Assembly (NCBI GenBank): GCA_033065855.1
Contig: JAVXUO010003027.1
Location: 157,045 to 221,044, forward strand
From: Escallonia rubra
Lineage: Eukaryota; Streptophyta; Magnoliopsida; Escalloniales; Escalloniaceae
DNA length: 64,000 nucleotides
Direction: 5' to 3'
Part shown: in pieces, positions 1 to 64,000 of the stretch
Layout: every line of letters starts with the position of its first letter
Position numbering within the stretch: position 1 is the stretch's first letter
Notes under the pieces: model-generated
Seen by the model: the letters and a program-made list of their open reading frames with translations, nothing else
The model's database searches: none
What the model was told of the DNA's origin: nothing
Program-made: the position numbers and the translations under genes

Positions 1-132
1 AAAAAATTGCGAAAGTGTGCGTTGTGTAATAAGATGACTGATCATGACAAGAGAAACCATTATAAAGTGTTAGGTCTCGAACCTGGCATGGGATTCGAGG
101 AGGACGATGATGATGAAGAGTTTTGGGGTTAA
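1..132 (+). pseudogene. 3' end of FAR1-type Mutator transposase gene (window-truncated)
   Basis: Frame 1 is open from base 1 to a TAA at 130-132 and encodes 43 residues. They match the last residues of the complete transposase at 31590-33890 almost position for position: a CALCNKMTDHDKRNHY zinc-knuckle-like motif followed by an acidic tail (EEDDDDEE). The tail differs at the very end, where FWG replaces the EC of the other copy. Whether the gene is intact cannot be judged because its start is outside the window. The 3' flank to about 235 is also similar to the flank of the other copy. The gene converges on the minus-strand PMD-Ulp1 gene, with only the 167-bp array between them. Confidence 0.85.
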
Positions 133-239
133 TGTTTCAGTTGTATAACGAATAACTTTTATAATGAGCATAAATTTGTGATTTGGTTTGTTGAATCTTT
201 AATTTGTGATTTGGTTTGTGGATTATTGAAAAACCTCGT

Positions 240-845
240 AATTTTTTGCGTCACTTTTTTGCCTCCTTCGTTGCACCTCAGGCACGCTAGTTAGCCCATT
301 CGTAAGAATTTCGGCAAGATACGGGACACGTTATTTTTTGGGTTTTCCTATGGGAGGCCTATTCGGGCACACTTTAGGGCCCAATTCATAGCTTCCGAAA
401 AATCTCGTAATTTTTTTTGTCACTTTTTTTTTGTTCATTGCACCTCAGGCACGCTAGTTAGCCCATTCGTAAGAATTTCCGCACGATACCCGGCACCTTC
501 TTTTTTGGGTCTTCCTATGGGAGGCCTATTCGGGCACACTTTAGGGCCCAATTCATAGCTTCCGAAAAATCTCGTAATTTTTTTTGTCACTTTTTTTTTG
601 TTCATTGCACCTCAGGCACGCTAGTTAGCCCATTCGTAAGAATTTCGGCAAGATACGGGACACATTATTTTTTGGGTTTTCCTATGGGAGGCCTATTCGG
701 GCACACTTTAGGGCCCAATTCATAGCTTCCGAAAAATCTCGTAATTTTTTTTGTCACTTTTTTTTGTTCATTGCACCTCAGGCACGCTAGTTAGCCCATT
801 CGTAAGAATTTCGGCAAGATACGGGACACGTTATTTTTTGGGTTG
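240..845. repeat. 167-bp tandem array between convergent genes of element A
   Basis: About 3.6 head-to-tail copies. The marker CACGCTAGTTAGCCC occurs near 283, 450, 617 and 783, giving periods of 167, 167 and 166. Each unit begins with a T-rich stretch and has TTCGGCA(A)GATACG and GGGCCCAATTCATAGC near its middle and end. Two copies (period 166) follow the transposase of element B at about 33965-34250, so the array is an ancestral component of the family. The last copy runs into the minus-strand Ulp1 reading frame and supplies its C-terminal codons and stop. Confidence 0.9.
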
Positions 846-3684
846 TCCACGACGTATATCTGAGCACCTCCGAGCGAGCAATGTAGTCCATGTACTTGAG
901 GACGTAAATCCCGCAATCATGACTGTTATATTGCTTTGGTCGGTCCTGTATCATCTCGACCGTCCAATGCTCTACCGTCGAATTCCTGGTGATGGATTCC
1001 CCCGAATAATCTCGGCACGCTAGCGAGAAGATAGTAGTCTGCATCCAACAATAAAAAAAGGTCATCAATATATGTTACAATAAGAATATACTATGAGCCA
1101 AGGTCAACCGATAAAAACTAACCACTGCAGTGATGTACTCGCTGTATATCTGTGCCAGCGACCGAAAGGGAGAGTCCTCCCGTAGGCTATCGTATATGTT
1201 GACCGCTCTGTTTGCTGGATAGAGAACTAATAGGAACCAGTGGTGTTCATGATGGCAAGGTATCATGTCAAGGTTCGCATGAGCAACGTGACATTGATTG
1301 TCTGCGGTCAACAGGGCTAACAAGTTTCCAGCTGGTTTCCACTTACCCATGCCTGCCCCTCGCCTCCTCGATTCTGTTAACTCCCTCATGCTGGTCACCA
1401 TTAATGGGACAAGATAAGTGGGATACATGTTAAGCTTCAAATCTTCGCACTGGTTATAACGTAGCTCTCTAATCCGGAGCAGATCTATATAAGCGTTCAT
1501 GACAAAATTTGAAATATCTGTCTCCGGTGCCAACATTCTCACATCCGTGTGACCTAGCAATGTTCCAAGAGGAAAGTCTGTTGAATCGACAGGCTCAGGC
1601 CCGAAGTAGTGCCGGTCGATCCAATCCCGCTTCCATCGCCTCAATGGCTTTGTCGCTTGTCCTTTATCCGACCGGTTGCTTGGGCGCGAGGCCTGGATTC
1701 CTACTTGGGTCACCTGACTCTGGCGCTGAGAGTCGTACGTGTCATGAGGCAAGCGACTAGACGGCTCCCAGAATTCCCTCTGGGGCAAAGACGCGTCAGG
1801 AGGCAAGCGACTAGACAGCTCCCAGAACTCACTCTGGGGCACAAAGTCGTAGGTGTCAGGAGGCAAGAGACTAGACGGCTCCCACACCACACTCTGGGGC
1901 ACATCGTCGTACGCGTCCGGAGGCAAGGGACTAGACGGCTCCCCCAGGCCCTGACTCTGGGGCTGAGAGCCAAACGGGTCAGGAGGCAAGCGACTAGACG
2001 GTTCCCCTTGGTAACCCCGGTACGCAACACCAAAGTTGTGAAGATCAGTCTTGTACGCCTCAACGGAGCTCTTGAAACTGTCAGGCGCATGCGCAACATA
2101 CCAGTCAAACCGCTCGAGCTGCTTGAACATCTCAGTGCCCTTGTCAACCTAAAAACATGCATAGAAAAATCACCGTCATCATTTCAGGCATGGTCGAGAA
2201 GGTGCACAAATAAATATTGAAACGACACTAGAGTTGACTTACAATGCTCAATGCCCAGAACTGGTCATAGACCTCACGTGGCGCGTACGATGTCTTCCTC
2301 ACTTCGGAAGGGCGATTCACCCTCGTGCGCGTCACCCTGAGAAACCACTATAAGTATTCCTCAGTACTAATGCCGTCGTGCTTCAGCGATACAAGGCTAT
2401 CATACGTTTCCTGCCAGGTATTCCACTGTTGCACCTCGTCACCCAACAAAATCAAGGCATTAGCCACCTCGAAGTTCGGCCCTCGACCACCCCTGTATGG
2501 CCGCATGTCTACAGCGGGTTTTGGTATCCCCTGTGGACAGCCAGCTTGCTTCATAGCTCGATCGGGCATCTGAAACTCACATTCTTCGAAGTGAATGAGC
2601 GGCACCCGAACCAAACCTGCCAGCACGTACGACACCGGAAGTTGCCAACACCACTCATCCAACCGATGCATCACCTTGCCATATGGCTGCCACGTCACCT
2701 GGGATGCATCCATCATATCTAGTTCCCCCCGATAGAACATTAGATTGTGGTGAGGGTCTACCCGTCTACTCCGTTTGGGCCTAGGCCCCCAGGCCCACAC
2801 CCTAGGCCACGTCTCATCGGAATCAGCTACGGGCTGTGGACGACCCGTGGGTAGCCTCTCGTAAGACCAAACCTGTGAATGCAAACATAATATGGAATTA
2901 GTTATTAATCACGAATATATTGACACGTCAACGAAGAATATAAATGCTCAAACCTGTAACAGAGTGATGCAGGCGGCAATGGACTTGGCACCCTTTCTCG
3001 TAGCTTTGTGCAATGCTCGATATAGGTGCGCAAGGACAGCTGAACCCCACGAATACGAGTATACCTCCTCAAGATCCTCCAAGAACACCAAATACTTCGG
3101 ATGCACCGTGTTTTTTTTTGCGTCGGAAGTAATATAGATCCAATAATATACAAAAGGAATGCCTTCGTATACACCGAAAAATCATGAGGAGTGTATTCAT
3201 CCGGTAGCTCACCGTACTGCTCTCTCAGCCATTTAAGTTTTATGCCGTTGGTTGTAAGAGCATCCCTCGGAATTCCCGGAAAATACTGCCTAGCCATCGT
3301 CGCTATGGATGCAGACGTTCTACTCGAAGTAATGGGTCTACCGTGACATGGGATTCCAAGTATAAATCCAACGTCCTCTAATGTAATAGTCATTTCACCA
3401 AACCGGAAGTGAAATGAGTTCGTCTCGCCCCTCCATCGTTCAACTAGAGCGGATATAAGGCAATCGTCGTGCCGAGCCCAAATCCCGCAATCGGTGAACA
3501 CCGTCAAATTTTGATTGTGTAGTAGTTCTATTTGTTCCTCGTTCAGTACCCATTCATCGAGGTGACTTGTGCTTTGAATTGTTTCCAAAACACCCCTATC
3601 GACACCGTCAAATACGTGCCTCGCGACGTGGTCATCGTCATCGTATAGGATAGATGTATCATGAGGTCCAGGGTTGAAATCCAT
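787..3684 (-). pseudogene. Plant mobile domain - Ulp1-like cysteine protease gene (frameshift and stop)
   Basis: The proposed model has four coding exons: 3684-2954, 2872-2243, 2148-1123 and 1038-787. The introns are short GT-AG (81, 94 and 84 nt) and keep the frame apart from two lesions. Exons 1-2 encode a plant mobile domain: GPHDTS start, LGIPCHGRPIT, then YSWGSAVLAHLYR, then VWSYERLP. Exon 3 has a proline-rich repeat tract and the first half of a Ulp1/C48 fold (HHWFLLVLYP with catalytic His; NIYDS with Asp). Exon 4 has SHDCGIYVLKYMD with the catalytic Cys. Plant mobile domains are known from MAIN/MAIL proteins and from transposons; Ulp1-type proteases cleave SUMO-like modifiers and occur in some plant Mutator-like elements. 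Lesions: a one-base shortfall in the run of nine A (T at 3111-3119), and an in-frame TAG at 2350-2348 just before a tryptophan. Both are single-base changes, so assembly error in the homopolymer is possible. The ATG at 3684 sits two bases after a good acceptor (3687). Confidence 0.8.
1738..2010 (-). repeat. In-frame proline-rich tandem repeat in PMD-Ulp1 exon 3
   Basis: Five units carry the core AGGCAAGNGACTAGACGG on + (starts near 1746, 1800, 1860, 1920, 1983). Spacings are about 54, 60, 60 and 63 bases, all multiples of three. On - they encode repeats of the type EPSSRLPPDxYDxxPQSxxW, about 18-21 residues each. They lie between the mobile domain and the protease and look like a flexible linker. 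Length changes by whole codons suggest that the tract expanded while the frame was under selection. Confidence 0.85.
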
Positions 3685-3686
3685 AT

Positions 3687-5484
3687 CTGTAAGAACAAAA
3701 TATAATCGTAAACTAACTTAGCGTCCATAATATTTACATTCCGAAACCTTAACTGAATCGTTAACCTAGCTTACCAACGCAATAACAATAGTCATTAAAT
3801 CATTACTTTAATGTATGAAAACCATTCCTCACTTCCCACCACTCCCCCTGCTTAATAACCCTAGCCCCCTTCGCTCGGGTTCGCCTACATTTACGTACTG
3901 AAAATACGTTCGAAAAAGTTGACAGTGTAAAATTACGAAAATACCCCTCTCGGGCGGCGAATTACCAAAATGCCCCCTGGCATCGAGAAAAATCTCAAAA
4001 GTGCTTTAAGACGCTATTCTAAGGTTGCTGAGTTCATCCTTGATCTAAAAAGCATTTTAGGGATTTTTCGTCAAAAAATCCCGAACCGGTGTCCGGATCG
4101 AGCGCTTAAAAGCCCGTTCGGCAAAAAATTGCTACCGGCTTCGGAATGCCCCGAATTCGTGGGGAATGGAACTTCCCATCTTCGCTAGGGTTTGCTTACA
4201 TTTACGGACTGAAAAGACGTTCGAAAAAGTTGACAGCGTAAAATTACGAAAATACCCCTCTCGGGCGGCGAATTACCAAAATGCCCCCTGGCATCGGGAA
4301 AAATCTCAAAAGTGCTTTAAGACGCTATTCTAAGGTTGCTGAGTTCATCCTTGATCTAAAAAGCATTTTAGGGATTTTTCGTCAAAAAATTCCGAACCGG
4401 TGTCCGGATCGAGCGCTTAAAAGCCCGTTCGGCAAAAAATTGCTACCGGCTTCGGAATGGCCCGAATTCCTGGGGAATGGAACTTTCCAACATCCTAGGG
4501 TTCTCAAAAAAAATTCGCGCGAAATCGCGCTAGCTTGATATTTTAAATTACACTGCGAAGTTACAAGGTTGCGCGTATCAGTTAACCCCTTTCCAGTCTT
4601 TGGAAAAATCTGAAATTTTTACCTGATACAGATCTTTTAAAAATAACTAGGGTCTCTTTTTTTCACTTTCGTAAAATCGAGCTCTAGCTATTTTTTATAA
4701 ATTCGTGAAAAACTGTCTAATTAAGTTTTCACCTTTAGCGACCCCAACGCCCCGCGAATCGGCTTCAAATCAGCCTTTCAGGTTGTTTGCTTACATTTAC
4801 GGACTGAAAAGACGTTCGAAAAAGTTGACAGCGTAAAATTACGAAAATACCCCTCTCGGGCGGCGAATTACCAAAATGCCCCCTGGCATCGGGAAAAATC
4901 TCAAAAGTGCTTTAAGACGCTATTCTAAGGTTGCTGAGTTCATCCTTGATCTAAAAAGCATTTTAGGGATTTTTCGTCAAAAAATCCCGAACCGGTGTCC
5001 GGATCGAGCGCTTAAAAGCCCGTTCGGCAAAAAATTGCTACCGGCTTCGGAATGGCCCGAATTCCTGGGGAATGGAACTTTCCAACATCCTAGGGTTCTC
5101 AAAAAAATTTCGCGCGAAATCGCGCTAGCTTGATATTTTAAATTACACTGCGAAGTTACAAGGTTGCGCGTATCAGTTAACCCCTTTCCAGTCTTTGGAA
5201 AAATCTGAAATTTTTACCTGATACAGATATTTTAAAAATAACTAGGGTCTCTTTTTTGCACTTTGGCAAAATCTAGCTCTAGATATTTTTTATAAATTCG
5301 TGAAAGATCATAATTTTGACGCCCTAAAAAATCGCTATTTTCGAATCTTTCGAATGTAATACCCCGATTTGTAAAAACGTAATTTTGACGCCCTAAACAC
5401 GAATTTTAGACTATGGTAAGAACAATTTAAGCGTACGAACAATTTAAATTAACATTGAATTATAAGAAAATTCAAAATACTTAC
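3687..5484 (-). other. Predicted leader intron of the PMD-Ulp1 gene, inside the terminal repeat
   Basis: On -, a GTAAGT donor lies at 5484-5479 after TCAAGTCAAAACAA, and an acceptor (TTGTTCTTACAG) ends at 3687, two bases before the ATG. The same donor with the same exon sequence occurs at 29541 in element B, ahead of the transposase. The intron is about 1.8 kb and contains the large direct repeats listed separately. This is predicted from splice consensus and conservation between A and B, not from transcripts. Confidence 0.6.
3893..5330. repeat. Large direct repeats in terminal region of element A
   Basis: Three units begin with CTTACATTTACGGACTGAAA or a close variant at about 3890, 4191 and 4789. 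Units 2 and 3 are about 598 and 540 bp and nearly identical. Unit 1 is cut at about 300 bp. Each contains the same roughly 250-bp core, including CCCCTGGCATCG and CCGAACCGGTGTCCGGATCG. One copy is present in inverted orientation at about 30400-30900 in element B. Short open frames of 72-85 codons inside the cores are repeat-borne and do not look like genes. Confidence 0.85.
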
Positions 5485-5634
5485 TTGTTTTGACTTGAAA
5501 AAAATGACGAAGAAATCCACCGATCTTCTTCTAGCGGTTATCCACCGATCTTCTTCTAGCGTAAAATTTGTTTCGCTCGTATTGGTGAGATAGGGAGGAT
5601 GAGGAGAGTGCAAGAAATAATGCGGGGAAGAGGG

Positions 5635-5642
5635 ATTTTATA
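5635..5642 (-). promoter_or_regulatory. TATA box of the terminal-repeat promoter, element A
   Basis: TATAAAAT on -, about 30 bases upstream of a pyrimidine-rich stretch and about 150 bases upstream of the predicted splice donor at 5484. The equivalent site in B is TTTATAAT at 29339, in similar surroundings (CACTTTTCT upstream, ATCTCACC downstream). Confidence 0.55.
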
Positions 5643-5689
5643 GACAGAAAAGTGGGGGGAAAGGACCGAATAATGCAGGGGGAGCCGTG

Positions 5690-5880
5690 GAAGGGGGGGG
5701 GGGCAAGCCATCTTGTGCCATGTGTCGAAGAGGGGTGGGGGCCAAGGGGAGGGAGGAGGTCACGGGTGGGAGGGGGAAGAGGGGTGGGGGCCCGGGGGGG
5801 GGGAATCTGCCGCAAGTGGTGGGGGCCAAGGGAGGGAGAAGGCCACGGGGGGGGGGGGGAAGAGGGGTGGGGGCCACGGG
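5690..5880. repeat. G-rich degenerate repeat upstream of the promoter
   Basis: Repeated blocks of AGAGGGGTGGGGGCC with G runs of 7-11, for example near 5693, 5795 and 5848. On + this has strong G-quadruplex potential; on - it is the C-rich side directly upstream of the TATA box. Element B has C runs (about 29029-29046, 29160) in the corresponding position. Confidence 0.75.
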
Positions 5881-5894
5881 GGTTACTGCCGAAG

Positions 5895-6125
5895 TGGGCA
5901 GCAATTGGCCTTGGGCCAATCGCAAGAAATACATGCGATTGGCCCAAAGTCAATCGCATGATAGTCTTGCGATTGGCTTTGGGCCAATCGCATGTATGTC
6001 TTGCGATTGGCTTTGGATTGGCCCAAAAGCCAATTGCGGCTCCTCTGCGGCTCCTCTGTGGCCCACTTTGGCCCAATTGCGGCTCAAATTTTTTTTTTTG
6101 CAATCGCATGTATTAGTGGCGATTC
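5895..6125. repeat. Subterminal palindrome array of element A
   Basis: Several imperfect palindromes have arms TGCGATTGG / CCAATCGCA around a core of about 7-9 bases (for example 5933-5957 and 5968-5992), plus half-copies to 6040 and near 6100. They occupy the last 300 bases before the element end, like the palindrome arrays of elements B, C and D, but their sequence is different. Confidence 0.8.
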
Positions 6126-6171
6126 GGTGGGAAATTTTTTTTTTCCCACCGGTCGATGGGGATCGCCCCCC

Positions 6172-6194
6172 ATATATATATATATATATATATA
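6172..6194. repeat. (AT)n tract at the right end of element A, cut by a Helitron
   Basis: About 23 bases of (AT)n directly follow the last C of element A. The tract is interrupted after an A by the Helitron at 6195-9267 and resumes at 9268-9301, so the original microsatellite was roughly 57 bases or longer. Confidence 0.8.
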
Positions 6195-8026
6195 TCATAT
6201 CATATAAATATATAATAGACGAAGCATTGTGCGTCGTGGAGACGACACGTAAGCTTTTTTTGTGTTCTTTTTCCTTTTTAGCCCTTTTAATTTTGCGACA
6301 CGTCATCCACTTTTACTTATGCCACACGTCATCATGTTTGTTTTGGTATTTATTAAAATCACCCATGCTTCATGCCTTTTTACTATAATTTATTATTTAA
6401 AAATTCGCATCAGATTTTTTGAACTCATTGTTGCTTGCCAAATGAGATTCAATTTTCATTCCTAGACTGTTCTTTTAAAACGAAACTCTTTTAACCGACC
6501 ATCACACACATCAGAGCTCATCTCTGCTTGCCAAATAGGATTTATCTTTCATCCAACTTCCATTGTGAGACTCTCATCTTATTCTAGAACTCTCCCAACC
6601 AGAAGACTCCTTCCGTCTAAGCAGCTCTTGGACTTCTACTAAGCAGAGAAGACTCCTTAAGTCAAACTCCTCTTCCTTCACAGCACACACTCGAACTCTG
6701 CCACGCACGCCCTCGCCGTCTCTATACCAGGTAACCCTGCCACTCTCTTTCTTTGGTGGAGTGCGATCACTTATTGCAAGCATGAATTGAGCTTGCTGTT
6801 TTTCATATGCGAGGGGTTCGATTGAATTTATGGTTAAAATTCATTACCTCTGGTTAGTTGTTGGAGTTTACATGATAGATCGTTTGTAGGAGTATATGTG
6901 CAAGTTACATGTATACATATATATGGGTTTTGGGGGATGGGGTGGGAGTCAAAAGAGCCTTTTCATGGTAAAATATAAACTTGCATTTAATCCTAAGACC
7001 TAGCAGCATACTAATGAACTCTCTTGGGTTGAAATTAAAAACTGAGTTGAGAAATAGAAAAAGAGTATCAATTCTCAGAATCCATATTTTAGTCTCCTTT
7101 TTGGTAGATAGAGATTTCTGCTTACCCGTGGAATGCTGTAATAAGTCTTCTCTTTCATACATGATTATGCTTTTGCATGAACTATTGGAGGCATGCTGGA
7201 CTACAAGCTTGACAAAGCTGCATAGCTCAAACTGTTAAGATCCTTCTCTCTCTCTCTCTTTTGGTTTTTGTTGGTACGATGCCTGAGTACGAGTGTTAAT
7301 TTTGGTTTAGGTTAATGCTTTTTCTGTACATTTTCCACTATAAGGATCCCCTCTGCAATTTTAGCAAAAAGAACATATATATTGAACTCATTAGGTTGAC
7401 TTTGAAGTAGTTCGTACTTAGTATGCTTCATAACATAATGATAGTGCTCCACGTTTAGGTTCTAATTGCGGCCAATTTTTTTCCTTTTTTGTGTATTTCT
7501 TTAGAGTGGCGTGATGTTCCAAAAACTGTGTAAATAGGAGGTGATAATGTCATATGTTCAGGAAGTATGCATAGTTGTATACATTGATAAAACTTCACAA
7601 GTAGTGGTCGTTTTCTCTTTCCAGCCTAAGATTGTTTCTAACTTTTCATTATACTTCTAGGCATAGAATTAAACCAATAGGGATTTTTAAATTCTAATTT
7701 GTTGCACCAACATTGTATATATGCACCTTACTTCTGATTAAACAATTGCATTTTTACTGCTTGCAAGATGTGTATTTAAGTACAAATTTAAAAGACATCT
7801 TTAGCCAAATTGTGTATAAATGAGTTTAGTAATAAAACAAAAGTGTATCTATAGGATTGTGCTGACATAGTACATTTTCCTTATAAATAATGGATTATGC
7901 AGACATATTAGCCCATAGATCTCTTAGTAGGGAAAGAAATATGCTTTTTTAAATTCTTTAGTTGACATGATAAAATTAAGAATGAAAAGGAAACATTAGG
8001 TTACAAAAATATTTTTTAACGATCAG

Positions 8027-8197
8027 GTTCCTCAAAAGAAATTTTTTATGCCATGCATTTGGTTCTTGAATCACCATTGGTCAGACATTATGTTATTGAT
8101 TCTACTAATGAATTGGAATATAATTTTGTTGCTTAACCATTTGGGCTTTTCTGGAAGGGTGAGAGAGTCGCTCATTTGCTCTATGAAATTGCCAAAG
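8027..8197 (+). pseudogene. Captured exon of an unrecognised gene inside Helitron H0
   Basis: A 171-base segment is bounded by a plausible acceptor (TTTTTTAACGATCAG, AG at 8025-8026) and a strong donor (AAG/GTATGT, GT at 8198-8199). In the frame through GCC ATG CAT it encodes a coherent peptide containing YAMHLVLESPLVRHYVIDS and, after a single in-frame TAA, PFGLFWKGERVAHLLYEIAK. Uninterrupted sense on both sides of one stop, together with correct splice signals, points to a decayed host exon. I do not recognise the family. Confidence 0.45.
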
Positions 8198-8394
8198 GTA
8201 TGTTTTTTTTTTTTTAGGAATCTTATCTTCCAGGCTTTACCGTAAATTTAGGACAATCAAAAAAAGAAATACAAGCTATAACTTTGGAGGAGGGATAATA
8301 CCATTTTTTTTATTTGCTCCTAACTTATCTTCAGTGATCACTTAAGACATCTACACTTACCAACAGCACAAGTAAAGCTTATTGGACTCATTTG

Positions 8395-9070
8395 GTAGTG
8401 ATAGGAACGAGAAGCGGTGTTAGGGACAGTACTGGTGGTGGTCGTCGTGATAACAGCAACTTGGTGTTTATGGCGGTAATCACATTGATATAAAATCAAT
8501 AGTTGTGGTCACAACAATGGTAGGTGAGGTGGTTGTAGTGACAGTGGTAGCATTAAGGTGGTCGACATAATAGTGCAATAGCGGTAAAGAAATGATGTTA
8601 TAAATTAGGAATGGACCAACATGAATATTAAGTCCTAGGACTAGGAGATCATTAATAGTTCTTTAGGATTTCCCTCCAATCATGTTTTTGTTCCCCACCG
8701 TAGTGATAGTTGTGTGGCAATAGCACTGGTAGTAGCAATAGTGATGGTTGTGGTGGCAATAGGTTTTTTTTATTGATGCTAGCAAGACAGTGCTGGTAGT
8801 GATTTTTTATTGTTACTAGCAACACAGTGCTGACACATGTGATAGCATCGTGTGGTTGGTGTGTAGCGACGCTGAAGGTGGCAATGGTAATAATAGCAGT
8901 GGTGTGATTGATAATTGGGTAATTATAGGTGTGATAAGCGATGGCAGGGTATGCAATGGTGATGGTTATGGTGGTGGTAATAATATCGATAAAATAGTAA
9001 ATATAGCATGACGGTGTTGATGGCAGTGATGATCGCTGTCTTGATAGCAATGGTGGTTAAGAGTCATAGT
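8395..9070. repeat. Degenerate GTG/GGT-rich tract in Helitron H0
   Basis: Irregular repetition of GTGGTGGT, GTAGTAGT and GATGGTG triplets with no long open frame on + and a threonine/isoleucine-rich frame on - (9050-8652) that follows from the triplet bias. I see no gene in it. Confidence 0.6.
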
Positions 9071-9266
9071 AGTAGTAGCAGTAAGATGTTAGCAATGACA
9101 TTTAAATTCGCTTCATGCAAATACAAATAAAGCATAGTTCAAAAATTATCGACATAACGCCTAAATACCCAACTTTAACTCCACCCAGATATAATGACAC
9201 TCAAACGTACGGATATATAAGTCATAAAATATAACCAACCCGGTCCTTGCCCGGGTTACCGGACTA

Positions 9267-9267
<1 letters not shown>

Positions 9268-9301
<34 letters not shown>
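9268..9301. repeat. (TA)n microsatellite, right part
   Basis: Thirty-four bases of TA repeat immediately downstream of Helitron H0; the continuation of 6172-6194 before the Helitron insertion. Confidence 0.85.
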
Positions 9302-9302
<1 letters not shown>

Positions 9303-9706
9303 CTCAAACCTTCGTTTAGAATTGCGACATGTGGATTTTAGAACTCTATCTTTGCGACAAGTAGGATTTTTTAGGAACATTCTTCTTCTGCCACGTAAGC
9401 TTCAACTTTGCATGTGGTAGTTCCCCAACTTAATTGGTCTCTTCATTTAGAGTCCAACTTTTTTAAATTAGATATATACAATTCAAGAATCCTATTTGTT
9501 TTGATGTCTTTTTTATTTTCTACCTTATTTAACTCTTTCCTATGATTTATTATTGAAAAATTCGTAGGTATAATTTACCATATATTTGTAAACTTCATAA
9601 AATTAAAAAGCCAATGATACACCTTATAAAATTCTACCTAATCACTATACTTATATATTAAACCTTAATTTTGATTATTAACACCTTATAAGATTCAAGA
9701 ATCCTA
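9303..9706. repeat. About 400-bp repeat, copy 1 (Helitron-type flanking repeat)
   Basis: Begins CTCAAACCTTCGTTTAGAAT and ends GATTCAAGAATCCTA. It is closely repeated at 14473-14890 and again, more divergently, to 15360. The internal motif AATCCTATTTGTTTT near 9490 shows the unoccupied form of the site used by Helitron H1. Confidence 0.8.
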
Positions 9707-9774
9707 TCTTTATAATATATAATAAGCGAAGCGAGAGTTTCTTTGTACGACACATCATCACAGAGATATGATTA

Positions 9775-11235
9775 GAACTTAATTTTGACTATTATATCCT
9801 TAAAGTCACTATTTAATATGAATATAAAAGTTCATATATCTTAAAAACAAAATAGCATACTAGATTTAGAAGAGAAAAAAAAATGACGCTACAATTGAGA
9901 ATATTATCTTGGATGGAATTCTTATTTCTTGATAAATTAATTTTCAAGTTACTAAGCCTAATGTAATTGAAAAATAAATTCTAAACATTCTAAAACTCTA
10001 AATGTTTGATGAACTAACTTACTAGGACTTAATTGTAACTATTGTATCTTTAAAACCACTCTCTAATATGAATATAAAAATTCATATATCTTAAAAACAA
10101 ATATAACAAACTAAAATTAGAAGAGAAAAAAAACGATGCTACAATTGAGAAAATTATCTTGTATGGGATTTTTATTTCTTGATAAATTAATTTCCATATT
10201 ACTAAGCCTTGTATAATTGTAAAACTAACACTAAACGTTCTAAAACTCTAACCGATTCATGAACTAACACATTAGGACTTAATTAACTCTTTACTATGAA
10301 TATAAAAATTCATATATCTTAAAAATAAAAATAGCATACTAGATTTAAAAGACAAAAAAAAAAAAAGATGCTACTATTGAGAATATTATCTTGGATGGGG
10401 TTCTTATATCTTGAGAAGTTAATTTCTATATTGCTAAACCTTATATATATAACTGAAAAATAAATTATAAACGTTCTAAAACTCTAACCGATTCATGAAC
10501 TAACTTATTATGACTTAATTTTGACTATTATATCCTTAAAAGCATTCTCCACTATGAATATAAAAATTTATATATCTTAAAAACAAAAATAACATACTAG
10601 ATTTAGAACAGAAAAAGAGAGAATGATATTGATGTTACATTTGAGAATATGATCTTGGATGGAGTTCTTATATCTTGATAAGTTATTTTTCATATTACTA
10701 AGCCTTATAAATTGAAAAACGAATTCTAAACGTTCTAAAACTGTAACTGATTGATGAACTAACTTACTAGGACTTAATTTTGACTATTATATCCTTAAAA
10801 CAACTCTCTAATATGAATATAAAAATTCTTATTTATTAAAAACGAAAATAACATACTAGATTTAGAAGAGAAAGAAAAATGATGTTGCAATTGAGAATAT
10901 TATCTTGGATGTGGTTCTTATTTCTTAATAAGTTAATTTTCATATTATCAAACCTTATATAATTGAAAAACAATTCTAAACGTTCTAAAATTCTAACTGA
11001 TTAATTAATTAACTTACTAGGACTTAATTTTGACTATTATATCATTAAAATCACTATCTAATATGAATATAAAAATTCATATATTCAAAGAACGAAAATA
11101 ACTAGATCTAGAAGAGAAAAAAATGATGCTACAATTGAGAATATTACCTTGGATAGGGTTCTTATGTCTTGACAAGTTAGTTTCCATATTAGTAAGTCTT
11201 AGATAATTGAAAAACTAATTCTAAACGTTCTAAAA
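9775..11235. repeat. About 250-bp tandem array in Helitron H1
   Basis: About six degenerate units. Each contains GACTTAATTTTGACTATT, ATATGAATATAAAAATTCAT, AATTGAGAATATTATCTTGG and TCTAAACGTTCTAAAA in this order. Starts are near 9777, 10029, 10273, 10512, 10772 and 11020, with a more distant unit near 12070. Similar units lie inverted in Helitron H2. Confidence 0.85.
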
Positions 11236-12735
11236 TAATATAATTTGCTTACCGTAATTGATGTAACGATTTGTTAATATAGTATAGTAGCTCTTAGAAT
11301 CCTTTTGAAAAAAATAAAAAAAATTGACACAAATAACAAATGACTGTACAATTATTATCCATTAAAATTATAATAATTATAAAGCTCATTCATAAATCTG
11401 ATATTTGAAAAGGACTTAAAAGCTATATACTAAACAATGCAATATGTATCTAAAAGTACGCAAATATTATTTTGGATGTGATCTCTACTTTTAAGTTTTT
11501 TTAATTTTGCAGGAACTATATAAGGGATATACGAGGAAGCATGATATAATGTGACAACTTATTCTAAAACTCTAATTATACGATTTTTTTTGGATTTTAT
11601 TTCGAATATTATGTTCTAAGAACTAAGTCTCTCATACAAAGACAAAATACCACGTATCTAAAAAATATAGCTTACGGATATTTAGAAGAAAAAAATTATG
11701 TTACAGTTAATTTAATGTAATAAATGTATGTTTATTTACACATACATAGTCGTTGCAAAAATTATATATATAATATATCAAATCAATAATCAAATTACAG
11801 GACAATGTTTTGCTTTGATAAGACCGAACGATCAAAAAAGTAGCTATATAAGCATATATAAGATTTTGAAACGATATCACATATGTATTAGGAAAAAAAA
11901 AAGAGTGCAATCAAATCAAATAATTCTTAATTACTATGGTGTTCTTAATTGTCTTGGATGAGGTCCTGATTCCTTGATAAGTTAATTTGCATATCAGTAA
12001 GCAATATAATTGAAAAACTAATTTTAATCATTGTAAAACTATAACTAATTAATGAACTAACTTATTAGTACTTAATTTTAACTATTGTATCCTTAAAAGC
12101 ACTTTCTAATATAAATATGCAAATTTATATATAAAAAACGAAAATAACTTATTAGATTTAAAAGAGGGAAAAAATGATGTTATAATTAAGATTGAAGCAA
12201 TAAAAATAATTTAACAATTGATTCATATTTATTTATTTTAATATATACTTACCGTATCGATGTACAGATATATCAAATATAATATATAGCTTTTAGAATC
12301 CTTTAGGTAAAATAAAAAATTGACCATCTTTTTTTGGATTGGACCATACGACTAACAAATGACTGTCTAATTATTATCAATTAAGATTTTAATAATGATA
12401 AAGCTTATTTATAAATATGATAATTGAAAAGGATTTAAGGTTATATACTAAATAGGTTAGTGTATCTAAAGGTATGCCAATATTATTTTTTATGTGATTC
12501 ATATTTTTAAATTTAATTAGTTTTGCGGGAACTCTATGAGGACTATATTAGAAAGTCTTATATAATTGGAGAAATAATTCTAAAAATATTAGGATTTAAT
12601 TTTGACTAACGTGTCTTTTAAATTAACTTTTTCATACGATGAAAAATGTATCTAAAAAACAAAAGTAACATATGAGATTCAGAAGAAAAAAAATATATGT
12701 TACAATTAATTTAAGTTTATTATAATGTAATAAAT

Positions 12736-12782
12736 GTGTGTGTGTGTGTGTGTCTATACACACACACACACACATACACATA
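12736..12782. repeat. (TG)n-(AC)n inverted microsatellite
   Basis: A run of TG (about 12736-12753) followed by TCTATA and a run of AC to about 12775. It can fold into a simple hairpin. Confidence 0.85.
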
Positions 12783-13242
12783 ACATAATCATTGCAAAAA
12801 ATTATCGATGTAACATATAAGATCAATAATGCAATTATAGGACATAATCAAAATAGCTACATCGCATATATGAAATTTTGAAAAGAAATCACGCATGTAT
12901 CAGAAAAAAAATGTATAATTAAATCAAATAATTCTTAATTACTATATTTGAGAACATTTAAAATCTTTAAAATGTAAAAATATATCTATGTAATTCTACA
13001 AAACAAACAGTAAACCAATTCGTTTTGCATAAGGCCTTATGATCAATGAAAAGACTTTTTTATTTATACTTAATTAAGTTTTTCATGAAAAAAAAACTAA
13101 GAGTACACTTAGTAGATATAAAAATTATAACTTGGCAACAGGTCATTGAAGATGTAGAAAATAATTCCAACACTTCAAAATAAGGACACGTCATCTTCAT
13201 AAATTTAATTTTATCATTAGTAGCATCTTACAAGAGTTAAAG

Positions 13243-13360
<118 letters not shown>

Positions 13361-14472
13361 TGAAAATATTGGATATTATGTAGTTGTTCTGTCAAATTTA
13401 CTTTTAATATATTTGAGTAATGAATTTGTTTAAAGTAATTTTACAAAACTTATTATAATTGAATATACACTGACAAATGTTTTCTAATAGGACCGAGTAC
13501 GAAATATATTATTTTTATAGTCGATTAAATTCACATAATAGCAAGACCAATTAATAAATATTAGACTAATTATGAGCTTTGAAACTTAATTTTGACTATA
13601 ATAGAGTCGATTATAACTATGAGTGATAATTGATGTGAGCGTTAAATAACAATTATTTGAACTATTTAATCTCCACCCTGTAATCGTTAGTTTAAAATAA
13701 GGATATTTGTTGAATTTTACAAGGTCAATGTAGTTAACAAGAATAACCCGACAAAAGTTAGTATACAAAAGGTACATTATATTCCGATAAAATAAGAATC
13801 CAAGGAAAATACATTAGATGTAAGAACTATAATTTTATGACAAATTGTAGACCTATAATATGTGGAAAGCAAAATCAACCTTTTAAAGTCGCCCATCTTT
13901 TAAACTATACTTTATCAATGTACTTACAGATCATGTATTATTTTAGACTATTAACACCTTAAGCACTAAAAAGAAAAAGACACATTTTTTACAATTGAAT
14001 GTCTTCACACATGCATTTCACAGAAATTAGAAAAAGATATATGTAAAAATTATTCGAAAAACATGTAACACCTCGAAAACTTTTGAAGTTAAAGAATTAT
14101 ACTCATAAATAACATCTATAATTCAAAAGGGATACGACATAGCCTCGCAATTTTTTAATTTCAACCACAATCCTATTTGTTATTTAGCTTTATATAGCAT
14201 CAGCATGACTATTCTACTACTATAAGTGCGAAGCCAATATTTATTTAAAATATTACTTGACAACTTAAAGTAAAAGTTTAAAGAATGCAAGTATTTACCG
14301 ACTCCACTGTATCGCTATCTATTTTTATAGCCAAATAAGATATTTTTTTAATAATGCTATTGTCTTTTTTGTCTCACGATATTTGGTACATATTAATACA
14401 ATCTTTAAGACCTTATGGTATACTCTATTTTATAAACCGGCCTGAGCTTGGCTCGGGTTACTAGGCTAGTTT

Positions 14473-15360
14473 GTTTAAAAAGTAGAAACCTTCATTTAGA
14501 ATTGCGACACGTGGATTTTAGAACTCTATCTTTGCAACAATTATGATTTTTTAGGAACCTTCTCCTTCTGCGACGTAAGCTTCAACTTTGCATGTGGTAA
14601 TTCCCAAAAACTTAATTGGTCTCTTCATGTAGAGTCCAACTTTTTTCAATTAGATATATACAATTCAAGAATCCTAGTTGTTTTGGTGCCCTTTTTCTTT
14701 GCTACCCTATTTAACTCTTTCCTATGATTTATTATTAGAAAATTCGTAGGTATAATTTACCATATATTTGTAAACTTTATAAAATTAAGAACCAATGATA
14801 CACCTTATAAAATTCTACCTAATCACTATACGTATATATTAGACCCTAATTTTGATTATTAATACCTTATAAGATTCAAGAATCCTATTTGTTTTGGTGT
14901 TCTTTTCTTTTTCTACCTTTGTTTTCGTATTCTTTTTTTTTCCTACCTTATTATTAAACTATTTCCTATCATTTATTATTAGAAAATTTGTAGGTATAAA
15001 ACTAAGAAACCAATCATACACCCTATAAAACTATATCTGTAAACTTTATAAAATTAAGAAACCAATCATACACCTTTATAAAACTCTACCTAATCACTAT
15101 ACTTATCTATTAGGCCCTAATTTTGATTATTAACGCCTCAAAAGCACTTTAAAAGAATTTTTAGAACTTTATCTTTACGTCACGTAGGATTGTTTAGGAA
15201 TTTTCTCCTTCTGACACGTAAGTTTCAGCTTTGCATGTGGTAGTTCCCCAATTTAATTGATCTTTTGATTTAGAGTCCAAATTTTTTGTATTGGATATAT
15301 AAGATTCAAGAATCCTATTTGTTTTAGTGTTCTTTTCTTTTTCTATATCTTATTTAACTC
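14473..15360. repeat. About 400-bp repeat, copies 2 and 3
   Basis: Copy 2 (14473-14890) is a close direct repeat of 9303-9706. Copy 3 (about 14891-15340) is partly rearranged but repeats CCTATTTGTTTT, TTCCTATGATTTATTATT and TAGAACTTTATCTTTACG. These look like subterminal repeats of an older Helitron-like element into which H1 inserted. Confidence 0.75.
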
Positions 15361-16392
15361 CTTCCTATGATTTATTATTCGAAAATGCTCTCCCAACGCC
15401 TAAAGAACGAGCCATTGAACTTCGCCAACTTGGAGATGTCCTTAATCATAGGCATCTTTGCAGTAGTCTCCATTGTAGCCAAAATATTGTCTTAAGTTGT
15501 TGGAGAAATAAGGCAGTAATAGAGACTGAAAAATAGCCTGAGTCGAATGTTATGCACTCTTTCGTTAAGATAATATTTGCTGCCTTATAATCTGCGCAAG
15601 TTAGCAACAAATATGCCTCCCAAGATAAAATAGGCAAAACACTAGTGATTACAGCATATTGCAATCAATAGACAGAAATTTGAGAAAGCGAGCAAGAGAG
15701 AAAAATTCGAAGTGAGAAATGAGTTTGTCATCAACCCTATCTATAGACACCAACAGGTGCCTTGAACATGTGCAATAAGTTGTAACAGTTAAATGACTCT
15801 ACATGTATCATTTAACAGTCATAATCAGCAGACACAATAAACAAGTACAAGCTTTGAACTAAAAGACACCATTAACGGGTGTTATTTGTATTTAAACAGA
15901 ACTGAAAATCTGTTTAATTTATCAACAATCACATTGTTTCAGTCCAAAATTCACACCTAGCGACGATGCGCATATGCAAAATGCAAAGTGCACCTAGAAG
16001 CGCCTTTACGCTCTCGCAGCAGCCGCGGGCTTGCACGCTTGTGTGGTGCACCATACATGTGTGAGTGCATGGCCATGCATACCATGTATTTTTAGAACAA
16101 TATGGTATGTCAATGGCCACTTAAGTACCCTTAACTTTTTTATTTCTCAAGCAATGTAGAAACCCACATTATATCTCTCTAACCAATCAATCTTTTTGGA
16201 CAAACCTTGTACAAAGTTCAATAAGGTAGGGTCCAATTATGAAAAAATTTCAACATCCATCAAAATTTCCAATTACAAAGACTACGGAGGGAGATTGACA
16301 ACGTAGAACTACAGAAATTTCCGACCACAAACAGTAAGGGATTGAGATTGAAAGAAGAATGGTGTCCTCGCATACTGGGGCCTTGTGATGAA
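15361..16392. other. Unassigned segment, possibly LTR-derived
   Basis: Non-coding, of higher complexity than its neighbours. TGTTGGAGAAATAAGG near 15498 resembles the start of some Copia LTRs, but no matching end or target duplication was found. A 69-codon frame (15327-15536) has no recognisable family. It ends where the minus-strand Helitron H2 begins. Confidence 0.3.
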
Positions 16393-19300
16393 CTAGCCCA
16401 GTAATCCGAGCCAAGGTCGGATCGGTTTATAAAATACAATAGAACATAAAGTTTCAAGAAGTATATATATTATTGCGTACCACATATCGTGAGATAAAAA
16501 AGATATTAACAGTATAAAAAATATCTTATTTGGCTATAAAGAATAACCTTTGTATCTATAGTAATGACGACTAACTTAAGTAAAATATCAAAGAATGAAT
16601 TTACCTGCATTACTCCGAACTTTCGTTTATTTAACATCATTGTTTGTTTGATTATGATGCATGTAATTATTATGAGATATTTGCATATACATGTGTATTT
16701 ACCTGTAATTTCTTTACATTGTAGGTTGAAAAATAAAGAATAGATAGCGATACACCGGAGCCGCTAGTTACTTGCTTTCTTTAAGCTTTTGTTATAAGTT
16801 GTCAAGTAGTACTTCAAATGAATATTGGCATAGCACCTAGAGTAATAGAATAGTCACGTCAGTGCCATATAGAGTTAAATAGTGAATACGATTGGAGTTG
16901 TAATTAGAAATGGTGACACTATCACGTATTCCTTTTGAATTATAAATGTTATATATGAATTTCATTCCTTAGCTTCAGAGGGATTCTAAGGTATTATATA
17001 TGTTCTTGAGATTATTATAACGATTAAGTAAAAATTTGAAAGGAATAAAGTTGTATTTCAAATTTAATAGGGCTTATTTATGCACCTTATCACTTTCTAA
17101 TAAGTTATCACTTTTTCTGCAAAAATAATTTTTAACAGAACAACAACATAGTATCTAATATTTTCATATATATTTCTTTATATTATTCTTGTAAGATGCT
17201 AGTAATGAGAAAATTCAAGTTGATGAAGATGAATAGTCCTTGTTTTAGTATGTTGAAATTATTTTTCACATCTTCCATGACTATTATTTGTCGCCAAGTT
17301 ATAATTTCTATATCTACTATATGCATTTAATGATATTGTCTCATGAATTACACTTGTTTTATCACGACATAATATAACTCTAATATCAAAATATGTCGGG
17401 TTATATCTATAACTGTAATGAGCTTGCAAAGTATAACAAAAATTTTGATATATTAGGCTAATATAGTACGACGAGCGTTAATCTACCACTTGCTATTGAA
17501 TTTGCACAATAATCACCACTCATGGTTGTAGTCAATACCATTCTAATTAGAATTAAAACTTAATGTTTATAACTTGTCTAAGATTTACCAATTAGTCTTA
17601 TTTTCATGAAAATTTAATAAAGCATAAATGAAAAGATCTTTTTATTGATTGTAAGGATCCTATATAAAAACGAACTCGTTAATTGTTAGCTTTGTAGAAT
17701 TATATGGATATATTTTTGCATCTTAAAGGTTTTAAATGTTCTCATATATAGAAATTAAGAATTTTGTAATAAAATTGTACCATTATTTTCTAATACATAT
17801 GCGATTTCTTTTCAAAATCTCATTTATGCCATATAGCCACTTTGTTGATCATGCAGTCTTATCAATGATTATTGAACTTCTATTTTAAATAAAGATTTTT
17901 TGCAATGATTATGTTATGCTTAAATATATATACATTCATTAAATTATAACAAATTTAAATTAACTATAACATGATTTTTTCTGCTAAATCTCATATGTTA
18001 TTTTTGTTTTCTAGATATATGACTTTTTATTTTCGTATGAGAGTGTTAGTTTTAAGGACATGATAGTCAAAATTAAAATCATATAGATTAGTATATTTAG
18101 AGTTTTAGAGTTAGTTTTCAGATTATATAAGGCTTTCTAATATAATCCTCATATAGTTCCTCCAAAATTAAAAGATCGATCACATCCAAAATAATATTTA
18201 CATAACTTTAGATACACTAACATGTTAAGTATAAAAACATTAAATCATTTTCAACTATCAAATTTACAAATAAGCTTTATCATTGTTGTAATTTTAATTA
18301 ACAATAATAATACAATTATTTGTTGGTCATGTGCTCCCATCCAAATAATACTGTCAATTTTCTTATTCTACCAAAAAAAAATTTTGAAAGCTATATATTA
18401 TACTGATAAATCTTTACATCAATTACAGTAAGAATATACTAAAATGAAATAAATATGAATCAACTATTACATTATTTTTTAAGGATACAATAGTAAAAAT
18501 TAAGTCTTAATGAGTTTGTTCATTAATTAATTAGAGTTTTAGGATATTTAGAATTAGTTTTTTAATTATATAAAGCTTAGTGATATGAAAATCACTTTAT
18601 CAAGAAATAAGGACCCATTCAAATAATATTTTAGACCTTTAGAGACACTGATGTCTAAAATTTTATTTTGCTTTGAAAATATAATGCGATTACATACAAT
18701 ATTTTTGCATCTTAAAGGTTTAATATAGCAATATTAAGAATTCTTTGATATAATTACACCTTTTCTTTAGAACATATATGAGTTTTTTTTTAAATCGCAT
18801 ATGCTTATGCAGTCACTTTGTTGATCGTATGGTCTTCTTAAAGCAACAAATTATTCAATAATTTAAGTATTCATTTAAATAGTATATAGATAATGTTTTG
18901 TAATTTTTATGCTATGGGTAAATACATAAACATTATTGAATTATAATAACCTTATATTAATTGCAACATACTTTTTTTTTGTTTTAAATCACATCCGTTA
19001 TTTTATTTTCTAGATAGATAATTTTTTATCTTTGTATGAGAGAAAGTTTTAAGAACACGGTAGAAAAATCAAATCCCAAAAAATTAGTATATTTAGTATT
19101 TTAGAATTAGGTTTTAAATTATATATAGCTTCTTAATATAGCCACCATATAGTTCCTCCAAAGTTAAATAAACTTAAAAATAGAAACCAAATTCTTAATA
19201 ATATTTGCATACCTTTAGATTAATTGACATGTTTAGTAATCCTTTTCAACTATAATTCTTAATAATATTCTTAATAATAATTATAAATTCCTTTTCAACT

Positions 19301-20277
19301 ATAATTCTTAATAATATTCTTAATAATTATTATAAATCCTTTTCAACTATCAGATTTACAAATAAGCTTTTTCAACATAACAATTTTAACTAGTAACAAC
19401 GATACAATAATTTGTTGGTCGTGTGGTCTCTCCCAAAAGATAAAGTTAATTTTTTATTTTACCAAAAGGATTCTAAATGCTATATATTATATTGATAAAT
19501 ATTTGCATCAATTTTGATAATGTAACGTTATTTTTTTTTCTCTTTTAAATCTAATATGTTATTTTCATTTTTTAGATATATGAATTTTTATATCCATATC
19601 AAAGAGTGATTTTAAGGATACAATAGTTAAAATTAAGTCATAATAAGTTTATTCCTTTATTAGTTAGAGTTTGAGAAGGTTTAAAATTAGTTTTTCAGGT
19701 ACATAAGAGTTATTGATATGGTAATTAACTTATCAAGATATAATGACCCCTTCCGAAATAAGATTTATTTTAAATCTCATCCACAATAATATTTGATTTC
19801 AAATCTCATTTGTTGTACATTTATTGAATTATAATAACCTTATATCACTTCAAGAAAAACCTTATTCGGAGACGGACTTTTAGCGACGAACACTATTATG
19901 TCGCTAAAAGTGATCTTTAGGTATGGAAAAGACCGTAGTTAAATATCCGTCTCTAAATATTTTTACCGATGGAACACCCCGTTGGTAATAATTTTTAGCA
20001 ACGGTTATTTAGTAACGGATTTATACCGACATAATTTTCGTCGCTAAAAAGGTTTTTAGAATTTTTTTATTTTAAGTTGAATTTTGGAATTATTTTTGTA
20101 AATTAATTAGCAGCGAAGTATTTGCGACGGATACTAATCCGTCGCTAAAATAAATATATTACAAATTATTTTTTTTAACTTTTGGCGACAGAATCATATC
20201 CATCGCCAAATATCTGTCGCTAAAAATGATATTTTTTTAAAACATGACTTTTAGCGAAGGACCTGTAGCGACGTGAT

Positions 20278-20560
20278 GTGTCCGTTGCTAAAAGTCCAAA
20301 AACAAAACCCCTAATCTTCTTTCTCCCCGCCCGCCGCTTTCTATTTTTTCTCTCTCTCTTTCTCTTATTGCCGGTCACCGTCCTCCGTCCTTCGTCCTCC
20401 GTCTTCACCGCCGCACATCACAACCATCACCACTCCGCCGTCCTTCCTCTTCGCCGGCAAGAACCCGTCCCCCACCGTCGCTGCCTACCACTGCCACTGC
20501 CTACCACCTGCCACTGCTGCCGTCCACCGCCCCCCACTTGTACGTATAATTCTATGCTTT
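20278..20560 (+). other. GC-rich proline/serine-coding tract in CACTA 5' region
   Basis: CCG/CCT/CAC-rich sequence giving a proline- and histidine-rich frame from 20278. Composition differs sharply from the surroundings. It may be an untranslated leader or a captured exon; I see no domain. It follows the TTTAGCGAC motifs and precedes the CCTAATTAA satellite. Confidence 0.4.
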
Positions 20561-20689
20561 ATACTTCTAGGAATAGTTACATGTTAGAATTATATGTTAT
20601 ATATGTTTTATATTTTTGTTACATATGCTTTATACATGTATGAATAATTACATGTTTGAATTATATGTCGTAATTGTTATAATGTATAG

Positions 20690-21415
20690 TTGTATTGATA
20701 GTATAAAAAATTAACCATTACTAACCCTAATCAATCCGAATAAACCTAATCAACCCTAATTAAACCTAATTAACCATGATTAACCATAATCAAACCCTAA
20801 TTAAATCCTAATTAAACTCTTAATACATCTCTAATTAAACGCACATCCCTAATTAACCTAATAAACCCTAATTAGTCATAATTAAACCTAATAAAACCTT
20901 ATTAACCTTAATTGAACCCTAATTAAATCCTAATTAAACCCTAATTACCCGAATGAAACTTTAATACATCCCTAATTAACCTAATAAACCCTAATTACCC
21001 TAATTAGTCCTCCGAAAACCCTATTTAACCTAATTACAGCCTAACAATAAGCATTAAGTAACCTAATTAAACGTAATTAAATCCTGATCAGGGTTAAACC
21101 TTAATTATCCTAAATAAATCGTAATGCATCCCTAATTAGCCCTAATTATAACCTAATTACCAAAATGAAGCCCTAATTAACCTTAATTACCCTAATTAAG
21201 CCTATTAACCCTAATTACCCTACGTCATGCTAATTAAACCCTAATACACCCTAATTAATCCTAATAAGCTCTAATTAATCCTAATTAAACCCTAATACAT
21301 CCCTAATTATCCTAAATAAACCTATTAACCCTAATTACCCTACTTAACCCTAATTAAACCCTAGTACATCCCTAATTAGGACTAATAAGCCCTAGTACAT
21401 CTCTAATTAATCCAT
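20690..21415. repeat. CCTAATTAA-type degenerate satellite in CACTA element
   Basis: About 720 bases of irregular repetition of (AC)CCTAATTAA with spacings of about 10-13 bases. It resembles the plant telomere repeat (CCCTAAA) only in part, because the exact heptamer is not maintained. Confidence 0.8.
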
Positions 21416-22122
21416 ATTCCACTGAGAAACGTGAGTCGGCTTCCCACATTAGGAATATCCATCGTTATTTTGTGAAGTCCATTGACAACGAGTTGGTTCA
21501 ACTCATTGCCAATGAATTTTAATTAAAGTGAAATTGGTAATGTATGCAACAATCTTTTCAAAATTTTAGAATTTAAAAAAGATGGTTGCATTTGTTACCA
21601 ATTTTCAAATGCATGCATGCATAAAAACTCTTAGTTCCCGTTCAAAGGTATTCGTTACAAAGTAATGCTTTGTAATGAGCCTTTGGATGTCCAGTTTGGA
21701 CAATTTGGAAAAGCTAAGTGTTTATAAAATAGTGTATCGACTCATGATCTGTATTCTATGTCGTGGATATTTGGTACACGTTCTCCAATGTTTCTCCAGG
21801 TAAAAATAGATTTGGTGTTCTAACATCCGTTAATTCTTGCAAGAGTAAGATTGGACAGATGTTAGAACACCTAATCGATGTCGTGTACTTGCAGAAATAC
21901 GGGGAGTTGCTGCCAAATTTTCTGCAGACATAGGACTAAGCATGAGTTGGTAACTGTTTTATAAACATGTGCTTTTCTGAATGGGATAGGACCACTACAT
22001 ATTGGAGAACGGAAGGGGTATATGTAGACATGTTGTCACATGTATGCATTCATTTTCACATCGACCCTGCCTAATTATTGATTTTAATTTAAGGTGGTAC
22101 ATAGTATGTAATCTCAGTCATC

Positions 22123-22935
22123 ATGTCGATCGATCGAAGTCGGATGAAAAGGAAGAATGATTATGATTTTAAGGATCGCGTTGACGAATTTCTCGAGTTC
22201 GCTTACGCGCATCCTGCACATGTTGACTCTGAGACGATAAGGCGTCCATGCGGTATATGCGAGTTGTTGCATTGGAAAAAGAGAATGGTGGTAAAATGGC
22301 ATCTTCTCGGGTACGGTTTTATGGGTGGAAACACAAAGTGGACGCAGCACGGGGAAATGATAGTATTGTCATCCAAGCCGACTAGTCAAGCTGACGTTAG
22401 GGAGGAGGCACAGTATGATTACCGAGATATGATTATGGATGTTGGGCATGCTAATGTTGAATGGGGTGACTACCACGGCGATGACAGTCCCCAGCAGCCG
22501 AACGATTTGTTGAGAGACGCGGAGGAACCGTTGTGGGATGGAATCTGGAAACACACACAGCTGTCTGCGGTTAGTCGGTTATTACAGTTGAAATCAGACC
22601 ACGAGCTAAGTGAGAAAGGATTTAACGATTTTGTTACTTTTATCAAAGAAATTTTACCAGAGAGTGAAAAGTTGCCCCCGTCGTACTATGATGCGAAGAA
22701 GATGATGAGGAAACTTGGATTGAGCTATGAGCGAATAGATGCGTGCAATAATGACTGTGAATTGTTCTGGAAAGAGAATAAAGACTTGACACGGTGTCCA
22801 GTATTTGATCATTTGAGATATAAACCGGACAAATGGAAAAAGGAAAACATTGCATGGAAGGTACTGCGATATTTTTCCGTTACCCCCAAGGCTTCAGAGG
22901 ATGTACTACTCTTCCAAATACGGCAGAACATATGA
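22123..22935 (+). pseudogene. TNP2-type CACTA transposase, N-terminal fragment
   Basis: The 270-codon frame starts MSIDRSRMKRKNDYDF. Residues 1-80 resemble the transposase-associated domain of plant CACTA proteins: a DRSWM-like start, FLEFAYAHP, and RRPCGICELLHW with paired cysteines. Residues about 125-250 match the segment ahead of the TNP2 catalytic domain (YYDAKKMMRKLGL, DACNNDCELFWKE). The frame is lost near residue 255; homology (RYFPVTPRLQRMY, then TAEHMRAHCETHSNKDPTH) continues in other frames to about 22978 and stops at a run of about 20 G. The catalytic domain is missing, so the element cannot supply its own TNP2 product. Confidence 0.8.
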
Positions 22936-23004
22936 GGGCTCACTGTGAGACTCATAGCAACAAAGATCCCACGCACACGGGGGGGGGGGGGGGGGGGGGT
23001 CGGG

Positions 23005-23760
23005 GGCTCACGACGTCCTCCGATATAAGAATGCGATTAAGCACCCGAACCTGGCACCGGATAAGGTCTGTGCTCTGACGTACACTGAGACACACGTGAG
23101 GAAGAAGGATAAGGACGATCAACACCAGGCAGGGGACTATGTTTCAGATATTTCACGGCAGATCGATGTAAGTTATGAATTAATTTGTTTAGTTTGTTAA
23201 ATTTTGCCTTTGTATTCAATGTTTTTCGCCTTAATGTTTTGAATGTCAAATCATTGTTTTGCAGGCCTCGTACGAACATATCAGGGGGTCTGCGTAGCAG
23301 TCCGGGCAGCCATCAGCATCCACGAGTACCGGCACGGGTACTAGGGGATTGAAGCGATGGCTGGATACACCGAGGGTCGTCAATAGGCCGAAAGGCCGCG
23401 TACATGGCCTCCCCGATACGACTGCAGGTGTCTTAATAGGAGTGTCCCCACCCCCTGCTACCCCTCCACAGATGCAGACACCGACTGTGGGGCGACCGTC
23501 GTTACAAGAGAACGATATCGTCGCATTGCTACAGAGGTGTATAGGATGATCGCGGCGAATAATCAGGTACAACCACTATATACGTTGAGTAAACACTTTA
23601 TATGATTGATATCGAGATTAATGCGTCCGTGCCTTTACATGTAGAGCACTGCTGCTGGACATGCCGAGCCGGATCCGAATCACAGTGCCCTCGTCGACTA
23701 GGACGTTCAGCAGGATCCAGATCTGGGACTCGCCAACCCTGATCAGGCCTTCCCCGGCCT
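23005..23760 (+). pseudogene. Transposase_24 / TnpA-like fragment of CACTA element
   Basis: Directly after the G run, one frame encodes NAIKHPNLAPDKVCALTYTE and THVRKKDKDDQHQAGDYVSD, the pattern of the plant Transposase_24 (Ptta/En/Spm) family. A donor at GTAAGT (about 23169) ends this exon. The next exon begins near 23264 (CAG/GCCTCGTACGAACATATCAG) and continues through RGLKRWLDTPRVVNRPKGRV to LLQRCIG, with one early stop. On CACTA elements this gene (TnpA type) encodes a protein that binds subterminal motifs. Here only its 3' half remains, fused to the TNP2 remnant by the internal deletion. Confidence 0.65.
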
Positions 23761-25460
23761 CCTAGCTGTTTGTATCCCGCTCCCGTGCCCCCCCCCCCGA
23801 CTTGTACTCCCATCCCCTCCCCTGCTCTATTATACCCCGCTCCCGCCCTCCTGAACTTTGTGTACATTTTATTTTTCGATTAGTATAGAATTCATTCTTT
23901 ATACCTATGTGTTGTGTCTGTTTTAGGGTTAAATAATTGTCGATGGATCAACAACTATTACAGGTTTGTGTATTAAAAAAAATAAATAATTTATTTTAAA
24001 AATTAATTTGACTTTTAGCGATGGATTTTCTTCCGCCGCTAAAAAGTCCCACTTGAATAAATGAATTTAAGCGACAGACTTTTATCCGTCACTAAATACT
24101 TGACTTTTAGCGACGGATAATCCTTCGCTAAACGTCTGTCATTAAAACTTTTGACGACAAATCCATCGCCTAAAGTCTACCTTGTAGGTTCGTCGTTCAA
24201 GGTAGACTTTAGGCGACTTATTGAAAATTTTCGTCGCAAAATTTTTAGAGACAGGGTTATAGGCAACAGACTTTTAGAGACAGGGTTATAGGCAACAGAC
24301 TTTTAGGGACGGGGCCTCCGTCGCTAAAAGTCTTTGCCGATGGGATTGGGGTTTTTAGCGACGAAATTATCCGTCGCTAAAAGTCATTTTTCTTGTAGTG
24401 TATTACTTCAAACATATATTTTTTTTTGTTTTAAATCTCATATGTTGTTTTATTTTCTAGATAGATATTTTTTTTTATCTTCGTATGAGAGAGTTGGTTT
24501 TAAGAACATGATAGCCCAAATCAAATCCTAAAAAGTTTGTATATTTAGAGTTTTAGAATTAATTTTTAGACTATATAAGGCTTCCTAATATAGCCATCAT
24601 ATAGTTCTCCAAAATTAAATAAAAATCACATTCAAAATAATATTTTCATACCTTTAAATAAATCGACATATTTAGTATATAATTTTAAATCCTTTTAAAC
24701 TATCACATTTATGAATAAGCTTTTTTAACGTTGCAATTTTAATTAGTAACAACAATACAATCATTTGTTGCTCGCGTGGTCTCTGTTGAAAAATAAAGTC
24801 AATTATTTATTTTACCAAAAGGATTCTAAAAGATATATATTATATTGATAAATGTTTACATCGATTAGGGTAATGTAACATTATTTTTTTTTCTCTTCTA
24901 AATCTAATATGTTATTAGGAATTTTTTTTTCTTTTTTAACATTGCAATTTACAATCATTTGTTGGTCGTGTGGTCTCCCCAATAAATAAACTAAATTTTT
25001 TATTTCACCGAAAGGATTTTAAAAGCTATATATTATATTGATAAATTTTTACATCAATTACGGTAATGTAATCTTAAATTTTTTTCTCTTCTAAATCTAA
25101 TATGTTATTTTCATTTTTTAGATATATGAGTTTTTATATCCATATCAGAAAATGGTTTTAAGGATACAATAGTCAAAATAAAGTCCTCATAAGTTAATTC
25201 ATTTATTAGTTAGAGTTTGAGAATGTTTAGAATTAGTTTTTCAATTATATAAGAGTTATTGATATGTTAATTAACTTATCAAGAGATAATGACCTATCTA
25301 AAATAATATTTGAGACATTTGGAGACACTTGTAATAATGTTTACAATTTTATTTCACGTTGGGTACATAATACGATCATGTGTCAAATAGAGAAATTATA
25401 TCTGTGATGATGTGTCACACAAAGAAGCTATCGCTTCGCTTATTATATATTATTATATTA

Positions 25461-27110
25461 TATATAAATATAAATGGGCAGAATATGACAGCACTAAATT
25501 ATTTTATCCAAAGATTATCAACTTCCATGACTGTTTGAGTGCTAATCCCAGTTGGTATTCAAAACGGTCATGGGAGTTGTTCTAATTGCCCACTTTGGTT
25601 TGCTTTCATTAGTCAGTAGTTGCGAGGCCAATTTCCATCTCTCTAGTTGCCCCACTAGGGCAACATACTCATTAGTCAGTAGTTGGGAGGCCAAGTTTCC
25701 ATTAGCTCACGATAAGGTAATTACTCGCGTTCAGTAGACTAACTGCACTCTCCATGTGTGATTATTACACACAAGGCCCATAACATACTCGTACCATTAG
25801 AGCTAATGCTCCACTTTTTAGCTAACATCCATAAAGCCAACACCACTTGACCTATACTCCACTCATACGTATGTTTATTTACTTTGATCCCTTTGTCGCG
25901 TTTCCGTTTCAAGTAAAGTATTAGCATCTAAGGCTAATTTGAATACTTCGACAAAATCAGCTGCATCTGGTTTGAGGTATGCCTAAATCCCACAGTCACG
26001 TAACCAACTACAAAATAAGACAAGTTATTCACTAATCAGAACGACGACAGAAGAAGATCTAAGAATATGTTCGCTAGTTGCACTCAGCTCTCGCGATACA
26101 GAATGAGAGAGCAAGATACAAGCTATAGATGTCTTATATGCCGGTGGTCCAAATTAAGTCAAGCGTGTTACAATATTCTGGTTTTTTACTCACTGTCCAG
26201 TCTTCCGCTTCATCAACCAAAGTTTTGACGTATATATTATTGAGGGGATAACTGGATAACTATGCTTGGCACCCTCAAGTTTATTCGTGACAGCGGCTGA
26301 CACCACAAGCCATTATAATGCCCCCCAACAACCTAATTAAGTTTGCACACCTAACGTGTGTAACACGACTAACGACCACATCCTGGTGAAGAAAGTTGCT
26401 AGATCGAGTTCTGAAGTGAATATTTTGGATAGATCCCCTAAAAAAATGATTAGAGCAAAATAAGAGTTTCTGGCTAGATTAGGCATAGAGAGTTTCCGAC
26501 CAGATTTGATCAGAGTTTGCTCATGTGGTGCTTTACAAAACTTCTCATGTGTTCTTCAGGTTCCATTCAATCGTTATATTTAAAATAATTTGTACGCTTT
26601 TCATGGTCAGTTTTGAGTCATTATAACTAACAAGTAACAACAACAACAAAAAAGGGTGTTCTTCCATGACTTGCTTACTTCCATCACGTTAAATTTTCTG
26701 GTTTACATCGAAAAGCATGTACAATTAACTATTCATTTTTATCGTCCTCTTTCTTTGGCGATTAAAATATCGAAAACTTTTCCATTAACCATTTACCAAT
26801 ACCTAAGCAGTAAAGTGCGCGTACTGCTGTGAAAAGTATACTTTTACTTCTTAGAAGAGAAGTTTGTGTCCTTTTGTGTAATCCATAACCTAATATCTAG
26901 CACTGAGCAAAAAGGCAACAGACTTCTTGTGAAGATTCTGTAGAACTGTTCAAGAATTCTTTCTATAAAATCACTTTATAGTCTTGTGAATTATTAGCTC
27001 ATATCATACACTTATCCCATAAAGTACTCGGAATCTCGGCCAAAACTCAGAAGGATGAATGATTCACAAAATAGTAACAGGAAGACCCTCTTTCTTAGTT
27101 TATAAATATG
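25461..27110. other. Non-coding region upstream of the BBE-like fragment
   Basis: No gene is seen. A short tandem duplication containing TTAGTCAGTAGTTG(C/G)GAGGCCAA lies at 25608-25700. The rest is ordinary AT-rich sequence leading to the TATA box at 27111. Confidence 0.5.
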
Positions 27111-27118
27111 TGCTCCAC
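27111..27118 (+). promoter_or_regulatory. TATA box of BBE-like gene
   Basis: TATAAATA, about 30 bases upstream of AATTGAACGAAG and about 100 bases upstream of the likely start codons at 27217/27223. It supports this being the true 5' end of a former gene. Confidence 0.55.
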
Positions 27119-27189
27119 ACTACACATGCGCAAAGACCCCAATTGAACGAAGACGTACCTGTACTCTCCTCTAAATAAGAGGTTAGGTT

Positions 27190-27393
27190 ATGTTTTATAC
27201 AAACGTTAAACAGATCATGAATATGCCCAAGTGTTCACTCCTTTCTTTTGCTTTTGTTCTCCTTTCTTCAAATTTACTTGCAGCCTCAGCTCAAAAGTCC
27301 ACAGATGACTTGGTTCAATGCCTTACGGATCGTACTCTAAACATTAGCGAAGTTATTCGTCTCATTCACACCCCACAAGATCCTACATACACA
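27190..27393 (+). pseudogene. Berberine-bridge-enzyme-like FAD oxidoreductase, N-terminal fragment
   Basis: The frame opens at 27190, but the more likely start is the Met at 27217 or 27223, which begins a signal peptide (CSLLSFAFVLLSSNLLAASA). It is followed by DLVQCL and VIRLIHTPQDPTY, the N-terminal pattern of BBE-like enzymes just before the FAD-binding domain. Members are secreted flavoproteins that oxidise alkaloids, cellodextrins or monolignols; which substrate applies here cannot be said. Homology stops exactly where a hAT-type terminus (CAGGGGCGGAACCAGGA) begins at 27394. The FAD domain is absent. A C-terminal fragment of the same family lies at 47900-48298 on the same strand. Confidence 0.8.
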
Positions 27394-28635
27394 CAGGGGC
27401 GGAACCAGGAATTTTTTTCAGGGGGTACAAAATTTTTTATTAATTTAATAAAAAAATGACCAATATTCCTTGTCGACAACAGTAATTAATTTTAGTCGAC
27501 AACAGATAATAGTAATAGTTTAATAATAGATTTAATTAATTAAGATGGAGTGATAAATCATCTCTCACTGAGAAAAGGGAAAAGTTTATTGGTTTCTTAC
27601 GACGTTATAAATCTAATCCCTCTAAAAGAACGTCTGGATCAAGAAATTCACACACTATGCAGGCGTTAGTTTTTAAGAGCTATACAATCTAACAGAATCC
27701 CATAAAGCAGATAGCAACTTTTCCAAAAAAGATGTGCTTTTAACAGTTCGATTTAGCAACTAAGAACTACTATCAGACTGATTGCTCAAACTAATACAAC
27801 ATTTGATCATAAAGTCCCAAGAGGAATATTGAAAACCCGCATAAAATTTAGACATAACCACAAACAACCTACTATATGCATGTCTATATTGAGCTCAAGT
27901 TTCTATTTCTATATTCAAACCAAGTTAAAGAACAGGTCAATTATCCTACACTCTTTCAAATCCAAGCTCGACCTAGGTACCAAAACAACCAAGAATTGAA
28001 AACCCATCAAGGAAGTCAATAACTAAATCTCATAATGGAACCAAAACAAGCTATAGAACAGGCCAATCACGCCAAAAATCACGATTTAGTTACAAACATT
28101 AGACTATTAGAGCTTACAAGTTACAGCCTTCAGTAATCTGTTGATTTCCGACAAGAAGTGATTTCCGACAAGAAGAAAGAAACAGATTACAGAAGTCTTA
28201 GAGTTAGACTAATTCGAAGTTTGAACCTTAGACGAGGCTAGATCTGGCAGTGCCTAGAGACCGGAGTTGGTGACTGGTGAGGCCGTAAGGGCGACCGCCG
28301 TCCGTGACCGGTGACTGAGGCTCAGATCTGCTTGAATTTCAGGCTCGTAGATCTAGGCTAGATCTGGCCGGAGTTGGGGTGGGGAGGGCCTTTAGGGCTT
28401 CAACAGTTCGACCGCCGTCCGTGAGAGTTGAGACCGTGACCGATGACTGGTGGGCGGTGACTGAGAGGCGCTGTGACCGATGAGTGGTGACTATGAGCCG
28501 TGAGGTGAGGCGATTGCCGTGCCGTGGCCGGGAGACACTGAGATGGTGAGAGATCGCCCGTCGACGGGAATTGAGAGAGTGACTGAGTGAGAGCCGAGAG
28601 GAGGAGAGAGAGAGAGAAAGTCGTGAGTGAAAAAA

Positions 28636-28637
<2 letters not shown>
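27394..28637 (+). mobile_element. hAT-type element, left end (right end not found)
   Basis: It starts CAGGGGCGGAACCAGGA, the terminus shared with the complete element at 34360. The preceding 8 bases are CATACACA, and no second copy was found to the right, so the right end is probably lost or displaced by element B. The content is non-coding. The last 450 bases are rich in GGTGACTGGTGA-type sequence, then (GA)n (about 28596-28618). Confidence 0.5.

Positions 28638-28638
<1 letters not shown>

Positions 28639-28674
<36 letters not shown>
28639..28674. repeat. (TA)n tract at left end of element B
   Basis: Thirty-six bases of TA repeat directly abutting GGGAGC at 28675. Confidence 0.9.
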
Positions 28675-28677
<3 letters not shown>

Positions 28678-28769
28678 AGCCGATCCAGACCCACCGGTGG
28701 AGAAATTACCATAAATCCTGCCGTCCATGTGTACTCGTGGACAGCTCAAATGACTTTTTTTTTTCTTGA

Positions 28770-29145
28770 AAAAGTTGCAACCGCAACACTTTTATGCGGT
28801 TGTAACTTTTGACAATAATGCCCTTCAACCCCAACCGCAAGAAAGACTAGCGGTTGAGGGCCCACGGAGATAATCCCCAACCGCAACACCTTGTTGCGGT
28901 TGTGATCGTGCCTAAAACCCCCCAACCGCAACACTTTGTTGCGGTCGATATCATTCAATTTTGTTTTTCATTCCAAACGCCCCCAACTGCAACAAAGTGT
29001 TGCGGTTGGTATCATTTTTGTTGTTCTCCCCCCCCCCCCCCCCCCCGGATGTCCTTTTTCCTTCCCCCCGTAATGTCCTTTATTCATTTTTTTTCTTTCT
29101 TTCCATACCCCCCCAACCGCAACAAAGTGTTGCGGTTGGTATCAT
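28770..29145. repeat. Subterminal palindrome array of element B
   Basis: Six palindromes have arms CAACCGCAACA / TGTTGCGGTTG or close variants, at about 28779-28806, 28831-28858, 28880-28905, 28922-28947, 28984-29008 and 29114-29138. Spacing is irregular, 50-130 bases. Between the last two lie long C runs. The position relative to the terminus matches the arrays in A, C and D. Confidence 0.9.
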
Positions 29146-29338
29146 TTTTGCTGTCCTTCCCCCCCCCCGCGTGATGTCCTTCTTCCAGAAATGCCAAGTC
29201 AATGCAGCTCAAAGCTTTGCCAGACAGTCTTTTGCAATTTTTTTCTTTCATAGCCTTTGACTACACTCATCTCACTGCTCACTCACGGATCTATTTTTGT
29301 CTCTGTCTTCTTTTTTCTCTCTCCCTCACTTTTCTCTC

Positions 29339-29346
29339 TTTATAAT
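29339..29346 (+). promoter_or_regulatory. TATA-like box of the terminal-repeat promoter, element B
   Basis: TTTATAAT after CTCACTTTTCTCTC. It lies about 200 bases before the splice donor at 29541 and is equivalent to 5642-5635 (-) in element A. Confidence 0.5.
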
Positions 29347-29540
29347 CCGTTCTCCTCGACTCTTTCTCGACAGAGCCCTTTGTTCCACTTTCCATCATCT
29401 TTACCAACTCTCTTCATACTCCATATCTCACCTACATAATCTCCACGACAATACAAACAAAAAAAGTTTACGCTAGAAGAGCGGTGGATAACCGCTAGAA
29501 GATCGGTAGATTTTTCTTTAAATATATCAAGTTAAAACAA

Positions 29541-31582
29541 GTAAGTATTTTGAATTTTCTTATAATTCAATGTTAATTTCAAATTGTTCTTACCATATTT
29601 TTTCTTACCAATGGATTGTTTAAATTGTGTTATGCTTAAATTGTTCTTACCATAGTCTAAAATTCGTGTTTTTTGAGAGTTTGAAATTAGGGATTGAACT
29701 AGCGTTTATTAGCGAATATTCATTCGAAGTCCAAAAATAGTCATTGTAGACTCAAATCGAAGATAACGAAAATACAAATTGAACGAAACAAAAATCAGAT
29801 CAACCAGAGATAATATGAGCGGTTTTTTAGGGCGTCAAAATTAGGTTTATACAAATCGGGGTATTACATTTATAGATTCCAAAATAACGATTTTTTAGGG
29901 CGTCAAAATTAGGATTTTTAATTATTTTCAAAATTAGATTTTATTAGGGCTTCAAAATTGGCGGTTTATTCGGGCTTCGAAATTAGGATTTTAGGATTAC
30001 GTGTTCTCATTTAGTTTGGGAATGTAAATATTATGGACGCTGATAGCACGAAGATCGAAAAAACTTTTTAAAAGAAATAGTGGCCCGGAAGTGACACGTG
30101 GCGTGTCCTTTCTCTATAAATTCTGAAACCAATCCCTCACGAAGGACAACTTATAAATTTAAGATAAAAAATGACAACTGTCCTTTTCTTTAGAGAAAAA
30201 GCGGCTACTGTTCTTAAAAAAAAAAATGGACAGCTCGACTCGACTGTTCGTAAGGATTTTATATATTTTTTTAAAAAAGTCAAAGACCGATTGAGGGATT
30301 GGTTGAAGGAAGAAGACACTGTGTGTTCCTAAGGTGTAACACTATGTGTGTTTAATGTGAATACGAAACATAATTGTCGCTAAAGGTGAAAACTTAATTA
30401 GACAGTTTTTCACGAATTTATAAAAAATAGCTAGAGCTAGATTTTGCCAAAGTGCAAAAAAAAGACCCTAGTTATTTTTAAAAGATCTATATTAGGGACA
30501 AAGTTCAGATTTTTCCAAAGACTGGAAAGGGGTTAACTGATACGGGGAACCTTGTAACTTTGCAGTGTAATTTAAAATATCAAGCTAGTGCAATTTCGCG
30601 CGAAACTTTTATGAGAACCCTAGGATGTTGGGAAGTTCCATTTCCCAGGACTTCGGGCCATTCCGAAGTCGTTAGCTATTTTTTTGGCCGAACGGGCTTT
30701 TAAGCGCTCGATCCGGACACCGGTTCGGGATTTTTGGGCGAAAATTTTGTAAAATACTTTTTAGATCAAGAATGAATTCAGGAAGCCTAAAATAGAATTT
30801 TAAAGCACTTTTGAGATTTTCTGATGCCAGGGGGCATCTTGGAATTTGCCACCCGGAAATGGGTATTTTGGTAATTTTCCCGGTAAAGTTTTTCAAAAGA
30901 TTTTTTAGTCCAAAAATGTAATTAAAACACCTGAAAGGTTGTTTTGAAACTGATTGTAGGGCGTTAGGGTGATAATGAACCCCCGGGGGCATTTCGGTAA
31001 TTTGTCGCTCAGCGGGGGTATTTTGGTAATTGAACATTGTAAAATTTTCCGAATGACTTTTAGTTCGGGAAGGGGTGTCAGACACCCGGAAAGTTATTTT
31101 AAAGTTGTTCTGAGATGTTTGTTGGGGCGATGGCTGCCAGGGGGTGTTTTGCATAAGTAGCAGTTGGTGATGATTTTGTTAAATTTTTTTTATTGCTTTT
31201 TTATTGCTTTCCGCATAAGGACAGCATATCACGATGGCCCACCACTCATTACCCAACCGCTACTAAGTGTAGCGATTGGAATCAAAGACAATTTTTTTTT
31301 TCTTTCAGTTGTTTCGTGTGACACAGGGACATGAACCCGATAAAAATTGTTGCCCCGCCTACTGTAAATAAACCCCCAGCTACCCCACAATTACCCCACA
31401 AATGCTATTAAAAACCCTAATAAAACCCCAGTTGCCCCCACTTACCCTTTTTAGCGGTTGTAAGTTTTACCTTTTTCATTCGATTTCATTTCATTCCATT
31501 TTATTTCTGTTTCTGCCCAAAAAAAATTATTTAATTCTATGACTTGTTGAGAATGATATAATTTTTATTTTTTAGATTTCAG
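29541..31582 (+). other. Predicted leader intron of the element B transposase gene
   Basis: The donor GTAAGT at 29541 follows AAGTTAAAACAA. Acceptor candidates are AG at 31574-31575 (TTATTTTTTAG) and 31581-31582 (GATTTCAG), both just before the ATG at 31590. The donor and exon are shared with the PMD-Ulp1 gene of element A. The stretch from 29640 to 31150 is homologous (inverted) to 3900-5400. Confidence 0.55.
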
Positions 31583-31589
31583 TATAAAT

Positions 31590-33890
31590 ATGGAAGCAAT
31601 TAGAGGAAATAATTTTTGTGAAGATTCTGATCCACCTTATAAAGGTCAAGTTTTTCAAACACTGGACGGAGTTGAAGCATACTGTAGAGTATATTCGAAA
31701 ATGATAGGTTTCGGTGTTAGAATTAAGAAGACTAAAAAACGGGCGAATACAGACCAAATTTGTTCCCGACTATTTGAGTGTCATGGAAGAGCCCCGCATG
31801 TACCCCCGGTTGTTCGGATCAGTGACGAAGGGCCAACAAGCCAAAGAAAAAGGGACACATTTTCGGGTACCGGCTACAAGGCCCATGTGTATGCAGTACA
31901 CCGAAAAAATGAAAATCATTGGGTTGTGACGGGAGTGGAGTTGAGCCATAATCATCAGTTGATGACCCCTAGTAAGATTTGTCAAATTCATCAGCACCGA
32001 CAAATAAGCGCGGCACACAGACAACTGATATTTACAATGGCCGAGGCTAAAATTCCACCTTATAGAATGATGGGGGTTTTCTCAAGCCAGGTTGGAGGGG
32101 TTGACAAGTTGAGCTTAAAAAAAATAGACCTTCGAAATGAACTTCGTGCTCAGAGGAGAGAGTCTTCCTGTAAGAGTGATTCTCAAGCTACACTTGATAT
32201 CTTCAGGCGCCTTCAGAGTGAGAATTCTGGCTTTTTCTATAGTCTCCAACTGGATGACGAGAACCGCATTAGTACTATATTTTGGGCAGATGCCCGTTCT
32301 AGAGCTGCTTACCAAAATTTTGGCGATGTTGTGACGTTTGACACCACATACCGCACAAATAAGTACTCTATGCCTTTTGCTCCGTTCACTGGGGTGAACC
32401 ACCACTATCAGTCAATCTTGTTTGGCTTTGCCCTGCTTAGGGATGAGACGGAGGAGTCATTTACGTGGTTATTTGAAACGTGGCTTGAAGCAATGTATCA
32501 TATTCCTCCAAAGACTATCATCACCGACCAAGATCTGGCAATGAAAAATGCAATCGCTAAGGTCCTTCCAGATACTCACCATGGCCTGTGCACATGGCAC
32601 ATAAGCAACAAATATCCCGAACGGCTTCACAATGTATATGCAAGCCATCCGACATTCAAGAGTGACTTTAATACATGTGTGAAGAAATCGTTGACGGTAG
32701 ACGTGTTCGAGGAGAGGTGGGCCAAGTTAATGGATGACTACTATTTGCACAGTCATGAATGGTTGCAAGCGTTGTATGATATCATGACACAGTGGATCGG
32801 TGCCTACACCAAAATGTTTTTTACAGCCGGAATGATTACGACCTCCAGAAGCGAAGGTATGAATGCATTCTTTGATGGGTACGTACGCTCTTCTTCAAGT
32901 ATAACAGAGTTCGTACTAGAGATGCAGAAAGCCCTTGACAAGCAATTTTTCCTTGAGAGAGAAGCCGACGCGGCTACAGTTTACAGAGAAAGAGCCGTAG
33001 TAGTTTTTTCACCTTTGGAGGCTCATGCGGCTCAAGTCTATACCAAGGAAATGTTTAGACAGTTTCAGGAGGAACTACTAAAGTCGAATCAATATAGCAT
33101 GACAAAGTTGCACGAGCTATGCAACAGATATCTCAAGGTTTATGCTTTGACAAATGTGACGAATTTTGCCAATCCGTGCTCTTCGTCGGCTCCGAAGAAC
33201 AGAAGATATTTTACCGTAGCAGTGTGTATGGAGACCGGGTTTGTTAATTGCAACTGTCAACTGTTTGAGCATAAAGGTATACTCTGTCGACACGCTTTGA
33301 GGTATTTTAGCACCAAGAATGCTCGTGAAATCCCTCCAGAGTATATCTTGGATCGGTGGACGAAGGAAGCCAATAGAGTACACGGTCACATTCCTTACGT
33401 GCCCAATGTTTCAGTTGATTTCGAGCAATCTGAGACGCTGCGATATAATCACCTTTGTAACATCATGCACGGTTTATCATTGGATGCAGCGTCAACATTT
33501 GATGGGTACAGGTATCAAGTTGAAGCAGCCGCACGGGATAAGGCTAACCTTGCACAGTTTAGGATGGCATTACCAGAAAGACGGGACACTCCGACAACTC
33601 GGGCGACTCTAGCCGGTAGATTCAATCGAGCTTCACAGCCAGTCATTGACAGCACTAGCCTGCAAGGTGAGGAGGACGATATTTTTGATCCAATTCTGTC
33701 TCAAACAAAAGGGCGAAAACGAGCAATACGTATGAAGAGTCCGATTGAAGAATCAACGGGTCAAAAAAAATTGCGAAAGTGTGCGTTATGTAATAAAATG
33801 ACTGATCATGACAAGAGAAACCATTATAAAGTTCTAGGTATCAAACCTGGCAGTATTGTCGAGGAGGATGATGACGAGGAAGAATGTTAG
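31590..33890 (+). CDS. FAR1-type Mutator (MULE) transposase, intact, 766 aa
   Basis: An uninterrupted frame. Residues about 20-125 form a FAR1-type WRKY-GCM1 DNA-binding zinc domain (C58, C64, then HNH at 120-122). Residues about 240-345 are the MULE transposase core, with the first acidic residue in TFDTTYRTN (D251), the second in ITDQD (D313) and the CxxH of GLCTWH (C334, H337). A plausible third acidic residue is E422 in TSRSEGMN. A SWIM zinc finger follows (C554, C556, C566, H568), then PEYILDRWTK, which is typical of FAR1 proteins. The C-terminus has a CxxC/H knuckle (CALCNKMTDHDKRNH) and an acidic tail. The family cuts and joins element ends in the nucleus; plant FAR1/FHY3 are domesticated relatives. 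The location between Mutator-type terminal sequences argues for a transposon gene, not a host FAR1-related gene. It has all expected domains and no stop. The start is the first in-frame ATG after the predicted acceptor. Confidence 0.92.
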   Translation: MEAIRGNNFCEDSDPPYKGQVFQTLDGVEAYCRVYSKMIGFGVRIKKTKKRANTDQICSRLFECHGRAPHVPPVVRISDEGPTSQRKRDTFSGTGYKAHVYAVHRKNENHWVVTGVELSHNHQLMTPSKICQIHQHRQISAAHRQLIFTMAEAKIPPYRMMGVFSSQVGGVDKLSLKKIDLRNELRAQRRESSCKSDSQATLDIFRRLQSENSGFFYSLQLDDENRISTIFWADARSRAAYQNFGDVVTFDTTYRTNKYSMPFAPFTGVNHHYQSILFGFALLRDETEESFTWLFETWLEAMYHIPPKTIITDQDLAMKNAIAKVLPDTHHGLCTWHISNKYPERLHNVYASHPTFKSDFNTCVKKSLTVDVFEERWAKLMDDYYLHSHEWLQALYDIMTQWIGAYTKMFFTAGMITTSRSEGMNAFFDGYVRSSSSITEFVLEMQKALDKQFFLEREADAATVYRERAVVVFSPLEAHAAQVYTKEMFRQFQEELLKSNQYSMTKLHELCNRYLKVYALTNVTNFANPCSSSAPKNRRYFTVAVCMETGFVNCNCQLFEHKGILCRHALRYFSTKNAREIPPEYILDRWTKEANRVHGHIPYVPNVSVDFEQSETLRYNHLCNIMHGLSLDAASTFDGYRYQVEAAARDKANLAQFRMALPERRDTPTTRATLAGRFNRASQPVIDSTSLQGEEDDIFDPILSQTKGRKRAIRMKSPIEESTGQKKLRKCALCNKMTDHDKRNHYKVLGIKPGSIVEEDDDEEEC

Positions 33891-33964
33891 GGTTAATGTT
33901 TCAGTTGTTTAAATTGAACTTTTATAGTGTTTAAATTTGTGATTAGGTTTGTGGAATCTTTAAT

Positions 33965-34250
33965 TTGTCACTTTTTTTTTCGCTCATTGCACCTTATGCA
34001 CGCTAGTTAGCACATTTATATGAATTTTGGCGAAAATGGAGACAAATTGTTTTTGGGTTTTCCTACGACGCACCTATTCGCGCACACTTTAGCGCCCAAT
34101 TCTTAGCTTGCGAAAAATGTTGTAATTTTTTTTGTCACTTTTTTTTTGCTCATTGCACCTTAGGCACGCTAGTTAGCCCATTTCTATGAATTTCGGCAAA
34201 AATGGAGACAAATTTTTTTTTTGGGTTTCCTACGACGCGCCAATTCGCAC
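33965..34250. repeat. 166-bp tandem array of element B (two copies)
   Basis: CACGCTAGTTAGC occurs near 33999 and 34165. It is the same unit as at 240-845, with about 80-85% similarity by eye. The second copy is cut near 34250, where similarity to element A ends. Confidence 0.85.
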
Positions 34251-34312
34251 ATAATGTGCCTGTGCTTAACTAATGAAAGGCCCATAATGTGCCTGTGCTT
34301 AACTAATAAAAG
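34249..34312. repeat. Short direct duplication at the broken right edge of element B
   Basis: Two adjacent copies of a roughly 33-base unit containing CATAATGTGCCTGTGCTTAA, exactly at the point where element B homology ends. It looks like a repair or slippage product. Confidence 0.7.
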
Positions 34313-34359
34313 TATTGTTTCTGTATTGCATCCTAATCATTACTGCCATAGTGTTTATA

Positions 34360-35096
34360 CAGGGGCGGATTCAGGATTATGCGTCGAGGGGAACCAAAAG
34401 TTATATGTAAAAACTATAGTTGCTAGTGTTATTAAATAAATGTAATATGACCACGACCACGTTTGGTGCAAGAAGCGACATCAAATAAACTTGAATCATT
34501 TTTAGTCTTCAATTGCATGAGATATGCAAAAAGAATAATATGTTTATGTGTATTAATTCCAGCATCACATCTATATTGAAGTTATATACTTGTGTGCACT
34601 TATACTTGCACAATAGTTTAAAAATACTTTGATTAAATGCTACTCACATATAGCATTTGTGAGTATATCAGTTGTACGTATATGAAAAATGTATATTTAA
34701 ATTGAGTAGCGAGAAAAAATATTAGTCGAACTTTGAGTTTGTCTACCAAAACAAAAAACAATAACCAATATTTTCTTGTGAATTGGAATTAAAACAACAA
34801 TATATAAGAAATTAGATATCCACTCCAAACTTAAACTCTCTCAAACTCCGAATGATTTTTAGTGGCACTTGTTAATAACACGCTTTGAATCTTTAAAAAC
34901 AACAATAAGTTGAAAGTGTTCAAATGCTAAAATATATATTAGGAATTTTTAACTTTTTAATTTTAATTCTTTAACCAAATGTCATGTTGGTAACATTAAA
35001 AAATTTTAGTGACATATATTAGGAGGGGGTAGGGGGTAGGGGGGGTGGCCATGGTCCCCCCCCCCCCCCCCAGCCCTGACATTAGTTCTGCCTCGG
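34360..35096 (+). mobile_element. Small non-autonomous hAT-type element with 8-bp duplication
   Basis: The left end is CAGGGGCGGA; the right end read on - is CCGAGGCAGA (7 of 10 match). The flanking 8-bp direct repeat TGTTTATA lies at 34352-34359 and 35097-35104. Length 737 bp; no protein frame. Near the right end are a G run and a C run (35026-35071). The 8-bp duplication fits the hAT superfamily. Confidence 0.8.
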
Positions 35097-35104
35097 TGTT
35101 TATA

Positions 35105-35729
35105 TGAGATGTAACTTTCTCTAACACGAGCGCTATGACCGGACAGTCTTATTAATAGTCATGTACTTTAAAATTTTTGAACCGCATATTAAAATTTATT
35201 GTATAATCGATATTTTTATGGTTATTCCATCAGAAATAGTCACTTTTTTTTTTCACAAAATGCGTGAACTTCCTCTTTTGAAAATAAAGTAACCCTTATG
35301 TTGAAACATCAATGAGCAATCTCCTTGTGCACATATCTAATTCTGGTTTTGTGAGGAGCATAAGTTATAAGTTTATTTAGTGCGCGGCAAAAAGAAAAAA
35401 GGAAAAAAAGTAGACTCAACCGATGAAAATATGCAAAGAATATATTGAGATAAATTGGTTATTTCAGAGAAATTATTGGTCTAGATTTTCTTTATATCAT
35501 ATGGTTTATAAACGTTAACCACCACAACTAATTAAAAAATGATGAGTTGGTGCCTCTTAGAGGCAAATAAGATCCACCAATTAAAGCATACATAGAATAG
35601 TATGTTATTGCATGAGCCAATTATAAAAAAATTTAAAAGTTTAATCAACATGACTAAATATGGTAGCTCAGGTAGCTCATAATTTCTTAGTAAATAAATT
35701 GTTTAACAAAATGTAAACAAGATTTAACA
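35105..35729. other. AT-rich non-coding stretch
   Basis: No frame, RNA or repeat recognised. Confidence 0.5.
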
Positions 35730-35738
35730 AATTATTTA

Positions 35739-37257
35739 GGGCTAATTACAGTAGTGTCCCTGAGGTTAGGGTATAATTACAGTCAATGACATTAAGTTTC
35801 AAAATGTAACATACCGTGACCAAAAACTTTAAAAATGTATAAGCCGTATCCATCCGTCAGGGTTCCGTTAAAAAATTATTATTTTTTGGCTGATGTCATT
35901 CATACGTATTTTTTAAATGCCAATACTACCCTTATATCATATATCTACATAACATTGTATAAAGATTACAACCCTGATTTAAAAAATTAGGGTTTTAACC
36001 CTAATTCCCAAAATTAGGGTTTTAACCCTAATTCCCAAAATTAGGGTTTCAAATCTACTTCTTTCTCTTTTCAAATTAAGGTTTTAACCCTAAATTTTAA
36101 ATTAGGGTATTTTCGAACCCTTATTTTTTCACTTTTTCTTATTTTCAATCCTTAGGGTTTGAAAATTATGGTTTCGAAACCTAATTTGAATTAGGGTTTC
36201 ATAAATTAGGGCTTCAAAACCCTAATTTTGAAATTTTAATTTCTAATTCTATCTCTCTTCAAATTTTTTGTTTCTTAATATGGATTTTAATTTCCTTAAA
36301 ATACCTTTGTTTTTAAAAAATATGAAAAACCCTAATTCTCATCCCCTCCCCCCACCCCCAGCTCTACCCTAATTTTCATTCTACCTAAATTCTAACTCAC
36401 GCCGCCACCGCCGCCGTCGCTGCCGCCCCCTCCCCCTAGCCATGCCGTCGTTGCCCCATCTCAGCCCCACCCACCCCGCCCTCCCCTCTATCACGCACCA
36501 CCTCAATCATTCACGGTAGCCCCGTTTACCTCAGCACCGCCGCCACAATGGCCCGCCGCAACCAAATCAGATCCAGGCACCCCCCGTAACCGCCACCATC
36601 ACCTTCTGTCACCCCTGCCTTTGAAATCTACTCAGTCGTGACGTAGTCGGCCTCACCACAATCCCTAACAGATCCCGGTCTCACCTCTCTCGCCTTCGTA
36701 CACCATCGACGACTGATCAACCAGCATAATTGTATCCGCGACCCTCCATTATCTCTGCAACCCACCACCATACCCACGGCCTTCCACCACCAACAGATAT
36801 GTTTCTCTTTTTTTTTTTGTAATTATTTAACATAAATCTTTTTTTTGTTGTGGGTTAGTACAGTGTATTGATTGGTGGTGGCGTTGTGTATAGCTTGCTC
36901 CAGCGTAAGGGGCACGACGGTGGTGTTGGGGTGGGTCACGGTAGTGGTGCATGGTAGTTGGTCATGGTTTGTGAGGGTATCGTTGGGGTAAGCAGGGTCA
37001 AGGGTGTACATGACTGGCTGACTGATGTGGGAAGAAAGAGAGGAGAAAGAAATATAAGAGAGAATTTTACCTTTTAAAAGTAAAGAGTGGCATGTTAAGA
37101 AATTACATTTTAAGTCATGAGCAATACGGTCATTTCGCTAAAACCGTTAGGTATTTTTGTATTCCATTAGGTCAAATGATATAAGTGTCTATTTTCCAAA
37201 TTTATGGACACGCGTGTAATTTCACCCTAACCTCAGGGACATTGGTGTAATTAGCCC
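35739..37257. mobile_element. Non-autonomous Mutator-type element E1 with 9-bp duplication
   Basis: Ends GGGCTAATTACA ... TGTAATTAGCCC with inverted subterminal similarity (CCTGAGGTTAGGGT). The 9-bp target duplication AATTATTTA is perfect (35730-35738 and 37258-37266). The interior has repeated TTAGGGTTTTAACCCTAA hairpins (35985-36060) and a GC-rich CCG/CCC tract (36390-36800) foreign in composition, as in Pack-MULEs that carry gene pieces. No transposase. Same family as 50034-51130. Confidence 0.85.
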
Positions 37258-37266
37258 AATTATTTA

Positions 37267-40200
37267 TTTACATGATCATGAAGTTCGATTTAATTATAGT
37301 TATACTTAGATTGAAAATCTAAGTTGGCGACTAACTTAATTACAAGATAAATATAATACGGAGTAATTACTTTTTAGATTTTATATGCATTTTTATCTTT
37401 TAGATATTTAGTTTTTTTCTTTTCATATACTCCTTTCATCCCTAATTAATTGATCGTGTTTAACTTGCACTCTTATTTAGGATATGAGTCATATATTATG
37501 AGTTTTCAATTCTATCCCTATAGAGAAAGAGAAGGAAGGAAGAAATTGGTTAATGAGTTGGTGGATGATTAAATGTGAAGAGAAATATAGAATAAAAAGC
37601 ATAAGAAGGGTAAACATGAAAAAACATCTAAAGAATCTTTCTTAATTTGAAAAGTGATTAATTTGTTTTTGGCAAAGCACAAAAAGAAAGTATGACCCAT
37701 TTTTTTAGGATAGAAGGAGTAAGAGTCTAGGAGTATAAAAGATATAATTAGGTCATAATATGTTGGTATGTTGCTAAAATAGAATTAATGTGCTTAAAGG
37801 TTTAATTACTCCCAACAAAACAACACCGTAGAAAAAGATTGCCAAAATAGAATTTGAGAATGACCACAAAATCTTATTCAAAACAAGTGCACACCTCTTA
37901 TTATATCTAAACACTGACCTGGACTAATTCGACCAACTATTAAACTGGACTACTTAAAGTGGGCTACCTATACTAGACTCTTAACTGGATTGGACCTTGC
38001 TAATTAAATTAAGCATACCATTGAGTGGCAAACAAAAAAAAATTGAGAAAATTACAAGAAGGGACCAACAAAGAAAACCTGGAGAAGAGCGCAAACATAT
38101 TCGTATCCAGGGGAAATTTGAACAAGAAACATTAATAACATAGTCAGAGATAAGGCTTATGCATGGTTACTGATTGGCCATTGCGATTATTTTTCTTCAA
38201 AAGAAATGTAAACAAGCATTTGACTTCCCTTCACAAAACATAACCTCAAGGAGGACTTTGTATATGGGATGTTATGTAGGCGAAGGTTGGGCTAAGAAAT
38301 GAATGGTAAATAAGATTCAAGACCCAAATAAACCCAAAGCCGATTGCAAGAGACTATTAGACCAAGCCTAGATGGTGGCTAAGCCGCCTACCATATCCTC
38401 GTCGGAGAATCAGGTTTGACGTAGTTCAGAAGTTACTAGTCATGCAGCATATCTATCCTTTGTACTTGATTAGTGTAAACCTTAACCATGATTTTTCCTT
38501 TGGCTTCTATCATATCTTTTTTCTTTTTTTGTGGTGGGGTGGGGTGGGGGGGGGGATGATCAAAATCTAATTCACTATATTCAATATCAGCACTTTTTTT
38601 TCTTCATTATATTCATGCACTTCCCGGCGTATTTGTGACATAGGCACAGCCAACAATACTTTTCCATCCCGTGGTTAGGACAATAGGATTTCAGAAGGAA
38701 AGACTAAACTGTTTAGGCCTAACACGCTAACAAGTTGGAAAAAGCAAGCACAGGGTAATCACGAGAATATATTTTGGCCAACCATTGCCTACCATCCTTG
38801 GGAATGCTTATTTTCAGGAAGAATCACGCACAATTTACATTTATTTAAGGGGTTTTTCATTTCTCTAAGCCCATTTTTTTATGACTTATCATTAACCGCA
38901 TTAATTAATTCATGAAATTTTAAATTCAAAAATAAAGAGTAGCCAATTCATCGGCCATGTCATCAATCACAAAGAGTTTACAGAGGAATCTGAAAAAATG
39001 TATTCTCAAAGATTATCTAGAAATAGTTAAATGAAAATTCTGGCTCATAATCAAACTCAGCATCATGACAATTTTCAACCATCCTAATAAACAATCAGCT
39101 CATGCACCATCTTCACTCCCGATCTCGCCCTACTATTAAAAAAGCTCAATCTGCTGCACGGTCTTCCTTTCCTTATCAAGCATAGTGTTAGTTCCACTTT
39201 TTATAACTTCAGGTTCTGAGCACTCCATCCAAATCGTTGTATTTCTTCATGGGGCATCTCGTCCTCACAATCGAGAAAATCCTCATTCTTGTTGATCTCA
39301 GGCTCGGGCTTCTGTGTGTGTGTGTGCGTGGACATTGTGTGCGTGCCTACAATGTAACAATATGGCACTCTGTGCGCATGTGTGTACCACGTGCTTTGGT
39401 ACGTATACACTGTGTGTTTTTGTGAGAGGACAGTGTACTATCTGTATTTTGGAACAAGGGGTAGCATGTGAATGCAATGGGATTAGGATAGGAGAACCAG
39501 ATACCTTTACACTACAAATAAACTTTTTACCTTTGATTCTTGAAATTCTAGATACGAATGAGGAGGAATACAACCAGGATATAAAGTAGCTCCAGATTTT
39601 TTTAGAGATGCAGATAAGTACTCCAACCATATTCCCGACTTTTACGCTATTTCAATTTTTAAGTGTATTTACATGTACGGATCAACTGGATGTTTAAAGT
39701 ATTTTAAGAATTTTTATTGCGATCGTTTTAAACTGCCTAACAAAAAAAAAACTGGAATTGCCATGGATTGCTTACTAGACATTTATAAGTTTGGTTTACA
39801 TAAACCATATGGAAGTTTTCATTGTTTGTTGTGCCCTATATCTAACGGGAGAAAGTTAGATTTTGGACCCTTGTCAAGGGGTTATGTACGTTGAACTAAT
39901 GCGCATTACTGTTATAAATGGTCACCCCTGATTTCACAGTGACGTTTATCCCAAGGTGGGATTATGGGCCCACGTTAGTGGGGCTATGAATGTTGACCGC
40001 AACAACTCTAAGAAAAATTGTTGAACTGTAACAATCGTGAGGCAACGATCTTCAATATAAGTTCTTTTATGCCTTAGGATTGTTCTTTTACTCGTACAGT
40101 GTTATGCTTCTGTACATATTCTCCTTCTGAGCTGCTCATCAATTTTGAGATGAAACCCACGACATGTTAATGAAATTTGAAGACTATTTTGGCTTAGGAT

Positions 40201-40610
40201 ATATGTGTTTGCTGGGCTCTAGCTCATCCTTTATTTTTCAGTCGATTCTCTAGTTGTATCCGGCATTTATGAAGATCACGAGGTAGAGGCTACGAGAGAT
40301 GATTGCTAGAGTAGCGGAGTCCTTTCTCGACTTTGATAATTCCTAATGGCTTGTAGTTAATAAATTTCATTGGAAATCGTAAGGAGCTGATCTCGGGTTT
40401 TACTTGTTCGTTAAGTATTTTAAGGATGTTATTGTTCCATTTTGATAAATCATTAAATAAGGCTCTTAATAGCCAGATTATTGGTTTAGAATTTAGTGGC
40501 TTTCAAAAAAAATTATGTGCATGTTATAGTAAAGCCTAGTAAAGCCCTCGGTGATAAATTTTAATTAGCATGCGGCTGGTAACAGACCTAACTCATGGGC
40601 CTAAATGTGG
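37267..40610. other. Intergenic stretch without recognisable gene
   Basis: AT-rich, with a GGGGT/G-run (38533-38556) and a TG-rich stretch (39313-39340). A minus-strand frame at 39410-39201 ends in an acidic peptide (NEDFLDCEDEMPHEEIQRFG) that I cannot assign. 39920-40630 is probably the decayed 5' LTR of the chromovirus, because it ends in CGTGACA just before the primer-binding site. Confidence 0.4.
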
Positions 40611-41280
40611 ATCGGATTTGGGTCGTGACATAATGGTATCAAAGCGTAGTTCTGAAAACCTCTAAGTGTAGCACTTTATGGCATGGGCTATGCTTTCGAA
40701 ATAAGAGCATATTATTTGCATTAATGAGGTCTAGGCTTTGGGCTTGTGATAATAAGGGTGAAAAAGTTGTGTAATAGTTAATTATCATGCTTGTTATCTG
40801 ATGACCGTTCTCTTCATTGTATAAATAGTATGTCTAGCCAAGGAGTCCCTACTGAACCAAACATGGACAAGAGTACAGGCTCGCCAAACCAGAAGGTCTT
40901 TTTAATAGGATAGTCTTAATAGCCTGACCTACTGACGTTGATGAGATCATACTCTAAGACCATTTGGGTCACTGCATCAGACTGGGGAGGATGTAGGCTT
41001 GCTAGGCTTAGGATGGTAGAAACACATAGAGTTTGAGAGGAGAACCTTATCCTGCGAAAGGGGCTGCATAAAGCATAGGATTATCTTGAGGAAGTTCGTG
41101 CTAACGTGGAGAAAGAAGTTAAGAAGTGTGATGTGAAGGAGGTGATAGCTGGGATGGATACCGTGAAGGAAGTTTAAACGACTTTCTATGAACTTCTCTA
41201 TAAGTTAATAATGGTTCGAGGGAATGGTGCTTGAGGTAAAAAAAGTGTTCTAGGTGGTTAAGAATTTAACAAGGGGCGGT

Positions 41281-42510
41281 CGAACAACATGTAGCCGCAA
41301 CGGTGATGCAACCCCCTAACGAAGTTGCAGGCTCTCCCATTGAGAAACTTGAGAAGTTAGACCCGCCCTCTTTTACCAATAGCACTGATCTTTTCAAAGC
41401 TGAAACATGGCTATCAAACTTGGAAGACATATTTGAGGTATTGGGATGCTCTTAAAGGTAGAAAGTAGCTTTAGCCGCATTCATATTGAAGGATGAAGCT
41501 AACCGTGGTGGAAGATATTCAAACGGGTGAGGGCCAAAGAAGTTACAAATATGGACTAGGAGGGTTTCCAAAGGATGTTTCTTGACAAGTATTATCCCTG
41601 GACTGTTAGGGAACAAATGGAGATTAAGTTCATACAATTGACTCAAGATGTCGCACTACTAAGGAATACGAGACTGTATATACTCAGGTGTCATGCTATG
41701 TCTCTCACTTGGTGGACACTAAAGCGAAGAAGGCAAGGAAGTTTGAGAATGATTTGAGGCTTGGCGTCAGTTCTCGTATCTAAATCTCCAAACTGTGATT
41801 GGGGACTAATGCTGAAGTCATGGATAGAGCCTTAATAGCTGAAAATGATAACCAAAAGTTATTTAGGATTCGAGACCAACATAAAAAGAGGACAAGAAAT
41901 AATCAATTCCAAGGAAGAAATATGTCAAATGACACTTTCAAGCGTTCAAAACCTCAAGAAGTTAGCAGAAGGGTGCAAACCCAAAAAGGGAACGAGCAAA
42001 ACCAAGGATCTAGGAGTTGGGTGACACCTCATAAAGGGAATAATCAAAGGCAATATATTCAGCCCTAGAACGAGTGGACAAATTGGTCCCCAACCATGTT
42101 TCATATGCAAGCGGTTCCATCCTGACCAAGCATGTGGAAGGACATCTTTTGCATGTGGACAAGATGGACATCTCGCTATGAATTGCACTAGGTCTAGACA
42201 ACATAACCAACCGAGAAATAATGTTGCAAAACCTAGGGCAACGACAAGAATGTTTGCAATGACCTCGCGGGACGCGCATGCATCCAATTCAGTGGTTGTA
42301 TGTACACTCTCTATTTCTTCCACTTTTGCAAAAGTATTATTTGATTTCGATGTTATGCATTCTTTTGCATCGCGTGCCTTTATTAACCAGTTAGGCAAGT
42401 GCTTAGAACCTTTAAACTTTCAGCTTTACATATCCACCCTACTTGGGAATGTCATGATTGCGGATCAAGTAGTTAAAGGTTGCATGGTCAATATTAACGG
42501 TAAGGAATAG
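41281..42510 (+). pseudogene. Chromovirus gag-protease remnant
   Basis: Homology blocks in several frames. EKLDPPSFTNSTDLFKAETW and a FLDKYYPWTVREQMEIKF block match gag. A charged linker leads to the CCHC knuckle CGQDGHLAMNC (about 42155-42187). The aspartic protease block is KVLFDFDVMHSF near 42326, where a family member would have D(S/T)GA, so the catalytic loop is lost. Gag forms the particle and protease matures it; neither is functional here. Confidence 0.75.
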
Positions 42511-42849
42511 GCCGTAAACCTCATTTGACTAGATACATTAGAGTTGATGTCACACTAGAGATGGATTGGTTGACAGCATTTCATGCTCTTTGAATTGCTT
42601 CCATAAGAGTGTAACCTTTAGCATCCCTGGTCAAAACATGTTGACCTTTCATGGGTCTAGTATCATATCTCCGCCGCCTATGATTTATGTCTTGCATGCT
42701 AATCAACAATGTAGGAAGGGCTGTCATGGATATTTAGCTCATGTGGTAGAAACCCAACAGAAAGATTTAAGACTAGCGGACATTCCTTTGGTGAAGGAAT
42801 TTTGATGTATTACCGGAGGACTTGCTACAAATGCTATAAGATAACGAAG

Positions 42850-44100
42850 TAGAATTTGGTATTGAGTTAATCCCTAGGGGAGCCCGTACCTCTAAAGCGC
42901 CATATATATCGCTCGCAAAGTTGAATTGGAAGATCTTCTTAATAAGGGGTTTATTCGTCCTTGTGTTTCACCTTTTGGTGCGCCGGTGTTGTTTATAAAG
43001 AAAAAGGATGACACAATGAGATTGTGTATCGACTATCGAGGACTAAACCATGTGAAACCATTACCTGTTGCCTCGTATAGAAAATATGTTTAATGAACTA
43101 TAAGATGCTCAGTGGGTTTCCAAAATTAACGTCCCATCAAGATTCCACCGGTTAAAAATCAGAGCAATGATGTGCCGAAGACCGCCTTTCACACTAGTTA
43201 CATATACTACGACTTTTTAATCATGCTCTTTAGATTGACTAATGCCATGGCCGCGTTTATGGATCTTATGAATAGAATTCTTTGTGCCTTTGCTAAATTT
43301 GTTCGTAGTGGTGTTTATTAATAACATATTGGTATACTCTAAGACTAAGGAAGAGCATGAGCAGCACTTAAGGATGGCATTGTAGATTTTAAGGAAAAAG
43401 AAGTTATAAGCTAGCCTAAGAATGTGAATTTTGGTCATATAATGTTGCATTCTTGGGGCATGTTGTGTCCAAAGAGGGGATATCGTAGAAGCTATTGTTA
43501 GTTGGAACAAACCAACCTCAGTGACAAAGATTCAAAATTTCTTCGGGTAGCTGGTTACTACAGGAGGTTCGTAGAGGGGTTCTCACAGATAGCAGCACCT
43601 TTGACTCACTTCACTCAAAAGGGAGTCAACTTTGAGCGGAACGAAGATTGTGAAAATAGTTTCCAAGAATTGAAGAAAAGACTTGTCACAGCACTGATGC
43701 TTGCTCTTCCTTATAGGTCTGACGGCTTTAGTATTTATAGCGATGCTTCTCGTAAGGGTCTCGGGTGTGTACTGATACAAAATGAAAAGGTAATTGCATA
43801 TGCTTCCAGGCAGTTAACCTTATGAGAAGGATTATCCAACCCACGACTTGGAACTTGTGGTGGTGATATTCTCTCTGAAAATTTGGAGGCGTTACCTCTA
43901 TGAAGAATTGCGAAATATTCACCGATCATAAGAGTTTGAAATATATTTTCATCTAAAAAGAGTTAAATTTGAGACATAGATATTGGTCAGAGTTACTTAA
44001 GGACTACGATGTCAATATCCAGAACCACCCGGACAAGGCGAACATGGTTATTGATGCACCCAGTAGGAAGACATCTTCATTGTTGTCTTTCCTATATTAC
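42850..44100 (+). pseudogene. Chromovirus reverse transcriptase / RNase H remnant
   Basis: A block with [24 protein letters not shown] and [13 protein letters not shown] lies at about 42925-43065. The polymerase motif reads FINNILVYS at about 43314-43340, where the usual DD pair is NN (AATAAC at 43320-43325). 43530-43825 is open and matches the connection and RNase H start (YYRRFVEGFSQIAAPLT, YSDASRKGLGCVL). A weaker tail continues to about 44100 (LKDYDVNIQNHPDKANMVID). The enzyme would copy the element RNA; the active site is destroyed. Confidence 0.8.
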
Positions 44101-44299
44101 TGAGCAGAGGCATTTATTGGAGGACCAGGAGGCTAAACATTGACATCAAAGTTCGAGGCTCAGACAATGACTGTTCATGTAGTAACTTGTGGGGAGACTC
44201 ACTTTGATTGATAAAATTAAGGCAGCTCAGGAACGTGCTTACCATCTGTGTAAGATCATGGACGAGGTCAAGAATAGTAGTAAACCAGAATACACACTT

Positions 44300-45560
44300 C
44301 AAGGTGGAGTACTTCGATTATGTGGCATAATCCGCATTTTGGAAGAATCCCACCTAGTCAGGTTACTCAATCCACCCTGAGAGTACAAAGATGTATAGAG
44401 ACCTTCGTGAGACTTTTTGGTAAGGGAACATGAAGGGAGAAATTGCCAAATTCACGTCCAAAGGCTTAGTGTGTCAAGCAAGTGAAAGCGGAGCATCATT
44501 ATAACCCTTACCCATACCAAATAGAAGTAAGAGCACATAACCATAGACTTTGTTTCAGGTCTACCTAAGACTCGTTCTACTCATGACGTTGTTTGGGTGA
44601 TTGTAGATCGACTGACAAAGTGTGAACATTTCTTGCCCATTCGGATGACTTATCCCATGAACAAGTTAGACACCACCTATGAAGAGGAGGATAGTACGCC
44701 TTCATTGTATTCCAGTTACCATTGTCTCGAATAGGGACCCTCGCCTTGTATCCAAGTTCTGGCGTAGTTCACATCGAGCTTTTGCTACCAACTTAGAGAG
44801 TTCTTTCCTCAAGCAGATGGTCAGTCAGAAAGGACTATTCAAACTTTGGAAGATTTGTTGGGGGTATGTGTACTTGAGTTTAAAGCCAATGAGGATGATC
44901 ACTTGCCATTGGCGAATTGTCATATAACAACAGTTATCAGAGTAGCATTTTGGACGGCCCTTTTTTTAGGCTTTGTATGGGAGGAAGCGCGACTCTTTGA
45001 TGGGATGAAGTAAGAGAAAGGAAGTTGTTAGGTTCGAAACTGGTGCAACTAACATCTGAAAAAGTTAACTTGTTGATTAAACATGGATTAAGTGGTGCTC
45101 AAAGTAGGTAGAAGAGCTATGCTGATAATGCAGGCGATCATGTGTTTTTGAAAGTATCACCAATGAAAGAAGTTGTACGGTTTAGTAAAAAACACAAGTT
45201 GAGCCCTAAGTATATAGAGCCCTTCGAGGTACTAGACATAATTGGTTCTCTTACTTACCGGGTTGCATTATCACTTGGGCTAGCAAGCAAACATAATGCT
45301 GAGAATCCCCGAACCTCAAACATGTGTTACAGCCAGAGCCTTTGCAGATCAAGGAAGATTTCACTTATATAGAGCATCCAATTTATATTTTAGATCATAA
45401 GGAGCAGGCACTCTGAATTAGGAAAATTTCCTTGATTAAAGTTCTTTGAAGAAACCACACGATTGAGGATACCACTCAGGAGCGCGATGATGAACTTAGA
45501 GAAAAATATCCCAATTATTCCAGTCTTGACGTACGTAAATGTGGAGGACCAAAATTTTTA
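44300..45560 (+). pseudogene. Chromovirus integrase and chromodomain-type C-terminus remnant
   Basis: The integrase core is visible as FVSGLPKTRSTHDVVWVIVD and LTKCEHFLPIRMTYPM (about 44545-44660), followed by VTIVSNRDPRLVSKFWRS (about 44712-44766). The second catalytic Asp (SDRDP in relatives) is Asn here. At 45142-45290 VFLKVSPMKEVVRF ... LSPKYIEPFEVLDIIG matches the C-terminal integrase domain. 45330-45540 resembles a chromodomain (YILDHKEQAL, VL-RNHTIEDTT). Stops and shifts are frequent. Confidence 0.75.
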
Positions 45561-45939
45561 AGGACGAGAGAATGTAATATTTCGCATTAATCCAATTAAT
45601 TATGATTTACTTGTTTGTTCATATTGTTTATTTTATCTTCTAATTCTCCAAAATTTTAGTCACTGGTCAAACACTAATATAATGAAGTTAGGGACTATAG
45701 AGGAATAAACAAAAGCTAGTAGGTGACTTTTGAAAATTATAACTAAAATGGGGGTTATTATGTAAATATGTACAAAACATCTTCTGATTCTAAAAGGAGA
45801 AGAAGGAGGAGAAATACTGGGGAACCAAGAGAAAGATTGGAGAAGAAATTTTGGGGAATCAAGGGGACAAGAGGCTGATTTCGGTTGAGTAATTGAAGCG
45901 AAGGATTCAAATTCAGGTGGAGAGCATAAAGGTTAATGT

Positions 45940-46810
45940 ATTTTGTAGATACAATAATTCTAGAACGTTCATACATTAAATATATACATGTACTTTAGAA
46001 TATTCATGTATCCTAGAATGTTCATGCATTCAATATGTTCATGTACTTTAGGATATTCATGTACTCTAGGATGTTCATGCATTCAATATTTTCATGTGAT
46101 TTAGGATGTTCATGTATCCTTTCTCTAAGAACTCACCTATAAATAGATGACTATGTATGTAGTCAAGTTGAAGTGAAGCACATAAACAATAAGAAGTTCC
46201 CAGTTTCTCTAGTCAAATACTTGTGTTTTTTAGCATTGCTATAGCATCTAAACACCATAATCCCAATTGTCCCAACATATTTTGGTATCAGAGCCTGGTT
46301 ACGAGTTTACCGGGGCGTTTAAGTGTCAAGAAAATGGCAGCAGCCTCAAATTTTTCAGTCTTATGTTCAAGTTTTTACAGAAGAAAACTAGGATTTTTGG
46401 AAGATAAAAATGAAGACCTTGTTCATTTCCAAAAATCTTTGGAGCATAGTTGAAAAGGGTTATACCGAGTATGAAGATGAAGTGGCCTTAACCAACGGTG
46501 AGAGGGACAAGTTGAACGAGAATAGAACTAAGAATGCCAAAGCTCTATTACTCATTCAATAAGGATTTTTCAATGCAATTTTTCTAAGGATCATTACAGC
46601 CACCGCAGCCAAAGAAGCATGAGAGATTTAACATAAAGAATTTCAAGGTGACACCAAAGTGACAAGCATCAAGCTCCAAGCTTTAAGGAGGCAATTGGAG
46701 AATCTCAAGATGAAGGACTTGGAAGGTATGAAAGATTTCTTTTCTAGAACTATGGAGGTAGTCAATCAAATGAGATCGGTTGGTGAAACTTGGATATGCC
46801 CAAGTTGTTA
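45940..46810 (+). mobile_element. Copia element remnant: LTR end, primer-binding site, gag fragment
   Basis: An LTR-like segment ends CCAACA at 46277. TGGTATCAGAGC (46283-46294) is the initiator-Met primer-binding site. ATG at 46334 opens MAAASNFS; after a shift the gag signature continues with MKTLFISKNLWSIVEKGY, NRTKNAKALLLIQ and FQGDTKVTSIKLQALRR to SRTMEVVNQMRS (about 46780). Stops are present and no protease, integrase or RT follows, so it is a 5' fragment. Confidence 0.75.
45975..46115. repeat. About 32-bp tandem repeat in the Copia LTR
   Basis: Four to five degenerate units based on TTCATGTACTTTAGGATATT / CATGCATTCAATA. They lie just upstream of the LTR end. Confidence 0.75.
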
Positions 46811-47896
46811 TCAGATTCAAGCACAACCGAATAGTTGGAACCCAGAAAGAAAAAGAAACGGATTATTTCTTAGAAAAGGTTATACTCATCGCCTGAACCG
46901 TTGGGACATTCAACTTCAGCCTCACTTGCTTATTCTTACTAAAGTTACCTTTTTTTTTTTTCCGCTCAGTTCCTCAAAAACCACGGTCTATTAGTGTTAG
47001 CATGGGGACGAGACAGATTTCATTGAACTTATTGACATTAACAACACAAAAGGCCTTAAGAAATGGGAAGGAATTGGAAGTCCTAACACCCTATAGGACA
47101 GGACACTTTTAGGAATCACGGGAATATATAGATGGAAAAGGAAAACTCACATCGAACAATTTACCATAAAAATTTACCAGTGAAAGTACATAGAATTTAC
47201 ACAAAATTTTCTAACAAAAAACATTGCAAATGGATGGATTGTTAATATACATTGGAGTCCTAAAAAAACTGTAAGTATCTTAAACAGATCTCCGAAACTT
47301 TCAAAATTGGCTGTGAATGCTTTTTCTGAAATACCAATTGTCTTTAGCAGTGTTGTGTATGTGCTAGAAGAACGATGGAAATTCATCATGGAATGCATCA
47401 GATCTGGCCGTGAATGCTACTTCTTCTGGAGCACCATCAGTTGATGTGCTTTTCAAACGAGAATATGTTCATAAACCATAGCTATGGCAATGGAAACTCT
47501 AACCGGTGCCAGCGATTTGGAAGAAATCTGAGACTTCAAGTGTTGTGTTCGTCTTGTTAGAGGAATATTGCTTTAATTAGATTCAAAAATCTTGTGTTCG
47601 AAGTGGTGATCGAGGAACTCATCTAAGATGGGGTGTGTGTCTGTGGAGAGAGAGAGAGAGAGAGGATGGGCGTGGAGCAGCGGCTACTGCAAGAATATGG
47701 AGATTAGGGTTACAGTTGTGGCTTATGTATTTTGTGTTTGTTTTTTATTTTTCTTATTATTGTTATTAACCATGGTTAAGATTAATATCTAGCTGGATAC
47801 TTACCCCCACCAACTTATCATTTTGTCTAGATGACAAATTTTTAGTCATAATCTATCTAAGGTGATGACGTGGTGTTAGATAACTACTAAATATTT
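46811..47896. other. Non-coding stretch with (GA)n
   Basis: No gene recognised. A short (GA)n lies at about 47651-47673. Confidence 0.45.
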
Positions 47897-48298
47897 TTTC
47901 TTTATGGAAAGTGAATGAGTACGATTAACGAGTCATCAGTCGCATACGCTCACAGATCGGGGAACATATACTTGATCTACGAAGCCGTGTACTGGGATGG
48001 AGAGAGTACAGGGGCAGTATCCCGAAGTCATATAAGCTGGGTGAGGGAGCTATACAGCTATCTGACTCCATATATTTCCAACAATCCCAACTATCCAAGA
48101 GCTTCATATGCCAACTACAGGGACTAGACCTATGAGTGAACAACATAACACACTACAAGCTATGAGGAAGCAAGTCTTTGGGGTGTCAGATACTTCAAAA
48201 GCAATTTTGACAGGTTGGTTCAAGTTAAGACCATGGTCGACAGCGATATTTTCTTCAAGCACGAACAAAGCATTTCTCCTGTTTCGGCGCCAGCGTAG
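47897..48298 (+). pseudogene. Berberine-bridge-enzyme-like oxidoreductase, C-terminal fragment
   Basis: The frame through YGK*MSTINESSVAYAHRSG matches the YGGKM ... FPHRAGNLY region of BBE-like proteins, with a TGA (47912-47914) in place of the second conserved Gly/Lys junction. SHISWVRELYSYLTPYIS and ASYANYRD follow, then a stop and a shift. The terminal BBE domain continues with LWGVRYFKSNFDRLVQVKTM and FFKHEQSISP. In the family this domain closes the active site around the FAD. Upstream FAD-domain sequence is absent. Same strand and complementary content to the N-terminal fragment at 27190-27393, so both may come from one gene or from two members of a cluster. Confidence 0.85.
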
Positions 48299-50024
48299 AA
48301 AGTGTGAGGCGATGATCTGTTACAGTCATTGAATGGACTGCAACAAGCACCACTGGGAAATTCTACTACCGGAGAAATGCAACAACCATTGCGAATAAAG
48401 TCCCCGTAGTATATGCCTGCCTTATGAAATTAGGTGTTCATTATGATGCCAATTTTGCTTTCCAGATCAACATCCTTCTCTTATGTTCAGTTGGCATCTC
48501 TTCTTATCCTTCTCTTTCAGCCTTATTCTCCATTAATTCAGTGCCTTTATATGCTATTCCAAGAGCTTTTGCTTTGGAACAATTGAGACCAAACCCATTT
48601 AATGGACTAAGCCCAATGCTTGCCCGCATCATCATCGACAGAAAACATCTCGTCAAGCCTAATCCTTACTCGTTTAACAAATACGGACTGGGCCCATCAT
48701 AGGGCCAATCACCAAATTGGGTTTTGACTCAAAGCCCAAAAAATACTCGATAGTTTTTTACAATAATTCTTGCGCAACGAATAACCAGTTCAGATATTAA
48801 AAACCCAGAAGTACTGCCCAAGACATATTCAAGCGTTAGAACCTCCACGGTAGCCAGACGAGAGCCAAATCGTTAAAGTACATATGACTTTTGACAGAGA
48901 AAGGTACAATCATAGTACTTTGGCAAAACGTGTGTATATATATATATATCTCATGTTGGTAATAGACTAGCCTAACCTAATTAAGAAGTCCACAATTTTG
49001 TACCCTGAGTAAATGGTATATGGCGCATTTGAATCGAAAGCTGAGGGACCAAATACACCAATTCGTTGTTGAAAGTTTGTCACTAAAGTCAATCAAGGGA
49101 CCAAAGTTAAGCATGCAACGCTCCTTTATGTTAGCAAAACCTTTCTGATTGCGATTCTAGGGTTCTTTTAGACACTTTCTGTTTAAAGTGGTCGATAAAT
49201 TCAATAAAAGGAAAGAGTTGACCATTTGGAGAGGAAAATCGAGATTTTTTCACTTAAGTTTAGTTATCACTTTTCCGCTTTCAAGTTCATGATTTAAAAA
49301 TTTTCTTATTTGTTACCATTTTTCCATTTAGTTTTCCAAGATACCAAATTCAATCACTATTTGCCAACTCTAAGTGTATGCAGTATTGGAACTCATCCCA
49401 CTCAATTTGACATATAAATGTGTGAAAAATGGTATCCAAACAACATAGATGAGTTTTCATAATTTAGTTTCTAATTTGGCATTTAATTAATCAATCATAT
49501 TTTACTCGTTCTCAACAAGCTTTATAATCCATCAAAAGAAGCAAAAATTAACATACTTTTGCAAGAGGTGTCCTACATTAACCATTACCTACTCTCAAAC
49601 GCGGACCACCAACCCTCCTCTCTCCCTTCTTTATCATCCCCTTATACTCGTTTGATGAGAACTTTTTGTTTCTTATTACAAATGTACTCTTATATGTGCA
49701 ATTTTTATTTTTATTTTTATTTTCATGTTCATAAAAAAATATGTGCATTTGTGAATGGAACAGGGGGTTTGTGTGTGGGAGGACATGATTGTTGGGGGGG
49801 GGGGGGGGGGGGGCACGCAGATGGTAAATAAAAGGTCAGGGGTTTTGCATCTGTGGAATTCTATGAGTTGGGGTTTGTGTACGTATGGAAAACAAAGGGG
49901 GAGGCTAGGGTCTGTGTCTGGGGTTTGTGCAAAGACGGATATGTGGTTATTTAGGTTCAATGTCCAAACACAAATTTACTCTAATTTTGAACTAAATTTG
50001 CTGAACCAAATAGTATAACTGTGT
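48299..50024. other. Non-coding stretch between BBE remnant and element E2
   Basis: A 92-codon frame (48424-48702) has no recognised family. A G run of about 20 lies at 49793-49813. Otherwise nothing is seen. Confidence 0.45.
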
Positions 50025-50033
50025 TAGTTTTTA

Positions 50034-51130
50034 GGGCAAATTACACTTATATTCTTGAGGTTAGGGGGTAATTACAGTCAATGACACTTAGTTTCAAAAT
50101 GTAACATTCGTGACCAAAAAATCCTAATTTTGTAACACTTATGTCCATCCGTTAGGGTTCCGTCCAAAAAATGTATTTTTTTATGATGTCATCGTTATGT
50201 ATTTTCAAAATGGCAATACTGCCCTTTATTGCATTAGGGTTTCAAAACCCTAGTTTGAAAATTAGGGTTCCAAAACCCTAGAATATGAAATTCACTGTGA
50301 ATTTCATTCTATCACTATTGTCCTTGTATCAATTCAATTTCATCACTATTATCCAATTATCAATTCAATTCCATCACTATTGTCCAAATATCAATTCAAT
50401 TTCATCACCAAAGACCACTCAATAAATTAATGGAATTGCACCTGTCCTTGGACCACCACCCCGTCGCCGCCGCCCCTACCGTTCTCACCAACCTGCCGCC
50501 GTCCCTACAGTCCCCCCAACCTGTCGGCGCTGCCCCTACCCCCTCGTCCCTACCCCTTCAATCACCATCCCCCTGCCCCATCCTCCCCGCCCCGTCGCCG
50601 TCCTCAGTCGCCTCCACCCATCCCCTCGTCAACCCATTTCACACCTCCTCCTGCCACCGCAGCCCCCATCGTGGCCCAACTAATCAGATCCACCCTTCAC
50701 CGACCAAATCGAGCTAACCCGCGGCTGGCCATACACCTACAAACACGCACGCCGGAAAAAATGGTCTGCCAGCAGTGGGTTATGGTTGGACCAACTTTGA
50801 TTTGTGTATAGTGGTGGTGTAGGTGGGTCGATCGGCGGTGGGGCGAGAGAGATGGGGCTGCCTACCGGCGTGGGGAGAGGGGAGGGGGCTCCCAGCGTGG
50901 GGCTGCCGGCGTGGGAAAGAGAAGTGTAGGGAGAGAATTTAAGGGAGAATTTAAGATAATGGCAATTGAAATAAATAGATTTGTAACTTGAGGGCAATAA
51001 AGTCATTTTGTTAAAACTGTTAGGATTTTTAGGGTTCCGTTTGGTCAATGGACACAAGTGTAATTTGTCCAAACTATTGTCCTTGTCTGTAATTATACCC
51101 TAACCTCAGGGATATAAGTGTAATTTGCCC
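50034..51130. mobile_element. Non-autonomous Mutator-type element E2 with 9-bp duplication
   Basis: Ends GGGCAAATTACACTT ... GTGTAATTTGCCC; the subterminal CTTGAGGTTAGGGGGTAATT and its inverted partner at the right match E1. The 9-bp target duplication TAGTTTTTA is perfect (50025-50033 and 51131-51139). The interior has a C-rich, CCG-containing tract (50450-50740) with proline-rich frames, comparable to E1. No transposase is encoded. Confidence 0.88.
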
Positions 51131-51596
51131 TAGTTTTTAAAATGAAAACTTTTTAACAAATATATATATATAGAGAGAACAACGAAAATGGTATCCAAAC
51201 AAAGCCCTAGTTAAGGTACCAAGATGCTAGATGGTGAGAAGAGGAATTGGTAATGTATGCTTCTGAGAGTTGAATGGCAAGACCTCCACGGCCGGTTATT
51301 TGTAAGTTCTCCCGTGACACTAGGGCAATGGGTTATCCAACTAAGAAATGATTAACTTATTCTTTTAGGCCGATTGATGCATTGGGGGGGATAGGGGAAA
51401 GGGTTACCTTGACGGCTTTGATGAGACTCGAGTTAAGCATTGACAGATCAAAAGATGCTTCCTTTGCAGTGGTACTAACCTAACAGCTCAAAAGTTAATT
51501 AATTTTGTTTAACGTAATCACAATAACGCATATACAAAGAAGATAGTCCAACAAATCAAAGAGACAACTAACTTTGTCGTGTAGTGCTAAATATAT

Positions 51597-51777
51597 AACA
51601 GAGTTTTGAGACCTAATGTTTCACTCATGATATCCGTCAGGTGAGTCAATATTGCATGATTGGAGACCTATTATTTACGGGGAGGTATTCCAAAACAATC
51701 AAGGGTAACAGACCTATTATAACAGAGTTTTGAGACCTATTATTTATGGGGAGGTATTCCAAAACAATCAAGGGTAA
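51597..51777. repeat. Local duplication at the left edge of element E3
   Basis: CCTATTATTTA(C/T)GGGGAGG and the following AAAACAATCAAGGGTAA occur at about 51666-51707 and again at 51737-51777. The repeated block includes the first bases (GGGTAA) of E3. Confidence 0.75.
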
Positions 51778-53179
51778 ATTATACTAAACACCCCTGAAAT
51801 TTTACGTAATTACATTCCACTACCGCTATCTTTAAAAATTACACTCAGCTCAAAAAGTAACTTTTTCTCTTACAGTGTTAATGATGCAGTGCAAAAAAGA
51901 CATCAATGCCCCTCAGACTGTTTTCTTGGAATTTTGGAGGGAAAACTTGTTTTTGGGAATTTTTGGAGGGAAAACTTGTTTTTGGGAATTATTGGAGGGA
52001 ATACCCTAATTCAAATTGAATGTCCTAATTGAACCCTAATTTAACGCCCTAATTAACTTAGACACATAATTGAACCCTAAATTGAAGTAATTAAACCCTA
52101 AATTGAATGCCCTAGTCGAATTGAACCCTAAATTAAACTAATTGGACCCTAATTGAATCCTAAATTGAATGTCCAAATTCAACCGAACCCTAAATTGAAC
52201 TTATTGAACCCCCTAATTGAACTCTAAATTGAATGTCCTAATTCAACCGAACCCTAAATTGAAGTAATTGAACCCTAAATTGAAGTAATAAAATCCTAAT
52301 TAAACTCTAAATTGAATGCATTAATCGAATCGAACCTTAAATTAAACTAATTGAACCCCTAATTGAACCCTAAATCGAATGCCCTAATCCAACCGAACCC
52401 TAAATTGAACTTATTGAACCCCCTAATTGAACCCTAAATTGAATGCCCCAATTTAACCGACCCCTAAATTGAACTAATTGAACCAAAAATTAAAGTAATT
52501 GAACCCTGATTAAACCCTAAATTGAATGCCCTAAATTAAACTAATTGAACCCCTAATTGAACCCTAAATTGAATGCCATAATCCAATCGAACCCTAAATT
52601 GAACTAATTGAACCCCATAATTGAACTCTAAATTGAATGTCATAATCCAATCAAACCCTAAATTGAACCCTAAATTGAATGCCCCAATTCAACCGAACCC
52701 TAAATAGAACTAATAGAACCCCCTAATTAAACCCTAAATTGAAGTAATTGAACCCTAAATTAAATGCCCTAATCGAATCGTACCCTAAATTAAACTAATT
52801 GAACCCCTAATTGAACCCTAAATTGAATGCATTAATCTAACCGAACCCTAAATTGAACTAATTGAACCCTGAAATGAGCTAATTGAACCCTAAATTGGCT
52901 AAATTAAACCTCATAATTCACTTAAAGTTTGTGGAGTTGACTGAAATTTTGAAAAACCACACAAGTGAGTAAAAGCCAAAAGGGGGGGTATTTTGGGTAT
53001 GAAAATTTCATAAAGTAATGTGTCAGGGAATCTTTTCACGGAGTTGGGCCTGCCGTTAAATGTGTGTAGTTGTGTGTAATGTGGGTACAAACTTCGGGGG
53101 GGTCGGAGTGCAATTTTTAAAGATAGCGATAGAGAGTATAATTACGTAAAATTTCAGAAGTGTTTAGTGTAATTTACAC
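51772..53179. mobile_element. Element E3: inverted repeats of about 75 bp around a minisatellite
   Basis: The left end is GGGTAAATTATACTAAACAC; the right end read on - contains GTAAATTACACTAAACAC. Similarity continues through GAAATTTTACGTAATTA and CGCTATCTTTAAAAATT, about 75 bases in all. The flanks AACAATCAA (51763-51771) and GGCAATCAA (53180-53188) agree in 7 of 9, a decayed 9-bp duplication. The terminus resembles E1/E2 (GGG(C/T)AAATTA). The interior is mostly minisatellite. Confidence 0.7.
52010..52900. repeat. CCCTAAATTGAA minisatellite inside E3
   Basis: About 890 bases of irregular repeats of AACCCTAAATTGAA(C/T) alternating with CTAATTGAACCC and TGCCCTAATCCAACCGA. A higher-order spacing of about 60-75 bases is visible. 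No coding frame. Confidence 0.85.
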
Positions 53180-53189
53180 GGCAATCAAT

Positions 53190-56100
53190 GCCCAACACCC
53201 CTATTTGCTTCAAAAGATAATATCACCAACTAAAGAAATGAATAATGAAGAAATCCAGAAAGTTCCCACTCAAACTGGAGCAGAGAAACAAGAGGACAAG
53301 GTGCGTGGGTGAGGTGGGACAGCGACTCCACATCCCCCAACACAAGAAATCAATGCCAAGGGGACACCCCCACCATACCAGGGAACTGATCAGTCGCCAT
53401 TTCAAAGCAAAAATGAGAGAAAGAGAGACCACCCATTTACCAAAACAAAGAAAAAAAGCAGTGGATGCCGTGGAGTCAAACATCATAAGTGTAGTGCAAG
53501 TGCAGAGTGATATATGTCCTTGTTAGTGGGTGGCGTGGGGTGTCTGCCAGTGCAAGCCTGATGGACATTGCATTTCTAGTGTTTGAATCCCCCCGTTGCA
53601 CCACGTTTAGTGATCATTCTTGTGTGCTCTCTGCCTTTTCCGCGTGCTACTGTTTGTCGGCCCGAAAGCTAATTTTTTGAGACCGACTCATTCGCACTCT
53701 CTTTTCCAGATGAACGTCTTTCTCCACACTTGTAGTTTCAATCAATCCACACTAGTTGAAGAAAATGTTAGTAGAATTTTCAAAGTGGCGCTAATTTCGC
53801 TTTTGGATGCTTGTATCGAAGAGTATTGTATCGTTTCAACGTCAACTTTTGACAGTAAAATCGAATATTATGTGACAGAGTATTTTTTGTGAGCTTTGAG
53901 AGGGAGAAGAAAACAAGAAGATGCAGTTAGTTATTCACGTGATAACACAAAAGATCTGTTTGATTGTGTTGTTACGGAATCACGTTGAAATGGGCAGCGG
54001 AACAAGAAAAATGAAGAGAAAAAATAAGAGCGAACAAAATAAGTTTTAACGTTGTTCACCAATAGGACTACATCCACGAAAAATGACCAGTTTGCAACTC
54101 ATCGATGATCATTAAATGACAGTTTATAACGTAAAACCATAACTCCCAAGTTGGTGTCATTATCCCTCTCCCGTGTTACTTTCCGAGACAAAAGTAAAGC
54201 ATAACAAAGATCCAAGAACACAAAACTACATAATAATTACAAAAGTAGAAAAAGTTTTCAACACCCGGCCCACGTACTTTCACCTGTTAGCGATGAGGGG
54301 GTCCGTTTGATATAATTAGCGTACATTACTTCTCGCTGATAATATGAAAGACTGAAATCAAACTCCATATAAAACTTGGTTTATAAGATGTCCGCTACAC
54401 CTCGCATAATATTAGCATTTTTAGTGGTATGTGACAGCAACTTTTATTTTTTGGGTAAAAAATGAACGCAACTTTTAATATTTAAGGTGCACGATCTGAC
54501 CGTCTGAGGTGACTTTTGTGGCGCATGACACCCAGTAGATTCCTGCATGATCTCTTATGCATTGTGTTTATGCTTCAATTAACCATGCACTAGCAATATA
54601 TATGCTGCTACTTGGCATATTGATCATTGTTTTTTGCGTATGTGGTCTTGATAATTTATGAAGGTCAGTTGCATGCCACGAAATGCAGCTGACAGGTGAG
54701 GCAGAGACCTCACCTCATATTAACTCGCTTCTTTTTTATATGTGCCGCCGGCTTTTTGTTCATGTTGATCGTGGAAAGAGTGTTTTCTTGGTGTGGCCCG
54801 TGCACTCGCATATCTGCGTGTGGAGCTGGCATTTTGTGCATCATCGGTGATTTGTCGCATACAAAAGGGTGCTCCGTTTAGCCGAATCGAACTTTGGTTG
54901 TGCCTCCATCCTTCTCGTTGCAATCGGGCAATAGAGGGAGCAATAATAAGGGATTTGTTCGGATGGGAATGATCTTTTTTTCGTTCTTAGCTATTTTTGT
55001 AACGCTTCACCCAAAAAGAAAGAGCACCACTAATTAAGAACGTCAATTGTTGAACTTAAAAGGAAGTACTTATTTTTATATTTTTTATGCTTATTCACAC
55101 CTTATCTTTGAACAAATGATCCTTGCTTTCAAGTTAGTGAGAACACATAGGGCAGAGTCAATGCCAAACTTACAAATAACGGTGGAGTCAAAAGGTGTCC
55201 AATTTAGTGTAAAACAAATGAATAACTCCCATCTCCATTGGGTCTACGGCCGCAGAGACTGATGAGATTGATAAACCAGCCAAGAATGTCCTGGTCTGCA
55301 CACGGTTATAACACGCAACGGTGTGGGTGTGCCTACCCTTTTCCGCGTGCTACCATCCTATCTGTTGGCGCAAAAGAATTTCCCAGCTTGTGCCTTCCCC
55401 CAAACTCTGAATCATGCCTGCTTTATTACGTACACGCCATTTGTTAATCCATTTGAACAGTACTTTGTTTGGTCGTGGGTTAGAACATAGTTGCTTCTTG
55501 GCGTTTGCATGCAGTTGTTTTTGTTTTTTCCTTTTTCCCTCCGTGAAGATATATTGTCTTCTTCTTGTTTGCGGCTCTTGCGCGTTATGTGAAAGTGAAA
55601 CTATGTGCTGCATCTGTGTTTTTTGTAAGTTGTTGAGATAATCTACCTTTCTTGGTGAACTGTAGATATTTAGGCAAGAGTTTTCTGGAAACTTTTACTA
55701 ACTAGGCCACTTGACAAGACCACAGTGTGCAATGGAGAGATTACGTGACTTTGCTATCAGTTGAATCATTATGCACAATGTTAACGACGGAACACAAATT
55801 TAATTGGGATATATACTACAACCATTGTAGTTAACACGTAGGTATCCATTTTCAGTTGCACAAATGTATTTATAAAAACTCTTGGTAAGTGTTTTTTTGA
55901 GACTGAGTCTTTATATATGATGCGTTCCAATATTAGAGTTTTTTAAATAGAAAAATAAAATTCATATTTAATAACTTCCAATTATTGAAGTGTTAATAAT
56001 AAAAGAGACCTACCACGTACGTAATACGTAGTAGGTTCGGGAACATACTATATGAAGTACCCTTAAAATTCTGACAAATGATCATTGTTGTTACGCGCCT

Positions 56101-56930
56101 CTAACACACTTGATCTTTATTTGCATATACGAAAACGGCTACTAGAGTCGAGTTCTTCGTCCACGAACCAAACCTTAGAGCTTGGTGATACTCTAGAGAG
56201 AGTACAACAGGAGGATGGATTTTTTATTTGTAGGGAAGACTTTTGTCTTCTGACTTATTATTTTCTCTTGGGATATCTCTAACATTTATATAGTATTAGT
56301 ATTAGAGACTGATTTTATCTCAACCACTTAGAAAATAACGTCCGTATTTATCTCAAACACTTAAGAGATAAATATCATCTAATTAACTATAATAATCCTG
56401 ACTAACAAATAAACATAATCTGTTAGTGCGTGGATAATCGGTCCACCGACCCAATTTATTAACAGTTCTCACTCGCCCAAAATAAATCCTGCAGTCTCTC
56501 CTTATCGATATGTTGTTCACTCATCTCCTCATACAGAAAATGAAATGTGCGACCTACAAGAAAGGAAGAATATTGTATTAAGTTATCACAAAACTAACAT
56601 AATGCATCACTCTATAAAATCTCGTATGTACGCTAGATAGTTCAACTACACCAGATTAAATACTCTTAAATCCATCATTGAGCAGTGTTTAACCTCTCAT
56701 GTGTTATGTATTCATGACTCATATCGAAACGAAAATCGACAAAGTCGCCCAGGCTATGAATCACATAACATGGTGTAATACTGATATTTCTTCTCAAAGC
56801 CCTCATGTTATTCCAATTAGATCCAAGCGCTTTCCTAAACATGCCCCGCGAGACCGCATCGTCCATGATTTAAGGGTACATGCTAAAGTAGCGACATTAA
56901 GTATCCTCTTCGTGACATAGTCTATGGTAA
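53190..56930. other. Non-coding stretch, possible LTR fragments
   Basis: No gene recognised; the open frames (90 codons or less) match nothing I know. TGTTACGGAATCACGTTG at about 53969 with GTTCACCAATAGGACTACAT (54054) resembles Copia LTR sequence. TTTTCCGCGTGCTAC occurs twice (53636, 55339) in similar context, which suggests an old dispersed repeat. Confidence 0.35.
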
Positions 56931-56937
56931 AAAGGGT

Positions 56938-56965
56938 ATTATATATATATATATATATATATATA
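56938..56965. repeat. (TA)n tract at left end of element C
   Basis: About 28 bases of AT repeat directly before GGGAGC at 56966. Confidence 0.9.
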
Positions 56966-59478
56966 GGGAGCTGATCCGTTGAGAGCGTTAGCAAAATAAG
57001 AAAAGTTGCAAGCGCGATCTGGCCGTCCACGCGCGATCTGTGGACGGCCCAGATCTTTTTTTATGTTTTTTTAAGATCGTCCGCTATATTATGTATTGGA
57101 CGATTTTTTGACAAAAATACCCTCCAACTTAAAAACATCCCATCCGCTACATTATGTAACGGGCTATTTTCTGACATTTTTTTCTCTTTCTCTCTCCTCT
57201 CTCTCATTATTACTCTGACTTTTTCTCTCTCTCTCTCTCTCTTTTCTCTCATCCGCTACATTATGTAGCAGATTAGTTTTCTAACATTTTTTTCTCTCTC
57301 TCCCCTTTCTCTCATTAATGGTCTAACTTTTTTCCCCTCTCTCTCTCTGTCATTTCTCTTCTTTCTGAGTTGTGTCTTTCTCTCACCACTTTTTTCTTCT
57401 CTCTCGTCCTCCTCTCCCCTCATTTCCTCTTCTTTCAGAATTGAAGTTGACAATGGGTACACTATGTGAGCGATTCATGGATGATAAGAATTCTGTTGTT
57501 GCAAATCCCTCTGATACGCAGAGCGATCTGGGGCACATCGATGACACTAGAACTCGAATTGCCCAAATGCGAGATCAATACATGAAGATGTTGTTTCTCC
57601 TCAAAAAGCTTATCTTGGTTCTTGATTTGGATCACACCCTACTTCACTCCATTGTGAGAACTGAAGAGGAGAACCTAGCGAGCCAAACAGAGACAGACGG
57701 CCTCTACGCAGCAGAGTCCATCGGCGTGCTAATTTTCTGGGGCCCGGTGTTCGTGCCTTTCTGAAAGAAACAAGCAGCATGTTCGAGCTTTACATATTCA
57801 CAAAGGCTTGTCGTCCCTATGCACTGGAGATGGCAAATTTACTTGACCCTGAAGGTGTGTACTTCGATCCAACTAGAGTGTTCTCACGAGAGCATTGTGA
57901 CCAGGAAGCTTTAAAGCACCTTGATTGGGTGCCAGGGAGATAAAGTGGCATTATGATTCTTGATGATACAGAAAGGGTTTGGGGCAGATTCAAGGAGAAT
58001 TTGGTACCTATAAAGAAAGAAGAGAAATGACAGAGAGAGAGAAAGAGAGAGGGGAAAAAAGTGCATTAATGAGAGAAAAGGGAGAGAGAGAGAGAGAGAG
58101 AGAAAAATGTTAGAAAACTAATCCGCTACATAATGTAGCGGATGGGCTATTTTTAAGTTGGAGGGTATTTTTGTCAAAAAATCATCCGCTACATAATATA
58201 GCGGACGGACTTAAAAAAAAGATATAGGCGATCCAGATCCTTTTTTTTTACGTTTTTTAAAGTACGTCCGCTACATAATATAGAAATACCATCCAGCTCC
58301 ATCCGTTACATTATGTAGCGGACGAGTAAGCAGTGTCTTCTGGCTTTTTTTTCTCTTTCTCTCTCCTTTCTCTCATTAAATTTCTTACAGATTCTCTCTC
58401 TCCTTTATCTTGCCGCTACATTATGTAGCGGACTAATTTTCTGGCTTTTTTGTCTTTCTCTCTCCTTTTCCTCATTTAATGTTCTGACATTCTCTCATTT
58501 CTCTCTCCTCTCTCTCGTCATTTTTTTCTCTTTCTCTCTCCTTTCTCTAATTTACTTCATGACTCTCTCTCTCTCTCTTAGATATACAAAAACCAGTTGG
58601 CAAAACTTGATCAAGAAGGGAAACTGAAAGGTGGCAGGATTTATGCAGATATAGAAGAAAGAAGACAAAAACCCAGTTGTACTTCCCATGAACTCTCCTT
58701 TTTCAAGTTGCCTCCTTAATAGTCTTGCATTTCCATGTTTAACTTCCCATGAACTCTCCTTTTTCAAGCTGCCTCCTTGATAGTCTTGCATTTTCATGTC
58801 TGGGCCCTTCCACTTCTTGACCCTATTTCTTCTTTTTAACTACTCTGTTGAGAAGGATAGAAACAAGAAAAAAGTTATACCCATATGTATTTCAAAGATA
58901 GCTTGTGGGTCAGCCGTACTACATGTATGATGAGAGTAGCTATTTATCTAAAATGTAGCCATATTCTGGTTATGGGTTTTACTTTTGAGGTAGGAGAGAG
59001 AAAGAGAAAAAAGTACAACTTGGTTTTTGTATATCTGAGAGAGAGAGTCACGACATAAATTAGAGAAAGGAGAGAGAAAGAGAAAAATATGATGAGAGAG
59101 AGGAGAGAGAAATGAGAGAATATCAGAACATTAAATGAGGAAAAGGAGAGAGAAATAGCAAAAAGCCAGAAAATTAGTCCGCTACATAATGTAGCGGCAA
59201 GATAAATGAGAGAGAGAATCTGCCAGAAATTTAATGAAAGAAAAGAGAGAGAAAGAGAAAAAAAAAAGCCAGAAGACACTACCTACTCGTCCGCTACATA
59301 ATGTAGCGGATGGAGGTGGAGGGTATTTTTGTCAAAAGATCGTCCGCTATATTATGTAGCGGACGTACTTTAAAAAATGTAAAAAAAAAAGATCTGGACC
59401 GTCCACAGATCGCATGTGGACGGCCAGATCGCGCTTGCAACTTTTCCTATTTTGCTAGCGCTCTCAACGGATCAGCTC

Positions 59479-59480
<2 letters not shown>
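56966..59480. mobile_element. Non-autonomous element C with captured FCP1-like fragment
   Basis: Both ends read GGGAGCTGATCC inward and both abut (AT)n. Terminal inverted similarity extends for several hundred bases. About eleven palindromes of the type CCGCTACATTATGTAGCGG lie near 57077, 57150, 57251, 58125, 58188, 58302, 58413, 59180, 59291 and 59343. 58120-58235 is an inverted copy of the left subterminal region, and 58250-58600 repeats (inverted) the right one, so C may be two elements fused near 58237. The interior carries an FCP1-like phosphatase fragment and CT-rich filler. Confidence 0.8.
57453..58030 (+). pseudogene. Captured FCP1-like CTD-phosphatase fragment in element C
   Basis: An acceptor-like TTCTTTCAG precedes ATG at 57453. 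The frame runs to KKLILVLDLDHTLLHS (57600-57650), the DxDxT catalytic motif of FCP1/CPL phosphatases, which dephosphorylate the RNA polymerase II C-terminal domain. It then shifts: another frame continues with GPGVRAFLKETSSMFELYIF, TKACRPYALEMANLLDP, VFSREHCDQEALKHLDW and, after a TAA, SGIMILDDTERVW. These are the conserved blocks after the active site in plant CPL3/CPL4-type proteins. The fragment lacks introns within these blocks and ends near ENLVPIKKEEK. It lies between terminal repeats of a transposon, so it is most likely a transduplicated, decayed copy. Confidence 0.8.

Positions 59481-59522
<42 letters not shown>
59481..59522. repeat. (AT)n tract shared by elements C and D
   Basis: Forty-two bases of pure AT repeat; element C ends CTCCC on its left and element D begins GGGAGC on its right. 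Confidence 0.95.
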
Positions 59523-59524
<2 letters not shown>

Positions 59525-60424
59525 GAGCTGATCCGTTGAGAGCGTGGGCAAAATAGGAGAAGTTGCAAGCGCGATCTGACCGTCCATCCCGAAAGATGGA
59601 CGTGCCAGATCGCGCCTTTTTCGAAAGCTGTCAGTCGTCCGCCATACAGTATGGCGGACGGGTTTTTTTACCAAATTGCCCCTCCGCGCCTGTCCGCTAA
59701 ACTGTATGGCGGAGGACATTAAAGTCTTGATGGGAGACAGCCAAAAAGACGTCCGCGATACTATATGGCGGACGTCCCCTAGGCTGACACATGTCCTTAG
59801 GCTGACACCTTTTTGCCCGGCTTCCTTCTGCTTGACTGTCCGCTATATAGTTTAGCGAACGTACATAGGGCCGAAAAAAAACTAAGTGTTGGTGAGGCTT
59901 CCTTCTCCTTGACTGTCCGCCATATAGTATAACGGACGTACATAGGGCCGAAAAAAAAATTTAAGTGTTGGCTTCGGCTTCCTTCTGCTTGACTGTCCGC
60001 TATATAGTATAGCGGACGTACATAGGGCCAAAAAAAAAACTAAGTGTTGGGGAGGCTTCCTTCTGCTTGACTGTCCGCTATATAGTATAGCAGACGTACA
60101 TAGGGCCGAAAAAAAAAAACTTTAAGTGTTGGGGCAAAAAGGTGTCAGCCTAAGGACAGGTGTCAGCCTAGGGGACGTCCGCCATACAGTATCGCGGACG
60201 TCTTTTTGGCTGTCTCCCATCAGGACTTTAATGTCCTCCGCCATACAGTTTAGCGGACAGGCGCGGAGGGGCAATTTGGTAAAAAAACCCGTCCGCCATA
60301 CTGTATGGCGGACGACTGACAGCTTTCGAAAAAGGCGCGATCTGGCACGTCCATCTTTCGGGATGGACGGTCAGATTATATTTGCAACTTCTCCTATTTT
60401 GCCCACGCTCTCAACGGATCAGCT

Positions 60425-60427
<3 letters not shown>
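59523..60427. mobile_element. Foldback element D, 905 bp, with about 298-bp near-perfect inverted repeats
   Basis: The ends are GGGAGCTGATCC on both strands, each abutting (AT)n. Arms 59523-59820 and 60131-60427 are inverted copies with only a handful of differences (for example ATATAATC in place of GCGCGATC near 60376). Each arm contains palindromes of the type CCGCCATACAGTATGGCGG. The centre (about 59819-60130) is four tandem units of about 65-75 bases, each with CCGCTATATAGTATAGCGG or a variant, then GTACATAGGGCC and an A run. No protein frame. A transcript would fold into a long hairpin. Confidence 0.9.

Positions 60428-60478
<51 letters not shown>
60428..60478. repeat. (TA)n tract at right end of element D
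   Basis: About 51 bases of TA repeat directly after CTCCC. Confidence 0.95.
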
Positions 60479-60482
<4 letters not shown>

Positions 60483-60567
60483 CCAAGTGGCTCACGCAGT
60501 GATTCATTCATCACTCCAATGTCGGTCTGCATTTAGCACATGCAGTATGATTTGCATGTTATGGCAT

Positions 60568-63155
60568 TGTAACACCTGGAACTTTTAGGTGTCGAAAATT
60601 TTTTATTTTTACCTTAATCTAATTAAATTGGGGTATTTTCGTAATGTTAAAGGTTGTGGGTAAAGTTAGGAATAAGTGACTAAAGTGCAAGGGGTTTTTT
60701 AATTCTTTCTAGGGTTAGTATAAATACCCTATTATAGTCTCTAGCCGTCATAGACAATTCAGTAAGCCTCCTTGTACGTAAAAGCCAGAGAGTGAAAGAG
60801 AGAGAAAGACGAAGCTTCTAGGGCAAAAAGTTTCAAGGTAAATCCTAAGTCTCTTATCTCTAATTTTAGCTATTATTTGGGTGTTTTAAATTATGGTTTC
60901 GGGTGTGTTTTAGAGGGGTATTAATGTGTAAGTGCTAGGGTTTGTGTGTGTATTGTCTGTGTTTCAGAGGGTGAGATGTGGGTGTGTTTGGGAAGAAGGC
61001 TATTCTAGATCACAACATAAGAGTGGGTTAGAGTTTTTATCATATCTCTTTTATTACTAATTAAATTAAGATAATTTTGTAATTTCTGAAAATTTAATTG
61101 TGTCACCTTCAACTTTGTACTTTTGAGTTTTCTCAGAATCTCATGTTTGTACATTGAAAAATGACCTTAAAATCAATTCATTGTAGAAATCCAGAATTTT
61201 TAGTTTTTGATAGCAACTTCGATTTGTCATAAAACATTAATTACTCATGGGTTTTTTGTGCAATTTATATTTCTAGAAACCTCATAAAGTATTCTTCAAA
61301 TTGTAGTTTTGAGTCTTCTGAGATTCATAGTATTTTAGCTCTAAAATAATCATTGAACAAAACTAGTCTGCACAGAGATGTGTTGTGTCTATTAGCCACT
61401 TCGATTTACTATAGAAAAGTCATTACATGTTTGATTTTTGTAAACCTTATATTTATGAAAACCTCAGTAAGTCTACTTTAACTTTTTAATTTTGAGTTTT
61501 TTAATATTCATCATTTTTGTTCCTCAAAATGGTCAATCTATAAAACTAGGGTTTGCTGAAAAATGATGTTTCTGGAATTACATATCAGTCCATTGCCCAA
61601 AACATTTTAAGTCATTTCTGAGCATATTTGACCAAAGTGCAAAACTAAAACCCCCGTTAGTTTTACAAAACCTACATTGTGGAATTTTCTGAGATTTTTC
61701 TAGGCCTGCGAAAAATATGAAATGGTTTTATTTTTAAAACAAGTTTTTGAGTTATTTGACATAGTAAAAAAACTTGCTTTTTGCCGAAAATTTTAGAATG
61801 ATCTGATCTTACTGAGATTCTTGAGTGCCAAAAATTTCACAGCATTCCGGTGTCATTTGATATACTTTTAAAATGAGATCCTTGGCGCTTAACTTAAGGA
61901 GCGGTTAAGGGTTCCGAACAGAAAATTCCCAGAAGGTTCTTTTTGTTTGAAACACCCACCTAATCATTTAAAAGAGTTTTTGGAGTTTTTTTTTTTTTTT
62001 TTTTTGATGTAGTGGTGTGTTAAGCATTAGGGGTATATTTGGCACAAGTTTGGGGGCATTTGGTAATTTTTAATACGAGGGATAATTTGATAATTTTACA
62101 TACCCAGTGAGTGGGTCGTTCTCAGAGGAAGAGTGAGTGGTTACAAGGCTTATGATATTATAGAATAATTTGTATTCTGATAATTGAAATGTTTCGTTTA
62201 GGTTAACAAAGGAGTGTCCAGTTAAGACTAGCTTAGCTTCGGATCCAGGTAAAGAATTCTATCCGAACCTCATTTCATTACTCTGATTTCAAATGCTTAT
62301 AATAAAAGTTTTACAAATCACATTGAATGTTGAATTTTATGATTGATATAAAAATATTTTTCAATTGCCCGTGAAACCCTAATTTGAGTCGTATAGCGAT
62401 CGTTTGGAATTTTTGTTCATTCTCATTTGTTAATTGATTCAATCATCGTAAAAATATTTTCAATTGTATTTATTTCTTCTAAATATTGACATGAGTTAGT
62501 AATCCTGAGAGTTATAAGGATGGTGCGTATTGTTGGAGTTATAAGGACGGTCTGTTGGTTGGGTTAAACTAGTACTTAAATGGACTAGTCAGTGTGCATA
62601 TGCATATGTAAAGTGTATCGAGCACTGTCGGGGTGGCTTTGCTTGTTTTTATTTTATTGTGCCTAAAATATTTTGAAATAACTATTGATTTGAGGAATTG
62701 AGTTGATACTCATCCCTATGTTTATATTAAAATTGGCATTGGTTTTATTTGAAAATCATTTTAAAAATTATCATTTGACTGTAAATGTAAAATCGTCTTA
62801 ATCGTTTTGTTGTTTTTAATCCTTGATCAATCTTACTGGGTTCTCAAAAGCCCACTCTCATTTGACTTCCTTTCCACAGGTGATAACCAGTATTAGGTTG
62901 AGGTTGCCTGAGAAGGATTAGAGCCGAGTGAGTGAATTTAATTTTTAGTATTGATCATTAAGACCCCTGTGCGGGTAAACTCCTCTAGCTTGTTGGTTAG
63001 GTTTAAATTGATTTGAGGAATTGTAATGATTAGAAGCTCTTATCTAAGTGTTAAAGTTGGTTATTTGATACAAGGTCTGTACGTCTTTAAGTAGTGATTA
63101 TTTTAACGTTCCGGGAATTCAAGGTATTAAAGCTCCAAATTTTTGGGGTGTTACA
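60568..63155 (+). mobile_element. Probable solo LTR, 2.6 kb
   Basis: It starts TGTAACACC and ends GGTGTTACA, giving the TG...CA ends and short inverted repeat of an LTR; TGTAACACC is common in long Ty3/gypsy LTRs. A TATA box (TATAAATA, 60719-60726) is followed by GTCTCTAGCCGTC and a purine-rich leader, as in an LTR promoter. No internal domain, primer-binding site or second LTR is adjacent. The flanks GGCAT and GGTGT are not a clean 5-bp duplication, so the boundaries need support from other copies. A T run of about 21 lies at 61989-62008. Confidence 0.55.
60719..60726 (+). promoter_or_regulatory. TATA box of the probable LTR promoter
   Basis: TATAAATA, about 150 bases into the LTR, upstream of GTCTCTAGCC. 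Confidence 0.45.
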
Positions 63156-64000
63156 GGTGTGACCCCCCAAGGTGTGTCACGTAAATGTGTAATAAAATAC
63201 GCCATATGAATCTGAGTCTAGTCATTGTACGAGCATCAGCCCAGTCACTCTTATAGATGCTTGAAATCTCACATTTTTAGTGCTCCGAAGAGTTCCTTTG
63301 GTGTTTTTTTTTTAACCTTAATATTTTGGCAAAGAGGGGCTCCCAAACTTGGAGCCACCTTTGTGTACCAGGTCAAGTCTAAGCATAAGTCCGCCCGACC
63401 ATATGCATGACGTAGATGTTGCATGATTTTAAACTATTGATCAGGCCTATTTAGAACCGTTGAATAAGGAGGGACGATGCAATAATAGAAGTATATTTTT
63501 CTCGTGTGTCTGGCTCTTTGGAAAAGGAATTGATACGAACGTTGGAGGGTTGCGTTAGGTCTTCGAGCGGTATCTCTCAAACTTTTTCCGGGACAAATTC
63601 AAGGAAGCTTCCCAGCAGCAGTTATGCACATCAGCCAGCTGTATTCCCGACCTCATTAAGTTCTGAAAAAACATCCTGGTACAAAGCAGTGTCCCTCCAT
63701 TTTCGAGATAATTCAGGGGGCTTTTGGATTTCTCAGCATTCCCTTGTCAACGTGAGGGCGCATAGTTTGTAATGTACTGCAATTTTCTCGATTGTATTGT
63801 CTTCTTCCATTATATTTTATTATATGCTTTGTCTTACATATTACTAGTCACCGTGTGGAAAGTTGTAGGACTAACAGCCATTATGATTTGCCAAAGATTG
63901 TGCTAAGACATCTGTTAGGTGGACCATATAAGACATCTGTCATTAACTTCATGCTTAATTGGGCAACATTTTCTCATAAAAATTTTAATTTGCAAATTTA
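63156..64000. other. Unassigned right edge
   Basis: A stretch of mixed composition. An 88-codon frame at 63506-63772 (serine-rich) has no recognised family. TGTAATAAAATACG near 63186 could be a polyadenylation-type signal. No firm call. Confidence 0.3.

Follow-up and report, generated by a model that had tools for sequence, protein, structure and literature searches.

What draws several distinct transposable elements of one plant contig to TA microsatellites, and by what route do they get there? Here, we address this question for a window of 64,000 nucleotides (the whole stretch of DNA that was analysed) from Escallonia rubra, in which the elements A, B, C, and D end directly against runs of (TA)n.

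Termini and TA tracts in the window and in the genome

The first-pass annotation held that every terminus present, namely the left one of B, both of C, both of D, and the right one of A, adjoins (TA)n, and that the elements have a common terminus, of which A carries a variant. This holds for all six termini in the window (tracts of 24–51 bp) and for seven of seven if the left end of A is counted, which is situated outside the window (in L051, at window coordinate approximately -5319) and adjoins a TA tract of 21 bp. The exact sequence GGGAGCYGATCC is present at 28675 (+, left end of B), 56966 (+, left end of C), 59480 (-, right end of C), 59523 (+, left end of D), and 60427 (-, right end of D), the left terminus of B being GGGAGCCGATCC. 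The right terminus of A at 6171, GGGGGGCGATCC, has two mismatches to GGGAGCYGATCC; element A falls outside the interval 28639..60478 to which the group had been assigned. The tracts and the two short elements are:

6172..6195: TA tract at the right end of A, 24 bp
28639..28674: TA tract at the left end of B, 36 bp, within a host repeat that is occupied elsewhere by L031 and L035
56940..56965: TA tract at the left end of C, 26 bp
56966..59480: element C, 2,515 bp, non-autonomous
59481..59522: TA tract common to C and D, 42 bp
59523..60427: element D, 905 bp, non-autonomous
60428..60478: TA tract at the right end of D, 51 bp

The wider search covered the window's own genome, a single assembly of 566,129,122 bases in 3,222 contigs, in which GGGAGCYGATCC occurs exactly 3,854 times (1,891 and 1,963 by strand) and its reversed control 24 times (14 and 10). 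Flanks were taken for all of the first 100 listed places. Seventy-five of these termini directly adjoin a perfect TA run of 8 bp or more, and 58 one of 14 bp or more (median 19); the remaining 25, judged by eye, comprise 16 in or beside interrupted TA/TG tracts, one doubtful case, and eight clearly outside. Genome-wide, ATATATAT stands directly 5' of the terminus in 1,710 of the 3,854 copies (control: 0), a figure for one phase only (the 8-bp T-phase flank), with the A-phase counterpart TATATATA outside it. Because the T-phase flank is found at 42 of the 100 sampled termini, the sample looks representative. The contrary outcome that had been envisaged, most termini lying outside TA repeats, did not occur, as at most 25 of the 100 listed are without 8 bp of perfect TA. 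The family is very abundant, with thousands of termini, mostly in TA repeats, and the counts support a single group of Mutator-like elements with a common terminus that occupies TA microsatellites.

Microsatellites are expected to tolerate insertions, and it might be proposed on that ground that elements insert at random and survive selectively where they have met a TA tract; such tolerance has been argued for MuTAnT (PMC4486113). Insertions are tolerated just as well in plain intergenic DNA; nonetheless, TA runs hold 75 of the 100 termini, against a window background of 205 of 63,988 positions preceded by at least 8 bp of TA alternation (0.32%, a count that takes in the tracts at the termini themselves). 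Furthermore, one host repeat has been hit repeatedly at the same TA site, by L031, L035, B, L109, and L113. We regard selective survival as very improbable.

Coding capacity and candidate mobilisers

Two of the window's elements carry recognisable Mutator machinery:

1..6171 (-): right part of element A, the whole of which measures approximately 11.5 kb, from approximately -5319 (outside the window) to 6171
1..129 (+): 3' end of the transposase gene of A; the rest is in L051, with the frame split near -1635
1075..3717 (-): PMD-Ulp1 gene of A, in several open frames (PMD, 2905-3717 and 2348-2908; Peptidase_C48, 1075-2148)
28675..33890 (+): left terminus and transposase of element B
31557..33890 (+): transposase of B, with FAR1, MULE, and SWIM domains, an open frame of 777 aa

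The terminal inverted repeats (TIRs) of A extend over at least 1.17 kb, and its ends match at 95.9% over 1,174 aligned columns. Its PMD frames match Pfam PF10536 (E 8.6e-27 and 8.9e-17), and its Peptidase_C48 frame matches PF02902 at an E of 0.00037, just above the cut-off. The transposases of A and B have 84% identity over 766 aa. The B frame matches PF10551 (4.3e-33), PF03101 (1.1e-9), and PF04434 (4e-5); the right end of B was looked for in the window and not found, and the contig stops at the window end. At least 58 relatives of the B transposase, B included, scored at 85–100% in the genome, which is a lower bound on copy number, and 35 of these 58 are stop-free. In B-lineage copies, the terminus pattern was found in three of 16 stretches, the other 13 being uninformative, and all three are beside TA runs (60, 9, and 32 bp).

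The first-pass annotation had noted large copies that combine a transposase of FAR1 type with a PMD-Ulp1 gene. In all eight examined copies of at least 8 kb (L034, L042, L044, J17 [L032+L011], J45 [L038+L029], L094, L095, and A), a PMD-Ulp1 gene indeed lies convergent to the gene for a FAR1-MULE-SWIM transposase, a count that leaves out one longer pair, C67:13669-25176. Long copies do not, however, retain the two genes without exception: PMD is absent from L096 (7.06 kb), in which the transposase and the Ulp1 end are present, and the transposase is the sole gene of L035 (5.3 kb). In the L034/J45/J17-type lineage, the transposase frame is open over 782–783 aa in seven of nine copies (the exceptions are L042 and J45), and PF10551 is matched at 7e-33 in L034 and 3.8e-33 in L044. 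Of six long copies compared, five have TIRs of approximately 250 bp at 91–98%; the TIRs of L035 measure 1.45 kb. L034, L042, L044, J45, L094, and L095 are at TA tracts; J17 is outside TA. With a MULE domain, long TIRs, and a duplication of 9 bp (see below), the usual length within the 8–11 bp of MULEs, the elements are Mutator-like, and the nearest named relatives of the transposase are carrot and celery proteins (approximately 40–47%). The family has many open transposase frames and provides a candidate transposase for tests of dinucleotide-repeat target preference.

The dN/dS ratio of the transposase is 0.17–0.33 in 14 of 15 pairs and 0.82 in one pair with few changes. Values for the second gene are 0.06–0.55 (PMDb), 0.29–4.22 (PMDa), 0.42–0.89 (Ulp1), and 0.80–2.73 or undefined (Ulp1c); by this measure, purifying selection is not clear in the Ulp1 part, and within the second gene only PMDb points to constraint. 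The Ulp1 of J17 retains HW, D, and DCG, which we take to be the catalytic residues.

Element C is a Pack-MULE, because it holds a captured piece of a NIF-type (CTD-phosphatase-like) gene at 57369-57943 (Pfam PF03031, E 4.5e-13); no gene was found in D. The proposal that A and B mobilise C and D fared poorly. The TIRs of C and D are 70–79% identical over approximately 190 bp to those of the L034/J45/J17 lineage, compared with 51–61% for B and 45–51% for A, and we have rejected A and B as mobilisers on this comparison. Judged by TIR sequence, the L034/J45/J17 lineage is the nearest to C and D among the autonomous copies, and may be what mobilises them.

Empty sites, flank phase, and the mode of insertion

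Do the tracts precede the elements? The right flank of L031 is part of a repeat with 40 scored matches (747 candidates), 20 of which were taken as a sample of paralogous, not allelic, sites. Eighteen of these 20 copies have a TA run of 11–77 bp (median 18.5) without a terminus, and ten of the 18, judged by eye, have the A-rich left flank of L031 ending in AAAC; the other two (L109 and L113) have an A/B-like terminus to the left of the tract. B, L031, and L035 occupy equivalent positions in related repeats. Therefore, TA tracts exist without an element and are hit repeatedly. Empty sites with a conventional 9-bp duplication and no TA tract, the second contrary outcome envisaged at the outset, were not what these paralogous copies revealed, and where a tract permits the reading, a duplication of 9 bp is seen. 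Two further candidates were discarded: C1301 as an empty site for L031, its match being also without approximately 200 bp of flank, and L006 as a clean empty site, its right side being only partly alignable.

Alternatively, an element might make its own tract by entering a short TA run that repair slippage then expands, as proposed for maize TAFT according to the MULE papers cited below. L006, a relative of the L035 site, has a TA run of approximately 9 bp in an AT-only stretch, while the flanks of L035 are far longer; tandem paralogues of the L036 left flank have 7–11 bp; and a sole TA tract of at least 20 bp in the window (9268-9301) is without a terminus. Against this stand the empty host-repeat copies, in which long tracts are present without an element. 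We hold this origin of the tracts to be possible, though less probable than its opposite. Because the empty copies are shorter than many occupied flanks, and the L006 and L036 paralogues have only approximately 7–11 bp, tracts may also grow after insertion.

The phase of the flanks bears on the mode of insertion. Where the target alternates, the outward-read bases at the two ends of an element differ if the duplication has an odd length and are equal if the length is even, and slippage by whole TA units preserves this relation. Under a strict pairing rule (mutual-nearest convergent exact ends, with at most two mismatches in 40), 22 pairs comprised 17 of opposite phase, one of same phase, and four without a call; of the latter, a 9-bp duplication can be read at C17, and the last few letters place C68 and two C85 pairs in opposite phase. 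Three extra pairs from other contigs, three short elements chosen by hand, and C and D are all opposite, for a total of 25 of 26 (chance 4e-7). The count becomes 25 of 28 if A and C170, which are outside the pairing rule, are added (1.4e-5), and 25 of 29 if a likely mispair is added too (5e-5), namely the ‘same’ pair C56:53667-58750, set aside since an alternative right end, 156 bp from its left end, fits. An earlier, cruder pairing of 25 pairs gave 19 opposite, two same, and four without a call; L015 and L030 (with mismatched second ends) and L048 are opposite as well and stand outside the totals. Left ends start in either phase (11 A, 11 T), which argues against the element bringing a fixed base of its own. 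Target duplications, each exactly 9 bp long, can be read in J17 (ATTAAACAA), in L049 (TATATGATT), and in the imperfect TA/TG tract of L047 (TATGTATAT).

For guayule and rice SaTars, it has been suggested that elements are excised as circles, with microsatellite filler between their ends, and that homologous recombination then brings these circles into genomic microsatellites, with no target duplication (PMC5907723). Uninterrupted arrays of the kind that accord with such a process are seen here too (C and D on their common tract, L033, L043, L050, and C85). Recombination of circles would, however, be expected to give approximately even phases unless the filler were always odd, contrary to the 25 of 28 observed, and duplications are readable at three sites. 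The flank phases favour ordinary cut-and-paste over this published model, which we think improbable here.

The reading we prefer, and hold to be highly probable, is that this MULE family, typical of its superfamily, inserts preferentially into pre-existing (TA)n by ordinary cut-and-paste with a 9-bp staggered duplication, including non-autonomous copies in trans. The FAR1-MULE-SWIM transposase would insert the elements that encode it as well as their non-autonomous relatives, with a pre-existing (TA)n microsatellite as the preferred target, and may itself recognise the tract. The staggered cut would duplicate 9 bp, unreadable as such in a pure TA tract; since nine is odd, it would leave a phase mark, with A beside the element on one outward-read flank and T on the other, which later whole-unit slippage would not alter. 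Repeated insertions into one tract would yield arrays parted only by TA, such as C-TA-D. The phase result indicates an odd length, not specifically nine, and nine, not seven or 11, is the presumed length within pure tracts.

Some observations count against cut-and-paste into TA: the same phase at A, at C170 (whose TIRs differ at 13 of 40 positions), and at C83:23112-24321 (with a doubled left end at the site), and the eight clearly non-TA termini among 100.

It is rather doubtful, albeit conceivable, that the targeting is a property of the FAR1-type transposase or of its PMD-Ulp1 companion, that plain staggered cut-and-paste is the general mode of insertion for MULEs with TA flanks, the SaTars of guayule and rice among them, and that their ‘missing’ duplications persist as phase marks readable in any genome, which would settle the dispute over mechanism. 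The two-sided phase is a simple count that can be made in any genome and separates cut-and-paste from the circle-recombination model; we claim no priority for it.

Relation to known TA-targeting elements

What is said here of TAFT, Micron, and the melon work follows the cited MULE papers. Rice Micron had been put forward as the precedent for TA targeting; the habit is in print, but Micron is not its sole example, as MuTAnT, SaTars, MiMs, and TAFT are also described, and the habit together with an autonomous Mutator partner has been published for Medicago, guayule, rice, and carrot (PMC4486113, PMC5907723, PMC8227079).

MuTAnT/AutoMuTAnT of Medicago truncatula (PMC4486113) is likewise Mutator-like, with a TA target, G-rich ends, TA-containing empty sites, 9-bp duplications in non-TA copies, and an autonomous partner with a Jittery-like transposase. 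It differs in having 218 copies and an autonomous element of 4.9 kb with one ORF, whereas the present family has thousands of termini, elements of 8–11 kb, and an added PMD-Ulp1 gene; its terminus mask, GGGGTTTGCTAGAACA, does not describe the termini here, which are GGGAGCYGATCC and variants. The SaTars (PMC5907723) are similarly MULEs in microsatellites, with TA-joined arrays, autonomous MULEs with similar TIRs, and TA empty sites between rice subspecies. For them, 10-bp duplications were reported and a recombination mechanism was proposed as an alternative, whereas phase here favours an odd duplication and cut-and-paste.

The Ac-mMITEs of pineapple (PMC8449440) and the MiMs of carrot (PMC8227079) resemble the present family in TA tracts, high copy number, and clusters, and the former also in 9/10-bp duplications outside TA. 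An autonomous partner was not found in pineapple, according to the part of that paper used here, in contrast to the present family, and was found for three MiM families; the carrot paper calls it unclear whether autonomous Mutators drive the elements and by what route these reach TA tracts. MULEs with an Ulp1 protease gene are described from melon and rice, grapevine, and Arabidopsis (KI-MULEs) (PMC2528002, PMC13317346), the melon ones including Jittery-like MULEs (PMC2528002). The portions of these papers drawn on make no mention of TA targeting, and the Ulp1 here, in contrast, is fused to a plant mobile domain or lies next to one; a literature search for Ulp1, MULE, and plant mobile domain together found no paper. 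The Escallonia rubra family is a large addition to the known TA-targeting MULEs, whose habit itself was already known.

Second terminus-like end and very short elements

A different terminus-like end, present in the stretches L036, L037, L050 and L066, adjoins TA tracts as the main-family terminus does. Read inward, it is GGGAATAACGAATAT or GGGGAAAGCGAATGTGAG, followed by TAGCCTTAGGCAACTT, and it perhaps belongs to another TA-targeting family. Elements of just 135–156 bp with unlike ends (GGGAGCTGATCC versus GGGTCGTGATCC or GGATCGTGATCC) were found in two stretches:

L043:1768-1923, very short element
L043:6717-6851, very short element
L046:6543-6687, very short element

A doubled end, a possibly truncated end, and a site lacking its element

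One end is doubled (L050:560-640), with a 32-bp copy of the terminus followed by TA and then by the full element. At C85:60779-60808 (L052), two 7-kb elements are separated by TATATA, a spacer of only six bases that is shorter than a 9-bp target duplication. Beyond the right TA tract of the non-autonomous element D, CGATCCAAGTGG starts at window position 60479 and resembles a terminus without its first bases.

The segment C1301:94400-95400 (L097) is a paralogue of the host site occupied by the element copy L031, and lacks the element, the tract and approximately 200 bp of flank; this loss is perhaps a deletion that accompanied excision.

Other repeats and transposon-type domains in the window

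Telomere-like CCCTAA units form long degenerate arrays at 20709-21410 and 52024-52897, and a perfect (AC)57 tract (114 bp) lies at 13245-13358. Two Pfam matches were also obtained:

42025-42510, + strand, RVP_2 (retroviral aspartyl protease domain)
22105-22935, + strand, PF13963 (Transposase-associated domain) in an open frame, E = 1.2e-12

The former is a piece of a retrotransposon; the domain of the latter is usual in CACTA elements.
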